Below, in pieces: positions 1 to 64,000 of a stretch of DNA of 64,000 bases. Source of the stretch: Nonlabens antarcticus (GTDB lineage Bacteria > Bacteroidota > Bacteroidia > Flavobacteriales > Flavobacteriaceae); assembly GCF_015356755.1 (NCBI RefSeq), contig NZ_JADFCO010000061.1, forward strand, positions 62,001 to 126,000, written 5' to 3'. How positions within the stretch are numbered: the first letter of the stretch is position 1; the number at the start of each line of letters is the position of its first letter. The notes beneath the pieces were generated by a model. It was not told the origin of the DNA. It saw nothing but the letters and a program-made list of their open reading frames with translations, and did no database searches. The position numbers were made by a program, and so were the translations under genes.

Positions 1-22
1 TACCTTCAAAAAATATTAAATA

Positions 23-661
23 ATGGCTTCAATTTTAGACCTACTACAAACAGACATGGGGCAAACGCTGATTAATGGCGCTTCCCAAAAGTCAAATACT
101 GCACCAGACAAGACGGCAAACGTTCTTTCGCAGGCGATGCCCTTAATTTTAGGCGCGATGCAACGCAATGCCAAAACTCCAGAAGGAGCGGCATCATTAA
201 ACAACGCGTTATCTGATCCTAAACACAATGGTGGGATTATGGATATGCTGGGTGGACTATTTGGCGATGGACCCGGCAGTTCTGAAGAATTAGAACAAGA
301 TGGTGTAGGCATTTTAGGTCATGTTTTAGGCGGTAAACAAAAACAAGTCGAGAGCGCGATTTCAGCCTCAAGCGGCGTTGACATGCAATCTGTGGGTCAA
401 ATCATTAAAATCGCAGCTCCTATAGTCATGGGGTTGATCGGGAAGCAAAAACAACAGAACCAAGTTAGTCAAGGAGGAATAGGAGACCTTTTGGGATCTG
501 TTCTGGGACAATCTGGGTCTGGAGACTCTTCTTTTCTAACCTCCATCCTTGATGCAGACGGTGATGGGAGTATGATGGATGATGTAGCAGGAATGATGTC
601 CGGTGGAGACAACAAGAAAAAGGGACTTGGCGGTATGTTAGGTGGACTTTTTGGTAAATAA
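23..661 (+). CDS. DUF937 domain protein
   Basis: A 212-residue protein that looks like the DUF937 family, whose function is unknown. The N-terminal half is helical (MASILDLLQTDMGQ, then a Gln/Ala/Leu-rich stretch) and repeated Gly-rich segments (MLGGLFGDG near 80 and MLGGLFGK at the C-terminus) flank a Ser/Gly/Asp-rich linker. No signal peptide or convincing membrane helix is seen, so it is probably cytoplasmic. The stop codon is followed after about 8 bp by a lipoprotein gene on the same strand, so the two are likely co-transcribed. The family call rests on remembered family features and was not tested by a search. Confidence 0.75.
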   Translation: MASILDLLQTDMGQTLINGASQKSNTAPDKTANVLSQAMPLILGAMQRNAKTPEGAASLNNALSDPKHNGGIMDMLGGLFGDGPGSSEELEQDGVGILGHVLGGKQKQVESAISASSGVDMQSVGQIIKIAAPIVMGLIGKQKQQNQVSQGGIGDLLGSVLGQSGSGDSSFLTSILDADGDGSMMDDVAGMMSGGDNKKKGLGGMLGGLFGK

Positions 662-668
662 ATATAAT

Positions 669-1082
669 ATGAGATATACTCTGACTTTCTTATTGGTTTT
701 AGTTGTTGTGCTGTTAGTGGCAAGTTGTGGCAGTGTGAAATCAACAAATCCTATTGATCAGCAAACCTCAAATGAGGGAGATACGATTCGCATTGCAAAT
801 GACAGTCTTGAATATGAGATCATCATCATCGAGCCTGGATTCAATTCCTGGCTTGTTACTCAACCATCTAGAGGTTATAGATCCCTTATCTCAATGGATT
901 TGAGTAATGATTTTAAAGTTCCAGAATATAATATTAGAGTAAATAATCCTTTAAGATACGGCCCAGATTTGTATCCCTTTAGAATTGATTACGATAGGAG
1001 CGTGGACTATGGTTATGAGGTCACGTATTTATTATTCAATTACTTTAAGTTCTTTGAAGAGCGGTACAATCAACGTCTGTAG
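669..1082 (+). CDS. Lipoprotein, DUF6146-like
   Basis: A 137-residue predicted lipoprotein. The reading frame opens at 642, but the ATG at 669 begins a clean signal peptide (MRYTLTFLL followed by a hydrophobic run) ending in a lipobox VASC with Cys20, so 669 is preferred. The mature part contains EYEIIIIEPGFNSWL and DYGYEVTYLLFNYF. This pattern matches the DUF6146 family common in Flavobacteriia, as I recall it. Function is unknown; an outer-membrane or periplasmic anchor is inferred. It sits in a likely operon with the DUF937 gene and the following membrane-protein gene. Confidence 0.75.
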   Translation: MRYTLTFLLVLVVVLLVASCGSVKSTNPIDQQTSNEGDTIRIANDSLEYEIIIIEPGFNSWLVTQPSRGYRSLISMDLSNDFKVPEYNIRVNNPLRYGPDLYPFRIDYDRSVDYGYEVTYLLFNYFKFFEERYNQRL

Positions 1083-1096
1083 ATTACTTTTGTGGC

Positions 1097-1600
1097 ATGC
1101 AGGAATTGAAAAAACGCTGGGAGATTACAAAAAACTGGCAGCTCATTTATATTTTTTTAGGAATTATAGGACTTCTTGCTTGCGGCTTTTTTGTGGCCTC
1201 AAGGATAATACCTAGTAATTTTGACGATGTTACTTACGAATATGTCTTTGTTTTAGCGGTTACACTAATTAGCGCGTTTTTATTTTATAAACTTTGTATG
1301 TGGCTTTTTACCATGTTGAAACCGCGGTGGCAAGTTGAATATCGCTGGCAACTGGTCGCTATTTTTATAGTTTTCGCAATCACTGGATCTGCATCTGCAA
1401 GGCTTTCTGGTCCTGTAGTAGGTTGGTTGGGACTTCATAGGGAAACTACAAGTGGCTGGATATTTTGGCCTTTACGCATACTAATCTTATTTCCTTTCTA
1501 TCAAGTTTTACTTGTTTTAATGGGATGGCTTTTCGGCCAATTCAAATTCTTTTGGGCGTTCGAAAAGAAGATGCTCAGAAGGTTCGGAATTAAGTTGTGA
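1097..1600 (+). CDS. Inner-membrane protein, DUF6787-like
   Basis: A 167-residue polytopic protein with a short basic N-terminus (MQELKKRWEITKNWQLIYI) followed by about four hydrophobic segments (roughly residues 15-37, 48-72, 87-105 and 122-150). It ends in an aromatic and basic tail (FKFFWAFEKKMLRRFGIKL). It resembles the small DUF6787 membrane family found next to lipoproteins in Flavobacteriia; no function is known. It lies 14 bp after the lipoprotein gene and is the last coding gene before tRNA-Arg. The family name is a tentative recognition; the membrane topology is clear from the sequence. Confidence 0.7.
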   Translation: MQELKKRWEITKNWQLIYIFLGIIGLLACGFFVASRIIPSNFDDVTYEYVFVLAVTLISAFLFYKLCMWLFTMLKPRWQVEYRWQLVAIFIVFAITGSASARLSGPVVGWLGLHRETTSGWIFWPLRILILFPFYQVLLVLMGWLFGQFKFFWAFEKKMLRRFGIKL

Positions 1601-1630
1601 AGCACTTGAATAATAATTAAAGAATCTCTT

Positions 1631-1658
1631 TTGGCTTTTTAAAATTGCTCTATATTTG
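1631..1658 (+). promoter_or_regulatory. Probable tRNA-Arg promoter
   Basis: TATATTTG at 1651-1658 matches the Bacteroidota -7 consensus TAnnTTTG. A TTG lies at 1631-1633, but the 17-bp spacing is shorter than the usual 19-21, so the -33 assignment is weak. Transcription would start about 20 bp ahead of the tRNA. Confidence 0.5.
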
Positions 1659-1685
1659 CAACCGCTTTGAAAGAAGCTATTTTAC

Positions 1686-1759
<74 letters not shown>

Positions 1760-1760
1760 C

Positions 1761-1795
1761 AAAAATCCTCATCCTTGATGAGGATTTTTTATTTT
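1761..1795 (+). terminator. Rho-independent terminator after tRNA-Arg
   Basis: The inverted repeat AATCCTCATC (1764-1773) and GATGAGGATT (1777-1786) with a 3-base loop is followed by a T-rich run. It starts two bases after the tRNA. Confidence 0.9.
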
Positions 1796-1865
1796 AAAGA
1801 TATTTCCAACAGTTTTACCACTGATCTCAGTGAAGGATTGATTTTTTATGAGTAGGAATTGAATC

Positions 1866-1885
1866 TCGCTTTCGCGAAAGCGAGC
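1866..1885. repeat. GCTTTCGCGAAAGC palindrome, copy 1 (intergenic)
   Basis: Perfect 20-bp palindrome (core 1869-1882) between the tRNA-Arg terminator and the stop of the serine hydrolase gene. Confidence 0.95.
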
Positions 1886-1913
1886 TAATTATCAAACCCT
1901 CAAATTTTAAAAT

Positions 1914-2975
1914 TTAGAGCTTATCTAAAACTGCTGGAATTAATCGTTGCACAAAGGAATTATTATAGAAAGCGCCGCTGCTGTTCGTCAACGCTATAAC
2001 AATCGTTTGATCTAATGGTCTGTAAAATAGAAAGGATTGATACTTCAAGGTGCCGCCAGAATGTCCAACGTAGTACTGATTGTCAAAAGTCAAGTCCATT
2101 AAACCGAGGCCATAATGATCAATAATACCTGTTCCTATAGGAATTGTCATGGGTTTCATTTCAATGGAGGTATTCATAAGATCCAGCTGGTCTGGGTTAA
2201 GAATTGTTTTTTCAATAAATAACTTCTTCATGAATTTCAGCAATTCTTCGCTGGTAGCGTGAACATCACCGGCATAACCATACACTTCCTGAGAATCACT
2301 AACATCACTAACTGACTTGAGATCTTGAGCAAAAAACGTTTGAGTGGTATCTCTAGCATTCAGCATCCTGATATTACGTAATCCTTGATTTTTATAAAAG
2401 TCGTTGAAGGCAACTGCATAATTTTGTCCGTTAACTTTTTCAACTATTTTTTCTAATATCAAATAGTTGGAGTTGCTGTAATTAAAGATATTAGCTGGTT
2501 TTTTAATACCTGAAATTAAGTTTGCCCGTTCCTCAAAGCTACGCGGAGTTTTCCCAATAGTAACTAGCTTTACCCATTTTGGATTCTGTGTATAATCTGG
2601 TAAGCCGCTGGTGTGATTGAGCAGTTGTCTTATGCTGATGTTTTTCCACAAAGAACGATCATCATTTTCTATGTAGGAACTGACCTGATCTTCAAGATTT
2701 ATCTTCCCCTGCTCAACTAAATCTAAGATAAAAACAGCAACCATCATTTTAGTGGTGCTTCCTATACCATAGCTTTTAATATCCTGTACTTCTGGGTTGT
2801 GATAATCTATATAAATAGAATCCTTAGGGTTCCAAATGGTTAATTCTAGGGTAGGTAATTTATCTACTTGTGCAATTTTAAGAACATCTTCCCTGATGGA
2901 GCTCCATTCTGTACCTTGTGAATGAGCGATTGGAACCTTCAATAAAAGTGCTATAAATACTAGTATCGCTTTCAA
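1914..2975 (-). CDS. Serine hydrolase, beta-lactamase/PBP4* family
   Basis: A 353-residue secreted protein of the class C beta-lactamase and penicillin-binding-protein-like superfamily (PF00144 type). A signal peptide (MKAILVFIALLLKVPIAHSQ) ends near residue 20. The active-site S-x-x-K is STTK at residues 73-76 (GIGSTTKM), the second element is Y-S-N in NIFNYSNSNY, and the third is HSGG near the C-terminus. NHTSGLPDY is also typical. It likely acts in the periplasm on D-Ala peptides, esters or amides; sequence alone does not show beta-lactam hydrolysis. The start is TTG, chosen because it gives an intact signal peptide. Confidence 0.85.
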   Translation of the reverse strand: MKAILVFIALLLKVPIAHSQGTEWSSIREDVLKIAQVDKLPTLELTIWNPKDSIYIDYHNPEVQDIKSYGIGSTTKMMVAVFILDLVEQGKINLEDQVSSYIENDDRSLWKNISIRQLLNHTSGLPDYTQNPKWVKLVTIGKTPRSFEERANLISGIKKPANIFNYSNSNYLILEKIVEKVNGQNYAVAFNDFYKNQGLRNIRMLNARDTTQTFFAQDLKSVSDVSDSQEVYGYAGDVHATSEELLKFMKKLFIEKTILNPDQLDLMNTSIEMKPMTIPIGTGIIDHYGLGLMDLTFDNQYYVGHSGGTLKYQSFLFYRPLDQTIVIALTNSSGAFYNNSFVQRLIPAVLDKL

Positions 2976-3012
2976 ATTTCAACTATTTCTATAGGTTTAA
3001 CTTCTAATTCAT

Positions 3013-3390
3013 TTAAAATTCAGTGAGCCACTTAACCGCCATATTTTCATCTTTTTCCTTGTAAGTTTTAAAGTTGATTGTAGGAATTAGCGCAAATTCA
3101 AGAGACAACTTATCTCTTAAAGCAACATCAGAAGTGACTACCGCAATCTTATTGACCTTGGCCATCAAGTCTACAACATGGGTCAATAGCTTTTTAAACT
3201 GCGCCCACATGCGAGTAAAGGTTAGCTCTCCAAAATTTTCAAATTCTATGTAAAGTAATATAGGTTGATCCATTCGTTCCTCCTTCTTTTCAACTCGTTC
3301 TATAAGCCAGTCTACATCTTCTTTTTCAAGTTCTTCTTTGACTCTAAACGCTAGAATATCCGGATCTTGCTTTGAGATTAGTTTTATCAT
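3013..3390 (-). CDS. SpoIIAA-like (STAS/SEC14) protein
   Basis: A 125-residue cytoplasmic protein without signal peptide or membrane helix. It resembles the SpoIIAA-like STAS/SEC14 fold: an N-terminal strand (DILAFRVKEEL), a central YIEFENFGELT segment, a long helix (TRMWAQFKKLLTHVV) and KIAVVTSD with FALIPTINFKTY near the end. Members of this fold are often small lipid-binding or regulatory proteins; the role here is unknown. It lies upstream of the serine hydrolase gene on the same strand with a 37-bp gap, so a two-gene transcript is possible. Confidence 0.7.
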   Translation of the reverse strand: MIKLISKQDPDILAFRVKEELEKEDVDWLIERVEKKEERMDQPILLYIEFENFGELTFTRMWAQFKKLLTHVVDLMAKVNKIAVVTSDVALRDKLSLEFALIPTINFKTYKEKDENMAVKWLTEF

Positions 3391-3604
3391 TGTGAGGTTG
3401 ATTTGGTTGTTTTAAAGGTATCCTTTTATTTCTACATTATGGAGACTGTTAAATTCTCTGGGAACGACGAGCTTCACGTATTACATTACTCATAGAATCA
3501 TGATTTTTAGCAGGAAGAAAACTTTAATTCTTTCTCATCAATGGCAAACATAATACTCCTGCATCAACAGTACATGAGGGTTGAAGTCAATGACCTCCTA
3601 AACA

Positions 3605-3636
3605 AAAAGCGCATCCTAATAAAAGGATGCGCTTTC
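3605..3636 (-). terminator. Terminator of the serA operon
   Basis: An 11-bp stem AAAGCGCATCC (3606-3616) with GGATGCGCTTT (3625-3635) and an 8-base loop. Read leftward, the stem is followed by a T tract (the A run at 3604-3608 on the plus strand). It lies about 20 bp beyond the serA stop. The rest of 3391-3604 holds no gene that I can see. Confidence 0.8.
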
Positions 3637-3654
3637 AAAATTATTGTTCTGAGA

Positions 3655-4614
3655 TTATCCCATTATGGCTATAATTTGATCTGCTAGTTCTGTTCCTATA
3701 CGATCTTGAGCCTCATTTGTGGCTGCACCTATATGCGGCGTCAACGACAATTTACTGTTCATCATTAATATTACCTCTGGAGCTGGTTCTTTTTCAAAAA
3801 CATCCAATGCCGCAAAGCTAAGATGCTCGTTATCTAATGCATCTACCAAAGCTACTTCATCCAGAACTCCTCCACGGGCCGCATTTACAACTGCAGCACC
3901 TTTTTTCATCATTTCAAATTCTTTTTTACCTAAAACATAGCCTTTTTGATCGGGTACATGAAGGGTAACGAAATCTGAATTTTTTAAAAGATAAGATTTC
4001 TCGACTAATGGAATTTCCACTTTAATTTCTTGACCATCAAATAATTTCCAAGAAACAGTCGGCGCTTTTTCTACAAAGCTATCGTGAGCAATAACGTTCA
4101 TTCCTACACCGGCAGCAATTATGGCAACCTCTTGACCTATTCTTCCTAGACCTATGATGCCTATTGTTTTTCCACGCAGTTCAACGCCCTTGGCATAGGC
4201 CTTTTTCAAGCCTTTGAAATTACTATCACCTTCTAGAGGCATAATTCTATTTGAATCGTGCAGGAAGCGAACGCCGCCATATAGGTGTGCAAAAACCAAT
4301 TCTGCCACGCTCGCACTACTGGCTGCAGGAGTGTTGATGACTTTTAAACCTTTTTGACGTGCGTATTCTACATCAATGTTATCCATTCCCACACCACCGC
4401 GACCTATGATTTTTAAGCTAGGACAATTATCGATCAATTCCTGGCGCACGGTTGTTGCAGAGCGTACTAACAAGACATTAATTTCGTTTTTGTTAATGTA
4501 ATCTTGCAATTGATCTTGGGCTACGTTAGTTGTGATTACTTCATAACCGGCAGCTTTTAATTTATCAACTCCAGTTTGTGAAATGCCATCATTGGCGAGT
4601 ACTTTATTGCTCAT
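3655..4614 (-). CDS. serA: D-3-phosphoglycerate dehydrogenase
   Basis: A 319-residue D-2-hydroxyacid dehydrogenase, most likely the NAD-dependent enzyme that oxidises 3-phosphoglycerate in the first step of serine synthesis. It has the N-terminal substrate domain with GRGGVGMDNID near residue 75. The Rossmann motif GLGRIGQ lies near 155, NAARGGVLDE carries the catalytic Arg region and TPHIGAAT carries the catalytic His. At about 320 residues it is the short form without a C-terminal ACT domain. Its placement just downstream of serC, in the same direction, supports the serine role over another hydroxyacid. Confidence 0.9.
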   Translation of the reverse strand: MSNKVLANDGISQTGVDKLKAAGYEVITTNVAQDQLQDYINKNEINVLLVRSATTVRQELIDNCPSLKIIGRGGVGMDNIDVEYARQKGLKVINTPAASSASVAELVFAHLYGGVRFLHDSNRIMPLEGDSNFKGLKKAYAKGVELRGKTIGIIGLGRIGQEVAIIAAGVGMNVIAHDSFVEKAPTVSWKLFDGQEIKVEIPLVEKSYLLKNSDFVTLHVPDQKGYVLGKKEFEMMKKGAAVVNAARGGVLDEVALVDALDNEHLSFAALDVFEKEPAPEVILMMNSKLSLTPHIGAATNEAQDRIGTELADQIIAIMG

Positions 4615-4623
4615 AATATATGT

Positions 4624-4645
4624 TCCTACGTAGGCAGGAATCTCA
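4624..4645. repeat. Short intergenic REP-like motif
   Basis: GTTCCTACGTAGGCAGGAAT lies just upstream of serA. I recall similar CCTACGTAGGCAGGAAT-type words scattered between genes in Bacteroidota, so this may be a dispersed repeat; only one copy is seen here. Confidence 0.3.
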
Positions 4646-4734
4646 AGAATTCGTTACCTACAGTTAAATTTTGAATGTCTGGCCGTCGATGGACAGCTTG
4701 TTACTTTTTTTGTTTTAATAATGATAGTTTTTTT

Positions 4735-4748
4735 GCTTTCGCGAAAGC
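4735..4748. repeat. GCTTTCGCGAAAGC palindrome, copy 2 (intergenic)
   Basis: Exact 14-bp core between serC and serA, with no symmetric extension (left flank T, right flank G). It follows a T-rich stretch and sits 16 bp from the serC stop. Confidence 0.95.
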
Positions 4749-4763
4749 GAACTCTACCACATT

Positions 4764-5825
4764 CTATGCTTTCTTTTCCAATTCTCTCATTACATCAACT
4801 AGAGTCTGGACACTTTCTACCGTCAAACCATTGTACATGCTAGCTCTATAACCACCTACAGATCTATGACCATTAATACCGCTGATTCCAGCATCCTTTG
4901 CCATAGAATTGAACTTGTCTGATAATGATTCTTCATTCATGGTGAACGTAGCATTCATGATGGAACGATCTTCTTTATCAATCACATAGCCTTTAAACAA
5001 CTCATTCCTATCAATCTCAGAATACATAAGATCTGCCTTGTGGTTGTTGATCTTTTCAACCCAATCAATTCCACCGTTTTCCTTTAACCACTCTAAGGTC
5101 AGCATCGTCGTATAAATAGGGAAAACGGGAGGCGTGTTGAACATGGAATCGCTAGCGATATGCTTGTTATAGTCTAACATAGACGGAATCTGGCGGCTTA
5201 CTTTTCCTAAAATATCATCCTTTACCACAACGAGAGTTACTCCAGCAGGACCCATATTTTTTTGAGCACCACCATAAATCAAGTCGTATTTTTCAAAATC
5301 ACGTTGGCGCGACATAATATCGCTGCTCATATCACAAACTAATGGTACATTAACTTGTGGTGTGCTTTTAAGCTGTGTTCCAAAAATAGTATTGTTAGTC
5401 TGAATGTGAAAATAATCAGCATCATCTGGAACAGAGTAATCTTTCGGAATGTGGTTGTAATTATCTGCTTTGGAAGAAGCAATAATATTCACCTCACCAA
5501 ACATTTTAGCCTCTTTGATCGCCTTTGCAGACCAGGTTCCCGTGTCTAAATATGCTGCCTTTTTCTCCATTAAGTTGTAAGCGACCATCAAGAACTGCAT
5601 GCTAGCGCCGCCAGCGAGATATAAGGCGGTATATCCTTTACCGCTCAATCCCAAATGTTCTAATGCAAGAGACCTGGCTTTTTCCATGACTTCAACGAAA
5701 TCCTTACTGCGGTGTGAAATCTCAAGGATACTTAAATCATTAAAATTTAAAACGGCGTCAGCAGCTTTTTTAAGAACCTCTTGAGGCAGCACGCATGGAC
5801 CAGCACTAAAGTTGTGTTTAAGCAT
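4764..5825 (-). CDS. serC: Phosphoserine aminotransferase
   Basis: A 353-residue PLP enzyme that converts 3-phosphohydroxypyruvate and glutamate to phosphoserine. Family hallmarks are HNFSAGPCVLP at the very N-terminus, LYLAGGASMQF near residue 70, the PLP-lysine motif GGAQKNMGPAG, and GGYRASMYNG near the C-terminus. The frame is open to 5858, but the ATG at 5825 (MLKHNFSAGPC) matches the usual family start. The gene lies between the acyl-CoA reductase and serA, all leftward, giving a plausible serine-biosynthesis operon. Confidence 0.95.
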   Translation of the reverse strand: MLKHNFSAGPCVLPQEVLKKAADAVLNFNDLSILEISHRSKDFVEVMEKARSLALEHLGLSGKGYTALYLAGGASMQFLMVAYNLMEKKAAYLDTGTWSAKAIKEAKMFGEVNIIASSKADNYNHIPKDYSVPDDADYFHIQTNNTIFGTQLKSTPQVNVPLVCDMSSDIMSRQRDFEKYDLIYGGAQKNMGPAGVTLVVVKDDILGKVSRQIPSMLDYNKHIASDSMFNTPPVFPIYTTMLTLEWLKENGGIDWVEKINNHKADLMYSEIDRNELFKGYVIDKEDRSIMNATFTMNEESLSDKFNSMAKDAGISGINGHRSVGGYRASMYNGLTVESVQTLVDVMRELEKKA

Positions 5826-5894
5826 TCGGATTTCAATTTGATTTCTACAAAAGTGCAAAAATGGATTCCGATTCTGATAAAAACCGCTAACTTT

Positions 5895-7013
5895 TTAAGT
5901 TAAAGTCACTAGAAAGTGCACGGTATCAACACCATCTGCATAATCATTAAGCTTAGGCATTTGCGTAGTTCCGAAATCTACCAACTGTGGTGCTGCAAGT
6001 TCTTCCACGACGGGTTTCAAAACATTTTGCATTGCGGTTGTTGTAACCACACACTGTAAATTATCTGACTTTGCTTTGATCTCTGCCATTATTTCTTCTT
6101 CATTTTCATAAAAACTGTATCCTAATGAAGCGATAGGAGAGGAATAACTATCATTTTCTTCCTTCATGATAAGAAATTCATTATCCAGCAGTTTAAATTC
6201 ACTCATCAAATAAACTGCTTTATTATAATCGTAATTATTTGAATATTTAATGTAGTTGATCAATTCTCTTTTTTCAAACATCGCATTAAAGAAGGCATCA
6301 AAATTATAACCAGTAGGTACTTTTAAGTGACTTACACTGCGACATCCCAATCCAAAAAACAAGAATACATCATCGCTTAAAGCAATGAGTTCCTCGCGGG
6401 TTTCATTACCGGTTAAAATCGCGATAGAATTCCTGTTTTTCCGAATAATATTTGGTTTTTTACCAAAGTAGTGTTCAAAGTATCGCGACGTGTTATTGCT
6501 TCCCGTGGCGATGACAGCATCAAAATCGGTTAATCTTTCGCTGGTAAATTCATAAGAATCTTTTAAACTAGGAGTTTCTGCGGTGGCTAATTGCAACATC
6601 AACGGCAATAAAACATCATCATTACTGCTGGTTTTGATCTGCGCAAAATGACCGGTTAGAATGATGCACAATACATCGTGAAATCCTACCATGGGGATAT
6701 TTCCAGCAGCGATTACCGCAACCTTTTGGGGACTAACACTATCTAAATGATAGGGTGTCAGCCAGTTATTTAGATTTTCTACGGTTAATGCTTGCGACCA
6801 TTGCTCTAAAGCAAAGAGCAAATTATCGCGGGTGAACCAGGAGTTTTTCTGCTCTGCGAGCAATAAAGTTTGATTGATGGTCACCGTCCACAAGTCCTTA
6901 TTGATGTCGATATCGCTACCGCTGGATTGTAGATATTGGGCTAGAATGGAGCCCGCTTTCGCGAAAGCGGAAACTCTATCATTTAACGAGGTATTAATTG
7001 GCTTAACAGGCAA
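5895..7013 (-). CDS. LuxC-like acyl-CoA reductase
   Basis: A 372-residue protein of the acyl-CoA reductase branch of the aldehyde dehydrogenase superfamily. Visible motifs are [12 protein letters not shown] near 105, [25 protein letters not shown], a catalytic-Cys-like [13 protein letters not shown] near 222 and LQCVVTTT. It presumably reduces an acyl-CoA or acyl-phosphate, but the substrate is unknown. The only suitable start is TTG at 7013; the palindrome encodes A16-F-A-K-A20 close to it. The gene is 69 bp upstream of serC and divergent from a ferredoxin gene, a possible electron partner by inference only. Confidence 0.8.
6953..6970. repeat. Palindrome copy 3, inside acyl-CoA reductase
   Basis: 18-bp palindrome (core 6955-6968), read as AFAKA at residues 16-20. 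Confidence 0.95.
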
Positions 7014-7028
7014 TGAATCTTATTTTTG
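6998..7028 (+). promoter_or_regulatory. Ferredoxin promoter
   Basis: TTG at 6998-7000, a 20-bp spacer and TATTTTTG at 7021-7028 fit the Bacteroidota consensus exactly. The promoter overlaps the first codons of the divergent acyl-CoA reductase gene. Confidence 0.8.
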
Positions 7029-7050
7029 CACAAAAGTAAAGAAAACAGTT

Positions 7051-7401
7051 ATGGCGATCATCATTACAGACGAATGTATCAATTGTGGCGCCTGCGAACC
7101 AGAATGTCCTAACACGGCAATCTATGAAGCTGCAGACGACTGGAGATATGCTGACGGTACTGACCTGGACGGTAACGTCGTGTTGCCCAACGGTAAAGAT
7201 GTGGATGCAAACGAGACTCAAGAGCCCGTTAGCGATGAGTTTTATTACATCGTACCTGATAAGTGTACAGAATGCGTAGGATTTCATGAGGAGCCGCAAT
7301 GTGCAGCGGTTTGCCCAGTGGACTGCTGTGTTCCCGATGATAATGTCGTAGAGTCACAAGATGTACTCAAAGCAAAGCAGGCATTTATGCATAAAGATTA
7401 A
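7051..7401 (+). CDS. 4Fe-4S dicluster ferredoxin
   Basis: A 116-residue soluble electron carrier. The first cluster is bound by [12 protein letters not shown] near the N-terminus and the second by [13 protein letters not shown]...CPVDCC near the C-terminus. Between them is an acidic insert of about 50 residues ([13 protein letters not shown]), typical of Bacteroidota members. The ATG at 7051 ([13 protein letters not shown]) is chosen over upstream in-frame codons because it lies 22 bp after the -7 box and gives the family N-terminus. It is divergent from the acyl-CoA reductase. Confidence 0.92.
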
Positions 7402-7805
7402 AGCTTGATTTGTCCACAAATTCAAGATTCCTCGCCTTTTGCTAGTATCAAACTTTAAAAAAGTAATTTTCTAATTAGCGAATTACATTTTTGCAATTGC
7501 AGATCGTACTTCCCGATGGACGATTTGAAGGGTTTTAACCACCTTCTAAATTTGTCATGCTTTTGACATTTTCTTTGAGTTAATTCAAGCAAATTTTTAG
7601 TTCACTACAAACTCAGATTAATCTACTTCCTTATGAGGAAAGAATGCCTGGGATTAAATCATATTAAATTGATTTAAAGAGACTCTACTTTTTTATTCCA
7701 TACCTCATCTGAATCTAAGATGGTATCCTATAGTCGTTGATAAACATCGCGACGCAAATCATCATTAAATAAAAACCTGGCGAATATAAATGAGATCATT
7801 TTGCC
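7402..7805. other. Gene-free stretch
   Basis: About 400 bp of AT-rich sequence between the ferredoxin and the DUF6503-like gene. I looked on both strands for open frames, decayed genes and hairpins and found nothing convincing. Confidence 0.5.
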
Positions 7806-7813
7806 TATTTTTG
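7806..7813 (+). promoter_or_regulatory. Putative -7 box of the DUF6503-like gene
   Basis: TATTTTTG matches TAnnTTTG. No TTG occurs at the expected -33 distance. It lies 73 bp before the preferred ATG at 7886. Confidence 0.4.
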
Positions 7814-7885
7814 AACGATGAATAATCCCATTAACTGACTGACAGTTTGAGGAATATACTTTTAAATATCAAATATTCTTGCTTT

Positions 7886-8614
7886 ATGAAATATAGTTGT
7901 ATGTTTTTGATGTTTTTTGCCTTCGCGGCGGTAAATTCTCAAGAATTGCCACCACAATTAACCGGGCCACAGTTACTCAATAAAGCTATTGCATATCATG
8001 ATCCTAACGATGCCTGGTCAAACTTTGTAGGTAACCTTGAAATTCTGACAATAGCGCCAGATACAGAGGACAGAACAAGTTTCATCGATATCAATTTACC
8101 TGAAAAAAGTTTTGAACTTATCTCAAAACGCGGCGAAATGATCAATGAATATAGAGTTTTTAAAGACAGCGCCACCGTTGCTAAACTTGATATTTCTAAA
8201 CCTGATAGTATCATTACTACCACCGAAAAGGATTTTGAACGTGCCCTAACGATGCGTAATTATTATACCTATTTATACGGTTTACCCATGAAATTAAAGG
8301 ATCCGGGAACTATTGTGTCTTATGAGGTGCAACGTAAGAACTTGAATAAGAAGGACTATCTCGTATTACAGGTCAATTATAAACCTGGTGTGGGAAACGA
8401 TGTCTGGTACTTTTATTTTGATCCCGTGACCTATCGCATGGAGGCATACCAGTTCTACAAGGAAAAGGAAGAAAGGAAACCAGATTTACAAACTGGCGAA
8501 TACATTTTACTATCGGGAGAATATAAGACCAACGGTATTCTTATGCCTCGAGTTCGCAAATGGTACTACAACAAGGATAAAAAATACCTCGCGACGGATA
8601 CGATACTAGATTAA
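7886..8614 (+). CDS. Secreted protein, DUF6503-like
   Basis: A 242-residue exported protein. The frame opens at a TTG at 7847, but the ATG at 7886 starts a normal signal peptide (MKYSCMFLMFFAFAAVNSQ). The mature part begins LLNKAIAYHDPNDAW and contains YYTYLYGLPMKL, DVWYFYFDPVTYRMEAYQFY and YKTNGILMPRVRKWYYN. This pattern recalls the DUF6503 family, with a LolA-like lipoprotein-carrier flavour (TYRMEAYQF); function is unknown. Its stop codon shares TTAA (8611-8614) with the converging CIA30 gene. Confidence 0.65.
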   Translation: MKYSCMFLMFFAFAAVNSQELPPQLTGPQLLNKAIAYHDPNDAWSNFVGNLEILTIAPDTEDRTSFIDINLPEKSFELISKRGEMINEYRVFKDSATVAKLDISKPDSIITTTEKDFERALTMRNYYTYLYGLPMKLKDPGTIVSYEVQRKNLNKKDYLVLQVNYKPGVGNDVWYFYFDPVTYRMEAYQFYKEKEERKPDLQTGEYILLSGEYKTNGILMPRVRKWYYNKDKKYLATDTILD

Positions 8615-9147
8615 GAATCTGAAACCTCAATGCAATCGATCAATAGTTCAAAATCCTGCTCTTTCCCATTGCCAATTAAAAACTGGACTTCCTCAATCTT
8701 TTTGAAATTAAAGTTGGGTAAATCCATTTTTTGACCTCTATAGGTAGGAGCCATACTTGAAAGTGGGATGATAATCGTTTCCCAATCTCCACTCGTTTTG
8801 AATGTAGCCACATAGCTGTATTCTACTTGGTTTTTATGACTGATCCTGAATTGGTATTCATTTCCATCTCCTTTAACTCTTAAAATGGCAGATTGTTTAG
8901 GGTCAACCGCAACCGATGGTGCATAATATCGAACAGATGTGAACCCTCCATTATTTTCTAAAGAAACATGACCATTGAATCGAGCATGACCTTCATCAGT
9001 AAGCGAAATTTTACCTTTTGAAAACCCGCCCATAACTCCATCATTGACAATAAGCCATTCTTTAATAGAACTATTTTTTGTAAAATCAAAAAGTGTGATA
9101 GGAGTGCTCATAATGGCAAGATTTATTAAAATGAGTATAAGTTTCAT
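8611..9147 (-). CDS. CIA30 family protein
   Basis: A 178-residue protein with the CIA30 (complex I intermediate-associated protein 30) beta-sandwich pattern. Visible are VNDGVMGGFSKG near 40, ENNGGFTSVRYY near 70, KGDGNEYQFRI and the C-terminal EEVQFLIGNGKEQDFELLID. In eukaryotes CIA30 assists complex I assembly; bacterial homologues have no firm role. The frame reaches a TTG at 9162, but the ATG at 9147 gives a short hydrophobic leader (MKLILILINLAIM) and is preferred, which would make it exported. Confidence 0.8.
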   Translation of the reverse strand: MKLILILINLAIMSTPITLFDFTKNSSIKEWLIVNDGVMGGFSKGKISLTDEGHARFNGHVSLENNGGFTSVRYYAPSVAVDPKQSAILRVKGDGNEYQFRISHKNQVEYSYVATFKTSGDWETIIIPLSSMAPTYRGQKMDLPNFNFKKIEEVQFLIGNGKEQDFELLIDCIEVSDS

Positions 9148-9377
9148 GGGTATGACTTTCAATATAAGTCGTTCCCAGCTCTAAGGCTTTCAGTCTGCTT
9201 ATTTTTAATAGTATTTTAATAGTGAGTCATTATTGCTGCTAACCTTCTATTTCAATATGCTAAGCGAGAGTATCAGCGCTCGCATAAACTATTATTTATA
9301 TAAATCGAAAGGTAAAGTCAATCGCGATAAAGGGTACTGGTTGAGAAATAATCAAACTGAGGCTAAGAACTATAAAA

Positions 9378-9704
9378 TTAATTAGAGACAAATTTGATTC
9401 CTATGATGGAACTCACAAGTGTGAACATGAAGAACATTCTCCAGAATCCTACAGGATCTTTAAATACTAAAATTCCCATTAGAACGGTACCTAGAGCACC
9501 TATTCCTGTCCATACGGCATAAGCCGTTCCCAGAGGTAAGGTTTGCGTGGCTTTTATTAATAAACCCATACTTATAGCGATGCTTATCGCAAAACCGCCG
9601 TACCACCAATAAACTTCATTTCCCGTTGCCTCATTTGCTTTGCCTAAACAAAAAGTAAAGGCTACTTCAAATAGACCACCAATAATTAAAAAAAACCAAG
9701 CCAT
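9378..9704 (-). CDS. SMR-family exporter, SugE/Gdx-like
   Basis: A 108-residue, four-helix small multidrug resistance protein. The essential membrane Glu is in GGLFEVAF (about residue 14), and LPLGTAYAVWTGIGALGTVL near 56-75 is the family signature. The WTGIGA motif and lack of a long tail favour the SugE/Gdx branch, some of which export guanidinium; a quaternary-ammonium exporter is also possible. It lies 45 bp downstream of mutB on the same strand, so read-through is possible. No guanidine riboswitch is seen upstream. Confidence 0.85.
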   Translation of the reverse strand: MAWFFLIIGGLFEVAFTFCLGKANEATGNEVYWWYGGFAISIAISMGLLIKATQTLPLGTAYAVWTGIGALGTVLMGILVFKDPVGFWRMFFMFTLVSSIIGIKFVSN

Positions 9705-9749
9705 AGGTTGTTGCTTTAAATATTTAAATGAATACTAAACTTGAAATAT

Positions 9750-11891
9750 TTAGTTGTCTAATAAGGTCAAAATGTCAATAGCGGCTGCGCTAATTTTTGT
9801 TCCCGGTCCAAAAACAGCTGCTACCCCAGCATCAAATAAAAACTGATAATCTTTACGAGGAATGACTCCACCTACAATAATCATAATGTCTTCTCGGCCG
9901 TATTTTTTCAATTCGGCCATTACCTGAGGAACTAATGTTTTATGTCCGGCGGCGAGTGATGAAATACCTAATACATGCACATCGTTTTCCACGGCTTGTT
10001 TAGCGGCTTCTTTAGGGGTTTGAAATAATGGTCCAATATCCACGTCAAAGCCTACATCGGCATAACCGGTGGCTACAACTTTGGCACCGCGATCATGGCC
10101 GTCTTGACCCATTTTTGCAATCATGATCCGTGGTCTGCGACCTTCTTTTTTTGCAAATGAATCTGCTAGCTGTTGCGCTTTCGCGAAAGCGGGATCATCC
10201 ATAATCTCTTTTTTATACACTCCTTGAACGCTTTTGATCTGGGCACGGTAACGACCAAATTCACTTTCCAATGCATCTGAAATCTCACCCAGTGTTGCAC
10301 GCTCTTTTGCTGCGTTGACTGCAAGTTCGAGGAGGTTTCCCTTCCCAGTTTTGGCACAATCGGTTAATGCCTTTAATGTCTGTTTGATCTTAGAATCATC
10401 ACGATCCTGACGTATTTGTTTCAATCGGTCAATCTGTTCAATACGCACTGCTGCATTATCAATGTCTAAAGTATCAATGTGATCTTCATCCGGACTAGGA
10501 TACTTATTGACTCCCACAATAACATCGAGATTTGAGTCGATTCTAGCTTGCTTTTTAGCAGCGGCTTCCTCAATTCTCATTTTAGGAATTCCAGCTTCAA
10601 TAGCTTTTGTCATTCCACCTAGTTCTTCAACTTCCTCAATTAACTCCCAGGCTTTATGGGCAATTTGGTCTGTAAGAGATTCCACATAATAGGATCCTGC
10701 CCAAGGATCTACTGTTTTTGTAATTGCGGTTTCCTCCTGTAAAAATATTTGGGTATTTCTAGCAATTCGCGCACTAAAATCTGTTGGTAATGCGATGGCT
10801 TCATCCAGTGCATTAGTATGTAAACTCTGTGTTCCACCAAAGGCTGCAGCGGTGGCTTCAATAGTAGTTCGAGCTACATTATTAAATGGATCCTGTTCTG
10901 TCAAAGACCAGCCTGACGTCTGGCAATGGGTTCTTAAGGAAAGTGATTTCTCGTTTTTAGGATTGAATTGTTTGATCAACTTTGCCCAGAGCATTCTAGC
11001 CGCACGCATCTTGGCAATTTCCATAAAATGGTTCATCCCAATCGCCCAAAAGAAGGATAGGCGAGGAGCGAAGGTGTCTATATCCATTCCAGCATCAAGC
11101 CCTTTACGCACGTATTCTAATCCGTCTGCGAGGGTATAAGCGAGCTCAATATCACTGGTCGCACCAGCTTCATACATATGATAACCAGATATGGAGATGG
11201 AGTTGAACTTAGGCATGTGCTCGCTTGTATACTCAAAAATATCTGAGATGATCTGCATGCTAGGTTGGGGCGGATAGATGTAGGTGTTTCTAACCATGAA
11301 TTCTTTGAGAATATCATTTTGAATCGTACCACTCAATTCCTTGATATCAACACCTTGCTCCATTGCTGCAACGATATAAAACGCCATAATAGGCAATACA
11401 GCCCCATTCATAGTCATGGAAACCGACATCTTATCCAGCGGAATAGAGTCAAACAAAATTTTCATATCCTCAACGCTGTCGATCGCAACACCTGCTTTTC
11501 CCACATCGCCTTCTACTCGTGCATGATCACTATCATAACCGCGGTGCGTTGCAAGATCAAAAGCAACCGAAAGTCCTTTCTGTCCAGCCGCTAGATTACG
11601 TCTGTAAAAAGCATTTGACTCGGTAGCACTAGAGAAACCAGCATATTGACGGATGGTCCACGGACGTCTTACATACATCGTAGAATATGGACCACGCAAA
11701 TTAGGAGCTATACCAGCAACGAAATCTAAATGTTCCAGATTTTTAATATCCTCAGCAGAATATTCCTTTTTTAATGATATGCCTTCGGAGGTTTGATACT
11801 CTTGCTCTTCAGAAGCCGCAATAGTTTTCGGAAACGTAAGTTTTTCAAAGTCTGCTTTAATATGGGAAAGGTCTTTTCTTTTCATCATCAT
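9750..11891 (-). CDS. mutB: Methylmalonyl-CoA mutase large subunit
   Basis: A 713-residue adenosylcobalamin enzyme subunit interconverting succinyl-CoA and methylmalonyl-CoA. The N-terminal TIM barrel shows [15 protein letters not shown] near 75, [20 protein letters not shown] and [13 protein letters not shown]. The C-terminal cobalamin domain has the DxHxxG motif DGHDRG at 597-602 with axial His599, then GVIPRKDY. It overlaps the end of mutA by 4 bp, so the two subunits are translationally coupled. One palindrome copy encodes AFAKA at 568-572 in the linker before the B12 domain ([15 protein letters not shown]), without changing the expected length. Confidence 0.96.
10176..10191. repeat. Palindrome copy 4, inside mutB
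   Basis: 16-bp palindrome (core 10177-10190), read as AFAKA at residues 568-572 in the linker preceding the cobalamin domain. Confidence 0.95.
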
Positions 11892-13285
11892 TTCGGCATT
11901 TGTGATTTTTCCAGATCTTCTGCAAGTCTTTTTACTGAAATAGGTGTTATCAAGGTTTTGCGTGGTTCGATTTTCTGGAATGGTAAAATCTCGTATTCTT
12001 TTTGCAATGGCAAATCGGCATTTGGAAACTTATTGACGCCTACCAGTGTTTTTTCACCTTTTTTCAAAAGTTCTCGTTCTGCCGTATCGCTTTCCTTGAT
12101 TTTGCGCTGGATCGTTCCCTCAAAAAGAGAAGTTATTAAGCCACCAGAAGCTTCTATAGTTTTGAAGATTTCCAGCGATTTTTCCACTAACTCTTTCGTA
12201 AGCGTATTTATATAATAATTACCATCAGCTGCATTGGCCACCTTATTCAAGTAAGCTTCTTCTTTTAAAATCAACAACTGGTTGCGAGCAATGCGTTCCC
12301 CAAACTCATTCTGTTTGTGAAAAAAAGAATCATATGGTAAATTGTAAACGGTATCTGAACCTCCCAAAACGGCACTCATACATTCCGTCGTGGTGCGTAG
12401 AAGGTTGACGTTGTAATCGAGCAAGGATTTATTTCTAATGCTGGGAGTTGCTGTAATGTAGCAGCTTAACTCAAGGCCGTAGGCATTTCCAATAGTTTTG
12501 GTAAGAATGCGGTACGCTTTAATCTTTGAAATTTCCATGAAGTAGTTAGCTCCAATAGTAATGTCAATATTGATCCTTTTTTCCGCTTTCGCGAAAGCGG
12601 AAAAAATTTCCTCATCATGCTCCTTTCCTGAATCGCAAAAAGCATTTAAATATTCATTTAAGTGAGCTGTAAAATATGCGAGTTCTTGAGTTGCTGTTGC
12701 GCCACCTTGCTGATAATTACTCGTATTGATAGTAATATTTGAAAAATATTTAGGGAATATCTTCAAAAACTCTTGGTAATTTTTAAAATCATGATCTTTA
12801 TTTTTAAACCAGTTTCCATTCGACCCTAATCTATGAATAGGATCTAAATGAACATTAGCTTTAGGAAGAAAGCCAGAAAGCTTTTTTAAAAACTCTAGAT
12901 CTAAAAACTGTGGGTGTACTTGAACTCCTATTTCCGGAAGGTTATTTAAGAGAACCTCAAGATCAATCGTTGGATCAGGAATATCGAGAATAACACCTTC
13001 TGCACCACGTTCTAGAATGTCAAGTGCTTTCTTGTTAGCTGCCCTAGCATTACCGCAATAAATTTTTTGAGAAACATACCAGTCTTTCTTCTTGCCAGCG
13101 CTATCTGGAACATCAAATACAGGCGCGCTATCAGAATGATAAATTGGTTTAATATTAATCCCCTCTGGAGTACTCGTGACCAGCGTTTGATTGTAATCTG
13201 CGCCTTTGAGATCCATCTGGATCTTCTGCTTCCAGGCGGTTTCTGAAACTGGAGAGAAATCATCAAATAATCGCTTCTTCATCAA
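11888..13285 (-). CDS. mutA: Methylmalonyl-CoA mutase small subunit
   Basis: A 465-residue, non-catalytic partner of mutB. It has the mutase barrel fold ([55 protein letters not shown]) but ends without the cobalamin-binding DxHxxG domain, as expected for the small subunit. The start overlaps the stop of the ftsB-like gene by 4 bp and its stop overlaps mutB by 4 bp, so the unit is tightly coupled. It carries a palindrome copy (AFAKA from residue 230, SAFAKAEKR) that is extended by T and A runs to 30 bp of perfect dyad symmetry. Confidence 0.94.
12577..12606. repeat. Palindrome copy 5, extended to 30 bp, inside mutA
   Basis: Core 12585-12598 with symmetric CC/GG and six T / six A on each side: a perfect 30-bp palindrome inside a coding region, resembling a terminator hairpin. 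Confidence 0.95.
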
Positions 13286-13599
13286 TCTTCTTTTTTTACG
13301 GAATCAGCATATTCAATAATATATACTTCTTCATTTTCTTTCTTCATTAAATAGCGTTCTCGACCGAATTTTTCAATCCCTATACTATCTTTTAATTGTG
13401 CAATCCGTGCTTGATCTGCCGCGATACCGCGCATATAAAAATCTGCGGTTTGTTCTTTTTCTGAAATTTGTTTATCCAGAGCTTTATGAGAAGTGAACCA
13501 GGCATTAGTATCTAAAAATCCTATCCACACGGCAAAGCATGCGAGAATAATCACGTATTTATTAATGTACCATTTCTTCCTGAGTTCCTTCCACTTCAT
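13282..13599 (-). CDS. Septum formation initiator, FtsB/DivIC-like
   Basis: A 105-residue bitopic membrane protein of the FtsB/DivIC family, expected in the divisome with FtsL and FtsQ. A short cytoplasmic N-terminus (MKWKELRKKWYINK) precedes one transmembrane helix (about 15-34, YVIILACFAVWIGFLD). A periplasmic coiled coil follows (about 40-75) and then IEKFGRERYLMKKENEEVYII, the usual C-terminal motif. It lies between udk (17 bp upstream) and mutA (4-bp overlap), an arrangement I recall from other Flavobacteriia. Confidence 0.85.
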   Translation of the reverse strand: MKWKELRKKWYINKYVIILACFAVWIGFLDTNAWFTSHKALDKQISEKEQTADFYMRGIAADQARIAQLKDSIGIEKFGRERYLMKKENEEVYIIEYADSVKKED

Positions 13600-13616
13600 A
13601 ATTCCAATATACGGAT

Positions 13617-14225
13617 TTAGCCCAGTTTTTGATCCAATATGGAGCGTAAAATTTTAACACCTACACGGTTTAATTTGTTCGTCGGTATGATAACATCTGC
13701 ATACGCCTTTGTAGGCTCAATAAACTGTTGATGCATGGGTTTCAAGGTACTTTGATATCGGTCTAGAACTTCATTTAAATCGCGACCACGATCTGCGATG
13801 TCTCTTTTTAACCTGCGAATTAAACGCTCATCACTGTCACAATCAATATAAACCTTAATGTCAAAAAGATCTCGAATGGCGGGCTGGGTCAGAATCAGAA
13901 TCCCCTCTACAATAATCACGGTGCTGGGTTCTGTTTTTAATATATCTGGTGTCCGGTTGTGCTCCACAAAGGAATATACCGGCTGATCAATTGTTTTACC
14001 TTCTCTTAATTGAATCAAATGTTCCTTGAGTAGGTCAAAATCAATAGAGCTGGGATGATCAAAGTTTATTTTTGTGCGCTCTTCATAAGATAGATGGCTG
14101 GTGTCCTTGTAATAGGAGTCCTGTGAAATCACGGTGACGTCTGTGTTTGGATATTCATGCGCCACTTGATTGACCACGGTAGTTTTTCCACTACCTGTTC
14201 CACCTGCGATTCCTAATATGAGCAT
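13617..14225 (-). CDS. udk: Uridine kinase
   Basis: A 202-residue P-loop kinase of pyrimidine salvage, phosphorylating uridine and cytidine to UMP and CMP. The Walker A motif is GGTGSGKTT at about residues 8-16, followed by the family blocks ISQDSYYKD, FDHPSSIDFDLL, QPVYSF and VIIVEGILIL. RRLKRDIADRGRD forms the lid region. It is the first gene of the leftward operon udk-ftsB-mutA-mutB. A clean -7 box lies 17-24 bp upstream, immediately beside a decayed toxin gene. Confidence 0.95.
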   Translation of the reverse strand: MLILGIAGGTGSGKTTVVNQVAHEYPNTDVTVISQDSYYKDTSHLSYEERTKINFDHPSSIDFDLLKEHLIQLREGKTIDQPVYSFVEHNRTPDILKTEPSTVIIVEGILILTQPAIRDLFDIKVYIDCDSDERLIRRLKRDIADRGRDLNEVLDRYQSTLKPMHQQFIEPTKAYADVIIPTNKLNRVGVKILRSILDQKLG

Positions 14226-14241
14226 TTTTTAGATTTGAATG

Positions 14242-14249
14242 CAAAGGTA
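14242..14249 (-). promoter_or_regulatory. -7 box for the udk operon
   Basis: On the minus strand TACCTTTG matches TAnnTTTG exactly. No TTG at the -33 distance is seen. It would give a leader of about 10 nt for udk. Confidence 0.5.
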
Positions 14250-14267
14250 ATGGGTTGGTGGGAATAG

Positions 14268-14548
14268 TTAGAGAATCGTATGAATATCTTGATTACCTAC
14301 TACTGCAATAATTTCAACTATGTTCTTGACCTTTTAAAAATACTATCTGATCCCTATGGACATCTACAATAGTCAGGTCTTACTTCATCAACGGCTGTGA
14401 AGGCGTAAGGATTTTTAGATATTGTTTTAATGCATTCAATTAATTTTTCAGAATAGACTTCTGCTTAATTAAGTCCAAACTAGGATAAATCATAAAAGTC
14501 TATTCGCATTGAATCTTGCTCTGCTTGACTGCTAATTTTATATTCCAA
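14268..14548 (-). pseudogene. parE-like toxin, decayed
   Basis: Leftward from TTG at 14548 the frame reads LEYKISSQAEQD, then RIDFYDLS, stop, FGLN, stop, AEVYSEKLIECIKTISKNPY, AFTAVDEVRPDYCRCP, stop, GSDSIFK. After a one-base shift it continues KVKNIVEIIAVVGNQDIHTI up to a stop at 14268. This is the full layout of a RelE/ParE-type toxin (AExYxxKL, NPY, DEVRPGYR, VEIIAVVGxQD) broken by three in-frame stops and one frameshift. The Cys in place of the usual Arg (PDYCRC) is also unfavourable. It lies directly behind a frameshifted parD-like gene. It cannot give a working toxin without extensive recoding. Confidence 0.85.
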
Positions 14549-14782
14549 TACCTGCTTTTTCTCTAGCTTTCTGAAAAACCTCTTCCACGGTCAGTTCCAA
14601 AAATTGCTTTGTTCGCTTTTTTCTAATTTGTCCTGTAACGGCGCCAGCTGCTCTGCTTTCTTTCGCGCATTTCTAATCAAATCATTTACCAGCTCGCTCA
14701 TGCTGGAATATTCCTGATTGTTGACTTGGCTTTTTAGCCATTCATCATTTAGTTCTGTAGGGAAGATACTTTGTCTAGGCAT
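14538..14782 (-). pseudogene. parD-like antitoxin, frameshifted
   Basis: The start MPRQSIFPTELNDEWLKSQ and EYSSMSELVNDLIRNARK are the ribbon-helix-helix domain of a ParD/CopG-type antitoxin. The open frame stops at 14591 after SEQSNFWN. Restoring one base in the five-A run at 14599-14603 (plus strand) continues it as FLELTVEEVFQKAREKAGI with a stop at 14538, the normal ParD C-terminus that binds the toxin. The DNA-binding part (about 63 residues) may still be made, but the toxin-binding end is lost. The upstream ATG at 14821 is possible, but 14782 matches family starts. It lies 45 bp downstream of rlmH. Confidence 0.85.
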
Positions 14783-14827
14783 GGTGCGTTTTTGATGTAA
14801 ATGGACACAAGAGTCTCGCATGTTAAT

Positions 14828-15301
14828 TTATTCATGATGATAAGGCTCATTCTTCAGAATGGTAAATGCTCTATAAATCTGCTCTACCGCAAATAACCGA
14901 ACCATTTGATGGGAAAATGTCATGGAACTCAAGGATAATTTTGAGTTAGACCTTGAATAAACATCTGGAGAAAAACCATAGGGTCCACCTATTACATAAA
15001 CAAGTCGTTTCATGCCTGATAGACTTCTCTTATTAATTAATTCCGCAAACTGAAGACTGGAATAGGTTTTTCCCTTTTCATCCAGTAGAGTTACAAAATC
15101 ACTGGTTTGAAGTTTTGCTAGAATCAAATCACCTTCCATGGATTTTTGCTGATCTAAGCTTAGATTTTTTGTCTTCTTAAGATCAGGAATCACCTCAATC
15201 TCAAAATTTATGTAGTGTTGGAGTCGGCTGGAGTAGACATTTACAAGGTCTGCAATGCGATTATCGTCAGTTTTTCCAACAGCAAGGAGTGTAATCTTCA
15301 T
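14828..15301 (-). CDS. rlmH: 23S rRNA pseudouridine-1915 N3-methyltransferase
   Basis: A 157-residue SPOUT-class methyltransferase acting on pseudouridine 1915 in helix 69 of 23S rRNA, using S-adenosylmethionine. The N-terminal MKITLLAVGKTDD, LLDEKGKTYSSLQFAELI in the centre, the cofactor-knot glycine motif VIGGPYGFSPDV, and SLSSMTFSHQMVRLFAVEQI with the terminal NEPYHHE are all family hallmarks. The length is normal. The dead ParDE module lies immediately downstream. Confidence 0.96.
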   Translation of the reverse strand: MKITLLAVGKTDDNRIADLVNVYSSRLQHYINFEIEVIPDLKKTKNLSLDQQKSMEGDLILAKLQTSDFVTLLDEKGKTYSSLQFAELINKRSLSGMKRLVYVIGGPYGFSPDVYSRSNSKLSLSSMTFSHQMVRLFAVEQIYRAFTILKNEPYHHE

Positions 15302-15352
15302 ATCGTAAAGGTAAAATCTTTAAACATATTTATAGGATTGGCCTTATAATCT

Positions 15353-15360
15353 TACTTTTG
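15353..15360 (+). promoter_or_regulatory. Putative -7 box for nadC
   Basis: TACTTTTG matches TAnnTTTG and lies 25 bp before the nadC ATG. No well-spaced -33 TTG is present. Confidence 0.4.
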
Positions 15361-15385
15361 ACTTATCCCGATTAAATAGTCACAG

Positions 15386-16252
15386 ATGAAGTATAAAGGC
15401 GAGTTATTTGAAAAAGAACAAAACCGTATTATCACAAATGCGATACGGGAAGATGTGGGAAGTGGAGACCACAGCAGTCTTGCCTGTATTCCTCGCAATG
15501 CAACTGGTAAAGCGCGCTTACTAGTGAAAGATGAAGGAGTGATTGCTGGAATCGCTTTCGCGAAAGCGGTATTTCACCATGTAGACCCTGCATTAAAGAT
15601 CGAGGAATTAAAGAAAGATGGCGATAGAGTTATTTATGGGGATGAGGTTTTTTACGTCTCTGGTTCCTCGCGATCAATCCTCACTGCAGAGCGTATTGTT
15701 TTAAATAGCATGCAGCGCATGAGCGCCATAGCAACAAAAACAAAAGCTTTTGTAGAATTACTCGAAGGAACCGGAACAAAAATTCTGGATACCAGAAAAA
15801 CCACGCCTGGAATACGCTTGTTAGAAAAATGGGCGGTACATATAGGAGGAGGCGTTAATCACCGACAAGGATTGTTTGATATGATTATGCTTAAGGATAA
15901 TCACATCGATTTTGCAGGAGGTATAACTAAAGCGATTGAAAAAACTCTGGATTACCTTCATGAAAAAGAATTGAATCTAAAAATTATCGTAGAAGCGAGA
16001 AATCTAGATGAGATTAAGGAAATACTAAAATCTGGAAAGGTGTATCGTATTTTGATCGATAATTTCGATTTTGATCAAACAAGAAAAGCGGTAGAACTCA
16101 TAGGTGATCAATGTTTGACGGAAAGTAGTGGTGGTATTACACTCCTTACTGCACGACAATATGCAGATTGCGGTGTTGATTATATTTCTAGCGGTGCTTT
16201 AACTCATAGTGTCTACAATATGGACCTCAGTTTGAAAGCCATGCATGAGTAA
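15386..16252 (+). CDS. nadC: Nicotinate-nucleotide pyrophosphorylase (carboxylating)
   Basis: A 288-residue quinolinate phosphoribosyltransferase of de novo NAD synthesis, forming nicotinate mononucleotide from quinolinate and PRPP. Motifs are REDVGSGDHSS near 20, ERIVLNSMQRMSAIAT near 110, DTRKTTPGIR near 133, GGGVNHRQGLFDMIMLKDNH and the C-terminal SSGGITL...DYISSGALTHS. The palindrome codes A57-F-A-K-A61 in GIAFAKAVF, where the family usually has G-x-x-x-A-x-x-x-F, with no length change. yihY starts inside its last codons (8-bp overlap). Confidence 0.95.
   Translation: MKYKGELFEKEQNRIITNAIREDVGSGDHSSLACIPRNATGKARLLVKDEGVIAGIAFAKAVFHHVDPALKIEELKKDGDRVIYGDEVFYVSGSSRSILTAERIVLNSMQRMSAIATKTKAFVELLEGTGTKILDTRKTTPGIRLLEKWAVHIGGGVNHRQGLFDMIMLKDNHIDFAGGITKAIEKTLDYLHEKELNLKIIVEARNLDEIKEILKSGKVYRILIDNFDFDQTRKAVELIGDQCLTESSGGITLLTARQYADCGVDYISSGALTHSVYNMDLSLKAMHE
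15553..15568. repeat. Palindrome copy 6, inside nadC
   Basis: 16-bp palindrome (core 15554-15567) read as AFAKA at residues 57-61. Confidence 0.95.
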
Positions 16253-17171
16253 ACTCAAAAAAATTCTGGGTCAAGTTCCAGTCGTTTCTTGGTTTGTCGC
16301 GGTTTCCAGTAGGGCAAGGCTTCCCGGTTTTGAAGGGATGACTGCCTATGATCTTTGGGAAACCTATAGCACGGGAATCCTACAAGGTGCATTTACACTG
16401 CGAGCAAGTGCGATAAGCTATAGTTTTTTCATGGCTATTTTTCCCTTTATTCTTTTTATGTTGAACTTGATTCCGTTTGTACCGGTGGATAATTTCCAAG
16501 TACAATTTTTGGAATTTGTGAATGGTTTATTACCAGCACAAGCAGCAGGCTCATTTGATAATATTTTTAGAGAAATTGCATTACAAGAGAACAAGGGATT
16601 ACTAACCATTGCCTTTGTGACGTCTTTGTTTTTTATGAGCAACGGTATCAACGCTATTTTTGATGGTTTTGAAAGATCTTTCCACTCATCATTCAATAGA
16701 AATATGATTAGGCAATACCTTATTTCGCTAGGTGTTTCCTTGATGTTGTGTTTGTTTCTGGTCATATCAATTGCTCTTACAGGAGTTGTTGAGTACTGGA
16801 TTAGTACACTGCGAGCACAGGATTTTATGACACAAAGTTCTACTGAAATCGGTTTGATTGTCGTTCGTTATGTGACGATAATAATTTTACTGTATGCTTT
16901 TGTCGCTACGTTATATTATACAGGAACTAAAGAAGGGCGACAAACGAGGTTTTTCTCTATAGGTTCAGTAATTACCACCTTCTTAATTTTGTTGTCCTCA
17001 TATCTATACGGACTGTACATCGATAACTTTTCCTCTTACAATGAAATTTATGGATCTATAGGCGCACTGCTTATTCTAATGATTTACATATGGCTCAATG
17101 CAAATATATTGTTGCTGGGATTTGAGCTAAATGCATCGCTCAGAACATTAAAGGCACGGAATTTGAAATGA
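16245..17171 (+). CDS. YihY/BrkB family membrane protein
   Basis: A 308-residue inner-membrane protein of the YihY (BrkB) family with about six transmembrane segments. Hallmarks are LQGAFTLRASAISYSFFMA near 45-65, PFVPVDNFQ, FFMSNGINAIFDGFERSFH near 140-160, YYTGTKEGRQTRFFSIGSV and the C-terminal EIYGSIGALLILMIYIWLNA. Earlier claims that this family is ribonuclease BN are not supported for most members, and its true role is unknown. It overlaps nadC by 8 bp and is followed by the chalcone-isomerase-like gene, suggesting one transcript. Confidence 0.9.
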   Translation: MSKLKKILGQVPVVSWFVAVSSRARLPGFEGMTAYDLWETYSTGILQGAFTLRASAISYSFFMAIFPFILFMLNLIPFVPVDNFQVQFLEFVNGLLPAQAAGSFDNIFREIALQENKGLLTIAFVTSLFFMSNGINAIFDGFERSFHSSFNRNMIRQYLISLGVSLMLCLFLVISIALTGVVEYWISTLRAQDFMTQSSTEIGLIVVRYVTIIILLYAFVATLYYTGTKEGRQTRFFSIGSVITTFLILLSSYLYGLYIDNFSSYNEIYGSIGALLILMIYIWLNANILLLGFELNASLRTLKARNLK

Positions 17172-17203
17172 TAATGTTATATTTAAAATCTAAATCTATA
17201 CTC

Positions 17204-17770
17204 ATGAAAAAAATACTTTTAATAGCTGTTGCCTTCATAGGAACTTATACAGCTTCTGCCCAAATGACCATTGAAGGTGTCAAGGTAGAAAAAAATCTTA
17301 CCGTCGATGGTAAGGAATTGGTTTTGAATGGTGCAGGGTTGCGTGAAAAATTCATATTTGATTTATACGTTGGTGGATTGTACACGACAACAAAATCAAG
17401 CAATGCATCAACGATCATGAATGCAAACGAGCCTATGGCGATTACTCTAGATATCGTGAGTAAGCTAGTGACCCAGGATAAGATGATTGAAGCAATCACA
17501 GAGGGTTTTGAAGATAGCGTTTCAGATGCTGAGCGTAAAATTTTACAACCTAAGATTGATAAATTTATAGGTTTCTTCAATGAAGAAATAGTCAAGGGGA
17601 ATGAATTCCAATTATCATATGTACCAGGAAAAGGAACTATGGCTCATAAAAACGGGAAGCTTTTAGGATCTATTGAAGGTTTAGACTTCAAAAAAGGACT
17701 TTTTGGAATCTGGTTAGGTAATGACCCAGCAGATAAAGGATTGAAAAGCGGAATGTTAGGATCCAAATAG
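17204..17770 (+). CDS. Chalcone isomerase-like exported protein
   Basis: A 188-residue protein of the chalcone isomerase-like superfamily. The frame opens at 17168, overlapping yihY, but the ATG at 17204 starts a standard signal peptide (MKKILLIAVAFIGTYTASAQ) and is preferred. Mature features are LVLNGAGLREKFIFDLYVGG, LDIVSKLVTQDKM, QPKIDKFIGFF and GLFGIWLGNDPAD. Bacterial members bind fatty acids or have unknown roles; flavonoid chemistry is not implied. A terminator follows 20 bp after the stop. Confidence 0.85.
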   Translation: MKKILLIAVAFIGTYTASAQMTIEGVKVEKNLTVDGKELVLNGAGLREKFIFDLYVGGLYTTTKSSNASTIMNANEPMAITLDIVSKLVTQDKMIEAITEGFEDSVSDAERKILQPKIDKFIGFFNEEIVKGNEFQLSYVPGKGTMAHKNGKLLGSIEGLDFKKGLFGIWLGNDPADKGLKSGMLGSK

Positions 17771-17789
17771 ATGTACATTGAACTAATTA

Positions 17790-17818
17790 AAAGCCCATGC
17801 ATTACCATGGGCTTTCTA
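17790..17818 (+). terminator. Terminator after the chalcone isomerase-like gene
   Basis: A 10-bp stem AAAGCCCATG (17790-17799) with CATGGGCTTT (17806-17815). The T tail is short (TTTCTAAT), so it may act weakly. It ends 14 bp before the next start codon. Confidence 0.65.
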
Positions 17819-17829
17819 ATATCATACAC

Positions 17830-18255
17830 ATGAAGAATATTGTAATGTTGATGTTGATGTGTTTCGCTTTCGCGAAAGCGTACTCGCAGGATGTCACAGG
17901 AACATGGAAAACCGTTGACGAGAAATCTGGAAAAGTAAAGTCACATGTTGAGATTTATAAAAACGGTGATAAATATTACGGAAAAATTCTTAAAGTATTA
18001 TCTGAAAAGGGCGCCGAATATTCAAAGTGTACGTCTTGTGAAGGAAAATTGAAGGATCAACCCCTAGAAGGTCTAGTTATAATGGAGGGTCTTGAAAAAC
18101 ACGGAAAAATGTATAAAGGTGGATCAGTGGTAGATCCAGAAAGCGGGAAGTCCTATGATTGTAAAATATGGCTTAATGAGGATAACCCAGACTTACTTAT
18201 GGTACGTGGTTATGTGTTATTCATATACCGCACACAAACCTGGGAACGCATATAA
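17830..18255 (+). CDS. DUF2147 exported protein
   Basis: A 141-residue exported DUF2147 protein. The ATG at 17830 is chosen over the in-frame 17797 because it gives the signal peptide MKNIVMLMLMCFAFAKAYSQ. The mature domain shows the family pattern: VTGTWKTVDEKSGKVKSHVE, YYGKILKVL, a CTSC pair, VDPESGKSYDCKIWL and LMVRGYVLFIYRTQTW. Family function is unknown. The palindrome copy encodes residues 13-17 (AFAKA) and thus supplies the end of the signal peptide, placing a Lys four residues before the predicted cleavage site after SQ. Confidence 0.88.
   Translation: MKNIVMLMLMCFAFAKAYSQDVTGTWKTVDEKSGKVKSHVEIYKNGDKYYGKILKVLSEKGAEYSKCTSCEGKLKDQPLEGLVIMEGLEKHGKMYKGGSVVDPESGKSYDCKIWLNEDNPDLLMVRGYVLFIYRTQTWERI
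17865..17880. repeat. Palindrome copy 7, inside a signal-peptide coding region
   Basis: 16-bp palindrome (core 17866-17879) read as AFAKA at residues 13-17 of the DUF2147 protein. Confidence 0.95.
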
Positions 18256-18297
18256 GTTTTTGCAAAATCCATAACTATCTTATGGGAACAAAAAAGC

Positions 18298-18328
18298 AAT
18301 CGGTTATTTTTACATAACCGATTTTTTT
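18298..18328 (+). terminator. Terminator between the DUF2147 gene and priA
   Basis: A 10-bp stem AATCGGTTAT (18298-18307) with ATAACCGATT (18314-18323) followed by seven T. It abuts the priA start codon at 18329, so priA translation would begin on the tail of this hairpin unless the priA promoter lies within it. Confidence 0.85.
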
Positions 18329-20779
18329 ATGGATTATTTTCTCGATGTCATTTTACCATTGCCTTTGGAGCGATATTTCTCTTATCGCATTAATGAAGCA
18401 GAGGCACAGTTTATCCAGCCAGGAATGCGAGTTGCGGTTCCCTTTGGTAAATCTAAGTTATACACTGCGATTGCAGTAAGCGTGCGAGAAAACATAACCG
18501 TGGCATATGAGATAAAAGATATTGAATTTATTATTGATGAAGAGCCTATCCTGCAGGACGGTCAGATCAAATTCTGGGAATGGATTGCATCTTACTACAT
18601 GTGCAGCGTCGGTCAGGTAATGAAAGCATCGCTTCCTAAATCTTTATTGCTGGAAAGCGAAACCGTTATCCAGATTAATGACAGTACGATTCCAGATGAG
18701 GCAAATCTTTCTGACCATGAATTCCTGATTTTAGAAGCTTTGGAAAATCGCAAAGCTTTGAAAGTGGACGACGTGATGGCGATTCTTGATCGTAAAACTG
18801 TATTACCTATTTTGAAGGAAATGTTGAATAAAGATTTGATCGTTATTCAAGAAGAACTGTATAATACCTACAAACCTAAAACTGAAAAATACATCCAGCT
18901 CGCTACAGAATATAAAGATGAGGAGCTATTGCGCGACCTTTTGGATTCCATGACCAGAGCACCTATGCAACGGCAAGCGATAATGACCTTGTTTATGATG
19001 CGTGCTGGCAATAAACTGGTAAAAAGTAAAGATCTTGAATCAAGAGCTGATGTAAGTCGTGCAGTGATAAAATCATTAGTGGATAAATCAATTCTCCTGG
19101 AGACTGAACAAGAGGTAAGCCGCATGTTGATGGATGCGCAAGAAGGAAACGAATTACATGAACTCAATGAAGGGCAGCAGAAGGCGCTTTTAGAAATACG
19201 TGAGAGTTTTGCAACGCATAAGGTTTGTTTGTTACACGGCGTCACTTCTAGCGGTAAAACAGAAATCTATGTCCGGCTCATTCAAGAGGTTTTGGCTCAG
19301 GGGAAACAATGTCTATACCTGCTTCCTGAAATCGCTTTGACGACACAGCTTATTTCAAGATTACAGTATTTTTTCAAGCATCAAGTTTTAATTTATCATT
19401 CAAAATACAATCTCAATGAACGGCAGGAGGTCTGGAGCCTTGTATTAGAATCTAAAGAGCCATACGTAATCATAGGCGCTCGTAGTGCAATGTTGTTGCC
19501 CTATGGAGATCTGGGTTTGATAGTCGTTGATGAAGAACATGAGACCAGTTTCAAACAATTTGATCCAGCACCACGATATCACGCTAGAGATGCAGCCATC
19601 GTTTTGGGAAAAATGAAAAATGCTGAGGTCTTGTTGGGAAGTGCTACGCCATCATTGGAAACTTATTATAATACAACAGTAAATAAGTTCTCCTTGGTAG
19701 AATTAAAGCAGCGCTACGGTGACGTCAAGATGCCAGAGATTAATATGATCGATATTAAAGAAAAGCATCGCAAAAAACGAATGACCCATCACTTTTCTGA
19801 TACATTGATAGAGCATATGAAAGATGCTTTTACAAATCAGGAACAAGTAATCCTATTCCAAAACCGCCGTGGTTTTGCACCTATTATGGAGTGCAATACT
19901 TGTGGTTATGCACCGCAATGTCCTAATTGCGATGTGAGCTTGACAGTACACCAGCATAAGCAACAACTGCGTTGTCATTACTGCGGGTATCACACCTTGA
20001 TTCCTATAGAATGTATGGCTTGTTCCAGTACAGATCTGGATACAAAAGGATTCGGTACGGAGCAAATTGAGAAAGAGTTCCTAGAGATTTTTCCAGATCA
20101 AAAAGTGGCAAGAATGGATCTGGATACTACTCGAGGAAAATACAGCTATGAAAAAATTATTGATCAAGTAGAAAGTAGGGCTGTGGATTGTCTGATAGGA
20201 ACTCAAATGCTTACTAAGGGATTGGATTTTAGGCATGTAAGTCTAGTAGGGGTTTTAAATGCAGATGCCATGCTCAATTTTCCTGATTTTAGGGCACATG
20301 AGCGTTGTTTCCAGTTGTTGACTCAGGTTGCAGGACGTGCCGGTCGAACGGAGAAACGTGGTAAAGTACTCTTGCAAAGTTATAATCCTGATCACATGAT
20401 ATTGCAACAGGTGAGTGCTTATGATTACTCCACGATGTTTAATCAGCAATCGGAAGATAGGTATCAATTTAAATACCCGCCGTACCAGCGGTTGATTAGA
20501 ATAACATTCAAACAAAGAGATTACAACCAAACCTTGCAGGCTGGACAGTGGTTTGTGAACGCATTAAACCAAATAGAACATGGAGTCGAAGTTCTAGGTC
20601 CTGAATTCCCTGCGGTTTCCAGAGTGCGTAATCTTTATAACGTTCACGTTCTCGTAAAGATTGGGAAAAAACACAGCCCAGAAACAGTAAAGGGATTTAT
20701 TGGAAAAGTGCGCCGCAGCTTTGAAAGTATAAAACAATTCAGGTCTGTGCGCTGTAATGTGGATGTGGATTGTTATTAA
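18329..20779 (+). CDS. priA: Primosomal replication helicase
   Basis: An 816-residue 3'-5' DNA helicase that restarts stalled replication forks. An N-terminal 3'-DNA-end binding domain (FLDVILPLPLERYFSY) comes first. The helicase core has Walker A GVTSSGKTEIY near 308-318, DEEHETSFKQ near 397, GSATPSLETYY and the C-terminal VAGRAGRTEKRGK. Two zinc sites are formed by CNTCGYAPQCPNC and CHYCGYHTLIPIECMAC near 520-565. The length is normal for the family. Its stop codon shares TTAA with a converging small membrane-protein gene. Confidence 0.96.
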   Translation: MDYFLDVILPLPLERYFSYRINEAEAQFIQPGMRVAVPFGKSKLYTAIAVSVRENITVAYEIKDIEFIIDEEPILQDGQIKFWEWIASYYMCSVGQVMKASLPKSLLLESETVIQINDSTIPDEANLSDHEFLILEALENRKALKVDDVMAILDRKTVLPILKEMLNKDLIVIQEELYNTYKPKTEKYIQLATEYKDEELLRDLLDSMTRAPMQRQAIMTLFMMRAGNKLVKSKDLESRADVSRAVIKSLVDKSILLETEQEVSRMLMDAQEGNELHELNEGQQKALLEIRESFATHKVCLLHGVTSSGKTEIYVRLIQEVLAQGKQCLYLLPEIALTTQLISRLQYFFKHQVLIYHSKYNLNERQEVWSLVLESKEPYVIIGARSAMLLPYGDLGLIVVDEEHETSFKQFDPAPRYHARDAAIVLGKMKNAEVLLGSATPSLETYYNTTVNKFSLVELKQRYGDVKMPEINMIDIKEKHRKKRMTHHFSDTLIEHMKDAFTNQEQVILFQNRRGFAPIMECNTCGYAPQCPNCDVSLTVHQHKQQLRCHYCGYHTLIPIECMACSSTDLDTKGFGTEQIEKEFLEIFPDQKVARMDLDTTRGKYSYEKIIDQVESRAVDCLIGTQMLTKGLDFRHVSLVGVLNADAMLNFPDFRAHERCFQLLTQVAGRAGRTEKRGKVLLQSYNPDHMILQQVSAYDYSTMFNQQSEDRYQFKYPPYQRLIRITFKQRDYNQTLQAGQWFVNALNQIEHGVEVLGPEFPAVSRVRNLYNVHVLVKIGKKHSPETVKGFIGKVRRSFESIKQFRSVRCNVDVDCY

Positions 20780-20997
20780 GATCGGAGTTTTATAACAGAT
20801 CTATTCTTAAAATAACTGAGGCAGAGATAGACACTTGTCGCAACTATAAGTAGCAACAACATGAAGAAAAAGATTAGGAAGCCGATTAATGAGAAATAAA
20901 ATTTCCATTCAGCATCGGTTCCTAGAGTTTCTAACTTGCTGTAAAAAACATAAAAGGAAACGGAACTCATACCTGATGCATAAATGAAACCAGTCAT
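20776..20997 (-). CDS. Small membrane protein, unknown
   Basis: A 73-residue hypothetical protein with a strong hydrophobic segment (about 34-60, FSLIGFLIFFFMLLLLIVAT) and a basic tail. The same frame stays open for a further 28 codons upstream (to about 21081) and encodes more hydrophobic residues (NFTFLTYGLL) leading straight into MTGFIYASGM, as if the annotated Met were inside a first membrane helix. That stretch has no ATG, GTG or TTG, so the real start is unclear or has been lost. No family is recognised. It converges on priA with shared stops. Confidence 0.5.
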   Translation of the reverse strand: MTGFIYASGMSSVSFYVFYSKLETLGTDAEWKFYFSLIGFLIFFFMLLLLIVATSVYLCLSYFKNRSVIKLRS

Positions 20998-21162
20998 TAA
21001 AAGACCGTAGGTTAAAAAGGTGAAATTTTTGGGTGTGGTTACTGATTTGAAGGTCTTTAGTTTGGTGCTGATAAAATATATTTATTTAAGTTATTCTTAC
21101 ATAACCTTCAGTTCTAATCTTAAAATGAAGTCAATCTGCGATCGCATTAAATATATCAGGTA

Positions 21163-21193
21163 ATAAAAAAAACCTGCCACAATGGACAGGTTT
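21163..21193 (-). terminator. Terminator of the LytTR regulator gene
   Basis: Stem AAACCTG (21170-21176) with CAGGTTT (21187-21193). Read leftward it is followed by a T run (A run at 21165-21172 on the plus strand). It lies about 20 bp past the stop codon. Confidence 0.75.
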
Positions 21194-21214
21194 CTATTAT
21201 AGATTGTCAAAATT

Positions 21215-21919
21215 CTAAAATTGTGAGAGCGCTTCTATCAAATCAGCCTTGCGATTACGACTTAGAGGTAGAACTTCTGAGTCCAGCTCCACTGCTTTTG
21301 AGTTGAATTTTTCTACCCGTCTCAAATTGACGATATATGATTTGTGAATGCGTAAGAAATCCTCTGGAGGCAATTGCTTTTCAAAGGATTTCATGGTGGA
21401 AAGAACTACTAAGCTTTCGGTTTCAGTAATTAATTTTACATAATCTCCTAATGCTTGAATAAACTTCAAGTCTTTTAGATATACTTTACGCTTTTTTAAA
21501 TTGCTTTTTACAAATATGAATTCGCCTTTATCTTCCACCATTTCTGTACGCATTTTGTGAGCGAGAAGTGCTCTTTCCACTGCATAAAGAAAACGATCTT
21601 TTTTAATAGGTTTTTGCAAATAATCGATAGCCGAATAATCAAAGGCTTTAAAGGCATACTTTGTCTGACCGGTTACAAATATTACCCCTGGTTTTTCTGT
21701 GATATCATCTAAGAGATCAAAACCAGTAAGAATAGGCATTTCCACATCTAGAAAGATGAGGTCAACACCAGCATCTTTAATGGCGGTTTTGGTTTCAATA
21801 GCGTTGCTATATTCTCCTATTAGTTTTAAATTTGGATGGTTTTCTATTAGTTTTACGATAGCAAGTCGTTGAATGCTAGAATCATCAACAACAAAACATT
21901 TGAGTAAAGTATCGGTCAT
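21215..21919 (-). CDS. LytTR-family response regulator
   Basis: A 234-residue two-component regulator. The receiver domain begins CFVVDDSSIQRLAIV; acidic pair DD near 10-11, phospho-acceptor Asp in LIFLDVEMP, conserved Thr in FVTGQT and Lys in YLQKPI. The C-terminal LytTR DNA-binding domain follows (FIFVKSNLKKRKV, KFIQALGDYVKLI, RIHKSYIVNLRRV, LPLSRNRK). The frame reaches 21985, but the ATG at 21919 (MTDTLLKCFVVDD) gives the normal receiver start. No sensor histidine kinase is adjacent, so its partner is elsewhere. Confidence 0.92.
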   Translation of the reverse strand: MTDTLLKCFVVDDSSIQRLAIVKLIENHPNLKLIGEYSNAIETKTAIKDAGVDLIFLDVEMPILTGFDLLDDITEKPGVIFVTGQTKYAFKAFDYSAIDYLQKPIKKDRFLYAVERALLAHKMRTEMVEDKGEFIFVKSNLKKRKVYLKDLKFIQALGDYVKLITETESLVVLSTMKSFEKQLPPEDFLRIHKSYIVNLRRVEKFNSKAVELDSEVLPLSRNRKADLIEALSQF

Positions 21920-22071
21920 ATGTGAAAACGAATTAAGTACAAACAATACTAATACCTTTATCGATGTAATGCAAATACAAAGCACGTTTTATCGATAAAT
22001 CGAGTTTTTATATCGAACTAATGATTTCTAAGTACTTGAAACAGCACTATAATAGCTATGTCAAAATATTG

Positions 22072-22102
22072 TTGTGTAGATAATAGAAAAAGAGTATTTT
22101 TG
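22072..22102 (+). promoter_or_regulatory. Ribosomal protein operon promoter
   Basis: TTG at 22072-22074, a 20-bp spacer and TATTTTTG at 22095-22102 give a full match to the Bacteroidota consensus, 25 bp before the rpsF start. Confidence 0.85.
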
Positions 22103-22126
22103 CACTCGTTTTTAAATTAATGTAAC

Positions 22127-22471
22127 ATGAATCAATACGAAACTGTTTTCATTTTGAATCCCGTTTTATCTGATGATCAGGTAAAGGAAACAGTAAAGAA
22201 GTTTGAGAATTTCCTTACTGAACGTGGTGCCGAAATGGTAGCTAGCGAAGATTGGGGCCTAAAAAAATTGGCCTATGCAATCGACAACAAGAAGAGTGGA
22301 TTTTACCACTTATTCCAATTTACCGTTCCAGGTGAAGTAATCAATGACTATGAGGTCGAATTCCGTCGTGACGAGCGAGTGATGAGATACCTTACTGTTA
22401 GACTTGATAAATATGCTATCGAGTGGGCAGAAAAAAGAAGAAGTAGAATGTCTAAAAAATCTCAAGCTTAA
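22127..22471 (+). CDS. rpsF: 30S ribosomal protein S6
   Basis: A 114-residue small-subunit protein that binds 16S rRNA with S18 in the platform. [20 protein letters not shown] at the N-terminus, [20 protein letters not shown] in the middle and [16 protein letters not shown] near the end are family hallmarks. It is the first gene of an rpsF-rpsR-rplI operon, with 2 bp before rpsR and a strong promoter upstream. Confidence 0.97.
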
Positions 22472-22473
22472 TT

Positions 22474-22770
22474 ATGGCAACATTACAACAACAAGCTAAA
22501 GGAAAAAAAGATGGTGACATACGTTACCTATCTCCTTTAAAGATCGAGACTCAAGAGCGTAAAAAATACTGTCGTTTTCAACGTAGCGGTATTAAATACA
22601 TAGATTATAAAGATCCAGATTTCTTGATGGGACTTGTAAACGAGCAAGGGAAGATTCTTCCTAGACGTTTAACTGGAACATCATTGAAGTATCAACGTAA
22701 GGCAGCAGTTGCTATCAAAAGATGTAGACACATCGCTTTGATGCCGTTTGAAGGAGATCTTTTAAAATAA
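22474..22770 (+). CDS. rpsR: 30S ribosomal protein S18
   Basis: A 98-residue small-subunit protein. [40 protein letters not shown] and [12 protein letters not shown] are the usual S18 blocks. The N-terminal extension before KYCRF is about 30 residues, normal for Bacteroidota. It sits between rpsF and rplI with gaps of 2 and 18 bp, consistent with one transcript. Confidence 0.97.
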
Positions 22771-22788
22771 TTTAATCAGACTATAATA

Positions 22789-23241
22789 ATGGAACTTATA
22801 CTAAAACAAGACGTAGATCATTTAGGTTTTACCGACGACCTCGTTACCGTTAAGGCTGGTTATGGACGTAACTTTTTGATTCCTCAAGGAAAAGCTGTAA
22901 TGGCAACTCCTGGAGCTAAAAAGCAACTTGCTGAAACTGTGAAGCAACGTGCTCACAAAGAAGAATCTAATATCAAGGCTGCACAGTCACAGGCAGATAA
23001 ATTGAATGGAATGGACCTTAAGATGGCTGTAAAGTCAGGTGAAGGTGACAAACTATTTGGTTCTGTAACAACTTCAGATCTTTCTGACGCTCTAGCTAAA
23101 GAAGGTGTTGAAATCGATAAGAAATACATAACTGTCGCTGGTGGTAACATCAAGAGATTAGGCCAGTATGAAGCAACAATTCGTTTTCACCGCCAGGTTC
23201 AAGCAATCTTCACTTTTGAAGTAGTAGGCCTTAAAGGTTAA
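22789..23241 (+). CDS. rplI: 50S ribosomal protein L9
   Basis: A 150-residue large-subunit protein. The N-terminal rRNA-binding domain shows MELILKQDVDHLGFTDDLV, GYGRNFLIPQGKAVMAT; the connecting helix is Lys/Gln-rich (residues 45-75) and the C-terminal domain has GDKLFGSVTTSDLSDAL. It closes the operon and is followed by a strong terminator. Confidence 0.97.
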   Translation: MELILKQDVDHLGFTDDLVTVKAGYGRNFLIPQGKAVMATPGAKKQLAETVKQRAHKEESNIKAAQSQADKLNGMDLKMAVKSGEGDKLFGSVTTSDLSDALAKEGVEIDKKYITVAGGNIKRLGQYEATIRFHRQVQAIFTFEVVGLKG

Positions 23242-23261
23242 TTCAAACGTAATTATAACAG

Positions 23262-23291
23262 AGCCGTTCCATTATTGGAACGGCTTTTTTA
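23262..23291 (+). terminator. Terminator after rplI
   Basis: A 9-bp GC-rich stem AGCCGTTCC (23262-23270) with GGAACGGCT (23277-23285), loop ATTATT, then a run of T. Confidence 0.92.
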
Positions 23292-23300
23292 TTCCATAAT

Positions 23301-23795
23301 ATGAAGTATAGAAGACTTACTAAAGAACAGTTAGAGGAGTTACAACCAGAATTCATTAATTTTCTGGCAACTCAAACTATTACCGCTACGGAATGGCAAG
23401 AGATTAAATCCAATAAACCTGAAGTTGCAGAAGAGGAAATTGATGTCTTCTCTGATCTCGTTTGGGAAGGTGTACTTTCAAAAGCAGGATTTTTAGAACA
23501 CATCAGTACGAATACCATGAATCTTTTTGAGCTGCGTGAAAAGGATATGGGGTTGATTTCTATTATCGTAGGAGACGATAAAATTGACATTACCACCGCA
23601 ACTGGTTACAAATGGTTGCAGAACAATCTTCTCGATGAAGAGGTGAAAATATTCACCGCCGCAAAAGCTTATGGAGAGGACAAGAACCTAGATAAATTCA
23701 AGCTTATAGAATCTGGTGCAGTGATTACTAAAGGTGATTTATTTAGATATTTTGATGACCTTCTTGAAATGGGAAAACGGAAATCTGAATTTTAA
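23301..23795 (+). CDS. DUF6495-like protein
   Basis: A 164-residue soluble acidic protein that begins MKYRRLTKEQLEELQPEFIN and contains FLATQTITATEWQEIK, EIDVFSDLVWEGVLSKAGFL and GYKWLQNNLLDEEVKIFTAA. I recognise this as the DUF6495 family of Flavobacteriia, with no known function. It starts 10 bp after the rplI terminator, so it may have a promoter inside that region or depend on read-through. The stop shares TTAA with the converging ogt gene. Confidence 0.75.
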   Translation: MKYRRLTKEQLEELQPEFINFLATQTITATEWQEIKSNKPEVAEEEIDVFSDLVWEGVLSKAGFLEHISTNTMNLFELREKDMGLISIIVGDDKIDITTATGYKWLQNNLLDEEVKIFTAAKAYGEDKNLDKFKLIESGAVITKGDLFRYFDDLLEMGKRKSEF

Positions 23796-24325
23796 AATAA
23801 CGATTGCTGTCCGTGGGAAAGGTCTATTCCTTCTAAGTCTAGCAATGCTTGCTTTGCTCTCAGACCTCCTGCATAACCAGTTAAAGCGCCATCTGCACCT
23901 ATAATACGGTGGCATGGGACTATTATAGATAGGGCATTTGCTCCATTAGCAGCTGCCACAGCTCTTATACTTTTAGGGTTTTTACGCTTTCGCGAAAGCG
24001 AACTATAGGACATCGTTTCACCATATGGGATTTCTACTAAATCATTCCACACGCTTTTTTGGAACTCCGTACCGCACAGAAGAATGGGCAAATGAAACTT
24101 TTGAATCTCTTTTGTGAAATAACGATCTAATTGATAGATGGTTTGGTCGATCAACTCATGGGTCCCAGTAATCATTTCTGCCTGGCAAGTAACTTCTATT
24201 CGTTTATTCACAGCTTCTCTTTGCTTGCGATAAGTCCAGTCACACATGCATAACTTATCTTCAAAAACGCCTAAGGTTATTTCACCAACGGGTGATTTGT
24301 AGATTGTTGTAATGATATTACTCAT
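23792..24325 (-). CDS. ogt: Methylated-DNA-protein cysteine methyltransferase
   Basis: A 177-residue suicide DNA-repair protein that removes alkyl groups from O6-alkylguanine. The acceptor Cys is in VPCHRIIGADGALTGYAGG, with the helix-turn-helix Arg-finger region SIRAVAAANGANALSIIVPC before it and FQKSVWNDLVEIPYGETMSY in the wing. The palindrome encodes S109-L-S-R-K-R114 in SSLSRKRKNPKS. The usual sequence there is of the type ELARRLGNPKA, so the repeat fits with no length change. It overlaps the upstream ABC permease gene by 8 bp. Confidence 0.93.
   Translation of the reverse strand: MSNIITTIYKSPVGEITLGVFEDKLCMCDWTYRKQREAVNKRIEVTCQAEMITGTHELIDQTIYQLDRYFTKEIQKFHLPILLCGTEFQKSVWNDLVEIPYGETMSYSSLSRKRKNPKSIRAVAAANGANALSIIVPCHRIIGADGALTGYAGGLRAKQALLDLEGIDLSHGQQSLF
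23985..24000. repeat. Palindrome copy 8, inside ogt
   Basis: 16-bp palindrome (core 23986-23999). It is the only copy in the window read in the third frame, as SLSRKR. Confidence 0.95.
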
Positions 24326-25559
24326 AACGCAATGCCTCGATAGGATCTAATTTCGCTGCCTTAATCGCAGGAATAATTCCAGAGAAAATGGCAATCAGAA
24401 TGGAAATAATCGTTGCGAGAATGATGGCCGTCCAGGGTATCATAAATGGAATTTCAAATCCTGCTGAAACACCATAACCTATTAAAACTCCTAAAATAAT
24501 TCCCAGCAAGCTACCATATTGACTGATCAATAGGGTTTCCATAAAAAATTGCCAGGAAATAGTGCTGCGCTTTGCGCCCAGTGCTTTGCGGACTCCTATC
24601 TCTCGAGTACGTTCTGTTACAGAAACGAGCATGATATTCATCAATGCTATAGAACTACCGAATATTGTTATAACACTGATAATTATGGCGGCTGCATTGA
24701 GAGCTACGCTAATTTCATCAACTGATGACATCAATTCATCCCGCTGTACAATTCCAAAATTGTCTTCTTCCAACGGTGTTAAACCGCGTATGCTACGCAT
24801 TAAAAGAACTGCTTTATCTCTAGCATTGTCCATTAATTGCTGGTCCAGCACTTTTACACTCAAATCATAGCTAATGTTGGGCAAGGTGTAAATACTGCGA
24901 GCAACTCCTATGGGAATCAACACCCGTAAATCCACATTATTTCCAAACGTGGAACCTTTTTCTTCCAGCAGTCCTATCACGGTGAATTTATTACCACGTA
25001 TGCTTATTGTTTGTCCTATGGGATTCAAGCCTTGAAAAAGGGCGTCTTCCATATCGCTTCCGACCAGCGCAACACGACTGTTATTTCCTATGTCTGTAAT
25101 AGAGAAACCACGACCTTCCAGGATTTTTGTACCGCTGTTGTCAATAAAATTTTCATTAACGCCAGACACAATAACCTTTGGCTTTGTTTTACGATCCTCG
25201 CTTTTAATTTCCGCTTGAGAAGTAGCTTGGAAAGAGACACCTACCTGTGAGGTTGGAAAATTGTAATTCTGCTCAAACTCGCGAACATCTGTATAATCTA
25301 CGACTGGATTTATTTTGCGAACTTCTCCACCACCATTGCGCTGGAAACCTAGAGAATACCTCTGGATATTAAATGTGTTTGTTCCTATATCTGAAAAACC
25401 ACTGCTTAATGTGCGTTCTAAAGCATTCACAGCACTCAATATTCCTACTAATGCTGTTATTCCTATGGCTATAATAAATACAGTAAGAATCGTACGCAAC
25501 AACTGGCTTTTGATGCTTTGCTGTGCAATACTTAAATTTTCGCGAAATAATCCTATCAT
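24318..25559 (-). CDS. ABC transporter permease, MacB/FtsX type
   Basis: A 413-residue permease of the MacB-like family. The N-terminal helix (about 21-45, LLRTILTVFIIAIGITALVG) is followed by a large periplasmic MacB_PCD domain. Three C-terminal helices with the FtsX motif follow (VTERTREIGVRKALGAKR near 305-322, then LGIILGVLIGYGV). It ends IPAIKAAKLDPIEALRYE, a classical family tail. Its ATPase and membrane-fusion partners are not adjacent. The role could be lipoprotein, peptide or antibiotic export. Translation is probably coupled to ogt through the 8-bp overlap. Confidence 0.9.
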   Translation of the reverse strand: MIGLFRENLSIAQQSIKSQLLRTILTVFIIAIGITALVGILSAVNALERTLSSGFSDIGTNTFNIQRYSLGFQRNGGGEVRKINPVVDYTDVREFEQNYNFPTSQVGVSFQATSQAEIKSEDRKTKPKVIVSGVNENFIDNSGTKILEGRGFSITDIGNNSRVALVGSDMEDALFQGLNPIGQTISIRGNKFTVIGLLEEKGSTFGNNVDLRVLIPIGVARSIYTLPNISYDLSVKVLDQQLMDNARDKAVLLMRSIRGLTPLEEDNFGIVQRDELMSSVDEISVALNAAAIIISVITIFGSSIALMNIMLVSVTERTREIGVRKALGAKRSTISWQFFMETLLISQYGSLLGIILGVLIGYGVSAGFEIPFMIPWTAIILATIISILIAIFSGIIPAIKAAKLDPIEALRYE

Positions 25560-25694
25560 GCTCTATTTGACTATTTATCAATTATAACGTTACAGTTATG
25601 AGCCCTAAATTTAAAGGTTTAAAAATTAGTTCTCGCCTGCTTTCTAACCTCTCAGTTTTAGTCATACTTCCAGTCACATCTAATAGCAAGGTTT

Positions 25695-25702
25695 TATATT
25701 TG
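25695..25702 (+). promoter_or_regulatory. -7 box for hisS
   Basis: TATATTTG, a perfect TAnnTTTG match, lies 17 bp before the hisS start. No clear -33 TTG is seen. Confidence 0.5.
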
Positions 25703-25719
25703 CAGCTTTAAACCACATC

Positions 25720-27093
25720 ATGGCACAAAAACCATCTATTCCTAAAGGCACCAGAGATTTCAGTCCTAATGAAATGGAACGTCGGCAATATATCATCGAT
25801 ATTCTCAAACATAGATTTCAACTTTATGGATTTATGCCTATTGAAACTCCCAGTTTTGAGAATTCAGAAACACTTTTAGGGAAATATGGAGAGGAAGGAG
25901 ATCGATTGATCTTTAAGATTTTGAACAATGGTGCATTTCTAGACAAGGTAGACGACGAATTATTATCCTCTAAAAATGAAAGTGTCATCACCTCAAAAAT
26001 CAGCGACCGTGCTTTACGTTATGATTTGACGGTGCCGTTTGCACGTTATGTGGTTCAACATCAAAATGAAATTGCTTTTCCGTTCAAGCGTTATCAAATT
26101 CAAAATGTGTGGCGAGCAGACCGTCCACAAAAAGGAAGATTCCGTGAGTTTACGCAATGTGACGCAGACGTTGTGGGTAGCGATTCCCTCCTGCAGGAAG
26201 TAGAGTTCATCAAACTTTTTGATGATGTTTTTACCGATTTAAAACTGAATGGCTGTACCATAAAAATCAATAATCGTAAAATTCTTGCTGGTATTGCAGA
26301 AATGATGGGAGCAGAGGATAAGCTCATAGATTTTACAGTAGCGCTGGATAAACTAGATAAAATAGGAGCAGAGCAGGTTAAAACAGAAATGCTTGATAAA
26401 GGAATCGATCCACAAGCGATTGAAAAATTACAACCTGTATTTGAGCTTTCAGGATCTTTCGAGGAAAAAATAACCCAGATGAAATCTTTACTTTCAGAAA
26501 GTACTATTGGACTGGAAGGTATTGCAGAGTTGGAATTTATAAAAAATAAACTGACCACTCTCAAGATGAAAACGGCTCATCTGGATCTAGATATAACTCT
26601 TGCTCGCGGTCTTAATTATTACACAGGTTGCATATTTGAAGTTTCTGCTCCACAGGGTGTAAACATAGGAAGTATCAGTGGTGGTGGACGTTATGATGAT
26701 CTTACTGGTATTTTCGGAATGAAGGATATGAGCGGTGTGGGAATCAGTTTTGGATTAGATCGCATCTATTTAGTGTTGGAAGAGCTCCATCTTTTTCCAG
26801 AAACAGTGAAAGCTGGCGTGCAGGCTTTATTCATAAATTTTGGTGAAGCAGAGGCTAATTATTGTATGGAATGGATGTTTCGCTTTCGCGAAAGCGGAAT
26901 CAAAACAGAATTATTCCCGGATGCTGGAAAGATGAAAAAACAGATGACCTATGCGGATAAGAATGAGATCCCATTTGTGATTCTTGCCGGTGAGGATGAA
27001 ATAAAAGCTGGAAAACTCACACTCAAGCATATGAAAACAGGTGAGCAGGAAACCTTGTCTCCTGAAGATCTCTTGAAAAGATTTGCTGAATAA
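25720..27093 (+). CDS. hisS: Histidyl-tRNA synthetase
   Basis: A 457-residue class II aminoacyl-tRNA synthetase. Motif 1 is in PSIPKGTRDFSPNEM and onward. RYDLTVPFARYV lies near 107, motif 2 is FKRYQIQNVWRADRPQKGRF near 122-142, LARGLNYYTGCIFEVSAP near 295 is the His-A motif, GGGRYDDLTG is His-B, and a C-terminal anticodon-binding domain follows. One palindrome copy encodes R388-F-R-E-S392 in MFRFRESGIKTELF; the family commonly has LREAGI-type sequence here, so no insertion is evident. Confidence 0.96.
   Translation: MAQKPSIPKGTRDFSPNEMERRQYIIDILKHRFQLYGFMPIETPSFENSETLLGKYGEEGDRLIFKILNNGAFLDKVDDELLSSKNESVITSKISDRALRYDLTVPFARYVVQHQNEIAFPFKRYQIQNVWRADRPQKGRFREFTQCDADVVGSDSLLQEVEFIKLFDDVFTDLKLNGCTIKINNRKILAGIAEMMGAEDKLIDFTVALDKLDKIGAEQVKTEMLDKGIDPQAIEKLQPVFELSGSFEEKITQMKSLLSESTIGLEGIAELEFIKNKLTTLKMKTAHLDLDITLARGLNYYTGCIFEVSAPQGVNIGSISGGGRYDDLTGIFGMKDMSGVGISFGLDRIYLVLEELHLFPETVKAGVQALFINFGEAEANYCMEWMFRFRESGIKTELFPDAGKMKKQMTYADKNEIPFVILAGEDEIKAGKLTLKHMKTGEQETLSPEDLLKRFAE
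26881..26896. repeat. Palindrome copy 9, inside hisS
   Basis: 16-bp palindrome (core 26882-26895) read as RFRES at residues 388-392 in the anticodon-binding domain. Confidence 0.95.
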
Positions 27094-27224
27094 AGTTTAG
27101 GCTTCCTATTATAAATGTGATGGAGCCCTTTTAGGCACTGTATTTATCGATAAAGTAACGATCCGACAGTTGAGTTTCCGTTTTATTAAAGCCGCTTTTA
27201 TAAAAGAGGAACTATCAAAGCATA

Positions 27225-27254
27225 AAAAAACCTTCCAAAATTGGAAGGTTTTTT
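27225..27254. terminator. Bidirectional terminator
   Basis: A long inverted repeat centred near 27239, AAACCTTCCAA with TTGGAAGGTTT, with A and T runs on both sides. It can serve both hisS (rightward) and the tRNA-Met transcript (leftward). The 130 bp between hisS and this hairpin show no other feature. Confidence 0.8.
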
Positions 27255-27256
27255 AG

Positions 27257-27330
<74 letters not shown>

Positions 27331-27480
27331 ATTTCAACTTAAACAGCTGGTTGTTTAAGCGGCTGCAAATATAGTTTTAAAATCCATTTATAACCAAATA
27401 CTAATCAGCTAAAATTTTCATTCGATTAAATTTAAACGCTTCAAAGGTTTGCATTATATTGCCGTCAAAGATTTAAGTTA

Positions 27481-27870
27481 ATGCAAGATCCTATTAAGTT
27501 TGAGTTAGAGTTTGTTGTGCAAGTGTCACCTGCTTTATTATATCAATATATCGCAACACCTTCTGGTATGTCAGAATGGTTTGCTGATAATGTAAACAGT
27601 CGTGGTGAATATTTCAGATTTATCTGGGATGGCCAGGAAGAAAAAGCCAAAATCATTAAACGTGTAAGCGAGGAGCGTGCAAGATTCCAATGGGATTATG
27701 ATGAGGATACTAAAAAATATTTCGAACTGCGTATTGAAGTTGATGAAATCACAAAGGACGTTTCTTTGATGGTGACAGACTTTGGTGATGATGAGGAAGA
27801 AGTAGAAGAACAAAAGATGTTCTGGGACAACCAGATAAGTGAGCTAAAAAAGGTGCTGGGTTCTAGATAG
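27481..27870 (+). CDS. START-like/AHSA1-like domain protein
   Basis: A 129-residue soluble protein with an SRPBCC/AHSA1-type ligand-binding fold. The pattern LEFVVQVSPALLYQYIATPS, GMSEWFADNV, YFRFIWDGQEEKAKI and the C-terminal FWDNQISELKKVLG match the START-like proteins common in Bacteroidota. It ends in a very acidic loop (DDEEEVEEQ) before the last helix. No partner or ligand is known. A terminator follows before the class IV aminotransferase gene. Confidence 0.85.
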   Translation: MQDPIKFELEFVVQVSPALLYQYIATPSGMSEWFADNVNSRGEYFRFIWDGQEEKAKIIKRVSEERARFQWDYDEDTKKYFELRIEVDEITKDVSLMVTDFGDDEEEVEEQKMFWDNQISELKKVLGSR

Positions 27871-27894
27871 ACCATTATATAAGAATTAAATTTG

Positions 27895-27920
27895 TGCCCT
27901 GAATTTCAGGGCATTTTTTT
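27895..27920 (+). terminator. Terminator after the START-like gene
   Basis: An 8-bp stem TGCCCTGA (27895-27902) with TCAGGGCA (27906-27913) and seven T. It ends exactly where the next start codon begins. Confidence 0.88.
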
Positions 27921-28757
27921 ATGGTAATTTTGAACGACGTATTGATAGAGAGTGAGGAAGCTACAATAGCTTTCAATAATCGTGGTACCTATTATGGGGA
28001 TGGCGTTTTTGAAACTATGCGGTGTCTGGACGGACAAGCTATTTTCTATGAATCGCATTATTTTAGGCTTATGTCTAGTATGCGCATCTTGCGCATGGAA
28101 ATCCCGCAATCCTTTACTCCAGAATTTTTTGAAGAACAGATTCTAAAACTTCAAAAAGCAACAAAGGACAGCTCACCTCACAGTAGGTTAAGAATCACAG
28201 TATGGCGCAATACAGGTGGATTATATACCCCAATGGATAGCACTATTTCTTATAGTATAGAAATGACATCGCTACATAAGGTTTTTGAAACAGAGGGTAA
28301 AAATGAGGTGGAATTATTTAAAGATCACTTACTTCCATTGGGAATGTTGGGCAATCTGAAGACCACCACAAAAACCGTAAACATTCTGGCGGGTATTTAC
28401 AAAACTGAAAATGACTACGACGATATGTTGTTGCTCAACCAGAACAAAATGGTGGTAGAAAGCATTTCTGGAAATTTATTCTTGCGTACTGGGGGAACTA
28501 TCAAGACACCACCACTCAAAGATGGATGTTTAAATGGAATCATGCGGGAACAAGTCATGACCCAACTCAAACGTATGCTTAATTATGAGGTAATAGAAGA
28601 GAGCATCACACCTTTTGAGTTACAAAGAGCGGACGAACTTTTTTCCACCAATGTTATTCAAGGAATAAAAAATATAACAAAGTATCGCAAAAAGGAATTT
28701 GAGCAAACAACTGGTGAAGAATTGAGAACCTTTTTTAATAAAAAGTTGTTCTCCTAA
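27921..28757 (+). CDS. Class IV aminotransferase, PabC-like
   Basis: A 278-residue PLP enzyme of fold type IV. The N-terminal NNRGTYYGDGVFETMRC, the RLRITVWRNTGGLY segment, the PLP-Lys in LKTTTKTVNILAG (about 154-160) and VVESISGNLFLRTGG near 185 followed by LNGIMREQVM are typical. The family includes aminodeoxychorismate lyase, branched-chain and D-amino-acid aminotransferases. The length and motifs favour a PabC-like lyase for folate synthesis, but this is not certain. The stop shares CTAA with converging yqgE. Confidence 0.8.
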   Translation: MVILNDVLIESEEATIAFNNRGTYYGDGVFETMRCLDGQAIFYESHYFRLMSSMRILRMEIPQSFTPEFFEEQILKLQKATKDSSPHSRLRITVWRNTGGLYTPMDSTISYSIEMTSLHKVFETEGKNEVELFKDHLLPLGMLGNLKTTTKTVNILAGIYKTENDYDDMLLLNQNKMVVESISGNLFLRTGGTIKTPPLKDGCLNGIMREQVMTQLKRMLNYEVIEESITPFELQRADELFSTNVIQGIKNITKYRKKEFEQTTGEELRTFFNKKLFS

Positions 28758-29314
28758 TTATAGCTGGGATTCTCAGGAGCATTTGACCATATTTCATAGC
28801 CGTTCCCTAAATCACGCATTTTATTCTTCCAAATGTCCTGCATGTGGTCAGAAAGAATTTTATCGCTATCTTCATTATCAATTACTACCCAGGATCTAGA
28901 CTGTAATTCTTGCTGCAATTGATCATGTTCCCATCCAGAATAGCCTAGAAAGAACCTGATATCTTCTGTTTTGATCTTATCTTCATTAATCAATCTGCTT
29001 ACCGTGGTAAAATCACCACCCCAGTAGATTCCATCTTGTATTAAATGAGAGTTAGGTATAAGATCTGGTATGCGATGCAAAAAATATAAATTATCCTGGC
29101 TAACAGGACCTCCATCATAAACTTCAAACTTTTGGTTAATCTCTGGAATAAGTTCGCTTAAGCTGTAATCTAGTGGTTTATTCATTATAAAACCGACGAT
29201 TCCATCTTCATTAAAATCTGTCAACAACACAACAGATCTTGAAAAAGATACATCGCCTATAATTCTAGGTTCAGAAACTAATAATTTGCCGCGTTCAGGA
29301 GCAAGTGTGTTCAT
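28754..29314 (-). CDS. YqgE/AlgH family protein
   Basis: A 186-residue protein of the UPF0301 (YqgE/AlgH) family. Hallmarks are GKLLVSEPRIIGDVSFSRSV, NEDGIVGFIMNKPL, YDGGPVSQDNLYFLH, GIYWGGDFTTV and FFLGYSGWEHDQLQQEL. The biochemical function is not established; AlgH in Pseudomonas was linked to alginate regulation. It lies downstream of the HU gene in the same direction but is separated by the HU terminator, so it may use its own promoter. Confidence 0.92.
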   Translation of the reverse strand: MNTLAPERGKLLVSEPRIIGDVSFSRSVVLLTDFNEDGIVGFIMNKPLDYSLSELIPEINQKFEVYDGGPVSQDNLYFLHRIPDLIPNSHLIQDGIYWGGDFTTVSRLINEDKIKTEDIRFFLGYSGWEHDQLQQELQSRSWVVIDNEDSDKILSDHMQDIWKNKMRDLGNGYEIWSNAPENPSYN

Positions 29315-29403
29315 ATGTAAATTTCAGTCCTTAAACTTAATAAAATCAAATTAGCAATTAACATAAATTTATGGATTTCTCTCTTTAAATTAAAATGAAT
29401 AAT

Positions 29404-29434
29404 AAAAAAACCCGTTTCGGAAAGAAACGGGTTT
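29404..29434 (-). terminator. Terminator of the HU gene
   Basis: An 11-bp stem AAACCCGTTTC (29408-29418) with GAAACGGGTTT (29424-29434). Read leftward it ends in a T run (A run at 29404-29410). It lies 20 bp past the HU stop. Confidence 0.9.
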
Positions 29435-29454
29435 GATTTTAACGGGAGGTGTAA

Positions 29455-29727
29455 TTAATTTACAGCTTTCTGTAAATCGCTTCCTGCTTTGAATTTCACT
29501 ACTTTTTTAGCAGCAATTTTGATGGTTTTACCAGTCTGAGGATTTCTTCCTTCACGAGCAGCTCTTTTAGAAACTGAGAAAGATCCGAAACCTACTAGAG
29601 ATACACGGTCACCTTTTTTAAGAGACTTTTCTACGTTACCTAAGAAAGACTCTAATGCTTTTTTTGCAGCTGCTTTTGAAATACCAGAAGCTTCTGCCAT
29701 TCCTTCGATTAAATCTGTTTTGTTCAT
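29455..29727 (-). CDS. HU-family DNA-binding protein
   Basis: A 90-residue histone-like protein that bends DNA as a dimer. MNKTDLIEGMAEASGISKAA, then VEKSLKKGDRVSLVGFGSFS and the beta-arm RAAREGRNPQTGKTIKIAAK are textbook HU/IHF features. The frame is open to 29799, but a perfect promoter lies over that region (29770-29799), so the ATG at 29727 is the real start. A monocistronic unit with its own promoter and terminator. Confidence 0.96.
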   Translation of the reverse strand: MNKTDLIEGMAEASGISKAAAKKALESFLGNVEKSLKKGDRVSLVGFGSFSVSKRAAREGRNPQTGKTIKIAAKKVVKFKAGSDLQKAVN

Positions 29728-29769
29728 AATAGAATTTAAATTAATGTTGGTTAAACTAAAACGTGGAAA

Positions 29770-29799
29770 CAAATTTATACGGATTCTGCTAGCACGCAA
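29770..29799 (-). promoter_or_regulatory. HU gene promoter
   Basis: On the minus strand, TTG (29797-29799), a 19-bp spacer and TAAATTTG (29770-29777) match the Bacteroidota consensus, leaving a leader of about 35 nt. Confidence 0.85.
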
Positions 29800-29881
29800 G
29801 GATTAGAGCGAGAAATGAGAAAAATTGTTTATAACCTTGAACAATTGTTAATAAATATCTGTTAATTACGTCACTTTATCG

Positions 29882-30835
29882 CTAGGCCACGCCAAATCTA
29901 GCGTCCGGAGAGAATTGAAACCCATTTAACAAATCTGATGCCTTCATTCTTTTTTTATTGGGCAATTGCAACTCTATAATTTCTATAAAATCTGTTTTAC
30001 AGGCGACCTTAATTTTGCCATTTTCTACCACAATACTTCCAGGTTTCATTTTATGCGCTCTTCTTAAAATTTCGGTTTGGTATATCTTTACCGTTTGTGA
30101 TTTGTCATCCTCAAGGATTGCTTTTGCAACAGGAAACGGAAATAATCCCCTTACCATCGCATCCACATTTCCTGCTGTTTGATTAAAATCGATGGTAGTA
30201 TTTTCTATGGTTAGTTTAGGAGCGTCTTTTAAACCTTGTGTCTCTTTTTGTATGGTTGTTTGTACATCGCCGTTGGAAATGTCATTTACGGTCTTTAAAC
30301 ATAGGTTTGAGCCCAGCTCCATCAGCTTACCGTAAAGGCTTCCCACAGTTTCCTGTTCTTCTATATTGCTTTTTACTTGATCGATGATAGCACCGGTATC
30401 AATTTTCTCATCTATAAAGAAGGTGGTAACTCCGGTTTTTTCTTCTCTATTGATAATTGCCCAGTTTATTGGGGCAGCACCTCGATATTGTGGTAATAGA
30501 CTGGCATGGAGATTAAACGTCCCCATGGAAGATAGTGACCAGACCTCTTTAGGCAACATGCGGAAGGCAACCACCACTTGAACGTCCGGCTTTAAAGCAG
30601 CAAGTTCTTGATGAAACTCTGCTGATTTGAGGTTAGTAGGTTGTAAAATATTGAGATCGTGAGTTTGTGCAAACGTTTTTACATGACTCTGTTGCAGGTT
30701 GCGACCACGACCTGCTGGTTTATCAGGTGCTGTGACCACCCCTATGATGTTGTGAACTGATTCGTTTAATTTTTTCAACACTCCCGTAGCAAATTCTGGA
30801 GTTCCGTAGAATACAATGTTTAAAGGCTTACTCAT
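29882..30835 (-). CDS. fmt: Methionyl-tRNA formyltransferase
   Basis: A 317-residue enzyme that formylates initiator Met-tRNA with 10-formyl-THF. MSKPLNIVFYGTPEFATGVL at the start, FNLHASLLPQYRGAAPINWA (catalytic Asn/His region near 108-127) and TFFIDEKIDTGAII are family hallmarks; a C-terminal tRNA-binding domain follows (MVRGLFPFPVAKAIL). It overlaps recQ by 8 bp and is the last gene of the leftward unit ATPase-recQ-fmt. Confidence 0.96.
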   Translation of the reverse strand: MSKPLNIVFYGTPEFATGVLKKLNESVHNIIGVVTAPDKPAGRGRNLQQSHVKTFAQTHDLNILQPTNLKSAEFHQELAALKPDVQVVVAFRMLPKEVWSLSSMGTFNLHASLLPQYRGAAPINWAIINREEKTGVTTFFIDEKIDTGAIIDQVKSNIEEQETVGSLYGKLMELGSNLCLKTVNDISNGDVQTTIQKETQGLKDAPKLTIENTTIDFNQTAGNVDAMVRGLFPFPVAKAILEDDKSQTVKIYQTEILRRAHKMKPGSIVVENGKIKVACKTDFIEIIELQLPNKKRMKASDLLNGFQFSPDARFGVA

Positions 30836-32717
30836 TGATATGGTATTTATTGTCGTTTGTAATGTAAATTTTGTGACGCTCCAGTAGGTTTCTCAACACC
30901 TTTGTAAGTTGGGTTTTATCTGCGTCAAAAAAAGAGTGAATTTCTTCAAAGCCCAAAGGATTTCTTAGCTGTTGCAAAAGTAAGATTTCATCCAGATTTA
31001 TAACCTTGGGTTGTTTGGGATTGCAAATAGAACACTTCCCGCAGGGTGCTTGTTTAGGCTCGTCAAAATAATCAAGAATAAAATTTTGAATACACTCGTC
31101 TTTATTTTGAACCAGCTGCATCATCGCGTTAAGTTTTGATTCTTTCAATTTATTCTGGCTTTCCAGTGCCTTAGAAAACTTGTTAATGGTGCGATCATCT
31201 TCTCGAGGAACCAGAAAAGTAATTTGAGTATCTGCCGTACTCAGTTGGGCTTCTACTAGTTTTAGCTTCACCATTTTCTCAATGATTTCAATCACTTTTT
31301 TTTCTGTGGTATTACTCCGCAGGGCAATTAGGCCTAAATTAATGGATAGATCTTGATTCTGACTGCTTCCGTAAGTGCGCATTAAAGCCTGCAGGATGGA
31401 ACTTGCCACTAAGTCATTCTTTGTGAAGTTGAGGATTGTTTTTCCGCTTTCGCGAAAGCGTAAACTTGTTCTTCCTTTAATATCCTGCAACATAGAAATT
31501 ACACCAAACCGATCTAGTGCCATCAAGGCATTGTAGCTAGTAATTCCATTAAAGCCATAGGCGCGGCAGAAATCTGAAAATGAAATAAAATGGGAAGTTT
31601 CAGACCCCTCACCTTTGGGAATTTGAAGGTAACTATTCAATTTGCGATAAACGGTTTTTAACAAGGTTACGGTAGGAAGGCCTTTAATAAACTGGTTGTG
31701 GGCGTGATTGAGATCATTAATGTTATAGATAAACTGTGCAACACTCGAGTTGCCATCTCGACCAGCGCGACCCGTTTCCTGGAAGTAACTCTCAATACTA
31801 TCAGGCAGTTGTAAATGCACAATACTGCGCACGTCTGGCTTATCAATTCCCATCCCGAAAGCGTTTGTAGCAACCATAACTGTGGTTTGATTGCTCATCC
31901 ATTGTTTCATGGCATGATCTCGCAACTTGTGGTTAAGTCCACCGTGATAAAATGCCGCTTTTATGTTATTGTGTTCTAATAAATGGGCAAACTCTATACT
32001 ATTCTTACGACTGCGCACGTATGCTATTGAACTTTCTGGTTTGCTTTTGTAGAACTGAATTATGGCCTTTCTTTTATCAGGTGTATCTAGAATTCTATAG
32101 GCAATATTATCTCTTTTGAAGCTATTTTTAAAAACGTTGGCTTCTTTAATCCCTAGATTTTGTAAAATATCACTCTGTACTTTTTGGGTGGCAGTAGCTG
32201 TCAAGGCTATAATTGGGGCATCTGGCACCAGCTTTTTCAATAATGCAATGTCACGATATGCAGGTCTAAAATCATGACCCCATTCACTAATGCAATGCGC
32301 TTCATCCACTGCTATGAGGTTTATTTTCATTTTAGTAAGCCGTTCTTGTACTAAAGATTGTTGTAGGCGTTCAGGGCTTAGGTAAAGAAATTTATAATTT
32401 CCGTAGACGGCATTATCGAGCATGTCGTCTAGATCGTTGTAGCGCACTGCTCCCGTAATACCCATCGCTTTTACATTTTGCTTTTTAAGCCGTGCGACTT
32501 GATCCTTAATTAAGGCTACTAATGGTGATACAACGATGCAAATACCATCCATTTGCAATCCTGGAATTTGATAACAAAGTGATTTTCCACCACCGGTAGG
32601 AAGTAATGCTAGTGTATTTTTTTGAAGCAGAACATTGTGGATAATCTTTTCCTGAAGGGGTAGAAAATCCTCATATCCATAAACCTTGCGCAATATATTT
32701 TTAGCTTCTTCAATCAA
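30828..32717 (-). CDS. recQ: ATP-dependent DNA helicase
   Basis: A 629-residue superfamily 2 3'-5' helicase. Motif 0 and Walker A (LLPTGGGKSLCYQIP near 38-52), DEAH (AVDEAHCISEWGHDFRP near 139), ALTATAT, GMGIDKPDVR and QETGRAGRDG are all present. A zinc-binding Cys cluster follows (CIQNF...CGKCSIC near 560-590). The usual C-terminal HRDC domain is not obvious. The start is TTG, inside the last 8 bp of the upstream ATPase gene. The palindrome encodes R420-F-R-E-S424. Confidence 0.94.
   Translation of the reverse strand: MIEEAKNILRKVYGYEDFLPLQEKIIHNVLLQKNTLALLPTGGGKSLCYQIPGLQMDGICIVVSPLVALIKDQVARLKKQNVKAMGITGAVRYNDLDDMLDNAVYGNYKFLYLSPERLQQSLVQERLTKMKINLIAVDEAHCISEWGHDFRPAYRDIALLKKLVPDAPIIALTATATQKVQSDILQNLGIKEANVFKNSFKRDNIAYRILDTPDKRKAIIQFYKSKPESSIAYVRSRKNSIEFAHLLEHNNIKAAFYHGGLNHKLRDHAMKQWMSNQTTVMVATNAFGMGIDKPDVRSIVHLQLPDSIESYFQETGRAGRDGNSSVAQFIYNINDLNHAHNQFIKGLPTVTLLKTVYRKLNSYLQIPKGEGSETSHFISFSDFCRAYGFNGITSYNALMALDRFGVISMLQDIKGRTSLRFRESGKTILNFTKNDLVASSILQALMRTYGSSQNQDLSINLGLIALRSNTTEKKVIEIIEKMVKLKLVEAQLSTADTQITFLVPREDDRTINKFSKALESQNKLKESKLNAMMQLVQNKDECIQNFILDYFDEPKQAPCGKCSICNPKQPKVINLDEILLLQQLRNPLGFEEIHSFFDADKTQLTKVLRNLLERHKIYITNDNKYHINE
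31445..31460. repeat. Palindrome copy 10, inside recQ
   Basis: 16-bp palindrome (core 31446-31459) read as RFRES at residues 420-424 in the RQC/winged-helix region. Confidence 0.95.
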
Positions 32718-33246
32718 GACCTGCAGTAGCTAGTATGCTTTCCAATCTTTGTTCTACGGGTAGTTTTGATACTATATTGACCGTATATCCTAGAAACTCA
32801 TAGTAATCGGTTAAAATTTTACCTATTTCCACGGCTTGATCATAGGATTCATAGCGTTCATTATCACTTTGGTATATTTCTTTCCAAGGTGGTAAGAAGA
32901 AAACTTGATCGTATTTATGATTTAAACAAGCATCTCTATAGGACTGTGGTATGGGATCTCCTGTAAATTTATGATAGGCAGGAACATCAGGAATACCACG
33001 ATCGTAGAAGTGGATGGAATTCTCTGCTTCCTGAAATTGTTGTATCCTGCGTTGCAAAAGCTCGTTACTAAATGCCATGGGGTCATCCAGGAATAACTGC
33101 TGGATTCCCTGCTCTTGCGCTTTTTGCGTAATGTCCCTTGAGACCTCGTGATGTACTGTATAACCTAACTTTTCTATGGCGTTTATTAAAGTAGTTTTTC
33201 CAGAGCCCGGACCACCTATCAATAAAATTCTTGTTACTTGATTCAT
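32710..33246 (-). CDS. AAA family P-loop ATPase, NadR-kinase-like
   Basis: A 178-residue P-loop protein with Walker A GGPGSGKTT at about residues 11-19, HHEVSRDITQKAQEQG, HFYDRGIPDVPAYHKF (a Walker-B-like segment) and VFFLPPWKEIYQSDNERY. It matches the AAA_28 group, small kinases or ATPases related to the NadR kinase and Ttd14. The substrate is unknown. It is upstream of recQ with an 8-bp overlap, so it is probably co-translated with recQ and fmt. Confidence 0.82.
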   Translation of the reverse strand: MNQVTRILLIGGPGSGKTTLINAIEKLGYTVHHEVSRDITQKAQEQGIQQLFLDDPMAFSNELLQRRIQQFQEAENSIHFYDRGIPDVPAYHKFTGDPIPQSYRDACLNHKYDQVFFLPPWKEIYQSDNERYESYDQAVEIGKILTDYYEFLGYTVNIVSKLPVEQRLESILATAGLD

Positions 33247-33294
33247 ACTACAAATTAACTAAATCCAGCACTAGTGCAGCCGCCATACGATGAT

Positions 33295-33302
33295 TATATT
33301 TG
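33295..33302 (+). promoter_or_regulatory. -7 box for the DUF493 gene
   Basis: TATATTTG matches TAnnTTTG perfectly. Transcription from here begins after the upstream in-frame ATG at 33290, which supports the later start at 33320. Confidence 0.55.
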
Positions 33303-33319
33303 CACAAGTTATTGCAATT

Positions 33320-33607
33320 ATGAACGATCCTAAATCAGAAGAGTTTTATAAAAAGCTCAAATTACAGCTCGCAGACACCAGTTTGTGGCCAGCAAAATAC
33401 CTTTATAAATTTATTGTCCCGTCAGAACGTGATAAGATTCTCAAGATTGAAGGTTTGTTTGACAACCTAGGTGCTGTTATAAATAAAAAGGAATCCAGTA
33501 AGGGAAAATATACGAGCATATCAATAATGGTTAAAATGAGAAATCCCGAAGCCGTTGTTGAGAAATATTTAGAGGTTTCAAAGGTAGAAGGAGTTATTTC
33601 TCTTTAG
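33320..33607 (+). CDS. DUF493 family protein
   Basis: A 95-residue small soluble protein of the DUF493 (YbeD-like) ferredoxin-fold family. WPAKYLYKFIVPSERDKI near 23-40, then a helix (IEGLFDNLGAVINKK) and YTSISIMVKMRNPEAVVEKY are typical. Family function is unknown, with a regulatory ACT-like role proposed. The frame opens at 33290, but the -7 box at 33295 lies inside that extension, so MNDPKSEEFYKKL at 33320 is used. Confidence 0.88.
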   Translation: MNDPKSEEFYKKLKLQLADTSLWPAKYLYKFIVPSERDKILKIEGLFDNLGAVINKKESSKGKYTSISIMVKMRNPEAVVEKYLEVSKVEGVISL

Positions 33608-33695
33608 GTGTTTTATGCAATTATCAATTATTTTTAAGAGATTAACAGCTTTTTGTTTATTTTGCAACACTTCACAATAAGAATTACATTTCATT

Positions 33696-34385
33696 TTGAT
33701 ATCATCATTAGAGTACAACACAGAGCGTAATCAGCTTAATATTCCTGAATACGGTCGCCACATACAGAAGCTGATCGAGCACTGTAAGACCCTTGAAACT
33801 AAGGAAGAACGCAATCGCATGGCAAATGCTATCATAGGCGTCATGGGAAATCTAAATCCACACTTGAGGGATGTTGCAGATTTCCAACATAAATTATGGG
33901 ATCAGTTTTTTGTTATAGCAGAGTTTGATCTGGACGTTGATTCTCCTTATCCATTACCTAAGAAGGAAGATCTTGATGCTCACCCGCCTCGCATGCCTTA
34001 CCCACAAAAGAAACCTAGATATAGGTTCTACGGCAATAACATCCAGAGCATGATTAATGTTGCTACATCATGGGAAAAAGGAGAGAAGCGTGAAGCACTT
34101 ACCTTTATCATAGCTAATCACATGAAGAAATCCTTCTTGAATTGGAATAAGGATTCTGTGGATGATTCTGTTATTTTTAAACATTTATTTGAATTGAGTG
34201 AAGGTGAAATTAATCTAGCAGCTAAGGATGAAGACTTACTTGCATCTAAAGACTTAATTTATCGCAATACAAGTACTCGTCGAGATACTACCAATAACAA
34301 TAACCGTGGTCGCTCTAAAAAAGGAGGCCGCAGCAACGGTAGCAACAGCAATAATAACTCAAACAATAGACGCAGACGCAACTAA
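33696..34385 (+). CDS. DUF4290 family protein
   Basis: A 229-residue protein of the DUF4290 family, common in Bacteroidota. LEYNTERNQLNIPEYGRHIQ at the start, NLNPHLRDVADFQHKLWDQ near 55 and LTFIIANHMKKSFLNWNKD near 145 are characteristic. The last 40 residues are a low-complexity Asn/Arg/Gly/Ser tail (NNNNRGRSKKGG, ending NRRRRN), which suggests nucleic-acid contact by inference only. The start is TTG at 33696, required by the conserved N-terminus. It lies upstream of murA, separated by a terminator. Confidence 0.85.
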   Translation: MISSLEYNTERNQLNIPEYGRHIQKLIEHCKTLETKEERNRMANAIIGVMGNLNPHLRDVADFQHKLWDQFFVIAEFDLDVDSPYPLPKKEDLDAHPPRMPYPQKKPRYRFYGNNIQSMINVATSWEKGEKREALTFIIANHMKKSFLNWNKDSVDDSVIFKHLFELSEGEINLAAKDEDLLASKDLIYRNTSTRRDTTNNNNRGRSKKGGRSNGSNSNNNSNNRRRRN

Positions 34386-34403
34386 CAGCTGTCTGCTTGA
34401 TTT

Positions 34404-34433
34404 AAAAAAGACAGCCTAAAGGCTGTCTTTTTT
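34404..34433 (+). terminator. Terminator between the DUF4290 gene and murA
   Basis: A 13-bp stem AAAAAAGACAGCC (34404-34416) with GGCTGTCTTTTTT (34421-34433) and a TAAA loop; T tract on the plus strand and symmetric A tract on the other. Confidence 0.92.
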
Positions 34434-34567
34434 AGTTTAGTTAATTGCTTAGAGTAAAATCAGTGGCGGCGATATTTCAATGTTTACTAATTATGAATAT
34501 TAGTGTTCTATAATTCCCGTCATAATAGTATAGATTCTTATTTTTAAAAACCAAACCTAAATTACAC

Positions 34568-35878
34568 ATGGGAACTTTTATTATTGAAGGCGGTCAAGCC
34601 CTTAAAGGAGATATACAGCCACAAGGCGCAAAGAACGAGGCACTGCAAATTTTATGTGCGGTCTTACTGACAGCAAAGCCAGTGAAAATTGACAACGTTC
34701 CAGATATAATTGATGTCAATAAATTAATCGACTTATTAAGTCACCTAGGAGTAAAGGTTACAAAGAACACATCTAGTTCCTACACTTTTCAAGCAGATGA
34801 AATCGATCTGGATTTTTTGCAGTCTGAAGATTATAAAGTTTTAGGACGCGGTTTGAGAGGATCTATCATGCTAGTAGGCCCATTACTCGCTCGTTTTGGC
34901 AAAGGATATATTCCTCGTCCTGGTGGTGATAAAATTGGTCGTCGTCGCTTAGATACTCACTTTGAAGGATTTATAAAGTTGGGAGCGAAATTTCGCTATA
35001 ATCGAGAGGAATATTTTTACGGAGTAGAGGCGGAGGAACTGAAGGGAGCCGATATGTTGCTGGACGAGGCGTCAGTAACGGGAACGGCAAACATAGTTAT
35101 GGCCGCAGTCATGGCAAAGGGGACCACCACTATTTACAATGCCGCTTGTGAGCCTTACTTGCAACAGCTATGTAAAATGTTAGTGCGCATGGGGGCGATA
35201 ATTAAAGGAATCGGTTCTAATCTCCTCACAATTGAAGGAGTGGATGAGCTTTCTGGAACAGATCACCGCATTTTACCAGATATGGTAGAAATAGGGAGCT
35301 GGATAGGTCTAGCGGCAATGACTAAAAGTGAGATTACAATCAAAAATGTAGCTTATGATGAATTGGGTTTAATTCCATCTACATTTAGGAAGTTGGGAAT
35401 TACCTTAGAACGTCGTGGTGATGACATCTATATTCCCGCTCATACAGATGGCTATGAAATCCAGAGTTATATAGATGGTTCTATTTTAACCATATCTGAC
35501 GCGCCATGGCCAGGATTTACACCAGACCTTTTGAGTATCGTGCTTGTGGTTGCGACACAAGCGAGAGGCAGTGTCTTAATCCATCAAAAGATGTTTGAAA
35601 GTCGCTTGTTTTTTGTAGATAAATTGATCGACATGGGAGCGAAAATTATCCTGTGTGATCCACATCGTGCTACAGTAATAGGTCATGATTTTAAGTCTAG
35701 TTTAAAAGCAACGACAATGACATCGCCAGACATTCGCGCAGGGATCTCTTTGTTAATAGCTGCTTTGAGCGCACAGGGAACGAGTACCATTCATAATATA
35801 GAACAGATAGATCGTGGCTATCAGAATATCGATACCCGTCTCAAACGCATCGGTGCACATATACAGCGATTGAGTTAG
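34568..35878 (+). CDS. murA: UDP-GlcNAc 1-carboxyvinyltransferase (Asp-type)
   Basis: A 436-residue enolpyruvyl transferase that makes the first committed peptidoglycan precursor from UDP-GlcNAc and phosphoenolpyruvate. The catalytic Lys-Asn pair is K22-N23 in GAKNEALQI. The active-site loop reads PRPGGDKIGRRRLD, so the residue equal to Cys115 of E. coli is Asp121. Asp-type MurA enzymes are known to be active and insensitive to fosfomycin. The C-terminal PDIRAGISLLIAALSAQG and IDRGYQNIDTRL are normal. Confidence 0.96.
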   Translation: MGTFIIEGGQALKGDIQPQGAKNEALQILCAVLLTAKPVKIDNVPDIIDVNKLIDLLSHLGVKVTKNTSSSYTFQADEIDLDFLQSEDYKVLGRGLRGSIMLVGPLLARFGKGYIPRPGGDKIGRRRLDTHFEGFIKLGAKFRYNREEYFYGVEAEELKGADMLLDEASVTGTANIVMAAVMAKGTTTIYNAACEPYLQQLCKMLVRMGAIIKGIGSNLLTIEGVDELSGTDHRILPDMVEIGSWIGLAAMTKSEITIKNVAYDELGLIPSTFRKLGITLERRGDDIYIPAHTDGYEIQSYIDGSILTISDAPWPGFTPDLLSIVLVVATQARGSVLIHQKMFESRLFFVDKLIDMGAKIILCDPHRATVIGHDFKSSLKATTMTSPDIRAGISLLIAALSAQGTSTIHNIEQIDRGYQNIDTRLKRIGAHIQRLS

Positions 35879-35895
35879 GGTTTGGTAATAGTAGA

Positions 35896-35923
35896 ATTTT
35901 CCGCTTTCGCGAAAGCGGAAAAT
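35896..35923. repeat. Palindrome copy 11, extended to 28 bp (intergenic)
   Basis: Core 35903-35916 with symmetric extension to 28 bp including T and A runs, 18 bp after the murA stop. In this position it could act as the murA terminator. Confidence 0.95.
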
Positions 35924-36022
35924 ATCATATATCTCTATGCAACTAAATCAGGTTTTAATGGTCCAATAAGTAGCTTCTCAAAGCTAAAATAAATTGGGCA
36001 AGGAATTTGCTACATTTAAAGT

Positions 36023-36637
36023 ATGAAAAAAGCGTTGCTACTTTTTACTTTTTTAATTGGCCTTTGTGCTGGAGCACAAGAGACGCCGCGTTCTTCAAAT
36101 AAAAAGGTCAATCCCGTACCACAAACGGAAGAAGGAGGTTCTATACTATTTCCAAAAAAAGAAAAGGAAACCACTCCGTTTTTTTCTAGAACGAGTGAAC
36201 GTCCTCAAGTAAGCATGCGAACCGACACGGATTTACTAGATCCAGGGGTTCAATTTAAAAAGCAGAAATTTTTTAAGGATAACGGGAATGCTATCGGTTT
36301 TAGAAGCGATACTTTTCTAGGCGAGATACGTACAGGAGAAAATGTTCTTGAAATGGTTTGCCGCGACCATCAATATGAAGATGGTGACCTTGTTAGGGTG
36401 TGGCTCGATGGTGTAGTATTAGTTGAAAGAATTTACCTGCGAAATGTGTTTCAAGGGTTTACCATCAATTTAAAACCAGGATTTAACAAGCTAGAGATTG
36501 AAGCCTTAAATCAAGGCTCATCAGGCCCTAATACTGCCGAGTTTAAGGTTATGAATACTAAGGGCGAGGTTATTTCAAAAAACGTATGGAACCTGGCTGC
36601 TGGTGTGAAGGCCACCATGATTGTAATCAAGAGCTAA
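36023..36637 (+). CDS. Secreted protein of unknown function
   Basis: A 204-residue exported protein with signal peptide MKKALLLFTFLIGLCAGAQ. A charged, low-complexity linker follows (residues 20-70), then a predicted beta-sandwich domain: KFFKDNGNAIGFRSDTFLGE, DGDLVRVWLDGVVLVERIYL, GFTINLKPGFNKLEIEALNQ and NTAEFKVMNTKGEVI. The alternation suggests an Ig-like or carbohydrate-binding sandwich. I do not recognise a named family. The stop shares CTAA with a converging pseudouridine synthase gene. Confidence 0.75.
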   Translation: MKKALLLFTFLIGLCAGAQETPRSSNKKVNPVPQTEEGGSILFPKKEKETTPFFSRTSERPQVSMRTDTDLLDPGVQFKKQKFFKDNGNAIGFRSDTFLGEIRTGENVLEMVCRDHQYEDGDLVRVWLDGVVLVERIYLRNVFQGFTINLKPGFNKLEIEALNQGSSGPNTAEFKVMNTKGEVISKNVWNLAAGVKATMIVIKS

Positions 36638-37221
36638 ATAGCTCTCAATTTATCATCATCAAGTTCTAGTACCGCTCCGCACTTCATATTACCAATGCTA
36701 TAATTTGCAATTCTTGCTCTTGCGAGCCTAAGTGTTGGAAATCCTACAGCACTTGTCATTTTACGTACTTGTCTAAATTTTCCCTCGTTTAAAATTACAG
36801 AAATCCAGCTGGTAGGGCCGTGCCGGTCATCTCTTATTCTTTGAGATGTTTGTGGTAAAAGTGGAGTTTTACTCAACTTTTTAACTGGACATTCATTGGT
36901 GAGATATTGTTTACCGTTCACGCTTATTTCAACTCCGTTTTTTAATTGCTCGATGGCCTCAGCGGTAATTTCGCCGTCCAGTTGCACGTAGTATTCCTTA
37001 ACAAACGCAGCCGAGTTGTTAATGGTATGACTCAGCTTACCATCAGTCGTAATGATCAGCAAACCCTCACTGGTTTCATCCAGTCTCCCTACTGCCATAC
37101 AACCTTCTGGAAAATCAAATAATTCTCCCAGAAATCGCTTGTTTTTCTGGTGTCTATCATTGGAAATAAACTGGCTGACCATTTTAAAAGGTTTGTAAAT
37201 AAGAAAATGCTTATGCGTCAT
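36634..37221 (-). CDS. Pseudouridine synthase, RsuA/RluE family
   Basis: A 195-residue rRNA pseudouridine synthase. The catalytic Asp is in AVGRLDETSEGLLIITTDG; HFLIYKPFKMVSQF at the start, KEYYVQLDG, and NEGKFRQVRKMTSAVGFPTL, LRLARARI toward the end complete the fold. There is no N-terminal S4 domain, and the length is that of RluE (23S rRNA U2457), so that specificity is likely but not proved. An internal loop (LSKTPLLPQTSQRIRDDRHG) is longer than in some relatives. Confidence 0.88.
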   Translation of the reverse strand: MTHKHFLIYKPFKMVSQFISNDRHQKNKRFLGELFDFPEGCMAVGRLDETSEGLLIITTDGKLSHTINNSAAFVKEYYVQLDGEITAEAIEQLKNGVEISVNGKQYLTNECPVKKLSKTPLLPQTSQRIRDDRHGPTSWISVILNEGKFRQVRKMTSAVGFPTLRLARARIANYSIGNMKCGAVLELDDDKLRAI

Positions 37222-37523
37222 TATTTTGTACCATATAGTTGATATTTATACAATAGGAGGATCCTAATTTTGAAAATTTTCTCAAATCTAAACATTAGGT
37301 AATCGCCCATTGATATTTCTGAACAGCCCATTTTTACAAAGCTAAGCGGGAATCTACAGTTTTAGAAGCAGTAATCTGGTTTTACCACTTTTCATCAAAA
37401 TAATAGATTCTTTGAATTGCATTTTAACTATGATAATTAGAAAAATGTTCTTGAGCTGTGTAATTCTTAAGAGTTCCTTTAATTAAAATTATAGTTCGAT
37501 AATTAATGCAGGACACGATTAGT
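37222..37523. other. Gene-free stretch
   Basis: About 300 bp of AT-rich sequence upstream of the pseudouridine synthase. No open frame, tRNA or clear hairpin is seen; it probably holds that gene's promoter, but no full TTG/TAnnTTTG match was found. Confidence 0.4.
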
Positions 37524-37664
37524 TTAAGGAAGGCTTTTTTTCTTTTCTTGTAGTATTACAAGTTTAGTGGCGTCCCATCTAGAACGCAAGTATTTAAGCT
37601 GTCGTCGCAATCCTTTGTTGCAAGTGTCAAATTTGTCTCTGGTTTTAATAATCGGATTTTTCAT
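37524..37664 (-). CDS. Possible 46-residue basic small protein
   Basis: A short frame reading MKNPIIKTRDKFDTCNKG..., then LRRQLKYLRSRWDATKL and ending KKKSLP. It is rich in Lys and Arg, begins 7 bp after the stop of the surface-repeat gene in the same direction, and could be translated from the same mRNA. No family is recognised and no strong ribosome-binding site is visible. It may be a chance frame. Confidence 0.35.
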   Translation of the reverse strand: MKNPIIKTRDKFDTCNKGLRRQLKYLRSRWDATKLVILQEKKKSLP

Positions 37665-37671
37665 AAGTCAG

Positions 37672-38769
37672 CTATTTAAAATTCCAGTTAATTAAAGGTA
37701 GCGATCTTTTTTGATTGCTGTTCCAGATTCCTATTTGTAAACCCTTCAAATCTGCTGCATTGTTCCACAATCCTATTTGTAATCCTCGCGCTACAATAGC
37801 CGTATTACGAAATCCAGAAATTTGTACACCTTGCAGTTTGACGCTCATATTGATTAAACCTCCTATCTGTAACCCATTCGAGGCTAGAGTAGCATTTATA
37901 CCGCTAACGCTCATCCCGTTTACAATGGTTGGTTCAGATATAGCGGATAGAGTGCTTAAATACAGTCCATTAATTTTGACGCTTGCCACGCTATCTTCCG
38001 TTAAATCAAAATCTAGATCTGAGGTAATGATTTTATCTGCCGCTTCAAATATTATTAAGGGTAATGAAAATGGATCTGCGGTAATACTTAACCCATTGAC
38101 GGTAAGATGCTTTTTAAAAACGTGTGGTGTATTTCTATAACTTATGGAAAATCCATTAATCTGATCTACTGGACTCAAATCAGGAACGCCTATCCAGCTA
38201 CTTGAAAATGTAGTATCGATAGCTCGATGATGCCACAATTCAAAATTATTGTTTTGCAGTCTATACCTGTAATTTACCAATACAGCTTGTTTAATGCCAT
38301 TCACTGTATAATGGGGAACAGGTATCTGCAAAGAATCTGAATTTATAAAAGGCTTTATAGGTTGAGGTTCGCTTTTTTTAAGACTATCTGATTGATAAAA
38401 ATTGGCCTTATAATTTTTTAGGTTTCTATAATCTTTAGAACTTAATCTGCCCGAAGTTGGGACACTTATTTCCTTGATCAACTTATATGGTAAAAGTTTA
38501 ATGTAGTTAAAATTATAAGTAATGGTATCACTAGTATCTTTTATTTGAGTGGTCATTACTAGCGTGTCTGGTCTTATGTCTATAACTCTGTAGGCTTGAC
38601 GCTCTGCAAGACCAGTACTCAGATAATAAACGACACCTCGTCTTATGGGTATTATATTTAAAGTGTTAGATTTTTCATTTTTGATGTTCACTAACTCTAG
38701 CTGCCAGTTTTGAGCTTCAGTGTTTAATGCAAACGTGCATAGAGTTAAAAATATGATGATTGCTTTCAT
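37672..38769 (-). CDS. Surface repeat protein, LA_2272-like
   Basis: A 365-residue exported protein with signal peptide MKAIIIFLTLCTFALNTEAQ; the ATG at 38769 is chosen for this reason over 38814. The C-terminal third consists of repeated GLQIGLWNNA-type units (GLQIGGLINMSVKLQGVQIS, GLQIGLWNNAADLKGLQIGI), as in LA_2272 surface-repeat proteins that probably form a beta-solenoid or barrel edge. The N-terminal half has short strands and an internal YNFNYIKLLPYKLI. Function is unknown. It is divergent from the HTH-protein gene at 38863, 93 bp away. Confidence 0.7.
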   Translation of the reverse strand: MKAIIIFLTLCTFALNTEAQNWQLELVNIKNEKSNTLNIIPIRRGVVYYLSTGLAERQAYRVIDIRPDTLVMTTQIKDTSDTITYNFNYIKLLPYKLIKEISVPTSGRLSSKDYRNLKNYKANFYQSDSLKKSEPQPIKPFINSDSLQIPVPHYTVNGIKQAVLVNYRYRLQNNNFELWHHRAIDTTFSSSWIGVPDLSPVDQINGFSISYRNTPHVFKKHLTVNGLSITADPFSLPLIIFEAADKIITSDLDFDLTEDSVASVKINGLYLSTLSAISEPTIVNGMSVSGINATLASNGLQIGGLINMSVKLQGVQISGFRNTAIVARGLQIGLWNNAADLKGLQIGIWNSNQKRSLPLINWNFK

Positions 38770-38786
38770 GACGATAGATTTTAATC

Positions 38787-38794
38787 CAAAACTA
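38787..38794 (-). promoter_or_regulatory. Putative -7 box of the surface repeat gene
   Basis: On the minus strand TAGTTTTG matches TAnnTTTG, 18-25 bp upstream of the ATG at 38769. A TTG upstream is only 17 bp away. Confidence 0.4.
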
Positions 38795-38862
38795 TTACAG
38801 TAATCACAAAACAATCCGTGATTTACGCAAAAGCAGTATATTCATTTTGTGAAAATCGCAAA

Positions 38863-39825
38863 ATGGAAAAACAAGAATTAATATTTATACGCTTTCGCGA
38901 AAGCATAAAATCAGCAAGCTCGTTCACTCAACGGGTGGCAGATTGCTTGTCTATAAGTTATGACGCAGCATACCGTCGCATACAGGGACTGGCAAAACTA
39001 AATGTGGATGAAGCAATGAAGTTAGCCATGGAAGGGCAGTTCTCGTTGGATAACATTATGGTCAATAGTGAACAACGTACCGCTTTGGGAATCGCGACGA
39101 CACGCGTCAACTCGATGGACACGCTTAAAAAATACCTCCAGGAAACAATTTCTAATCTCTCTATTCTTGGGAAAGATGGCGTTCAGCTATTTTATAGTGC
39201 CAAGGATATTCCTATTTATCATCATTTTGATGAATCTGAATTATCACGCTTTAAAATTTATGTATGGATGCAGCTATTAGATCCTAACAGTGATAACAAG
39301 CCATTTGTTGACTTTCATCTACCCTTGGATATTAAACAACAAATTAAAGAAATATCTAGACTGATTAGTCATTTTCATTCTGTGGAGATTTGGAACGATA
39401 CAACCATATCCAGCAGTTTGAAACAGATCCAGTATTATCATGAATCTGGTTTTCTGACGCAGCAAACGGCAATAGCGCTCTGTGCAGATTTAGAACACTG
39501 TTTAAAAACTATCGAATCTGAATTGAAAACGGACAAGCTAGAGATTTACTATAATGAACTGCTGATCATGACTAATAATTCAATGGCAATAAAACATAAC
39601 AGACCTGTATCCGGTTTTGTAACGATGACTATGTTAGGTTACATTAGATTCACAGCAACACACATGTTACAGCAGCAATACCAGTATTTTGATCATCAAA
39701 TGAAACAATCAATGTCAATGACTCATGCAAATATGAAGGACAGAAAAAAGTTTTTCCAAAAAATGAATCAAAAAATAAACGCTCTACGTTTAAACATAGA
39801 GCGTTATGAACTACTAGATTTCTAA
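38863..39825 (+). CDS. HTH-domain protein, unknown regulator
   Basis: A 320-residue protein without signal peptide. The N-terminal part has a helix-turn-helix-like stretch SFTQRVADCLSISYDAAYRR followed by IQGLAKLNVDEAMKLAMEG, recalling flavobacterial one-domain regulators. The remaining 250 residues are helical with no known domain recognised. The frame opens at 38818; the ATG at 38863 (MEKQELIFI) is preferred because the upstream part lies over a likely promoter. The palindrome encodes R10-F-R-E-S14. Divergent from the surface repeat gene, so it may regulate it (inference). Confidence 0.6.
   Translation: MEKQELIFIRFRESIKSASSFTQRVADCLSISYDAAYRRIQGLAKLNVDEAMKLAMEGQFSLDNIMVNSEQRTALGIATTRVNSMDTLKKYLQETISNLSILGKDGVQLFYSAKDIPIYHHFDESELSRFKIYVWMQLLDPNSDNKPFVDFHLPLDIKQQIKEISRLISHFHSVEIWNDTTISSSLKQIQYYHESGFLTQQTAIALCADLEHCLKTIESELKTDKLEIYYNELLIMTNNSMAIKHNRPVSGFVTMTMLGYIRFTATHMLQQQYQYFDHQMKQSMSMTHANMKDRKKFFQKMNQKINALRLNIERYELLDF
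38891..38904. repeat. Palindrome copy 12, inside the HTH-protein gene
   Basis: Exact 14-bp core read as RFRES at residues 10-14. The right flank is A, so the 16-bp form is not complete. Confidence 0.95.
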
Positions 39826-39829
39826 TGGC

Positions 39830-40459
39830 CTAATCCAGGTGATAGATCTCCATAATGTCTTTCAGAATAGCTTGAAAATCAATCTTTAAATCAATTAATT
39901 TTCCAGTGGCAAGGTCAAAAACCCAACCGTGAACTGTAATGCCGCGATCCTTAACTGCAATCTGCACATCACTAGTTTTAAGAACATTGATACACTGTTC
40001 TTGAACATTGAGCTCCACAAGTCTTTTGTAACGAGCATCTTCATTATGAATAGCGTTTAATTCATCTTTGTGAGTGCGATAGACATCCCTAATGTTTCTC
40101 AAGTATGGATTTAAAATCCCTAAATCTTGTGACTGCATAGCAGCTTTCACACCACCACAACCGTAATGGCCACAAACAATAACGTGGTCGACCTTTAAAT
40201 GAGTAACTGCATAATTGATAACGCCCATGGCTGTCAGGTCTAGATTAGACGCCATGTTTGCTATATTTCTATGAACGAAAACTTCTCCTGGACCTAAGCC
40301 CATTATTTCTTCTGCTGTGGCACGACTGTCAGAACAACCTATATATAAGATATCTGGATCTTGACCGGAAGCTAGTTTGTCAAAATATTTGTTATCGTCA
40401 TCTAGCTTCGTTTTAATCCACTCTTTATTGTTTTCGAAAATTTTATCGATGTTCTTCAT
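39830..40459 (-). CDS. Beta-class carbonic anhydrase
   Basis: A 209-residue zinc enzyme interconverting CO2 and bicarbonate. Zinc ligands are Cys42, His98 and Cys101 (GCSDSR at 41-46 and HYGCGG at 98-103), with the Asp44-Arg46 dyad. GEVFVHRNIANMA near 59-70 and VKDRGITVHGWVFDLATGKL near the C-terminus are typical. No signal peptide is present, so it is cytoplasmic. It converges on the HTH gene with a 4-bp gap. Confidence 0.95.
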   Translation of the reverse strand: MKNIDKIFENNKEWIKTKLDDDNKYFDKLASGQDPDILYIGCSDSRATAEEIMGLGPGEVFVHRNIANMASNLDLTAMGVINYAVTHLKVDHVIVCGHYGCGGVKAAMQSQDLGILNPYLRNIRDVYRTHKDELNAIHNEDARYKRLVELNVQEQCINVLKTSDVQIAVKDRGITVHGWVFDLATGKLIDLKIDFQAILKDIMEIYHLD

Positions 40460-40621
40460 TAATCTCTTTTAATTGATGCACAAAATACAATATTAGCCGA
40501 TTTTCGTTGAGTTTTAATGAACTATTTGGCAGATAATAATAGAATTATTTAATTTTAGAAAACAAATATCTCTAAAAAGGGAAATTGTTCAATTCAAGAT
40601 TTTTTTAGATAGTTATAGCTT

Positions 40622-41461
40622 TTATTTTTCTTTTAAAAAATTTAGGACCGTTGTATTCAATTGTTCGGTATGAGTTAAATACAATCCATGTGGTGCATTT
40701 TTGAACATTTCTAATGTTGAATTGGCTACCATTTCGTGCCCCTGTTTTGACGTGGGTGCGGGTGGAACGACGGCATCTGCATCACCATGAATAAATAAAG
40801 TAGGAACATCTATTTTTTTCATAGCAGCACGTAAATCCGTTTTTCCGAAAGCATCTATACAGTCTAGAGTTCCCTTAGGAGAGGCGCTCACGGCGATATT
40901 AAAACTATGATCTAACATTCCTTGAGAGATTGTCTCTTGGTTATCTTTATAATTGAGAAAGTTTTTACCAAATTCCTGTAAGAATCCTGCTCGATCTTTT
41001 TTTACACCATCTTTCATACCTTCAAATACATCTGACGGCACGCCATCAGGATTGTCATTTGTTTTAAGCATGAAAGGAGCAATAGAACTCACAAATATCA
41101 GGTGTGCTAAATTGTCTGTACCGAACATTTCAACATACTTACCTAATTCACCGCCACCCATTGAAAAGCCAATTAATGTAACATCCTTAAGATCTAGTTC
41201 TTTTATAAGATTATTTAAATCTTGAGACATGCTATCATAAGTATAGCCGTCAAACGGCCTGGATGATTTACCGAATCCTCTACGGTCATAAGTAATTACA
41301 CGATAACCGGCATCAACTAATGCTGGAACCTGATATTCCCACATGTCTCCACTTAACGGCCATCCATGAACTAGAACAATAGGCTTTCCAGATCCCGAAT
41401 CTTCGTAGTAAATTGAAATATTTGAATTTGCGCTTGCGGTGTTCGTTTCTAGATAAGGCAT
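40622..41461 (-). CDS. Alpha/beta hydrolase, chloroperoxidase-like
   Basis: A 279-residue serine hydrolase. The nucleophile is in GFSMGGGELGKY (Ser of GxSxG), the acid in FIHGDADAVVP and the His in NAPHGLYLTH. HGWPLSGDMWEYQVPALVDA and TYDRRGFGKSSRP form the oxyanion and lid regions. This is the pattern of non-heme chloroperoxidases and aryl esterases; perhydrolase activity cannot be inferred safely. The ATG at 41461 (MPYLETNTAS) is chosen over 41500, giving the usual N-terminus. It is followed by a 160-bp gap holding nothing notable. Confidence 0.9.
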   Translation of the reverse strand: MPYLETNTASANSNISIYYEDSGSGKPIVLVHGWPLSGDMWEYQVPALVDAGYRVITYDRRGFGKSSRPFDGYTYDSMSQDLNNLIKELDLKDVTLIGFSMGGGELGKYVEMFGTDNLAHLIFVSSIAPFMLKTNDNPDGVPSDVFEGMKDGVKKDRAGFLQEFGKNFLNYKDNQETISQGMLDHSFNIAVSASPKGTLDCIDAFGKTDLRAAMKKIDVPTLFIHGDADAVVPPAPTSKQGHEMVANSTLEMFKNAPHGLYLTHTEQLNTTVLNFLKEK

Positions 41462-41545
41462 AAATTTGTATTGATTTACTTCTAAAATAAACCTTATCAA
41501 TGTGCGGTCATTCTAAAGCTTTAAGAATTTGCATTTCCTTAAGAT

Positions 41546-41570
41546 GAAAAAAACCTCCATTTCTGGAGGT
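41546..41570 (-). terminator. Terminator after the tsaC-like gene
   Basis: Stem ACCTCCA (41553-41559) with TGGAGGT (41564-41570), loop TTTC; read leftward it ends in T (A run at 41547-41553). Confidence 0.82.
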
Positions 41571-41596
41571 CTTATATATTTAAAATGTAAATGAAT

Positions 41597-42214
41597 CTAT
41601 AGTTCTATACTGCCTTTTCCTTCCCGTATCAACGTCGGTTCTGGGGTTGTGAGATCGATGACAGTAGACCCTATGTTTCCACCGGCACCACCATCAATAA
41701 CATAGTCCACTAATTTATCCCACTTTTCAGCAATTAAACTAGGGTCTGTAGTGTACTCTAAAACCTCATCATCATCCTTGATAGAAGTAGATATGATGGG
41801 ATTTCCTAGTTCACGAACTAGGCCTATTGCTATAGAATTATCAGGAACACGTATTCCTACCGTTTTTTTCTTCTTAAAAATCCCGGGAAGGTTATTATTT
41901 CCTGGTAATATAAAAGTATATGGACCGGGAAGGTTACGCTTTAATAATTTAAAAGTAGCAGAGTCAATCTGGCTGGTATAGTCGCTCAAATTACTCAGGC
42001 TCTCACAAATAAAAGAAAAGTTAGCTTTATCAGACTTGATCCCTTTAATTTGTGCGATCTTTTCAATTGCAGCTTTATTTGTAATGTCACAACCTAAACC
42101 GTAAACCGTATCGGTTGGATAAATGACTAGTGCGCCCTCTCGCATCGCCTTGGCAATTTTACGCAATTGCTTTTGGTCGGTTTTCTCTTCGTAAAGTTTT
42201 ATTAGTTCTGCCAT
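41597..42214 (-). CDS. Sua5/YciO/YrdC family protein
   Basis: A 205-residue protein of the Sua5/YciO/YrdC family. REGALVIYPTDTVYGLGCDI near 28-47, KRNLPGPYTFILPGN near 110, VGIRVPDN near 130 and NPIISTSI are conserved. The family makes threonylcarbamoyl-AMP for t6A37 tRNA modification; length and the absence of a Sua5 C-terminal domain match TsaC or YciO. Bacteroidota may carry more than one copy, so true TsaC activity is uncertain. The neighbouring membrane-protein gene ends 2 bp before it. Confidence 0.85.
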   Translation of the reverse strand: MAELIKLYEEKTDQKQLRKIAKAMREGALVIYPTDTVYGLGCDITNKAAIEKIAQIKGIKSDKANFSFICESLSNLSDYTSQIDSATFKLLKRNLPGPYTFILPGNNNLPGIFKKKKTVGIRVPDNSIAIGLVRELGNPIISTSIKDDDEVLEYTTDPSLIAEKWDKLVDYVIDGGAGGNIGSTVIDLTTPEPTLIREGKGSIEL

Positions 42215-42216
42215 AA

Positions 42217-42480
42217 TTAAGATCTGTTTAGAATGAAGTCTAGCGGCATAAATAGCACACTAGCAATCACAATAAATATCGCAATTTTTAACCATAATGG
42301 AAACATTATTTTAGGTTTGCTGGAAATTCGTTCATATTCATGACGGCCATCCTTGCGTATTTTGATAGCCATGCGATCCTGATGGTCTGTAAATTCCCTG
42401 AAACCGTAAATTAGAACCGCTACAATTATTGATAAAATCAGAAACTCTATCATGCCGCCAGTTAATACCATGTAATTCAT
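42217..42480 (-). CDS. Small membrane protein, unknown
   Basis: An 87-residue protein with two predicted helices (about 8-27, GGMIEFLILSIIVAVLIYGF, and 62-83, LWLKIAIFIVIASVLFMPLD) joined by a charged loop (DHQDRMAIKIRKDGRHEYER). No family is recognised. It sits between the DUF2945 gene (15 bp) and the tsaC-like gene (2 bp), all leftward, so all three are likely co-transcribed. Confidence 0.65.
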   Translation of the reverse strand: MNYMVLTGGMIEFLILSIIVAVLIYGFREFTDHQDRMAIKIRKDGRHEYERISSKPKIMFPLWLKIAIFIVIASVLFMPLDFILNRS

Positions 42481-42495
42481 TGTTCAAAGTTTTAA

Positions 42496-42711
42496 TTAAT
42501 CAGCGCGTTCTACTTCGCTTTCTAACTTTAAAACGGCATCACCGTCCTCTTGTTTTATGTAAAGTGCTTTATTGCCTTCCTCGCCATCACGTGTAATTTC
42601 GCTGCCTTTTATGGTGCGGGTCACTTTTTTACTAAAGGTTGATTGCACGACTCCTTCAGCAGTACCGTTGCCCCATTTCCATCTGACTTTAGTCCCTTCT
42701 TTTATCATCAC
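42496..42711 (-). CDS. DUF2945 (hypervirulence-associated TUDOR-like)
   Basis: A 71-residue small basic-acidic protein. GTKVRWKWGNGTAEGVVQST and VTRTIKGSEITRDGEEGNKA, YIKQEDGDAVLKLESEVER fit the DUF2945 family, a TUDOR-like SH3 fold found in bacteria and fungi with no settled role. Two adjacent ATG codons exist at 42711 and 42708; either start gives the same domain. It is first in the probable three-gene unit ending with the tsaC-like gene. Confidence 0.85.
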   Translation of the reverse strand: MMIKEGTKVRWKWGNGTAEGVVQSTFSKKVTRTIKGSEITRDGEEGNKALYIKQEDGDAVLKLESEVERAD

Positions 42712-42736
42712 CTTTTTCCTTTAAAGATAGGAGAAG

Positions 42737-42756
42737 TTCGCTTTCGCGAAAGCGAA
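42737..42756. repeat. Palindrome copy 13 (intergenic)
   Basis: Perfect 20-bp palindrome (core 42740-42753) in the 110-bp gap between the ALDH gene stop and the DUF2945 start. It lies 26 bp upstream of the DUF2945 ATG, in a possible promoter region rather than a terminator position for that gene. Confidence 0.95.
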
Positions 42757-42821
42757 ATAACATCAACTTAACCTTTTAATGTAAGTAGTATTAGTTACCA
42801 GAAAATACACAGTGTTTTAAT

Positions 42822-44195
42822 TTAGATCCACTTCAACGCTTTTTTTACTAAAGCGATGCGCTTGTCATAGGGCGGATATTTCAGGGGAAGGTCTAACCAG
42901 GTACCGCGATGTACCACGCTCTTAAAGTGGCTGAAGGTTTCAAATGTTTTCTTACCGTGATAGCTTCCAATCCCACTGTTACCAACGCCGCCAAAAGGTA
43001 GTCCCTCATTCAAGAATTGCACCATACTGTCATTTACCACGCCACCGCCGAAGGAAAATCTTTCAATAAACCAGCTTGCAAAATCGTTATGACTGGTGTA
43101 AACATAAGCTCCTAAAGGCTTCTCATAACTAGAGATCCATTCTTCAATATCTGACTTATTTGCGTAACTTATAATGGGTAAAATAGGGCCGAAAATCTCG
43201 TCTTTCATCACTTTGCTGTCCCGGGAAGGCTCGTCCAGTAGGGTAGGAGCAATATACAGGTCTGATTTGTCATTTTCTCCACCAGTGATTACGGTAGAAT
43301 CTTCAATCATTTCCATCAACGCCTCAAAATGTTTTTCTCTTATCACACGCGGATAATCTGCCGACTCCTTTGCGTCCTCACCAAAAAATATTTTAATATC
43401 TTTTTTCAAAAGCCCAACAAACTCCGCTTTAACCGATTCATGTACCAGCAGATAATCTGGCGCAATACAGGTCTGGCCGGTGTTTAGGAATTTTGCCCAT
43501 ACGATTCGTTTAGAGCAAACTTCTAGATTTGCACTTTGATGCACAACGGCTGGATTTTTCCCACCCAGTTCCAGTGTTACCGGTGTCAAGTGTTTTGCCG
43601 CAGCTTCATAAATTTTCTGGCCTACACCTGGACTTCCCGTAAAGAAAATGTAATCCCATTTGAGCGAGGTTAATTCCTGAGCAATATTTCCATCGCCCAA
43701 AACAACGCTCACATGACCCGGCTCAAAACTTTCCTCACAAACCCGCTTTAACAAATCGCTGGTCGCGTTTGAGAATTCGCTGGGTTTTAAGGTTACCGTA
43801 TTTCCCGCAGCGACCGCACCTATTAGAGGTGCCAGCGCCAGCTGAAACGGATAATTCCACGGCGATATAATTAATGTATTCCCAAAAGGTTCGGGATAAC
43901 GTCGTGCTTTTGAGGGAAAATTGAGTAAGGCAGCTCTCACCTTTAGGGGAGCTGACCATTTTTTAGTATTCTTTATGTAGGTATCCAGTTCCCCTATGAC
44001 CACTTGAAACTCTGTCACAAATGCTTCAAATTCGCTTTTGCGTAAATCCTCCTTTAGAACTTTGTAAACATCCTGTTCATCTCTAAGTAAAACAGCTCGC
44101 AATTTTTGAAGTGCCGTTACCCTGTATTCTATATTAAAGGTAATACGGGATTTGAAAAAGTCGGTTTGTTGCTGATGTACTTGTGATGGTGTCAT
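42822..44195 (-). CDS. Aldehyde dehydrogenase family protein
   Basis: A 457-residue NAD(P)-dependent aldehyde dehydrogenase of the class 3 (fatty/aryl aldehyde) type. The catalytic Glu is in TLELGGKNPAVVH and the Cys in NTGQTCIAPDYLL. ISPWNYPFQLALAPLIGAVA near 112-131, TGSPGVGQKIYEAAAKH and PFGGVGNSGIGSYHGKKTFE are typical. No membrane tail is obvious at the C-terminus. It overlaps the upstream pseudouridine synthase by 4 bp. Confidence 0.93.
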   Translation of the reverse strand: MTPSQVHQQQTDFFKSRITFNIEYRVTALQKLRAVLLRDEQDVYKVLKEDLRKSEFEAFVTEFQVVIGELDTYIKNTKKWSAPLKVRAALLNFPSKARRYPEPFGNTLIISPWNYPFQLALAPLIGAVAAGNTVTLKPSEFSNATSDLLKRVCEESFEPGHVSVVLGDGNIAQELTSLKWDYIFFTGSPGVGQKIYEAAAKHLTPVTLELGGKNPAVVHQSANLEVCSKRIVWAKFLNTGQTCIAPDYLLVHESVKAEFVGLLKKDIKIFFGEDAKESADYPRVIREKHFEALMEMIEDSTVITGGENDKSDLYIAPTLLDEPSRDSKVMKDEIFGPILPIISYANKSDIEEWISSYEKPLGAYVYTSHNDFASWFIERFSFGGGVVNDSMVQFLNEGLPFGGVGNSGIGSYHGKKTFETFSHFKSVVHRGTWLDLPLKYPPYDKRIALVKKALKWI

Positions 44196-44887
44196 AAATT
44201 CTTTTCTATAGCTTTCCAGATAGGGTCGAGAGCAGGAATTGGTGCAGTAATCTGCACGACTTCCTTTCTCACTGGATGTAGGAAAGATAAGAATCTTGCG
44301 TGTAAATGTATGCTCGCATCTTTATTACTGCGTCTAGCACCATATTTAAGGTCGCCTTTAATGATGAATCCTATTTTACTAAGCTGTGATCTAATTTGAT
44401 GATGACGACCTGTTTCCAGTCGTATTTCTAACAAACTATAATTGTTCATACGCTGTAAAAGCTTGTAATGCAGCATTGCTTTTTTAGAATTAGGGACCTC
44501 GTGATCGTGCGCATAGCTTTTATTTTGTTTGGGATTGCGTACGAGATAATGGGTGAGCGTTTGCTGTTCTTTTGAGACGTGGCCTTCTACAACCGCCCAG
44601 TAAATTTTTTCCGTTTTATGATCTGCAAATAGCTTGTTCATACGAGAAAGAGCTTTTGAAGTTTTTGTAAATATTACAACTCCTGAAGTAGGCCTGTCCA
44701 GACGGTGCGTTACACCCAGATAAACCGCGCCGGGTTTATCATATTTTACCGCAATATATTCCTTGATTAAGTCTGGCAAAATAGTATCACCAGTTTTATC
44801 ACCTTGCACCAGGTCACCAGAATGTTTATTGACCGCAATCAGATGGTTGTCTTCAAACAATATACGGGAGGAATCTAATTTATTCAT
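44192..44887 (-). CDS. RluA-family pseudouridine synthase
   Basis: A 231-residue RNA pseudouridine synthase. The catalytic Asp is in THRLDRPTSGVVIFTKT, and LEIRLETGRHHQIRSQLSKI, IIKGDLKYGARRSNKDASIH and LHARFLSFLHPVRKE are family blocks. No N-terminal S4 domain is present, so specificity (RluA, RluC or RluD-like) is not decided here. It is tightly packed: a 1-bp overlap with the gene upstream and 4 bp with the ALDH gene downstream. Confidence 0.9.
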   Translation of the reverse strand: MNKLDSSRILFEDNHLIAVNKHSGDLVQGDKTGDTILPDLIKEYIAVKYDKPGAVYLGVTHRLDRPTSGVVIFTKTSKALSRMNKLFADHKTEKIYWAVVEGHVSKEQQTLTHYLVRNPKQNKSYAHDHEVPNSKKAMLHYKLLQRMNNYSLLEIRLETGRHHQIRSQLSKIGFIIKGDLKYGARRSNKDASIHLHARFLSFLHPVRKEVVQITAPIPALDPIWKAIEKNL

Positions 44888-46008
44888 TACAGATCTTTAC
44901 GATATGTACGTCTGCGTTTGTGGAGAATAGGGTCAAAATCTTTCCAGGAAGCCTGGACGGCATAATTGTCTTCAAGTTCTGGATTTGTCTCACAAAGGTC
45001 GATCCCGTAGTTCATGAAATTCTGGGTAATATTGCGGAACACCATTGCTGTAACGCCTTTTCCCTGCAATTTAGGGTCAATTCCAATTAAATAAAATGAT
45101 GCGAGGTTATTTTTCTTTTTTGCTTTCAAAAGATGTAAAAAACCAAAAGGGAACAAGTGTCCGTTAGCTTTCTGCAAGGCCTTAGAAAAGGAGGGCATGG
45201 TGATCGCAAACGCAACTAATTTCCCGTCATTGTCCACGACAGCCACCACAAAATCTGGATTGATGAACTGTAGAAATTTCTCACGGTACAGATCTACCTG
45301 ATATTGCTGTATGGGTACATAGCTTACCAGTTTTGAATAGGACTGATTGAGTAATACAAACATCGCATCCACATAAGGTTCAATTTCCTTGGTGGATTGG
45401 AATTTGAGTTCTCGCAGACCATAGCGTTTAGCAATAAGATCAGCAAATTTGTTGAAACGTTCTGGTACCGGATTGGGAGGTTCAAATTTGAATTCGACCC
45501 ACTCTGCACCTTTCACAAAACCCAGTTGTTCCATATGTTCCATATAATAGGGATCATTATACCATCCTATCATAGTGGCAAGTTCATCGTAACCTTTGAT
45601 CAACATTCCCGCTCGATCCATGAGTGTAAAACCTACCGGACCTTCCATATATTCCAGGTTGTTTTCGGTTCCCAATTTAGAAACTTCGGCAAGCAGTGCT
45701 TTTGTAACTTCCACGTCATCTACCATGTCCAGCCACCCAAAACGCATTTTAGATTTCTGCTGTTCCTCTACTTCAATATGATTGATAATTGCAGCGACCC
45801 TTCCCACAATTTCGCTTTCGCGGAAAGCGAGAAACAACCAACATTCTGCATTTTTAAAAACCTGATTTTTCTCTGGATCAAAGTTGGCCATTTCGTCGTT
45901 GATCAATGGCGGCACGAAATAGGGATTGTCCTTGTAGAGATCCATAGGGAACTTCACAAATTTCTTGATATCCTTTTTACTCGATATACGTTTAACAGTA
46001 ATACTCAT
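44887..46008 (-). CDS. GNAT-fold protein, unknown substrate
   Basis: A 373-residue protein often left as hypothetical in Flavobacteriia. It looks like an acyl-CoA N-acyltransferase: SEIVGRVAAIINH near 65 resembles a GNAT strand, and SFYLIGIDPKLQGKGVTAMV near 300 resembles the GNAT acetyl-CoA loop (Q/RxxGxG/A). The N-terminal third has FPMDLYKDNPYFVPPLINDE, typical of this group. It contains the one imperfect palindrome copy (read AFRES from residue 61). It overlaps the next gene by 1 bp and is 18 bp downstream of the outer-membrane gene. Confidence 0.6.
   Translation of the reverse strand: MSITVKRISSKKDIKKFVKFPMDLYKDNPYFVPPLINDEMANFDPEKNQVFKNAECWLFLAFRESEIVGRVAAIINHIEVEEQQKSKMRFGWLDMVDDVEVTKALLAEVSKLGTENNLEYMEGPVGFTLMDRAGMLIKGYDELATMIGWYNDPYYMEHMEQLGFVKGAEWVEFKFEPPNPVPERFNKFADLIAKRYGLRELKFQSTKEIEPYVDAMFVLLNQSYSKLVSYVPIQQYQVDLYREKFLQFINPDFVVAVVDNDGKLVAFAITMPSFSKALQKANGHLFPFGFLHLLKAKKKNNLASFYLIGIDPKLQGKGVTAMVFRNITQNFMNYGIDLCETNPELEDNYAVQASWKDFDPILHKRRRTYRKDL
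45814..45828. repeat. Palindrome copy 14, imperfect (15 bp), inside the GNAT-like gene
   Basis: GCTTTCGCGGAAAGC: the two arms are intact but one G is inserted at the centre. Read in frame as AFRES. Confidence 0.85.
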
Positions 46009-46026
46009 GTAGATGGTTGTAGGTAA

Positions 46027-46926
46027 TTATTGAAGTGCTGTAACAGGAGCATCCTTATGAAAATCCAGGCGGTAACTCATACCCACGTTGACCTGGTACA
46101 GGCTGGGCGTTTCTTTAAAATTCACAGCTGCACTAGCGTCAACCTGCCATTGTCTATCAATAAGGTAAGCGACGCCGCCACGAGCAATATCATCGCTATA
46201 GAAATCAGAAATGAGCGTTTGATACTCACCGAAAACGGCCCACCTTCCATCAATAGCATGTGTTAAGGTAAAAATACCTTCATAAGTGGGAACGTCTGTG
46301 CTCACCCTATCGCCTATAAAATTCATAACAAAAACCCAAGGGCCAAAATTATGCTGCGTTATGAGCTCAACCCGTGGCGAAATCTTAGCGATATCTTGCG
46401 GTAGTAGAGAGTTAGTATCGCTCAAATCAAAATTAACACCGGCATAAACCGAAACTGCTGGAATCAGATCCTTCCATTTAATACGGCGGTTATCTCTCCA
46501 ACTGCGGATATTAACCTCTCGCTTACCCCATTTTTTAATAGGATCAAACACTAAATATTTGGCTCCTAAAGTACTTCTACTAAAGTTAGAAAACGTGCGA
46601 TCTACAGAACCAAATCCTTGATTAAGGGTTTCATTAACGCTGTTAAACGTGCCGAAATAAGAGATTTCAAGCTCTTCCCAAAGCAACCCGTAGCGCAGCT
46701 GGAATGCCATTCCAGTTATATCTCGCTGATAGTTGAGCAATTCATGATCCTCACTGCGATAAAACGCAGAACCTTCTACTTGTATCACATCTGTTCCCAC
46801 GGCAAAGGCACCTTGAGAGCGTCCTGGATTATTTGTGTTGATGGTTTCCGTATACTGTGCGATTGCAGGAGTATTGAACCCAAACAAAAACAAACCGGCA
46901 GCAACTACTATTTTAAAGATTTTCAT
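46027..46926 (-). CDS. Outer-membrane transporter-like protein
   Basis: A 299-residue exported protein with signal peptide MKIFKIVVAAGLFLFGFNTP, cleaved near AIAQ. The mature part starts TETINTNNPGRSQGAFAVG and has alternating beta-strand pairs (QLRYGLLWEELEISYFGTF, WAVFGEYQTLISDFY) ending YQVNVGMSYRLDF. It matches the MetA-pathway/transporter-type (PF13557-like) beta-barrel group. A channel or surface role is inferred. It lies 18 bp upstream of the GNAT-like gene. Confidence 0.75.
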   Translation of the reverse strand: MKIFKIVVAAGLFLFGFNTPAIAQYTETINTNNPGRSQGAFAVGTDVIQVEGSAFYRSEDHELLNYQRDITGMAFQLRYGLLWEELEISYFGTFNSVNETLNQGFGSVDRTFSNFSRSTLGAKYLVFDPIKKWGKREVNIRSWRDNRRIKWKDLIPAVSVYAGVNFDLSDTNSLLPQDIAKISPRVELITQHNFGPWVFVMNFIGDRVSTDVPTYEGIFTLTHAIDGRWAVFGEYQTLISDFYSDDIARGGVAYLIDRQWQVDASAAVNFKETPSLYQVNVGMSYRLDFHKDAPVTALQ

Positions 46927-47009
46927 AAACGATAATGAATACCAAATTTAAGATTTATTAAAGAGTATGAAATGCGGGAGGCCGTAATTTTATCGCAAAC
47001 TATAAGCCA

Positions 47010-47285
47010 TTGAAATTATTACAGGCCATTTTAATCATTATAGGCGTTTATCTTGCTGTTAGGTTGATTCTGAAACATTACGGTAAATCCATACTTAGCT
47101 GGGCTGGAAAGAAAGCTATGCAGCGGGTACAGAAACAGTTCAACCAGCGTCAAACTCCAGCTGACGGCTCTACTATTAAAGATGGGGAAACAGAACTCAA
47201 GTCTAAACGCAGCCATTCTTCTCCATCTGGAAAGAATCCCAACAAAACCGTGGGAGAGTACGTCGACTATGAAGAAATTGATTAA
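47010..47285 (+). CDS. DUF4834-like membrane protein
   Basis: A 91-residue protein with one N-terminal transmembrane helix (LLQAILIIIGVYLAVRLIL) and a charged cytoplasmic tail ending GEYVDYEEID, the ending I recall for DUF4834 of Bacteroidota. Function is unknown. The start is TTG at 47010, the only start that yields the full helix. It is 29 bp upstream of the yfhO-like gene and probably co-transcribed with it. Confidence 0.75.
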   Translation: MKLLQAILIIIGVYLAVRLILKHYGKSILSWAGKKAMQRVQKQFNQRQTPADGSTIKDGETELKSKRSHSSPSGKNPNKTVGEYVDYEEID

Positions 47286-47314
47286 TTTTCAATTTCAAAC
47301 CATTCTGACTCTTA

Positions 47315-49804
47315 ATGCGCATTTCATTTAAAAAAATAGCGCCACATCTCGTGGTGTTACTGATTTTTATAATCACATCATTAGCCTATTTCTACCCTGT
47401 TTTGAGCGGTAAGAAATTATATCAAAATGACATTGTTCAATACAAGGGGAATGCGCGCCAACTCATTGAAACCAGAGAGGTTACCGGAGAAGAGATTTAT
47501 TGGACAGACTCTGTCTTTGGTGGAATGCCTACTTATCAATTGGGAGCGAGATATGATTACGATTTTATAGATCAACTAGATCGAGCGATCCGTTTTTTAC
47601 CACGACCAGCAGATTATTTATTTCTTTATTTTCTTGGGTTTTATGTGCTGATGATGGTGTTGAGAGTTGACTGGCGCCTGGGATTACTTGGTGCACTTGC
47701 TTTTGGATTTTCCACCTATCTCATTATTATATTAGGTGTAGGCCATAATGCAAAGGCACATGCCATTGCATATTTCCCGCTGGTTTTGAGCGGTCTCATT
47801 CTCGTATTTCAACGTAAATATCTGTGGGGAGGAATTCTCACAGCCGTTGCGATGGCGCTAGAATTGCAGGCAAACCATCCACAAATGACGTACTATTTAG
47901 GGATTGCCTGTTTCATTATGGGTCTTGCCTATTTCATTGATGCCATACGTCGTAAGATATTACCACATTATTTTAAAGCGGTGGCTATTATGGTGGTTGC
48001 CGTCGTGATTGCGCTGGGAACAAATGCAGCAAATTTACTGGCGACTCAGGAATACAGCCAGGAAAGCACGCGTGGTCCTTCAGATATTTCCATTAACGCT
48101 CAAGGCGAAAGTGTGGAAGCTACAAATGGCCTGGATTACGATTATATCACTCAGTATAGTTATGGAATTGCAGAAAGTTGGAACCTAATCATCCCGCGCT
48201 TTGCTGGCGGTGGCAGCGGTGCAAGACCAGAGGAAGATTCTAACACCGTGAATTTTATAATTGATAGATACGGTGCTCCTAAATCTGAAGCTCTTGAGTT
48301 TGCACAGCAAAGCGTTCCTTTATACTGGGGCGCACAACCTATTGTGGAAGCGCCAGCTTACATAGGAATCACGGTATTCTTCCTAGCTTTATTTGCATGC
48401 TTCTTAATAAGAGGTCGATTGAAATGGTGGACAATAGGAGCAACCGTTCTAGCATTGTTACTCTCTTATGGTAAGAATCTAGATTTCTTAACTGATTTCT
48501 TCATCGACTACGTACCGTTATATTCTAAGTTTAGAGCAATTACTTCTATTCAAGTTATTATAGAACTCTGTGTTCCTATTCTTGCGGTAGTCGGTTTATA
48601 CCAGTTTTTTAATAAAACTCAAGAACGAGAAGACAAAATAAAGGCATTGAAATATGCAGGTTTAGGGCTGGGAGGTGTGATTTTAGTTATAGCGGTTCTC
48701 GGGAATCAATTATTTGATTTTGCAGGTTCTTATGATAATTCTTATAGAGATAGTGATCAGTTAGGACCTAAATTCGTTGATGCACTACGTCAGGATCGAT
48801 TTGAAATCATGCAGGCAGATGCTTTCAGATCCTTATTATTTGTAGGATTGATTGTGGGTGCTTTGTGGATGTATTTAAAATCAAAGCTCTCAGAAAACCT
48901 AGTAATTGGTAGTTTGATTGTTTTGATAATGGTTGATCTAATAGGTTTTAATCAAAACTTTATTTCCTACAAAGACACTCCGCAGGAGCAAAGCAATTTT
49001 GTTTCGGCCAGAGATTATGACGTTCCGTTTTTGCCAACTTCTGCAGATCGCAAGATTAGTGAGGATCCAGGTTTTTTTAGAGTTTATGATCTCTTGGTAG
49101 ATCCATTCAATTCTGGAAGAAGTCCGTACTTCCATAGATCGTTGGGAGGTTATCACGGTGCCAAACCTAAAAGAATGGAAGAACTTGCAGATTTCTATTT
49201 AAGAGACGAGAATGGCGCTTTGATTCAAGGGGTAACTCCGCAAAACGCTGAGATCCTTAATATGTTTAATGTCAAGTATATTTTAGGTTCTACCGAGGAA
49301 GGTGTTCAAACCATTCCTAATGAAACAAATCTTGGCCCAGCCTGGTTTGTAAAGGAATACAAGACAGTCGCAAATGCAAATGAAGAGATCATGGCATTGA
49401 GCCAACTCGACTCCAACAGAATTGCATTTCTTCAAAATAACCAGAAAGAATTAATAGGAATTCAAACCATAGGAGCAGACAGCACAAGTAACATAATTCT
49501 TGATAGTTTTGCTCCCGAAAATCTGAGTTACACGTCTAATAATCTGCAACCAGGACTCGCTGTTTTTTCTGAAGCCTATTATCCACATGGCTGGAAGGCA
49601 ACGATTGATGGAAAAGAAGTTCCCATTGCTAAAGTCAACTTTGCTCTACGCGGTTTAAATGTTCCGGCAGGAACGCATAAGATCGAATTCACTTTTGAGC
49701 CAGAGGTGGTCGCTACAGGTAATACGATTATGCTGGCCAGTAATATATTGCTCGGTTTGCTCATATTGGGATCTGCTGCGGTATGGTTTCGTAAATCACG
49801 ATAA
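47315..49804 (+). CDS. YfhO family membrane protein
   Basis: An 829-residue polytopic protein of the YfhO family, with about twelve hydrophobic segments in the first 530 residues and a large C-terminal extracytoplasmic domain. Family hallmarks are LYQNDIVQYKGNARQLIETR, VFGGMPTYQLG near 70, LLGALAFGFSTYLIIILGVG and the C-terminal FSEAYYPHGWKATIDGKEVP near 760. YfhO-type proteins act with GT-C folds in sugar transfer to lipids. It directly precedes a glycosyltransferase and a flippase gene, a polysaccharide-linked set. Confidence 0.9.
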   Translation: MRISFKKIAPHLVVLLIFIITSLAYFYPVLSGKKLYQNDIVQYKGNARQLIETREVTGEEIYWTDSVFGGMPTYQLGARYDYDFIDQLDRAIRFLPRPADYLFLYFLGFYVLMMVLRVDWRLGLLGALAFGFSTYLIIILGVGHNAKAHAIAYFPLVLSGLILVFQRKYLWGGILTAVAMALELQANHPQMTYYLGIACFIMGLAYFIDAIRRKILPHYFKAVAIMVVAVVIALGTNAANLLATQEYSQESTRGPSDISINAQGESVEATNGLDYDYITQYSYGIAESWNLIIPRFAGGGSGARPEEDSNTVNFIIDRYGAPKSEALEFAQQSVPLYWGAQPIVEAPAYIGITVFFLALFACFLIRGRLKWWTIGATVLALLLSYGKNLDFLTDFFIDYVPLYSKFRAITSIQVIIELCVPILAVVGLYQFFNKTQEREDKIKALKYAGLGLGGVILVIAVLGNQLFDFAGSYDNSYRDSDQLGPKFVDALRQDRFEIMQADAFRSLLFVGLIVGALWMYLKSKLSENLVIGSLIVLIMVDLIGFNQNFISYKDTPQEQSNFVSARDYDVPFLPTSADRKISEDPGFFRVYDLLVDPFNSGRSPYFHRSLGGYHGAKPKRMEELADFYLRDENGALIQGVTPQNAEILNMFNVKYILGSTEEGVQTIPNETNLGPAWFVKEYKTVANANEEIMALSQLDSNRIAFLQNNQKELIGIQTIGADSTSNIILDSFAPENLSYTSNNLQPGLAVFSEAYYPHGWKATIDGKEVPIAKVNFALRGLNVPAGTHKIEFTFEPEVVATGNTIMLASNILLGLLILGSAAVWFRKSR

Positions 49805-51085
49805 TTGAAAGAGACACTGTTTATCGTTAGCTATTATTGGCCTCCCGCTGGTGGGCCAGGCGTACAGCGGTGGTTGAAGTTCGTTACCCATTTACCCAAA
49901 GAGGATTTTGATATTCACGTTATCATTCCAGAAAACCCAGATTACCCTAGTACAGACGATTCCTTGATGGCAGAAATTCCGTCTGGAATATCAGTCACTA
50001 AAGTCGCAATCAAAGAGCCCACGAGATTTTTGAAAAAACTGTTTGGGTCTAAGACAAAACAATTGCAACGCGGTTTTATCGAGAAGAAACCTGGTTTCAT
50101 AGAAAGGATCTTGTTGTGGATCCGTGGGAATTTTTTCATTCCAGATGCTCGAGTTTCTTGGGTGAACAAAGTGGTTAAAGAGTTGAAAGATGATTCCGCT
50201 TTCGCGAAAGCGGACTTCCTCATCACCACTGGACCACCACATTCTGTGCATTTAATAGGATTGTGGTTGAAACAATCATCACATTCAACCGTAAAATGGA
50301 TCGCAGATTTCCGGGATCCATGGACGACTATAGGGTATCATAAATCCTTGAAACTCACCAAATCGTCTACCGCAGAACACGTGCGGCTGGAACAACAAGT
50401 CTTAACAAAAGCCGACCAAATCCTAGTCACAAGTCCCGCTACCAAGGAAGAATTTGCCAAAAAAACCGAAAAACCCATTGCGGTAATTACCAATGGATTT
50501 GATCTAGAAACGAACGACACATTGCAGCCCAACGGTAAATTTACCATCAGCCACATAGGAACCCTTCTGGCAGACCGTGATCCCAAAACGCTGTGGATTG
50601 CGCTAAGGGATATCGCAAAAAATAATCCAGGTTTTGCTGCAGATCTTGAGTTGCAATTGGCTGGCAATGTTAGCGACAATGTGCTGCAATCCATAAAGGA
50701 TGCTGGACTGAAAAATTACCTTCAAAACCTGGGTTATGTAAGCCACGTAAAGGCCTTGGAGTTGATGTACGCATCTCAAATATTGTTATTGATTGAGATT
50801 AATGATAGAGATACACGAGTCATCATTCCTGGAAAACTCTTTGAATATTTAGCCAGCCGCAGGCCCATCATCGCCATAGGTCCTGCCGATTCAGATATTG
50901 AAAAAATATTGGAAGATACAAATGCCGGAACCTACTTTACCTATGACGGGCATAGCCTCAAGGCTCAGATTCTGAAATCTTACATCCTGTTTAAAGAGGG
51001 TAAATTAATTGGGAATTTGTCTGATATTTCAAACTTTCACCGCAAGCAATTGACTCAGCAACTTATGAAAATTCTCCAGAACTAA
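49805..51085 (+). CDS. Glycosyltransferase, GT4-like
   Basis: A 426-residue cytoplasmic glycosyltransferase with a GT-B layout. The N-terminal YYWPPAGGPGVQRWLKF is typical of flavobacterial family 4 enzymes, WIADFRDPWTT lies near 162, and the C-terminal domain has SHIGTLLADRDPKTLW, NLGYVSHVKALELMYASQIL and IPGKLFEYLASRRPIIAIGP. The donor sugar is unknown. The start is TTG immediately after the yfhO stop, and its stop overlaps the flippase start by one base. One palindrome copy encodes A132-F-A-K-A136 (DSAFAKADF). Confidence 0.88.
   Translation: MKETLFIVSYYWPPAGGPGVQRWLKFVTHLPKEDFDIHVIIPENPDYPSTDDSLMAEIPSGISVTKVAIKEPTRFLKKLFGSKTKQLQRGFIEKKPGFIERILLWIRGNFFIPDARVSWVNKVVKELKDDSAFAKADFLITTGPPHSVHLIGLWLKQSSHSTVKWIADFRDPWTTIGYHKSLKLTKSSTAEHVRLEQQVLTKADQILVTSPATKEEFAKKTEKPIAVITNGFDLETNDTLQPNGKFTISHIGTLLADRDPKTLWIALRDIAKNNPGFAADLELQLAGNVSDNVLQSIKDAGLKNYLQNLGYVSHVKALELMYASQILLLIEINDRDTRVIIPGKLFEYLASRRPIIAIGPADSDIEKILEDTNAGTYFTYDGHSLKAQILKSYILFKEGKLIGNLSDISNFHRKQLTQQLMKILQN
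50197..50212. repeat. Palindrome copy 15, inside the glycosyltransferase gene
   Basis: Core 50198-50211, read as AFAKA at residues 132-136 just before the conserved FLITTGPPHS strand. Confidence 0.95.
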
Positions 51086-52554
51086 TGGGGATCGTGATCA
51101 AACATAGCAGTTGGAATCTGGTAGTGACTGGATTTGGTTTTTTACTGGGCGCAATCAATGTTTTGGCACTTGCCACCACTTACTTAGACGACGATTATTA
51201 CGGTCTGTGGAATTATATTCTGAGCACCTCATTTTTGTTGTTTCCGTTGATGTCCTTCGGTTTGCACAATACTATCGTAAAATATTACTCCACTTTCAAA
51301 ACCGATCGGGAACGCAATAACTTCCTGACTCAAATGCTATTTTGGCCATTTGTGGGAGCAATTCCTATATTTTTATTGGTCTTTGTTTTTTATGACGATA
51401 TCAGATTGCTGATTTCCTCTACCAATCAAATGGTGGGTGATTTCCTGTGGCCCATTTTATTAATTGCAGTTTTTCAAGCCTATTTTGAGATCTTTTATGC
51501 GTGGACTAAAGTGTATTTAAAAACGATAGGAGGTAATTTTTTAAAAGAAGTTTTTTATAGGGCTGCCGCGACGGTAACACTATTATTAGTGGCATTTGAT
51601 TTCATCACCCAGGTTCAATTTATCTATGCTTTGATTCTGATTTATTTCCTACGCATGCTGCTGATGGGAATCATGGCGTGGCGGACCTTCGCGCCCAAAT
51701 TTGTTTTTTACAAGCTCGAAGCATCGAGGGAATTGATATGGTACTCGACCTTAATGGTCATCGCTGGGAGCGTGGGAACCGCGTTGATTGACCTCGATAA
51801 GAATATGTTGAATCAATACATGGATATTTCAAACATCAGTTATTATGGGGTTGCAGGTTTTATTGCGACGGTCATTGCCATTCCAGCGCGTGGTATGGCT
51901 CAAATTATACATCCATTGACGGCGGGTTATTTTAATGCTGGAAATATGGAAAAGGTGGAATGGTTGTACAAACGCAGCTCCCTTAACCTGACCATTATTT
52001 CTGGACTGTTGATGGTGCTAATCATTTGTAACGTGAACGAGTTTTATGAAATTTTACCACCTGCATTTGCAGTTGCGATTCCTGTGGTATTCTTGATTTC
52101 TTTGGTCAAGTTTACAGAGAGTCTGCTGGGTAGTAATAATGCTATTTTGTACAATACAAACCTCTATCAGTTCACGCTTTGGCTAGGTCTAGGACTTGCC
52201 GTTATTGCGTTTTTGTTGAACATCTGGCTCATTCCATCTTACGGTTTTATAGGGGCTGCGGCGGCGACTTGTGTATCTTATGTGGTTTACGCTTTCGCGA
52301 AAGCGTATTACGTACAGATCAAACTTAAGATCCATCCATGGACCACGCAAACGAGCATCACCTTACTATTGGTTGTGGTGTTGATAGCACTATTTTATCC
52401 GTGGGATTTTCAATGGAATGTGTATGTAAACATCGGCGTTAAAAGTATTCTGATCACCATTGCTTTTGCCATTACTGTCTACGTTCTAAGGCTTTCTTCA
52501 GAAATTAATGCCGCTGTCCAAAAGTTTTTAGACCAAATAAAACGCCCGCGATAA
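51085..52554 (+). CDS. Polysaccharide flippase, MATE/Wzx-like
   Basis: A 489-residue membrane protein with about 12-14 helices of the oligosaccharide flippase (MVF/Wzx) superfamily. It begins SSWNLVVTGFGFLLGAINVL; IDLDKNMLNQYMDISNISYY near 232-252 and IIHPLTAGYFNAGNMEKVEW follow. It likely flips lipid-linked sugars across the inner membrane, fitting its position behind a glycosyltransferase. A palindrome copy encodes A403-F-A-K-A407 in YAFAKAYY, at the end of a membrane helix. A terminator overlaps its stop codon. Confidence 0.88.
   Translation: MGIVIKHSSWNLVVTGFGFLLGAINVLALATTYLDDDYYGLWNYILSTSFLLFPLMSFGLHNTIVKYYSTFKTDRERNNFLTQMLFWPFVGAIPIFLLVFVFYDDIRLLISSTNQMVGDFLWPILLIAVFQAYFEIFYAWTKVYLKTIGGNFLKEVFYRAAATVTLLLVAFDFITQVQFIYALILIYFLRMLLMGIMAWRTFAPKFVFYKLEASRELIWYSTLMVIAGSVGTALIDLDKNMLNQYMDISNISYYGVAGFIATVIAIPARGMAQIIHPLTAGYFNAGNMEKVEWLYKRSSLNLTIISGLLMVLIICNVNEFYEILPPAFAVAIPVVFLISLVKFTESLLGSNNAILYNTNLYQFTLWLGLGLAVIAFLLNIWLIPSYGFIGAAAATCVSYVVYAFAKAYYVQIKLKIHPWTTQTSITLLLVVVLIALFYPWDFQWNVYVNIGVKSILITIAFAITVYVLRLSSEINAAVQKFLDQIKRPR
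52289..52306. repeat. Palindrome copy 16, inside the flippase gene
   Basis: Core 52291-52304 with symmetric AC/GT extension; read as AFAKA at residues 403-407. Confidence 0.95.
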
Positions 52555-52566
52555 GGCAGGCGTTTT
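52539..52566 (+). terminator. Terminator after the flippase gene
   Basis: AAAACGCC (52539-52546) with GGCGTTTT (52559-52566) around the flippase stop codon; it is symmetric enough to serve the converging gene as well. Confidence 0.65.
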
Positions 52567-52587
52567 ACTATTTTATTGAATTAGATA

Positions 52588-54015
52588 TTATCGGCGACCG
52601 GAGCTTCTCCCACTGGATCTTCCAGAATTAGATCTGTTAGAAGATTCTGTACGACTGGGAGCCGATTTTTGAACCGCTGGTCTAGTGGATCTTGATGACG
52701 TTGCCGTTGATCTTGTTGAACGTTGCGGTGCAGGTGAAGACTGCGCTCTCGTAGTACGTTGAGGTGCTGGTGTAGCTCGACTATTTCTACTAGAACTCTC
52801 TTGTTGTCTAGGTTGCACCGTTCTTTGAGTGCTGCTGGATCTACCATTAGAAGATCTAGAAGTCGTGGACCTACTATTCGTTTTTCTAGCCTGCTGCTGT
52901 TCAACTCTGGTTTGAGGCTGTATCGTACCGCTAGATCTTGTTGATCTCTGGTTTGAAGATACCGTTCTACCATTTGTTCTAGAATTGTCTTCCCGTTCTA
53001 CCGTTCTATTGGCAGCTGTACTACCACGTTGTGTAGAGGATCTTCCAGATCTTGAAGTACCTGAATTTCTTCCTTTACTAATGCTATTAGTACGGGAATC
53101 AGAATCAGTAGCCGTTGTGGATCTTCCCGCAACACTGTTATTTCTAGCTGTGCTATTTGAAGATCTGCGGTTTTCACTGCTGCGAACATCTGAAACCAAT
53201 CGACCATTTGAATTCACAGTGTTTTCTCTTGCAATAGTATTTCTACCGGTTGCGATCTGATTGCGATTTATTTCTGTTCTACGTCCAGTAGCAACGGCAC
53301 GACCTCTCGTATCTCTACGTCCACGTTCATAGCTGTTATAGCTAACATTATCATAGGGATGGTAGAAATTTCTTTGTGCTCTATTATCTACATAACATCC
53401 ATTATAGTAACTAGGACTGCTCCAGTACGTCTGGTGATAGCTGTATGAAAACCGAATAGGGTTATAATAAGCACGGTACGGCGAGGAATATACAATTACA
53501 TGATTAAACAATGGAACCGCATAATACTGGTGCCATGGTCTGTAAACGTAATATCTATTGAACGAATTGATGTATCCAGAATAATTATAAATCACACCTG
53601 GACGACTGTAACGCACATAAAGGTTTCCTATGTTGCGAACGTATCCATTTCTATAATTGATATCGATACCTCCAGCCTGTATGATACGACCATAAGAATC
53701 ATAATATATAGGAGTACTTTCGATCTGGATCACAGCTCCATACTGATCGTACTGAACATAGGGATCATAATCGTATCCTGTATTAAAGGAAATATTCACG
53801 TTGCCGTAATTTGCATTGCTGTTGAGCTGTGGCCCGTTGTCCAAATAATTGAAATCAAACTGACCATCAGGAAATACAGCGAACTCAATGCCGCCTTCCG
53901 TGAAAATAAAGCTGTTGTCATAACCGCGGTTGCGATCACCATCATCAGCATTCTCTGCTTGGGCTATTCCAAATCCTAGGAATAAAAACGCCAATAGGGT
54001 AGAGATATTTTTCAT
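52588..54015 (-). CDS. Secreted protein with long Ser/Arg-rich tail
   Basis: A 475-residue exported protein (signal peptide MKNISTLLAFLFLGFGIAQA). Residues about 25-220 are Tyr/Asn/Gly-rich and beta-prone (NYGNVNISFNTGYDYDPYVQ, YNYSGYINSFNRYYVYRPW). From about residue 225 to the end the chain is almost only Ser, Arg, Thr, Asn, Gln and Gly (RSSNGRSSSTQRTVQPRQ, ending SGRSSGRR), some 250 residues of basic low-complexity sequence. No family is recognised for the tail. A surface or matrix protein is possible. No membrane anchor or sorting signal is seen. Confidence 0.75.
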   Translation of the reverse strand: MKNISTLLAFLFLGFGIAQAENADDGDRNRGYDNSFIFTEGGIEFAVFPDGQFDFNYLDNGPQLNSNANYGNVNISFNTGYDYDPYVQYDQYGAVIQIESTPIYYDSYGRIIQAGGIDINYRNGYVRNIGNLYVRYSRPGVIYNYSGYINSFNRYYVYRPWHQYYAVPLFNHVIVYSSPYRAYYNPIRFSYSYHQTYWSSPSYYNGCYVDNRAQRNFYHPYDNVSYNSYERGRRDTRGRAVATGRRTEINRNQIATGRNTIARENTVNSNGRLVSDVRSSENRRSSNSTARNNSVAGRSTTATDSDSRTNSISKGRNSGTSRSGRSSTQRGSTAANRTVEREDNSRTNGRTVSSNQRSTRSSGTIQPQTRVEQQQARKTNSRSTTSRSSNGRSSSTQRTVQPRQQESSSRNSRATPAPQRTTRAQSSPAPQRSTRSTATSSRSTRPAVQKSAPSRTESSNRSNSGRSSGRSSGRR

Positions 54016-54243
54016 AATAGTTAGGTATTAATGGCAAGTATCAGTACTTACCTAACCTATAAAATCAACTCGCGTGCCAAAACATAATTGAAGTAAGCCT
54101 ATTAAGTTAATAGGACTTGAAAAATAATTATAACGAACTGATAACTAGTAAATTGAATAATTTTTAAAAACTTAAAAAAAAATAGCACGAGAACTACAAC
54201 GTTTTCGTAAAAATAGTTTTAGGAGCTTTAAACCGGATATTAT

Positions 54244-54903
54244 TTAGAAGCTGATCAACATTATCTCGGTATCATCTTCCACATCTATAGGCTCATAAAC
54301 ACCATAATTTGTGGCCAGCCTGATGTAGACACTATCTAACGGTACAAAAACTCGAGCTTCAATCTCGCTGCCGTATGCCACTGGGTTGACATAACTTTTT
54401 CGAAGATTCTCAAAAGCTAATCCTGGTCCTATCATATCTGCAGGACCTCCGGCAGGGCTAATAACTTGAATGGAAGTGATCACATCATTTTCATAGTAGA
54501 ACTCGACTGCCTCCTCGCTATCTATGGATAACATGTAAATATCAAAGGCGCCATCTCCGGTTTCAATGACCATAGGACGCAAGGTGTCTTTTTTTCTCAA
54601 AGTGGCCGATAACAATGTTTTGACACTACGATCACGTAGAACCTCTGAAAGTCCCAACCTCTTCATTACTATACCAGGACTGAAAGGTGTGTAAATAAAC
54701 TCGGGCTCCACAATATCAACCTCTAATTCTTGAGAAATGGTTTCGTCATTGGTAAGTTCCAAGGGTGTGACTGTTGTTAATAAGGAGTCACTATCAGTCA
54801 GTTTAGGCTCTTTAGAATTCGTAACTTTTGACGAGGTACGATCTTTACAGCTGATTAAGATCACTAAAGCTAAACATACAAAGGAGAAGCTTAAACGGTT
54901 CAT
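54244..54903 (-). CDS. Lipoprotein of unknown function
   Basis: A 219-residue predicted lipoprotein: MNRLSFSFVCLALVILISC with lipobox LISC and Cys19. A Ser/Thr/Glu-rich linker (residues 20-65) precedes a folded domain with RKKDTLRPMVIETGDGAFDI, ISPAGGPADMIGPGLAFENL and EARVFVPLDSVYIRLATNYG. No family is recognised with confidence. It lies 20 bp downstream of the photolyase gene in the same direction, so it may be co-transcribed. The 228 bp between it and the Ser/Arg-rich protein gene shows nothing notable. Confidence 0.65.
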   Translation of the reverse strand: MNRLSFSFVCLALVILISCKDRTSSKVTNSKEPKLTDSDSLLTTVTPLELTNDETISQELEVDIVEPEFIYTPFSPGIVMKRLGLSEVLRDRSVKTLLSATLRKKDTLRPMVIETGDGAFDIYMLSIDSEEAVEFYYENDVITSIQVISPAGGPADMIGPGLAFENLRKSYVNPVAYGSEIEARVFVPLDSVYIRLATNYGVYEPIDVEDDTEIMLISF

Positions 54904-54923
54904 GGAGATCTATATTTAGGCGG

Positions 54924-56243
54924 CTAAGATACAGCGGCTTTATAGGTTTTCAAACAGCGCTCTCGAGCTTCTTTGTGATCGACCATCATTTCTGGATAAT
55001 CGTCCGTATCATGTTCTGGAACAAATTCATTGATGTATTTCCGGTCCTTATCAAACTTGTCCTTCTGGGTAATAGGGTTGAAGATTCTAAAATAAGGGGC
55101 TGCGTCAACACCACTGCCAGCTGCCCATTGCCAATTCCCTACATTGCTGGACATTTCATAATCCAGCAACTTTTCAGCAAAATAAGTCTCGCCCCAGCGC
55201 CAGTCGATCAAAAGATGTTTGCATAGGAAACTTGCGACAAGCATTCGTACACGATTGTGCATGTAACCAGTTGTATTGAGTTCCCGCATTCCAGCATCTA
55301 CTAATTTATATCCAGTCGTTCCTGTTTTCCACTTTTCAAATTCGGCTTCATCATTTCTCCAATCGATGCGGTCGTATTTTGCTCTGAAGGATTTTTCTGT
55401 CGTGTGTGGGAAGTGAAACAAAATCTGCATAAAAAATTCTCGCCAGATCAATTCTGATAAGAACACTTTATTTTTAGACTGCATTCCCTTCTTCATCATC
55501 TTTCGCGGACTCACAACTCCAAAACGCAAATAAACACCTAATCGAGTCGTTCCTTCCTTTGCGGGAAAGTTTCTAGTGTCCTCATATTCTTCAATGGTTG
55601 TAGGTGTAACGTCGTAGGCAGGGATTTCAATACCAGATTTTTTAAAACCCATGTCGCTCAAAGTGAGATTGGGCAAACGCGAATTCTGAATACAATTCTC
55701 AAGAACAGAACTGGTATAATAAATACGCAGTCCTTCTTCATTTTTATACTCTTCTTGGAAACGTTCTAACCATTTATTCTTGTAGGGTGTGTAAACGACA
55801 TAGGGATCGCCGTCGCCTTTTACAACTTCGCTTTTTTCAAAAACCACTTGGTCTTTGAACGTATGGAAATCTATATCACTTTTACCCATCAATTCCTTGA
55901 TCGCTGCATCACGTTCTTTAGCATAAGGTTCGTAATCGTGGTTTGTATAAACCGCTTGAACCTCATGATCCTTTAGAATTTCTTTCCAGATTTCTTCTGG
56001 TTTTCCATGATACATGGCGATAGAACTTCCACATTCTTTTTGCAGCTCGTTGCGCATGCGCTGGAGTTCCTCATATATGAAAGTTACCCGAGCATCATCC
56101 TCGGGCAACTTGTCGAGAATTTCTTTGTCAAAAATAAAAATAGGTAACACGGGAAGACCTGAATTTAAAGCTTCATAAAAGCCTACATTATCATCTAGTC
56201 TCAAATCCCGTCTGAACCAAAATACGTTTACTTTATCTGCCAT
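54924..56243 (-). CDS. Deoxyribodipyrimidine photolyase (cryptochrome family)
   Basis: A 439-residue FAD-dependent DNA repair enzyme that reverses cyclobutane pyrimidine dimers with blue light. NVFWFRRDLRLDDNVGFYEA at the start, EEGTTRLGVYLRFG-type FAD contacts near 230, LSELIWREFFMQILF near 263, TGTTGYKLVDAGMRELNTTG and NRVRMLVASFLCKHLLIDWR followed by NVGNWQWAAGSGVDAAPYFR are conserved. The ATG at 56243 is used rather than 56279; it leaves a one-base gap after the SDR stop. It is the third gene of the SRPBCC-SDR-photolyase unit. Confidence 0.93.
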   Translation of the reverse strand: MADKVNVFWFRRDLRLDDNVGFYEALNSGLPVLPIFIFDKEILDKLPEDDARVTFIYEELQRMRNELQKECGSSIAMYHGKPEEIWKEILKDHEVQAVYTNHDYEPYAKERDAAIKELMGKSDIDFHTFKDQVVFEKSEVVKGDGDPYVVYTPYKNKWLERFQEEYKNEEGLRIYYTSSVLENCIQNSRLPNLTLSDMGFKKSGIEIPAYDVTPTTIEEYEDTRNFPAKEGTTRLGVYLRFGVVSPRKMMKKGMQSKNKVFLSELIWREFFMQILFHFPHTTEKSFRAKYDRIDWRNDEAEFEKWKTGTTGYKLVDAGMRELNTTGYMHNRVRMLVASFLCKHLLIDWRWGETYFAEKLLDYEMSSNVGNWQWAAGSGVDAAPYFRIFNPITQKDKFDKDRKYINEFVPEHDTDDYPEMMVDHKEARERCLKTYKAAVS

Positions 56244-56244
56244 A

Positions 56245-56940
56245 TTATCCCAAGTCCAGTGTTGATTTTCCACCATCAAGTCCTAAAACTTGACCTGTCA
56301 TCCAGCCTGCATTCTGTTCTAATAAATAAACAGCAAGGCCCGCAATATCTTCTGGAGTTCCTACTCGTTTCAAAGGATGGAGTTCGCCCATTTTCTCTTT
56401 TTTTGCATCATTATTCAATAATCTGCCTGCAAGTGGCGTATCGACTAGGGAAGGAGCGATGACATTGACGCGCACGGTAGGTGCATATTCTGCAGCTAGT
56501 GCTTTAGCAAATCCCTCAATGGCACCTTTTGCAGCTGCAACACTGGTGTGGAAGGGCATACCTGTTTGTACAGCAACTGTAGAAAAGAAAACTATACTGC
56601 TGGTCCCTTCTTTGGTAAGTAGTGGTAGAACGTCACGAGTAACTTTAATCAAAGAGAAAAAGTTGATTTGCATATCTTCTTCAAACTGCTCCTGTTTGAG
56701 CATTTTGAAAGGCTTTAAATTAATGCTACCAGGGCAGTACACAAACCCATCGAGGGATTCTGGTAATTTTGATAAATCTAGGGAATCAGTGCTAGCGTCA
56801 AAAGTGATATGAGTAACACCATCTGGTAAATTTTCGTTTTCACGAGAGGCTACAAATACATTGTTTCCCTCATGCAAATGTTGAACGATAGCATTGCCTA
56901 TTCCATGGCTGCCTCCTATAAGTAGTATATTTCTGGACAT
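56245..56940 (-). CDS. SDR-like protein without the usual catalytic Tyr
   Basis: A 231-residue Rossmann-fold protein of the short-chain dehydrogenase/reductase superfamily. The nucleotide-binding motif is GGSHGIGNAIV at about 8-18, and YCPGSINLKPFKML replaces NNAG. Ser is present in IVFFSTVAVQTGM, but the active-site block reads MPFHTSVAAAKGAIEGF: Lys is retained while the residue four before it is Val, not Tyr. The C-terminal RVNVIAPSLVDTPLA is conserved. It may use a different acid or be non-catalytic. It lies between SRPBCC and photolyase genes. Confidence 0.82.
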   Translation of the reverse strand: MSRNILLIGGSHGIGNAIVQHLHEGNNVFVASRENENLPDGVTHITFDASTDSLDLSKLPESLDGFVYCPGSINLKPFKMLKQEQFEEDMQINFFSLIKVTRDVLPLLTKEGTSSIVFFSTVAVQTGMPFHTSVAAAKGAIEGFAKALAAEYAPTVRVNVIAPSLVDTPLAGRLLNNDAKKEKMGELHPLKRVGTPEDIAGLAVYLLEQNAGWMTGQVLGLDGGKSTLDLG

Positions 56941-56941
56941 A

Positions 56942-57448
56942 TTAATTGAGTATATCTTGTTTTAAAGTAGATTGATTTTCAGGTTCTGTGTACACACCAA
57001 ATTTTTTAACGAGTGCGCTTTCGCGAAAGCGAAATATTTCATCCAGTTTGGGTTTCACCAAAAACGGATGCACCATTTTCCCTAGAAAGCCTAAGGGTAA
57101 TCTGTAATGGACAATGTCTTCCATAAGTGTCCCACCGGGAATTTCACTCACAAAATGTTTATGATGCCAGGTTGCGTAGGGACCATACATCTGTTCATCC
57201 ACAAAATATTGCTTTTCTTTCACCTGGGTAATGTGTGTCACCCAGTTTGTCGTAAAGAAAGGCAATGGCTTAACAGAGTATTCAATGAGCTGGCCAGGAT
57301 ACATCCCGCGATCCGTTCCATAGAGAACTGTCATTTCCATTGCTGGTGGAGTAAGAAGTTTCAGATTATTAGCATCTGTGAGAAACGCCCAGGCTTCATC
57401 TAATGTTATGGGTAACTTTTGCTTGGTATGAACTTGGTATAATTTCAA
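56942..57448 (-). CDS. SRPBCC family protein
   Basis: A 168-residue ligand-binding-fold protein of the SRPBCC (Bet v1-like) superfamily, of the type often annotated as a cell division inhibitor. LPITLDEAWAFLTDANNLKL, LTPPAMEM, VTHITQVKEKQYFVDEQMYG, YATWHHKHFVSEIPGGTLME and DIVHYRLPLGFLGK are typical. The start is TTG at 57448. The SDR start is 2 bp away from its stop. One palindrome copy codes R140-F-R-E-S144 in FRFRESALVKK near the C-terminus, where the family ends in a variable helix. Confidence 0.85.
   Translation of the reverse strand: MKLYQVHTKQKLPITLDEAWAFLTDANNLKLLTPPAMEMTVLYGTDRGMYPGQLIEYSVKPLPFFTTNWVTHITQVKEKQYFVDEQMYGPYATWHHKHFVSEIPGGTLMEDIVHYRLPLGFLGKMVHPFLVKPKLDEIFRFRESALVKKFGVYTEPENQSTLKQDILN
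57016..57031. repeat. Palindrome copy 17, inside the SRPBCC gene
   Basis: Core 57017-57030, read as RFRES at residues 140-144 in the last helix. Confidence 0.95.
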
Positions 57449-57509
57449 TGGCTGGTGATTTAGTTTTTAAATATAGTCGCTAAAGAAAATTAGGGCTAAC
57501 AATCCTTTG

Positions 57510-58247
57510 TTAATTGTCCCATGATGAATCGTCACGCAATTCACCGCTGGTGTATTTACGACCGATGGCAAACTTTACACCTAGGGTAAATAATAGGTTT
57601 GATAAGTTTGATTCTCTTCTAAAACCTTGGAGATCTGTAGGGTTTGAACTCAATCGTTCAATGGAAGTATTGTATACTAGAGGTTTGCCTAAGCTGGTCA
57701 GGAATTGCGGAGAAAAATAGATCTGCGTACCGCGACGGAAGTAATAATTGAAACGCAAACCAGCATGTGTAACCATACTTGAATCGTCAGTATCTCCATT
57801 AATAAAATGAAATCGATCATCATTTGTACTTGCAAAACCATTAGTATCGTTGACATCCAGAAATAATATTCCTAGTCTGGCAAACCCATCTACTTGAAAC
57901 CTATTTATAGTTTTGCTCATCACAACGCCAGCAGTAATTTGTGTAAATGATTCATTTTGAGGGCTAGGCCCATTAGGCTGCATGGTAAAAGCAGTCTCGT
58001 TATATCCATGGTGCAACCCCAGCGATAGCCCAATGTTTTTATTAAAATAGCCATCATAGACTATTCCTGCTGTCAGGCCTGTACGGGCCACATTGCCATA
58101 ATCGCCGGTAGGTTCTGCAATACCCAGGTCAATGGAGAGATTGTGTTTAGGGATTTCTCGTAGGTGCAATGGAAGTTCTGCATCGTCAGTTTGAGCTATC
58201 ACAAGGATGGGAAAAAGAAAAAGGAGTAAAAGAAGTTTTTGTCTCAT
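57510..58247 (-). CDS. Outer-membrane beta-barrel protein, unknown
   Basis: A 245-residue exported protein with signal peptide MRQKLLLLLFLFPILVIAQ. The mature protein has repeated beta-strand pairs typical of small outer-membrane barrels (LSIDLGIAEPTGDYG, LTAGIVYDGYFNKNIGLSLG, FQVDGFARLGILFLDV, HAGLRFNYYFRRGTQIYFSP, LLFTLGVKFAIGRK). It resembles the generic Bacteroidota outer-membrane protein group; no specific ligand is evident. The ATG at 58247 is preferred to 58277. It is divergent from the CsbD gene. Confidence 0.72.
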   Translation of the reverse strand: MRQKLLLLLFLFPILVIAQTDDAELPLHLREIPKHNLSIDLGIAEPTGDYGNVARTGLTAGIVYDGYFNKNIGLSLGLHHGYNETAFTMQPNGPSPQNESFTQITAGVVMSKTINRFQVDGFARLGILFLDVNDTNGFASTNDDRFHFINGDTDDSSMVTHAGLRFNYYFRRGTQIYFSPQFLTSLGKPLVYNTSIERLSSNPTDLQGFRRESNLSNLLFTLGVKFAIGRKYTSGELRDDSSWDN

Positions 58248-58306
58248 ATTGTAAAGATATTTGATACAAATTGGCAATTTCTTAAATAAGATTATGATTT
58301 TGTTTT

Positions 58307-58328
58307 GTTCGCTTTCGCGAAAGCGAAC
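58307..58328. repeat. Palindrome copy 18 (intergenic)
   Basis: Perfect 22-bp palindrome (core 58311-58324) in the divergent region between the barrel protein and the CsbD genes, where promoters of both would be expected. Confidence 0.95.
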
Positions 58329-58366
58329 TAACTTTAGGTATTCAAATTAACTTAAAAACAATTATC

Positions 58367-58558
58367 ATGAGCGACAAGGAACTAGAAGGAAAAATGGATC
58401 AAGCTAAAGGTAAGGTCAAAGAAGGATACGGAAAATTAACCGACGATAAGTCCACCGAAGCTGAAGGTAAAGCAGACCAAGCTAAAGGAAAAGCTAAAGA
58501 AGCATACGGTGAGGCAAAACGTGATGTGAAAAATGCGCTGGACGGCGACAAAAAGTAA
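58367..58558 (+). CDS. CsbD family stress protein
   Basis: A 63-residue CsbD-like protein, Lys/Glu/Ala-rich and helical. It consists of two similar halves: KMDQAKGKVKEGYGKLTDD at the start and KADQAKGKAKEAYGEAKRD in the second part, which looks like an internal duplication. Members are often induced in general stress and have no known biochemical role. It is followed 2 bp later by phhB. Confidence 0.93.
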   Translation: MSDKELEGKMDQAKGKVKEGYGKLTDDKSTEAEGKADQAKGKAKEAYGEAKRDVKNALDGDKK

Positions 58559-58560
58559 AC

Positions 58561-58848
58561 ATGGAGAAACTGACCGAAGAACAGATTGAAAAACATTTGG
58601 AAAATGTAGAAGGATGGGATTATTACGATGATGCCATTCACACTACATTTGAATTTGATAACTTTATGGACGCCTTTTCAGTAATGACAAGGATTGCCAT
58701 GGAGGCTGAAAAGATGGAGCATCATCCTGACTGGCATAATTTATATAATACTCTTGAGATATCTTTAAGTACTCATGATGTTAATGGATTAACCGAAAAG
58801 GATTTTAAACTTGCTGCAGCCATTGAGCATATTGTAGGTGATGAATAA
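58561..58848 (+). CDS. phhB: 4a-hydroxytetrahydrobiopterin dehydratase
   Basis: A 95-residue pterin-4-alpha-carbinolamine dehydratase, recycling the pterin cofactor of aromatic hydroxylases or acting in related pathways. EGWDYYDDAIHTTFEFDNFM, AMEAEKMEHHPDWHNLYNTL (with the catalytic His-His pair) and LSTHDVNGLTEKDFKLA cover the whole family. The length is normal. Located 2 bp behind csbD, it is likely co-transcribed with it, which hints at stress-linked expression but does not prove it. Confidence 0.94.
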   Translation: MEKLTEEQIEKHLENVEGWDYYDDAIHTTFEFDNFMDAFSVMTRIAMEAEKMEHHPDWHNLYNTLEISLSTHDVNGLTEKDFKLAAAIEHIVGDE

Positions 58849-58870
58849 TCTTTCTGCATTTAATTAATAT

Positions 58871-58900
58871 AAATCCCTTGCGCGAGCAGGGGATTTTTTT
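58871..58900 (+). terminator. Terminator after phhB
   Basis: An 11-bp stem AAATCCCTTGC (58871-58881) with GCAGGGGATTT (58886-58896), loop GCGA, then a T run. Confidence 0.9.
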
Positions 58901-58919
58901 GTTTTATGACGAACGACGC

Positions 58920-58984
58920 TCGTTTTTCACTTCGACAGGCTCAGCGCCGCGTCTTCACAAAACCTCCTGACGTATGAAAAACGA
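58920..58984. repeat. REP-like inverted repeat
   Basis: TCGTTTTTCA (58920-58929) and TGAAAAACGA (58975-58984) form a 10-bp inverted repeat enclosing CACTTCGACAGGCTCAGC, a word I recall as widespread between genes in Bacteroidota. The rest of the 58901-59261 stretch shows no gene; a 71-codon frame there looks like chance. Confidence 0.55.
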
Positions 58985-59261
58985 CGTATTTGTGATTGTG
59001 AAATAATTTTCTATTTCTTTCTGGAAGATTTCGTTTATTTTGAAATAATGAAAAATGAGTGCTACACCCTTTGACTACGATATTTCCCTGAAGGGAAACA
59101 AGAAGTAAGAAGTTTTTGAGAAAGACGAGTGGTTTACAATTTTATCATCTTCCCTTGAGTAAAGAGACGAGATGGGTGTTTTGCGAAGTTAAGTTTTTAC
59201 TTGAACCCTATGTTAAAATCACGGTCTGTAATATTTTTATAGGTCTACCATGTCAACGTTC

Positions 59262-59292
59262 TTGCAACATAGACCACAGAACCTTAATTTTA
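59262..59292 (+). promoter_or_regulatory. Probable yebC promoter
   Basis: TTG at 59262-59264, a 20-bp spacer and TAATTTTA at 59285-59292 (one mismatch at the last base of TAnnTTTG). It lies 22 bp before the start codon. Confidence 0.55.
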
Positions 59293-59314
59293 CATAACAA
59301 ACTAAACTATAGAA

Positions 59315-60055
59315 ATGGGAAGAGCATTTGAATTCCGTAAAGCGCGCAAGATGAAAAGATGGGGTGCGATGTCTAAGGCATTTACACGCATTGGAAAAGA
59401 TATTGTGACTGCTGTAAAAGAAGGTGGGCCAGATCCTGATGTTAATGCTAGATTGCGAGCGGTTATACAGAATGCAAAGTCTGTCAACATGCCTAAGGTA
59501 AATGTTGAACGTGCTATCAAAAAAGCAAGTGATAAGGATACTAAAGATTATGAAACGGTTTTGTTTGAAGGCTATGCGCCTCACGGTATTGCCGTTTTAG
59601 TGGAAACTTCAACAGATAATAACAATAGAACTGTTGCAAACGTACGTAGTTATTTTACTAAGTACGACGGAAGTCTAGGTACCAGTGGTTCTGTAGAATT
59701 TATGTTTGAACATAAATGCCACTTTAGAATCCCAGCGGAAGGGAAGGATCTGGAGGAATTAGAATTAGAGCTGATTGATTTTGGTGCAGAAGAATTGTTT
59801 CTGGATGAAAAGGATGAAGAAGACGCCAATAGTGTTGATGGTATCATGATTTATGCAGAATTCCAAAATTATGGAACCATGCAAAACGGACTGGAAGAAC
59901 TGGGGCTTGAAATCTTAAGTTCTGGATTTGAATATATTCCAACGGTTCAAAAGGAATTGACCGAAGAACAGCAAGAGGATGTGGACAAATTATTAGAGAA
60001 GTTGGAAGAGGATGATGATGTGAATAATGTGTACACGACGATCAAGGAAGATTAG
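59315..60055 (+). CDS. YebC/PmpR family regulator or translation factor
   Basis: A 246-residue protein of the YebC family. MGRAFEFRKARKMKRWGAMS at the N-terminus, PDPDVNARLRAVIQNAKSVN near 46-65, VERAIKKASDKD, ALVETSTDNNNRTVANVRSYF and SVEFMFEHKCHF follow. Members have been described as transcription regulators (PmpR) and as factors that help ribosomes at proline runs; which applies here is not clear. An acidic C-terminal tail (EEQQEDVDKLLEKLEEDDD) is typical. It stands alone, with its own promoter. Confidence 0.94.
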   Translation: MGRAFEFRKARKMKRWGAMSKAFTRIGKDIVTAVKEGGPDPDVNARLRAVIQNAKSVNMPKVNVERAIKKASDKDTKDYETVLFEGYAPHGIAVLVETSTDNNNRTVANVRSYFTKYDGSLGTSGSVEFMFEHKCHFRIPAEGKDLEELELELIDFGAEELFLDEKDEEDANSVDGIMIYAEFQNYGTMQNGLEELGLEILSSGFEYIPTVQKELTEEQQEDVDKLLEKLEEDDDVNNVYTTIKED

Positions 60056-60192
60056 TATTGTGATATATCGTGCCGGTTTCTAGTTTGACGGTTAAGACGA
60101 TATAATAAAGGTATTGACTTTAAACCACAAGTTCAAAATCTCAAATTGTATAAAAAACACGAGAAGCAGTGGTAGGTTTTTTAATTTTTCAA

Positions 60193-60230
60193 GCATCAAG
60201 CATCCAGCATCCAGCATCCAGCATCCAGCA
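60193..60230 (+). repeat. GCATCCA tandem repeat
   Basis: A 7-bp unit repeated as one GCATCAA and four GCATCCA, followed by a partial GCA. It lies in the 295-bp gap between the YebC and LysM genes, which contains no gene that I can see. Confidence 0.9.
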
Positions 60231-60350
60231 GCACTCGGTCTTTATACTTGGAACTTTGTACTTGATACTTAAAAAAGACTTTAATATTTAATTATTGATT
60301 GGTAACTTTTGAAAAACTATCTTCCAACCTAACTTAAAACAAACGATACC

Positions 60351-60728
60351 ATGGTAAAAGAGAAATATCAAAGCGTTCTGGAACTGGGCGAAAAACTAAA
60401 CATTATAGGAGGTGATGTCAAGGTAAATAATGACAAATTAGAAATAAGTGGTACCACCCGTAATCAGTATCAAAAAGATCAGCTGTGGGACGAGATCAAA
60501 AAAGTAGGCGGAGAAAATCCATCAGATATTACGGCAGATATCAAGGTCGCAGACACTAGTATTTACTGCCATCACGAAGTGCAAAAAGGGGAGTCTTTAA
60601 GCCTTATTGCCAAGAAATATTATGGCGATCCCATGAAGTATAAAAAGATCTTTGAGGCAAATACAGATCAGTTGAAAAATCCGGACCTAATCCATCCAGG
60701 TCAAAATCTTATCATTCCCAATAAATAA
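60351..60728 (+). CDS. BON/LysM domain protein
   Basis: A 125-residue protein without a signal peptide. The first 65 residues are consistent with a BON-type domain (KLNIIGGDVKVNNDKLEISG, YQKDQLWDEIKKVGGENPSD). The C-terminal 50 residues are a LysM domain (HEVQKGESLSLIAKKYYGDP, NPDLIHPGQNLIIP). The layout is like YgaU/LysM proteins, which bind peptidoglycan or potassium; the role here is inferred only from similarity. Confidence 0.88.
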   Translation: MVKEKYQSVLELGEKLNIIGGDVKVNNDKLEISGTTRNQYQKDQLWDEIKKVGGENPSDITADIKVADTSIYCHHEVQKGESLSLIAKKYYGDPMKYKKIFEANTDQLKNPDLIHPGQNLIIPNK

Positions 60729-60759
60729 ATTATTAGGTACATTATGAACCTGCAACTCT

Positions 60760-61365
60760 TCAAATTGCTGCCCCATCGGGTGGCAATTTTTGTATGAGGT
60801 CTTTTGCGTACTGTTGCAACTCTTCAAAAAACAGTCTGAATTGCTCTTCTAAAACCTCATAATGTTCCTGCAGTTCCACAGCCGCATGTTGCATGTTGCT
60901 TTTACCATTGGTACGTTTGTTCATCTGGTACAGAATATGACTCATTCCTTCTACCGTTCGGTAGCTGTAGATCCAGTTTTGTTCTACCATAACGGGATAA
61001 AACCGCTGAATTCTGGGCGGTAGGATATCCCAGTATTCTTTGAGATCTTCATAGAATCCCAAGGTGTATTTTTCAAGTTCGACGGGATGAAAATCAGACC
61101 AGTTTGCTGCCAGAAAGTGATCATAATATAAATCGACGATAACACTGCTCCACAACCCGTATTTAGGTCTGATTAAGTTTTTACTTTGTTTTACAATAGG
61201 ATGATGATCTGTAAACGTATCAATGTAGCGGTGTAGCATGATTCCCTGAGATACACGGTCTGGAAACTTTGAAAAATTCTTGCCACGTACGGAATCTGCA
61301 ATAAAATTGCCGATTCGCAGTTCTGTGTCGTTTCCTGATAATACTAAGTGTGCCAGATAATTCAT
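60760..61365 (-). CDS. ACP phosphodiesterase-like (DUF479)
   Basis: A 201-residue protein of the AcpH/DUF479 family, whose E. coli member removes phosphopantetheine from acyl carrier protein. MNYLAHLVLSGNDTELRIGN, FIADSVRGK, VSQGIMLHRYIDTFTDHHPI and VIVDLYYDHFLAANW show the His/Asp-rich metal site typical of HD-like hydrolases. The ATG at 61365 is preferred over 61428, since it gives the conserved start and the glmM promoter overlaps the upstream part. Divergent from glmM, 63 bp away. Confidence 0.88.
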   Translation of the reverse strand: MNYLAHLVLSGNDTELRIGNFIADSVRGKNFSKFPDRVSQGIMLHRYIDTFTDHHPIVKQSKNLIRPKYGLWSSVIVDLYYDHFLAANWSDFHPVELEKYTLGFYEDLKEYWDILPPRIQRFYPVMVEQNWIYSYRTVEGMSHILYQMNKRTNGKSNMQHAAVELQEHYEVLEEQFRLFFEELQQYAKDLIQKLPPDGAAI

Positions 61366-61374
61366 GAATAGGTT

Positions 61375-61405
61375 TTGCGGGTGATCTCGTAGAAAACTAC
61401 ATTTG
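61375..61405 (+). promoter_or_regulatory. glmM promoter
   Basis: TTG at 61375-61377, a 20-bp spacer and TACATTTG at 61398-61405 match the Bacteroidota consensus exactly, 24 bp before the ATG. Confidence 0.85.
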
Positions 61406-61428
61406 TCGTAAATATAACAACTACACAC

Positions 61429-62823
61429 ATGACACTCATAAAATCCATTTCAGGAATTCGCGGCACTATAGGGGGCAACCCTGGAGACAATTTAACTCCG
61501 CTAGATGCCGTGAAATTTGCTAGCGCTTATGGAAAATGGATCAAAACAGCTTCAGGCAAGGAAAGACCACTAGTAGTAATAGGCCGTGACGCTCGTATTA
61601 GTGGTGCTATGATCCAGGCTTTGGTTCAAAATACACTGGTGGGAATGGGATGTGATGTAATTGATTTAGGTTTGAGCACAACGCCTACCGTAGAGATTGC
61701 CGTACCCCAAGAAAACGCAGATGGAGGTATCATTCTCACCGCTAGCCATAACCCCAAAGAATGGAATGCCCTTAAACTACTCAATAACAAAGGCGAATTT
61801 CTGGATGGAGTAGAAGGTCAGAAGATTCTGGATACGGCAGCTGCAGAGGATTTCGCTTACGCGGAAGTTGATGATCTAGGTCAAGTCACTGCGATAACCG
61901 ACTATATTGACAAACACATTGTTGAAGTATTAAAATTGCCACTGGTCCAGGTCGATGCGATAAAGGCCGGCAAATTTAAAGTGGTGGTGGATGGAGTGAA
62001 CTCCACGGGAGGTATTGCCATTCCTGCATTATGCAAGGCATTAGGTGTTGAGGTGGTAGAATTATATTGCGATCCCACGGGACACTTTCCCCACAATCCA
62101 GAACCATTGAAGGAACATCTGGGCGATTTATGCGCAGCAGTCACAGAACATAAAGCCGACTTTGGCATCACCGTAGATCCAGACGTGGATAGACTTGCCT
62201 TTATTACCGATAAAGGAGAAATGTTTGGGGAAGAATATACGCTCGTAGCTTGCGCAGATTATGTGCTGAGCAAGAAAAAAGGAGATACGGTGAGCAACCT
62301 ATCTTCTTCCAGAGCATTGCGGGACGTGACCGTAAAACATGGTGGTAACTACCATGCAGCAGCTGTGGGCGAGGTAAATGTCGTTACTAAAATGAAAGCC
62401 GTGAAAGCCGTTATAGGCGGTGAGGGAAACGGCGGTATCATCTATCCAGACAGCCATTATGGTCGTGATGCATTAGTAGGCGTGGCACTGTTCCTATCCC
62501 TTTTAACAGAGAAGAAAATGAAAGTTAGCGATCTGCGTGACAGTTATCCTTCCTACTTTATGGGTAAGAAAAAAGTACAGCTAACGCCGGGAATGCCAGT
62601 AGATGCTATTTTGAAAGACGTCGAAAAAAAATATGCTTCAGAAGATCTAACCACCATAGACGGTGTAAAAATCGACTTTGAAAACGAATGGGTGCACTTG
62701 CGTAAATCAAACACAGAACCTATCATTAGAATTTATACGGAATCAGGAAGTCAACAAGCTGCAGATCAACTAGCAGACCGCTTTATTGCAGAACTCGAGG
62801 GGATAGCTCAACAGCACGGGTAA
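61429..62823 (+). CDS. glmM: Phosphoglucosamine mutase
   Basis: A 464-residue alpha-phosphohexomutase, most likely GlmM, which converts glucosamine-6-phosphate to glucosamine-1-phosphate for UDP-GlcNAc and so for peptidoglycan and LPS. The phosphoserine is in ILTASHNPKEWNALKLL near 104. The metal site is DPDVDRLAFI near 246, GGEGNGGIIYP near 330 binds sugar and RKSNTEPIIRIYTES near 425 binds phosphate. A phosphomannomutase role cannot be fully excluded. Its last 41 bp overlap the end of the converging acyltransferase gene. Confidence 0.9.
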   Translation: MTLIKSISGIRGTIGGNPGDNLTPLDAVKFASAYGKWIKTASGKERPLVVIGRDARISGAMIQALVQNTLVGMGCDVIDLGLSTTPTVEIAVPQENADGGIILTASHNPKEWNALKLLNNKGEFLDGVEGQKILDTAAAEDFAYAEVDDLGQVTAITDYIDKHIVEVLKLPLVQVDAIKAGKFKVVVDGVNSTGGIAIPALCKALGVEVVELYCDPTGHFPHNPEPLKEHLGDLCAAVTEHKADFGITVDPDVDRLAFITDKGEMFGEEYTLVACADYVLSKKKGDTVSNLSSSRALRDVTVKHGGNYHAAAVGEVNVVTKMKAVKAVIGGEGNGGIIYPDSHYGRDALVGVALFLSLLTEKKMKVSDLRDSYPSYFMGKKKVQLTPGMPVDAILKDVEKKYASEDLTTIDGVKIDFENEWVHLRKSNTEPIIRIYTESGSQQAADQLADRFIAELEGIAQQHG

Positions 62824-63697
62824 CATCATCAGGCGTGGTTTTCCAGCGCTTGTGGGACCATAGATAATATTCGGGCTGGCTTTTTATGAGCGCCTCCAGT
62901 TTTACAAAAAAGCTATCGGTGACCATCCATTCCGGTTCTTTGCTCGCGTCTCTAGTGATGAGTTCAAAATGTGCTTTGTAATAACCTCGTTTTACTTTTT
63001 TCACTTGCAGGAAGTAGACCGGCATTTCATATTGTTTTGCCATGCGTTCTGCGCCCATGAATACTGGTGTGGTTTGATTGAAAAAAGTGGTGAAGAACTG
63101 TGCTGATGATTGTTTGGGAGCTTGATCTGCGACGAGTGCATATAATCCGGCTTCCATGGAGTTGCGGCTGCCGCGTATGATGTTGTAGGCCTTTTTCATG
63201 GGTACGAGAGTAGAACCAAATTTTGATCGTACTCTCCTTATAAACTGGTCAAAATATCTATTCTTGATGGGTTTATATACCACATAGGATTTGAAATCCA
63301 GAAATTGATCCAGTGCAATAGTCCATTCGTAGCTGGCCTGGTGGGCTAGCATTACAACTGTGGGCTGTCCCGCTTTCGCGAAAGCGTTAACCTCCTCAAT
63401 GTTGTCACATATAAAGCGTTTTTGAACTTCATCATGTGTAATACCCGTTGACTTAACCATCTCAAGGAAAATATCGCAAAAGTGCTGTGTACTTTCTTTT
63501 GATATGCGAGTGATTTCTTTGTCATTCAGGTCTGGAAAAGCAATTTTTATGTTTGAGAAGATGACATCACGGCGGTATTTGAAAACGTGATAAAGTAACA
63601 CATAAATGCAATCGCTTATGAAATAGATGATTGGAAAGGGAAGTCTGGAAATCAGCCAGATTATGGGATAAGCAAGATAAAATCCGACGGCTTGCAT
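62783..63697 (-). CDS. Lipid A acyltransferase-like protein (LpxL/HtrB)
   Basis: A 304-residue membrane-anchored acyltransferase of the LpxL/HtrB group, which adds a secondary acyl chain to lipid A precursors. An N-terminal hydrophobic segment (MQAVGFYLAYPIIWLISRLP) is followed by the catalytic H(x4)D/E motif in VMLAHQASYEW (His, then Glu). Further blocks are SRNSMEAGLYALVADQAPKQ and FTTFFNQTTPVFMGAERMAK. The frame reaches 63841, but the ATG at 63697 gives the normal start. The palindrome encodes A105-F-A-K-A109 before the catalytic strand. Its end overlaps glmM by 41 bp. Confidence 0.9.
   Translation of the reverse strand: MQAVGFYLAYPIIWLISRLPFPIIYFISDCIYVLLYHVFKYRRDVIFSNIKIAFPDLNDKEITRISKESTQHFCDIFLEMVKSTGITHDEVQKRFICDNIEEVNAFAKAGQPTVVMLAHQASYEWTIALDQFLDFKSYVVYKPIKNRYFDQFIRRVRSKFGSTLVPMKKAYNIIRGSRNSMEAGLYALVADQAPKQSSAQFFTTFFNQTTPVFMGAERMAKQYEMPVYFLQVKKVKRGYYKAHFELITRDASKEPEWMVTDSFFVKLEALIKSQPEYYLWSHKRWKTTPDDVTRAVELSPRVLQ
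63371..63386. repeat. Palindrome copy 19, inside the acyltransferase gene
   Basis: 16-bp palindrome (core 63372-63385), read as AFAKA at residues 105-109 just before the catalytic motif strand. Confidence 0.95.
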
Positions 63698-63711
63698 TGT
63701 TGAGTTTTTCG

Positions 63712-63719
63712 CAAATATA
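63712..63719 (-). promoter_or_regulatory. -7 box for the acyltransferase gene
   Basis: On the minus strand TATATTTG matches TAnnTTTG; a TTG lies 22 bp upstream, slightly longer than the usual spacing. It supports the start at 63697 rather than 63841. Confidence 0.55.
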
Positions 63720-63745
63720 CTATCTTGGCTCCTAAGATTTTCAAT

Positions 63746-64000
63746 ATGCTCTACGACATCGACATCGTCACGATTGTCATTATAGGAATTACTTGTCTCA
63801 TTAGCTTCAAGGGTTTTAAAGATTATGATTTTTTTGATCAATACAAGTTTAATATTCTAGGCATCCAGCGCGGTGAATCCTATCGATTTTTCACAAGCGG
63901 ATTCCTGCATTTAGATATTCAACATCTACTTTTTAATATGTTGACGCTCTATTTTTTTGCAGGAATTGTCGTTTACAGTCTTGGTACTGTAGCTTTCTTA
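63746..64000 (+). CDS. Rhomboid-family protease (partial, cut by window end)
   Basis: The frame from ATG 63746 reads MLYDIDIVTIVIIGITCLIS at the N-terminus, then KFNILGIQRGESYRFFTSGF and LHLDIQHLLFNMLTLYFFAG. This is the start of a rhomboid intramembrane serine protease: the first helix, then the R-x-x-TS-x-FLH-x-D-x-xHL-x-FNM signature. The catalytic Ser (GxSG) and His would lie beyond the window end. It is open for 85 codons to the edge. It diverges from the acyltransferase gene. Confidence 0.85.
   Translation, partial: MLYDIDIVTIVIIGITCLISFKGFKDYDFFDQYKFNILGIQRGESYRFFTSGFLHLDIQHLLFNMLTLYFFAGIVVYSLGTVAFL

What the first reader, a model, noticed from the sequence alone, without database searches (positions are those of the whole stretch)
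1866..63386. A highly iterated palindrome, core GCTTTCGCGAAAGC, spread across the whole window
Eighteen exact copies of the 14-bp core, plus one with an inserted base, lie in 64 kb, at 1869, 4735, 6955, 10177, 12585, 15554, 17866, 23986, 26882, 31446, 35903, 38891, 42740, 45814 (imperfect), 50198, 52291, 57017, 58311 and 63372. Sixteen of the exact copies extend to the 16-mer CGCTTTCGCGAAAGCG. A given 16-mer is expected about 0.000015 times by chance in 64 kb of random DNA. Spacing is irregular but dispersed (roughly 1.3-7.8 kb). It is found in genes of unrelated function and in gaps, so it is not tied to one operon. Possible roles: a recognition site for a nucleoid or replication protein, a methylation or restriction mark (it contains TCGCGA and CGCG), a DNA-uptake word, or a spreading palindromic element. 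I know of HIP1 in cyanobacteria and DNA-uptake words in Neisseria and Pasteurellaceae as analogies; I do not know a described role for this word in Flavobacteriia.
Basis: partly seen in the sequence, partly recalled or inferred. Interest (0 to 1): 0.88.

Follow-up and report, generated by a model that had tools for sequence, protein, structure and literature searches.

The report
Genus-wide repeated palindrome in Nonlabens
The Nonlabens (marine bacterium) genomes examined all carry the same 16-letter palindrome hundreds of times, spaced a few thousand letters apart and kept almost unchanged while the genes around it diverge, which looks like a self-recognition tag, most likely for taking up the species' own DNA, although the protein that reads it is not known.

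Summary
The window is from Nonlabens (Flavobacteriaceae). Its genome holds 611 copies of GCTTTCGCGAAAGC; 23 of 23 Nonlabens genomes hold 288-857, 0 of 16 others in that search any. Where outgroups could be compared well (two genes), copies arose by substitution, not insertion. They are nearly frozen: 374 of 405 aligned orthologous cases are exact, 33 expected. New here: a symmetric flank signature to about 30 bp on each side; copies repel each other, 9 of 227 gaps under 1 kb against 51 expected; an even spread along one sampled chromosome; enrichment between genes; about three times the information needed to mark the sites. Neither methylase family searched, nor an extra ParB, goes with the word. 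A plasmid piece and two related Nonlabens phages lack it; some other phage contigs carry it. Best reading, about 0.45: a palindromic self-DNA uptake word kept by molecular drive, the first for Bacteroidota that my searches reach. Binding protein and function are not shown. Rivals: chromosome-organising or Chi-like site, HIP1-like methylation/repair.

The parts
1868..1881 (.). word copy (14-mer core), intergenic between convergent ORFs
   Evidence: exact match; context; exact in the 1 aligned relative
4735..4748 (.). word copy, intergenic, 16 bp past the 3' end of the ORF at 4764-5858(-)
   Evidence: exact in the 1 aligned relative
6955..6968 (.). word copy in ORF 5895-7013(-), reads SAFAKAG; exact in G019, absent at the aligned site in G022 (5 mismatches, no gap)
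10177..10190 (.). word copy in the methylmalonyl-CoA mutase gene (9750-11891 -)
   Evidence: exact in 3 of 3 aligned relatives
12585..12598 (.). word copy in ORF 11888-13285(-)
   Evidence: exact in 3 of 3 aligned relatives
15554..15567 (.). word copy in ORF 15386-16252(+); 7 of 7 outgroup homologues align without gap and already read xFAKx (6) or xFARx (1)
17866..17879 (.). word copy in ORF 17797-18255(+), near the N-terminus (CFAFAKAYSQ)
   Evidence: exact in 2 of 2 aligned relatives
23986..23999 (.). word copy in ORF 23792-24325(-), phase 2 (SLSRKRK)
   Evidence: exact in 6 of 6 aligned relatives
26882..26895 (.). word copy in hisS (25720-27093 +), reads RFRES; exact in 10 of 10 syntenic congeners and in 19 of 23 Nonlabens genomes
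31446..31459 (.). word copy in a recQ-type helicase gene (30828-32717 -)
   Evidence: exact in 6 of 6 aligned relatives
35903..35916 (.). word copy 25 bp downstream of the murA stop, with extended palindromic arms
   Evidence: exact in 3 of 4 aligned relatives, the fourth cut by the alignment end
38891..38904 (.). word copy in ORF 38818-39825(+); 14-mer only, not the full 16-mer; no aligned relative
42740..42753 (.). word copy, intergenic, downstream of ORF 42822-44195(-)
   Evidence: exact in 5 of 5 aligned relatives
45814..45828 (.). degenerate word with one inserted base (GCTTTCGCGGAAAGC)
   Evidence: sequence
50198..50211 (.). word copy in ORF 49805-51085(+); exact in 2 of 4 aligned relatives, one-off in G008, split by a CCTGCC..CAGGCAGG palindrome in G004
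52291..52304 (.). word copy in ORF 51085-52554(+)
   Evidence: exact in 4 of 4 aligned relatives
57017..57030 (.). word copy in ORF 56942-57448(-)
   Evidence: exact in 4 of 4 aligned relatives
58311..58324 (.). word copy, intergenic, between divergent ORFs
   Evidence: exact in 4 of 4 aligned relatives
63372..63385 (.). word copy in ORF 62783-63841(-); no aligned relative

Best explanation
The word (16-bp palindrome CGCTTTCGCGAAAGCG in a roughly 50-80 bp symmetric context) is a genus-specific self-DNA recognition site of Nonlabens. Shown: genus-wide, genome-wide, nearly frozen, evenly spaced, with graded flanks, and made by substitution where this could be tested. Inferred: a two-fold-symmetric receptor of the natural-transformation machinery binds it, so fragments that carry a word are taken up and recombined more often. 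That bias (molecular drive, with or without a benefit to the cell) created words from near-matches in permissive places, keeps them intact, and stops favouring a second word within about 2 kb because one per incoming fragment is enough. The receptor is not identified, and my searches found no report of an uptake test in Nonlabens.
For: Copy number and genus limit as in known uptake words. Even spacing with repulsion: 2 of 227 gaps under 500 bp against 26.8 expected, commonest gaps 2-3.5 kb; in samples of one genome alone 6 of 82 gaps under 1 kb against 21.1. DUS spacing is reported to match conversion-fragment length and USS to be relatively evenly spread (passages of PMC2397512 and PMC7811141). 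About 31 bits in the 16-mer plus about 6 in the flanks, against 12.4 needed to locate the sites. Bimodal mismatch spectrum: 240 exact, 22 one-off, 9 two-off in 1.03 Mb; 14,019 exact and 2,109 one-off over 23 genomes. Graded A-rich, G-poor flanks; USS also have AT-rich flanks. 81 of 240 words between genes against 30 expected. Sparser in unshared sequence, 0.171 against 0.243 per kb ('unshared' includes regions that merely lost synteny). 0 in the 20 kb read of a Mob_Pre plasmid and 0 in two closely related Nonlabens phages. ComEC 23 of 23, DUF5689 22 of 23, DUF1343 23 of 23; proteins with these domains are needed for transformation in Riemerella (PMC8459023), and R. columbina prefers its own DNA (PMC7965970).
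Against: Known uptake words are not palindromes (recalled). The machinery does not discriminate: DUF5689 is also in 14 of 15 and DUF1343 in 15 of 15 same-family genomes of other genera, and ComEC in 10 of 14 control genomes. Two further Riemerella transformation proteins were not searched. DUF5689 proteins are acidic and show nothing special in Nonlabens. No sign of recombination centred on words: divergence is not lower near them. Placement in variable sequence is weak: Spearman -0.17 (p 0.006) between divergence and distance in one close pair, 0.00 in the other. No preference for gaps between convergent genes (12 of 73 words against about 15 by length). Some tailed-phage contigs carry words in structural genes, up to 6 in 37.4 kb, which uptake drive explains only for long-resident prophages. 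Scaled selection of about 5.6 per copy is strong for drive alone.
Confidence: 0.45

Rival explanations
1. Chromosome-organising site: a homodimeric nucleoid or segregation protein binds each palindrome, wraps the flanks, and needs one site every few kb to fold or tether the chromosome.
For: Palindrome plus symmetric flanks suits a dimer that wraps DNA. Even spacing and no visible origin-terminus trend in 20 samples of one chromosome. Strong per-site conservation. Some phage contigs carry it.
Against: No extra ParB-type protein: 17 of 20 Nonlabens genomes searched have a single ParB_N, as have 9 of 15 genomes of other genera. Several hundred 16-bp sites would have had to arise one by one early in the genus (inference), and the information content is threefold more than needed. 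No candidate protein found.
Confidence: 0.22
2. Chi-like site: a recombination or defence nuclease reads the word and switches from degradation to repair; the palindrome works from either side, and words mark DNA as self.
For: Density of about one per 5 kb, near that of E. coli Chi (recalled). Each strand is G/T-rich and C-poor 5' of the word, the kind of strand RecA prefers (recalled). The two densest viral contigs carry words at about one per 6 kb (6 in 37.4 kb, 4 in 23.9 kb); an island in another genus carries four.
Against: Known Chi sites are 5-8 bases, non-palindromic and read as single strands (recalled); a 16-bp palindrome would fold on itself. Phages P12024S and P12024L do without it.
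Confidence: 0.15
3. HIP1-like by-product of methylation: an orphan methyltransferase reads a core such as TCGCGA and mismatch repair biased by methylation creates and preserves the word.
For: Highly iterated palindrome as in cyanobacteria, where such a model exists (PMC4390886, abstract and part 1 of section 3.4).
Against: C5 methylases 14 of 23, N6/N4 methylases 12 of 23, three genomes with neither. The site is 16 bp plus flanks, longer than usual methylase sites (recalled), and TCGCGA outside words is near expectation in the window (10 against 8.4 by base composition). Other methylase families were not searched.
Confidence: 0.08
4. A mobile palindromic repeat that spreads by insertion.
For: Another palindrome family (CCTGCC..GGCAGG) does sit as an insert in the word itself.
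Against: The two word sites with good outgroup alignments show no indel (hisS 20 of 20, ORF 15386-16252 7 of 7); copies sit at orthologous places across the genus. In the poorly conserved ORF 17797-18255 3 of 8 outgroup alignments have gaps of 1-2 residues near the site, not of the word's length.
Confidence: 0.03

Closest known systems
DNA uptake sequences of Neisseria and uptake signal sequences of Pasteurellaceae
   Same: Clade-level word in hundreds to thousands of copies, in genes and gaps, highly conserved, even spacing, AT-rich flanks (USS), fewer in newly acquired DNA (published features from passages)
   Different: Those have non-palindromic 9-12-base cores (recalled; core lengths 9 and 10); here a 16-bp palindrome with two-fold symmetric flanks, sparser (about one per 5 kb), in a phylum for which my searches found no proven uptake word; uptake not tested
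HIP1 and alternate HIPs of cyanobacteria
   Same: Highly iterated GC-rich palindrome across a clade, in coding and non-coding DNA, maintained by an unsettled force
   Different: HIP1 is an 8-mer at about one per kb with partner methyltransferases; here 16 bp plus flanks, about five times sparser on average, with no shared partner in the two methylase families searched
ParB parS and Noc binding sites
   Same: 14-16 bp palindromes with TTTC..GAAA half-sites (recalled)
   Different: Few and origin-clustered (parS) or ter-excluded (Noc) (recalled); here hundreds and even; half-site spacing differs by 2 bp; no added ParB paralogue
Chi sites
   Same: Similar density, strand-composition bias next to the site
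   Different: Chi is short and directional (recalled); this is long and palindromic

Membership tests
DNA uptake sequence (DUS/USS) | Large over-representation confined to a clade | tested here: met
   23 of 23 Nonlabens 288-857 copies, 0 of 16 others; the 12-mer core is in 89 of 394 other Bacteroidota genomes, at most 11 copies
DNA uptake sequence (DUS/USS) | Copies conserved beyond surrounding sequence | tested here: met
   374 of 405 aligned cases exact, 33 expected; core positions 97-99% identical, background about 74%
DNA uptake sequence (DUS/USS) | Even spacing | tested here: met
   CV 0.62 against 0.98 simulated; one genome alone 0.53 against 0.89
DNA uptake sequence (DUS/USS) | Fewer copies in recently acquired DNA | tested here: inconclusive
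   0.171 per kb unshared against 0.243 shared, but unshared includes loss of synteny; plasmid piece 0 in 20 kb, six other small contigs 10 in 65.6 kb; some phage contigs carry it
DNA uptake sequence (DUS/USS) | Host has transformation machinery | tested here: inconclusive
   ComEC 23 of 23, DUF5689 22 of 23, DUF1343 23 of 23, but not specific to genera with the word
DNA uptake sequence (DUS/USS) | Word enhances DNA uptake in the cell | not testable with these tools
   needs an uptake or competition assay
Cyanobacterial HIP | Partner methyltransferase in genomes with the word | tested here: inconclusive
   not met for the two families searched: PF00145 14 of 23, PF01555 12 of 23, G007, G008 and G010 neither; other methylase families not searched
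parS/Noc-type ParB system | Cognate ParB-family paralogue and regional clustering | tested here: not met
   single ParB_N in 17 of 20; 2-9 words in each of 20 samples along one chromosome, the sample with 2 half masked
Chi site | Attenuates the recombination nuclease | not testable with these tools
   needs a biochemical assay
Mobile palindromic repeat (REP/MITE-like) | Copies appear as insertions | tested here: not met
   no indel at hisS in 20 of 20 outgroup sequences nor at ORF 15386-16252 in 7 of 7; other genes not conserved enough or not covered

The most novel reading that the evidence does not exclude
A new class of bacterial self-mark: a long palindrome with a symmetric strand-composition skew on its flanks, laid down most often 2-3.5 kb apart with a refractory distance near 2 kb, read by an unknown dimeric protein, and also adopted by some phages and a mobile-looking island. 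It is neither an uptake word nor a methylation by-product but a spacing-regulated chromosomal address system.
Probability: 0.3. Interest if true: 0.9.

Novelty: new variant of a known kind. Interest (0 to 1): 0.73.

Why it matters
Uptake words are established in two bacterial families (Neisseriaceae and Pasteurellaceae, passage in PMC7811141), and what HIP1 does is unsettled (PMC4390886). If the reading holds, Nonlabens gives a third independent case, in another phylum, with sharp statistics: nearly all-or-none copies, a spacing rule, graded flanks and a clean boundary at the genus. It makes the drive-versus-function question testable with one handle: add or remove the word in transforming DNA. 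It may also mark DNA that left the genus, as in the metal-efflux island L233.

Tried and rejected
Insertion origin: rejected by gap-free outgroup alignments at two genes; 3 of 8 alignments of the poorly conserved ORF 17797-18255 have 1-2-residue gaps near the site. Universal methylase of two families: rejected. Extra ParB: rejected. Origin-terminus gradient: not seen in 20 samples of G019; sample L205 is half masked (9874 N). Mutational hot spot as cause of the flank skew: flank positions +4 to +12 are 77-88% identical against a background of about 74%, although +2, +13 and +16 are lower, 67-72%. Recombination trace near words: not seen; one close pair has slightly more divergence near words, the other no trend. 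Similar words in other genera: in the 54 of 80 loci L009-L088 that reach 12 kb, a count of dispersed 11-mers and palindromic 10-mers flagged a palindrome only in Nonlabens L009; four other loci were flagged for non-palindromic repeats; a word with fewer than three copies per locus would be missed. DUF5689 as receptor: no distinguishing feature in 16 Nonlabens and 14 other proteins. The negative correlation between density and one-off ratio (rho -0.69) is partly mechanical; one-off per Mb against exact per Mb gave rho -0.32, p 0.13. 12-mer hits outside the genus: of 15 read in the large genus g18, 10 lack the outer bases; in G403, which has 11, 4 of 5 read are full 14-mers, so weak presence or transfer there is open. 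Papers: the 14-mer is in 0 papers of the library; Nonlabens with 'uptake sequence' 0 and with 'natural transformation' 0; Nonlabens with 'palindrom' 7 and a broader query 23 (10 shown), none about this by title.
Full report
CHECK. The window holds 18 exact GCTTTCGCGAAAGC and none with one or two mismatches; shuffles give 0.24 on average. Sixteen extend to CGCTTTCGCGAAAGCG, and one further copy at 45814 has an inserted base. Thirteen of 18 lie in ORFs, in all three phases (reading AFAKA, RFRES or SLSRKR), five between genes. Shuffling codon order within 44 ORFs gave no copy in 200 replicates against 9 observed there.

IDENTITY AND RANGE. The source is the genus Nonlabens: genome G016, in the same genus, has a contig of 394,848 bases, the length of the N. 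xiamenensis contig found with the window's hisS protein. The word occurs 611 times in the window's genome and 288-857 times in each of 23 Nonlabens genomes; 0 of 16 others in that search have it, and the word read backwards occurs 0 times in the 39. The 12-mer CTTTCGCGAAAG occurs 647 times here; of 394 other Bacteroidota genomes 89 have any and the most is 11. Of the 80 loci fetched with hisS (L009-L088) only N. xiamenensis has the 14-mer.

ORIGIN AND CONSERVATION. In hisS the word encodes RFRES. It is exact at this site in 19 of 23 Nonlabens genomes; the other four keep RFR but not the word. In outgroup sequences the site aligns without a gap and without the word (12 of 12, 20 of 20 at protein level). 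In ORF 15386-16252 seven outgroup homologues read xFAKx or xFARx where Nonlabens reads AFAKA, again without a gap. So at these sites words grew by substitution. In syntenic regions of 11 genomes, 405 aligned cases (ordered pairs, not independent; 1145 more could not be aligned) gave 374 exact, 8 one-off, 2 two-off, 3 five-off and 18 with alignment gaps, against 32.7 exact expected from random 14-mers of the same alignments. In diverged pairs the core positions are 97-99% identical where the background is about 74%. Over 23 genomes there are 14,019 exact and 2,109 one-off copies; with 42 one-step neighbours and uniform mutation this is a scaled selection (or drive) of about 5.6. G021 is an outlier, with the fewest exact copies and the highest one-off ratio (0.46).

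ANATOMY. Pooling both strands, the bases 3' of the word are G-poor (5% at +4 to +10, 13% at +21 to +30, 19-21% beyond +50) and A-rich, strongest at +3, +4, +10 and +13; the 5' side is the complement, C-poor and G/T-rich. The signature is present in 93 genic and 37 other copies. The 16-mer carries 31 bits (in sites chosen for at most two mismatches in the 14-mer) and the flanks to 20 bp about 6 more, against 12.4 bits needed to find 611 sites. Flanks at +4 to +12 are conserved a little more than background. Palindromic pairing does not extend past about +3, so it is not simply a longer hairpin.

PLACEMENT. Gaps between words are regular: 227 gaps, mean 4.05 kb, CV 0.62 (0.98 simulated); 2 under 500 bp against 26.8 expected and 9 under 1 kb against 50.6; 0 of 2000 simulations as even; the commonest gaps are 2-3.5 kb. 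Some of these gaps are orthologous between genomes, but the samples of G019 alone show the same (82 gaps, CV 0.53 against 0.89; 0 of 2000). Whole-genome density is about one word per 5 kb, 0.115-0.251 per kb by genome. Twenty evenly spaced 20-kb samples of one chromosome hold 2-9 words each. With a simple gene caller, 81 of 240 words are intergenic against 30 expected; 53 of 69 distances to a neighbouring gene's 3' end are under 100 bp, but gaps between convergent genes are not preferred (12 of 73), and 48 of 159 genic words fall in the first fifth of the ORF, which the caller's early starts may inflate. Density is lower in sequence not shared among the 11 regions.

MOBILE DNA. The related phages P12024S and P12024L of Nonlabens (71 kb together) have no word. 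A 29-kb contig with a plasmid mobilisation gene has none in the 20 kb read; six other small contigs hold 10 words in 65.6 kb. An IMG/VR scan found 41 stretches with the 16-mer. Two were examined for genes: L184 has portal, head-maturation-protease-like, major head, connector and tape-measure proteins, 7 of 7 scanned proteins with phage families, and L191 has baseplate-hub and tail matches, 5 of 9; both carry words with the flank pattern, and their contigs hold 3 exact 16-mers in 29.6 kb and 6 in 37.4 kb. Several other stretches are GC-rich single-copy contigs that look like chance. Contigs without the word were not sampled. In another genus of the family (G167) four 14-mer words lie within 16 kb of metal-efflux genes, which looks like a transfer from Nonlabens.

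MECHANISM. Shown: a word under strong, site-by-site maintenance, in a large symmetric context, with a spacing rule. Inferred: a dimeric reader and biased uptake of own DNA. The case rests on the match with published properties of uptake words (passages of PMC2397512 and PMC7811141), on excess information, on intergenic enrichment and on the presence of ComEC (23 of 23), DUF5689 (22 of 23) and DUF1343 (23 of 23), none of them specific to this genus. In Riemerella, placed in Flavobacteriaceae by its authors, ComEC and proteins with DUF5689 and DUF1343 are needed for transformation (PMC8459023, abstract and two sections), and R. columbina prefers its own DNA, while a count of short k-mers there listed A/T-rich words only (PMC7965970, passages and one section). 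Against: the palindrome, words in phages, and no trace of recombination near words. I put uptake at 0.45.

RIVALS AND NOVELTY. A chromosome-organising protein (0.22), a Chi-like site (0.15) and a HIP1-like methylation by-product (0.08; model read in PMC4390886, abstract and part of one section) remain; insertion (0.03) is contradicted where tested. The searches that returned nothing on this word were made; searches listed no paper on it by title. It is filed as a new variant of the highly iterated word or uptake-word kind; membership in DUS/USS is unproven because the defining uptake test cannot be run here.

Noticed in passing
L241, L243-L246, L249-L252; G004 site orthologous to window 50198: A second palindrome family (CCTGCCTGCCGG(T)CAGGCAGG and relatives) sits inside the word at one fixed point, CGCTTTCGCG^AAAGCG. 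The junction TTTCGCGCCTGCC has 33 strand matches in G004, 36 in G008 (two of them one element), 14 in G022 and 1-3 in five more of 23 genomes. 27 of 45 distinct elements of the pattern CCTGCCTGNCGG in G004 are in words, but none in G005 despite 34 strand matches.
   Followed up: partly
L242, L248 (G002, G015): A different insert, CCTGCCCAGAGCGCAGTCGAAGGG, lies at the same point of what looks like an orthologous word in two species.
   Followed up: no
L233 (G167:C1:309232-328910): Metal-efflux genes (AcrB-type pumps, multicopper oxidase, heavy-metal P-type ATPase) in another genus with four Nonlabens-type words; a ParB_N protein in a 616-aa frame, as in some Nonlabens, lies about 30 kb away.
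   Followed up: partly
L184, L191 (IMG/VR contigs 3300039191_000376 and 3300040781_000495): Tailed-phage contigs carry the word inside structural genes, e.g. AFAKA in a head-maturation-protease-like protein between portal and major head genes.
   Followed up: partly
G021: Lowest exact count (288) and highest one-off to exact ratio (0.46) in the genus: possibly a lineage losing the system; the assembly is 78% complete.
   Followed up: no
G001, G003, G012, G017 (hisS; L112, L108, L107, L101): Four genomes keep the RFR peptide in hisS without the word, so either the word decayed there or the peptide came first.
   Followed up: no
G403 (same family, other genus): 11 copies of the 12-mer; 4 of 5 read are full 14-mers. 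Weak presence or transfer of the word outside the genus is possible.
   Followed up: no
L290 (G008:C2): Mobilisable plasmid-like contig with a TIR-domain protein (CAP12/Pycsar effector-like) and no word in the 20 kb read.
   Followed up: no
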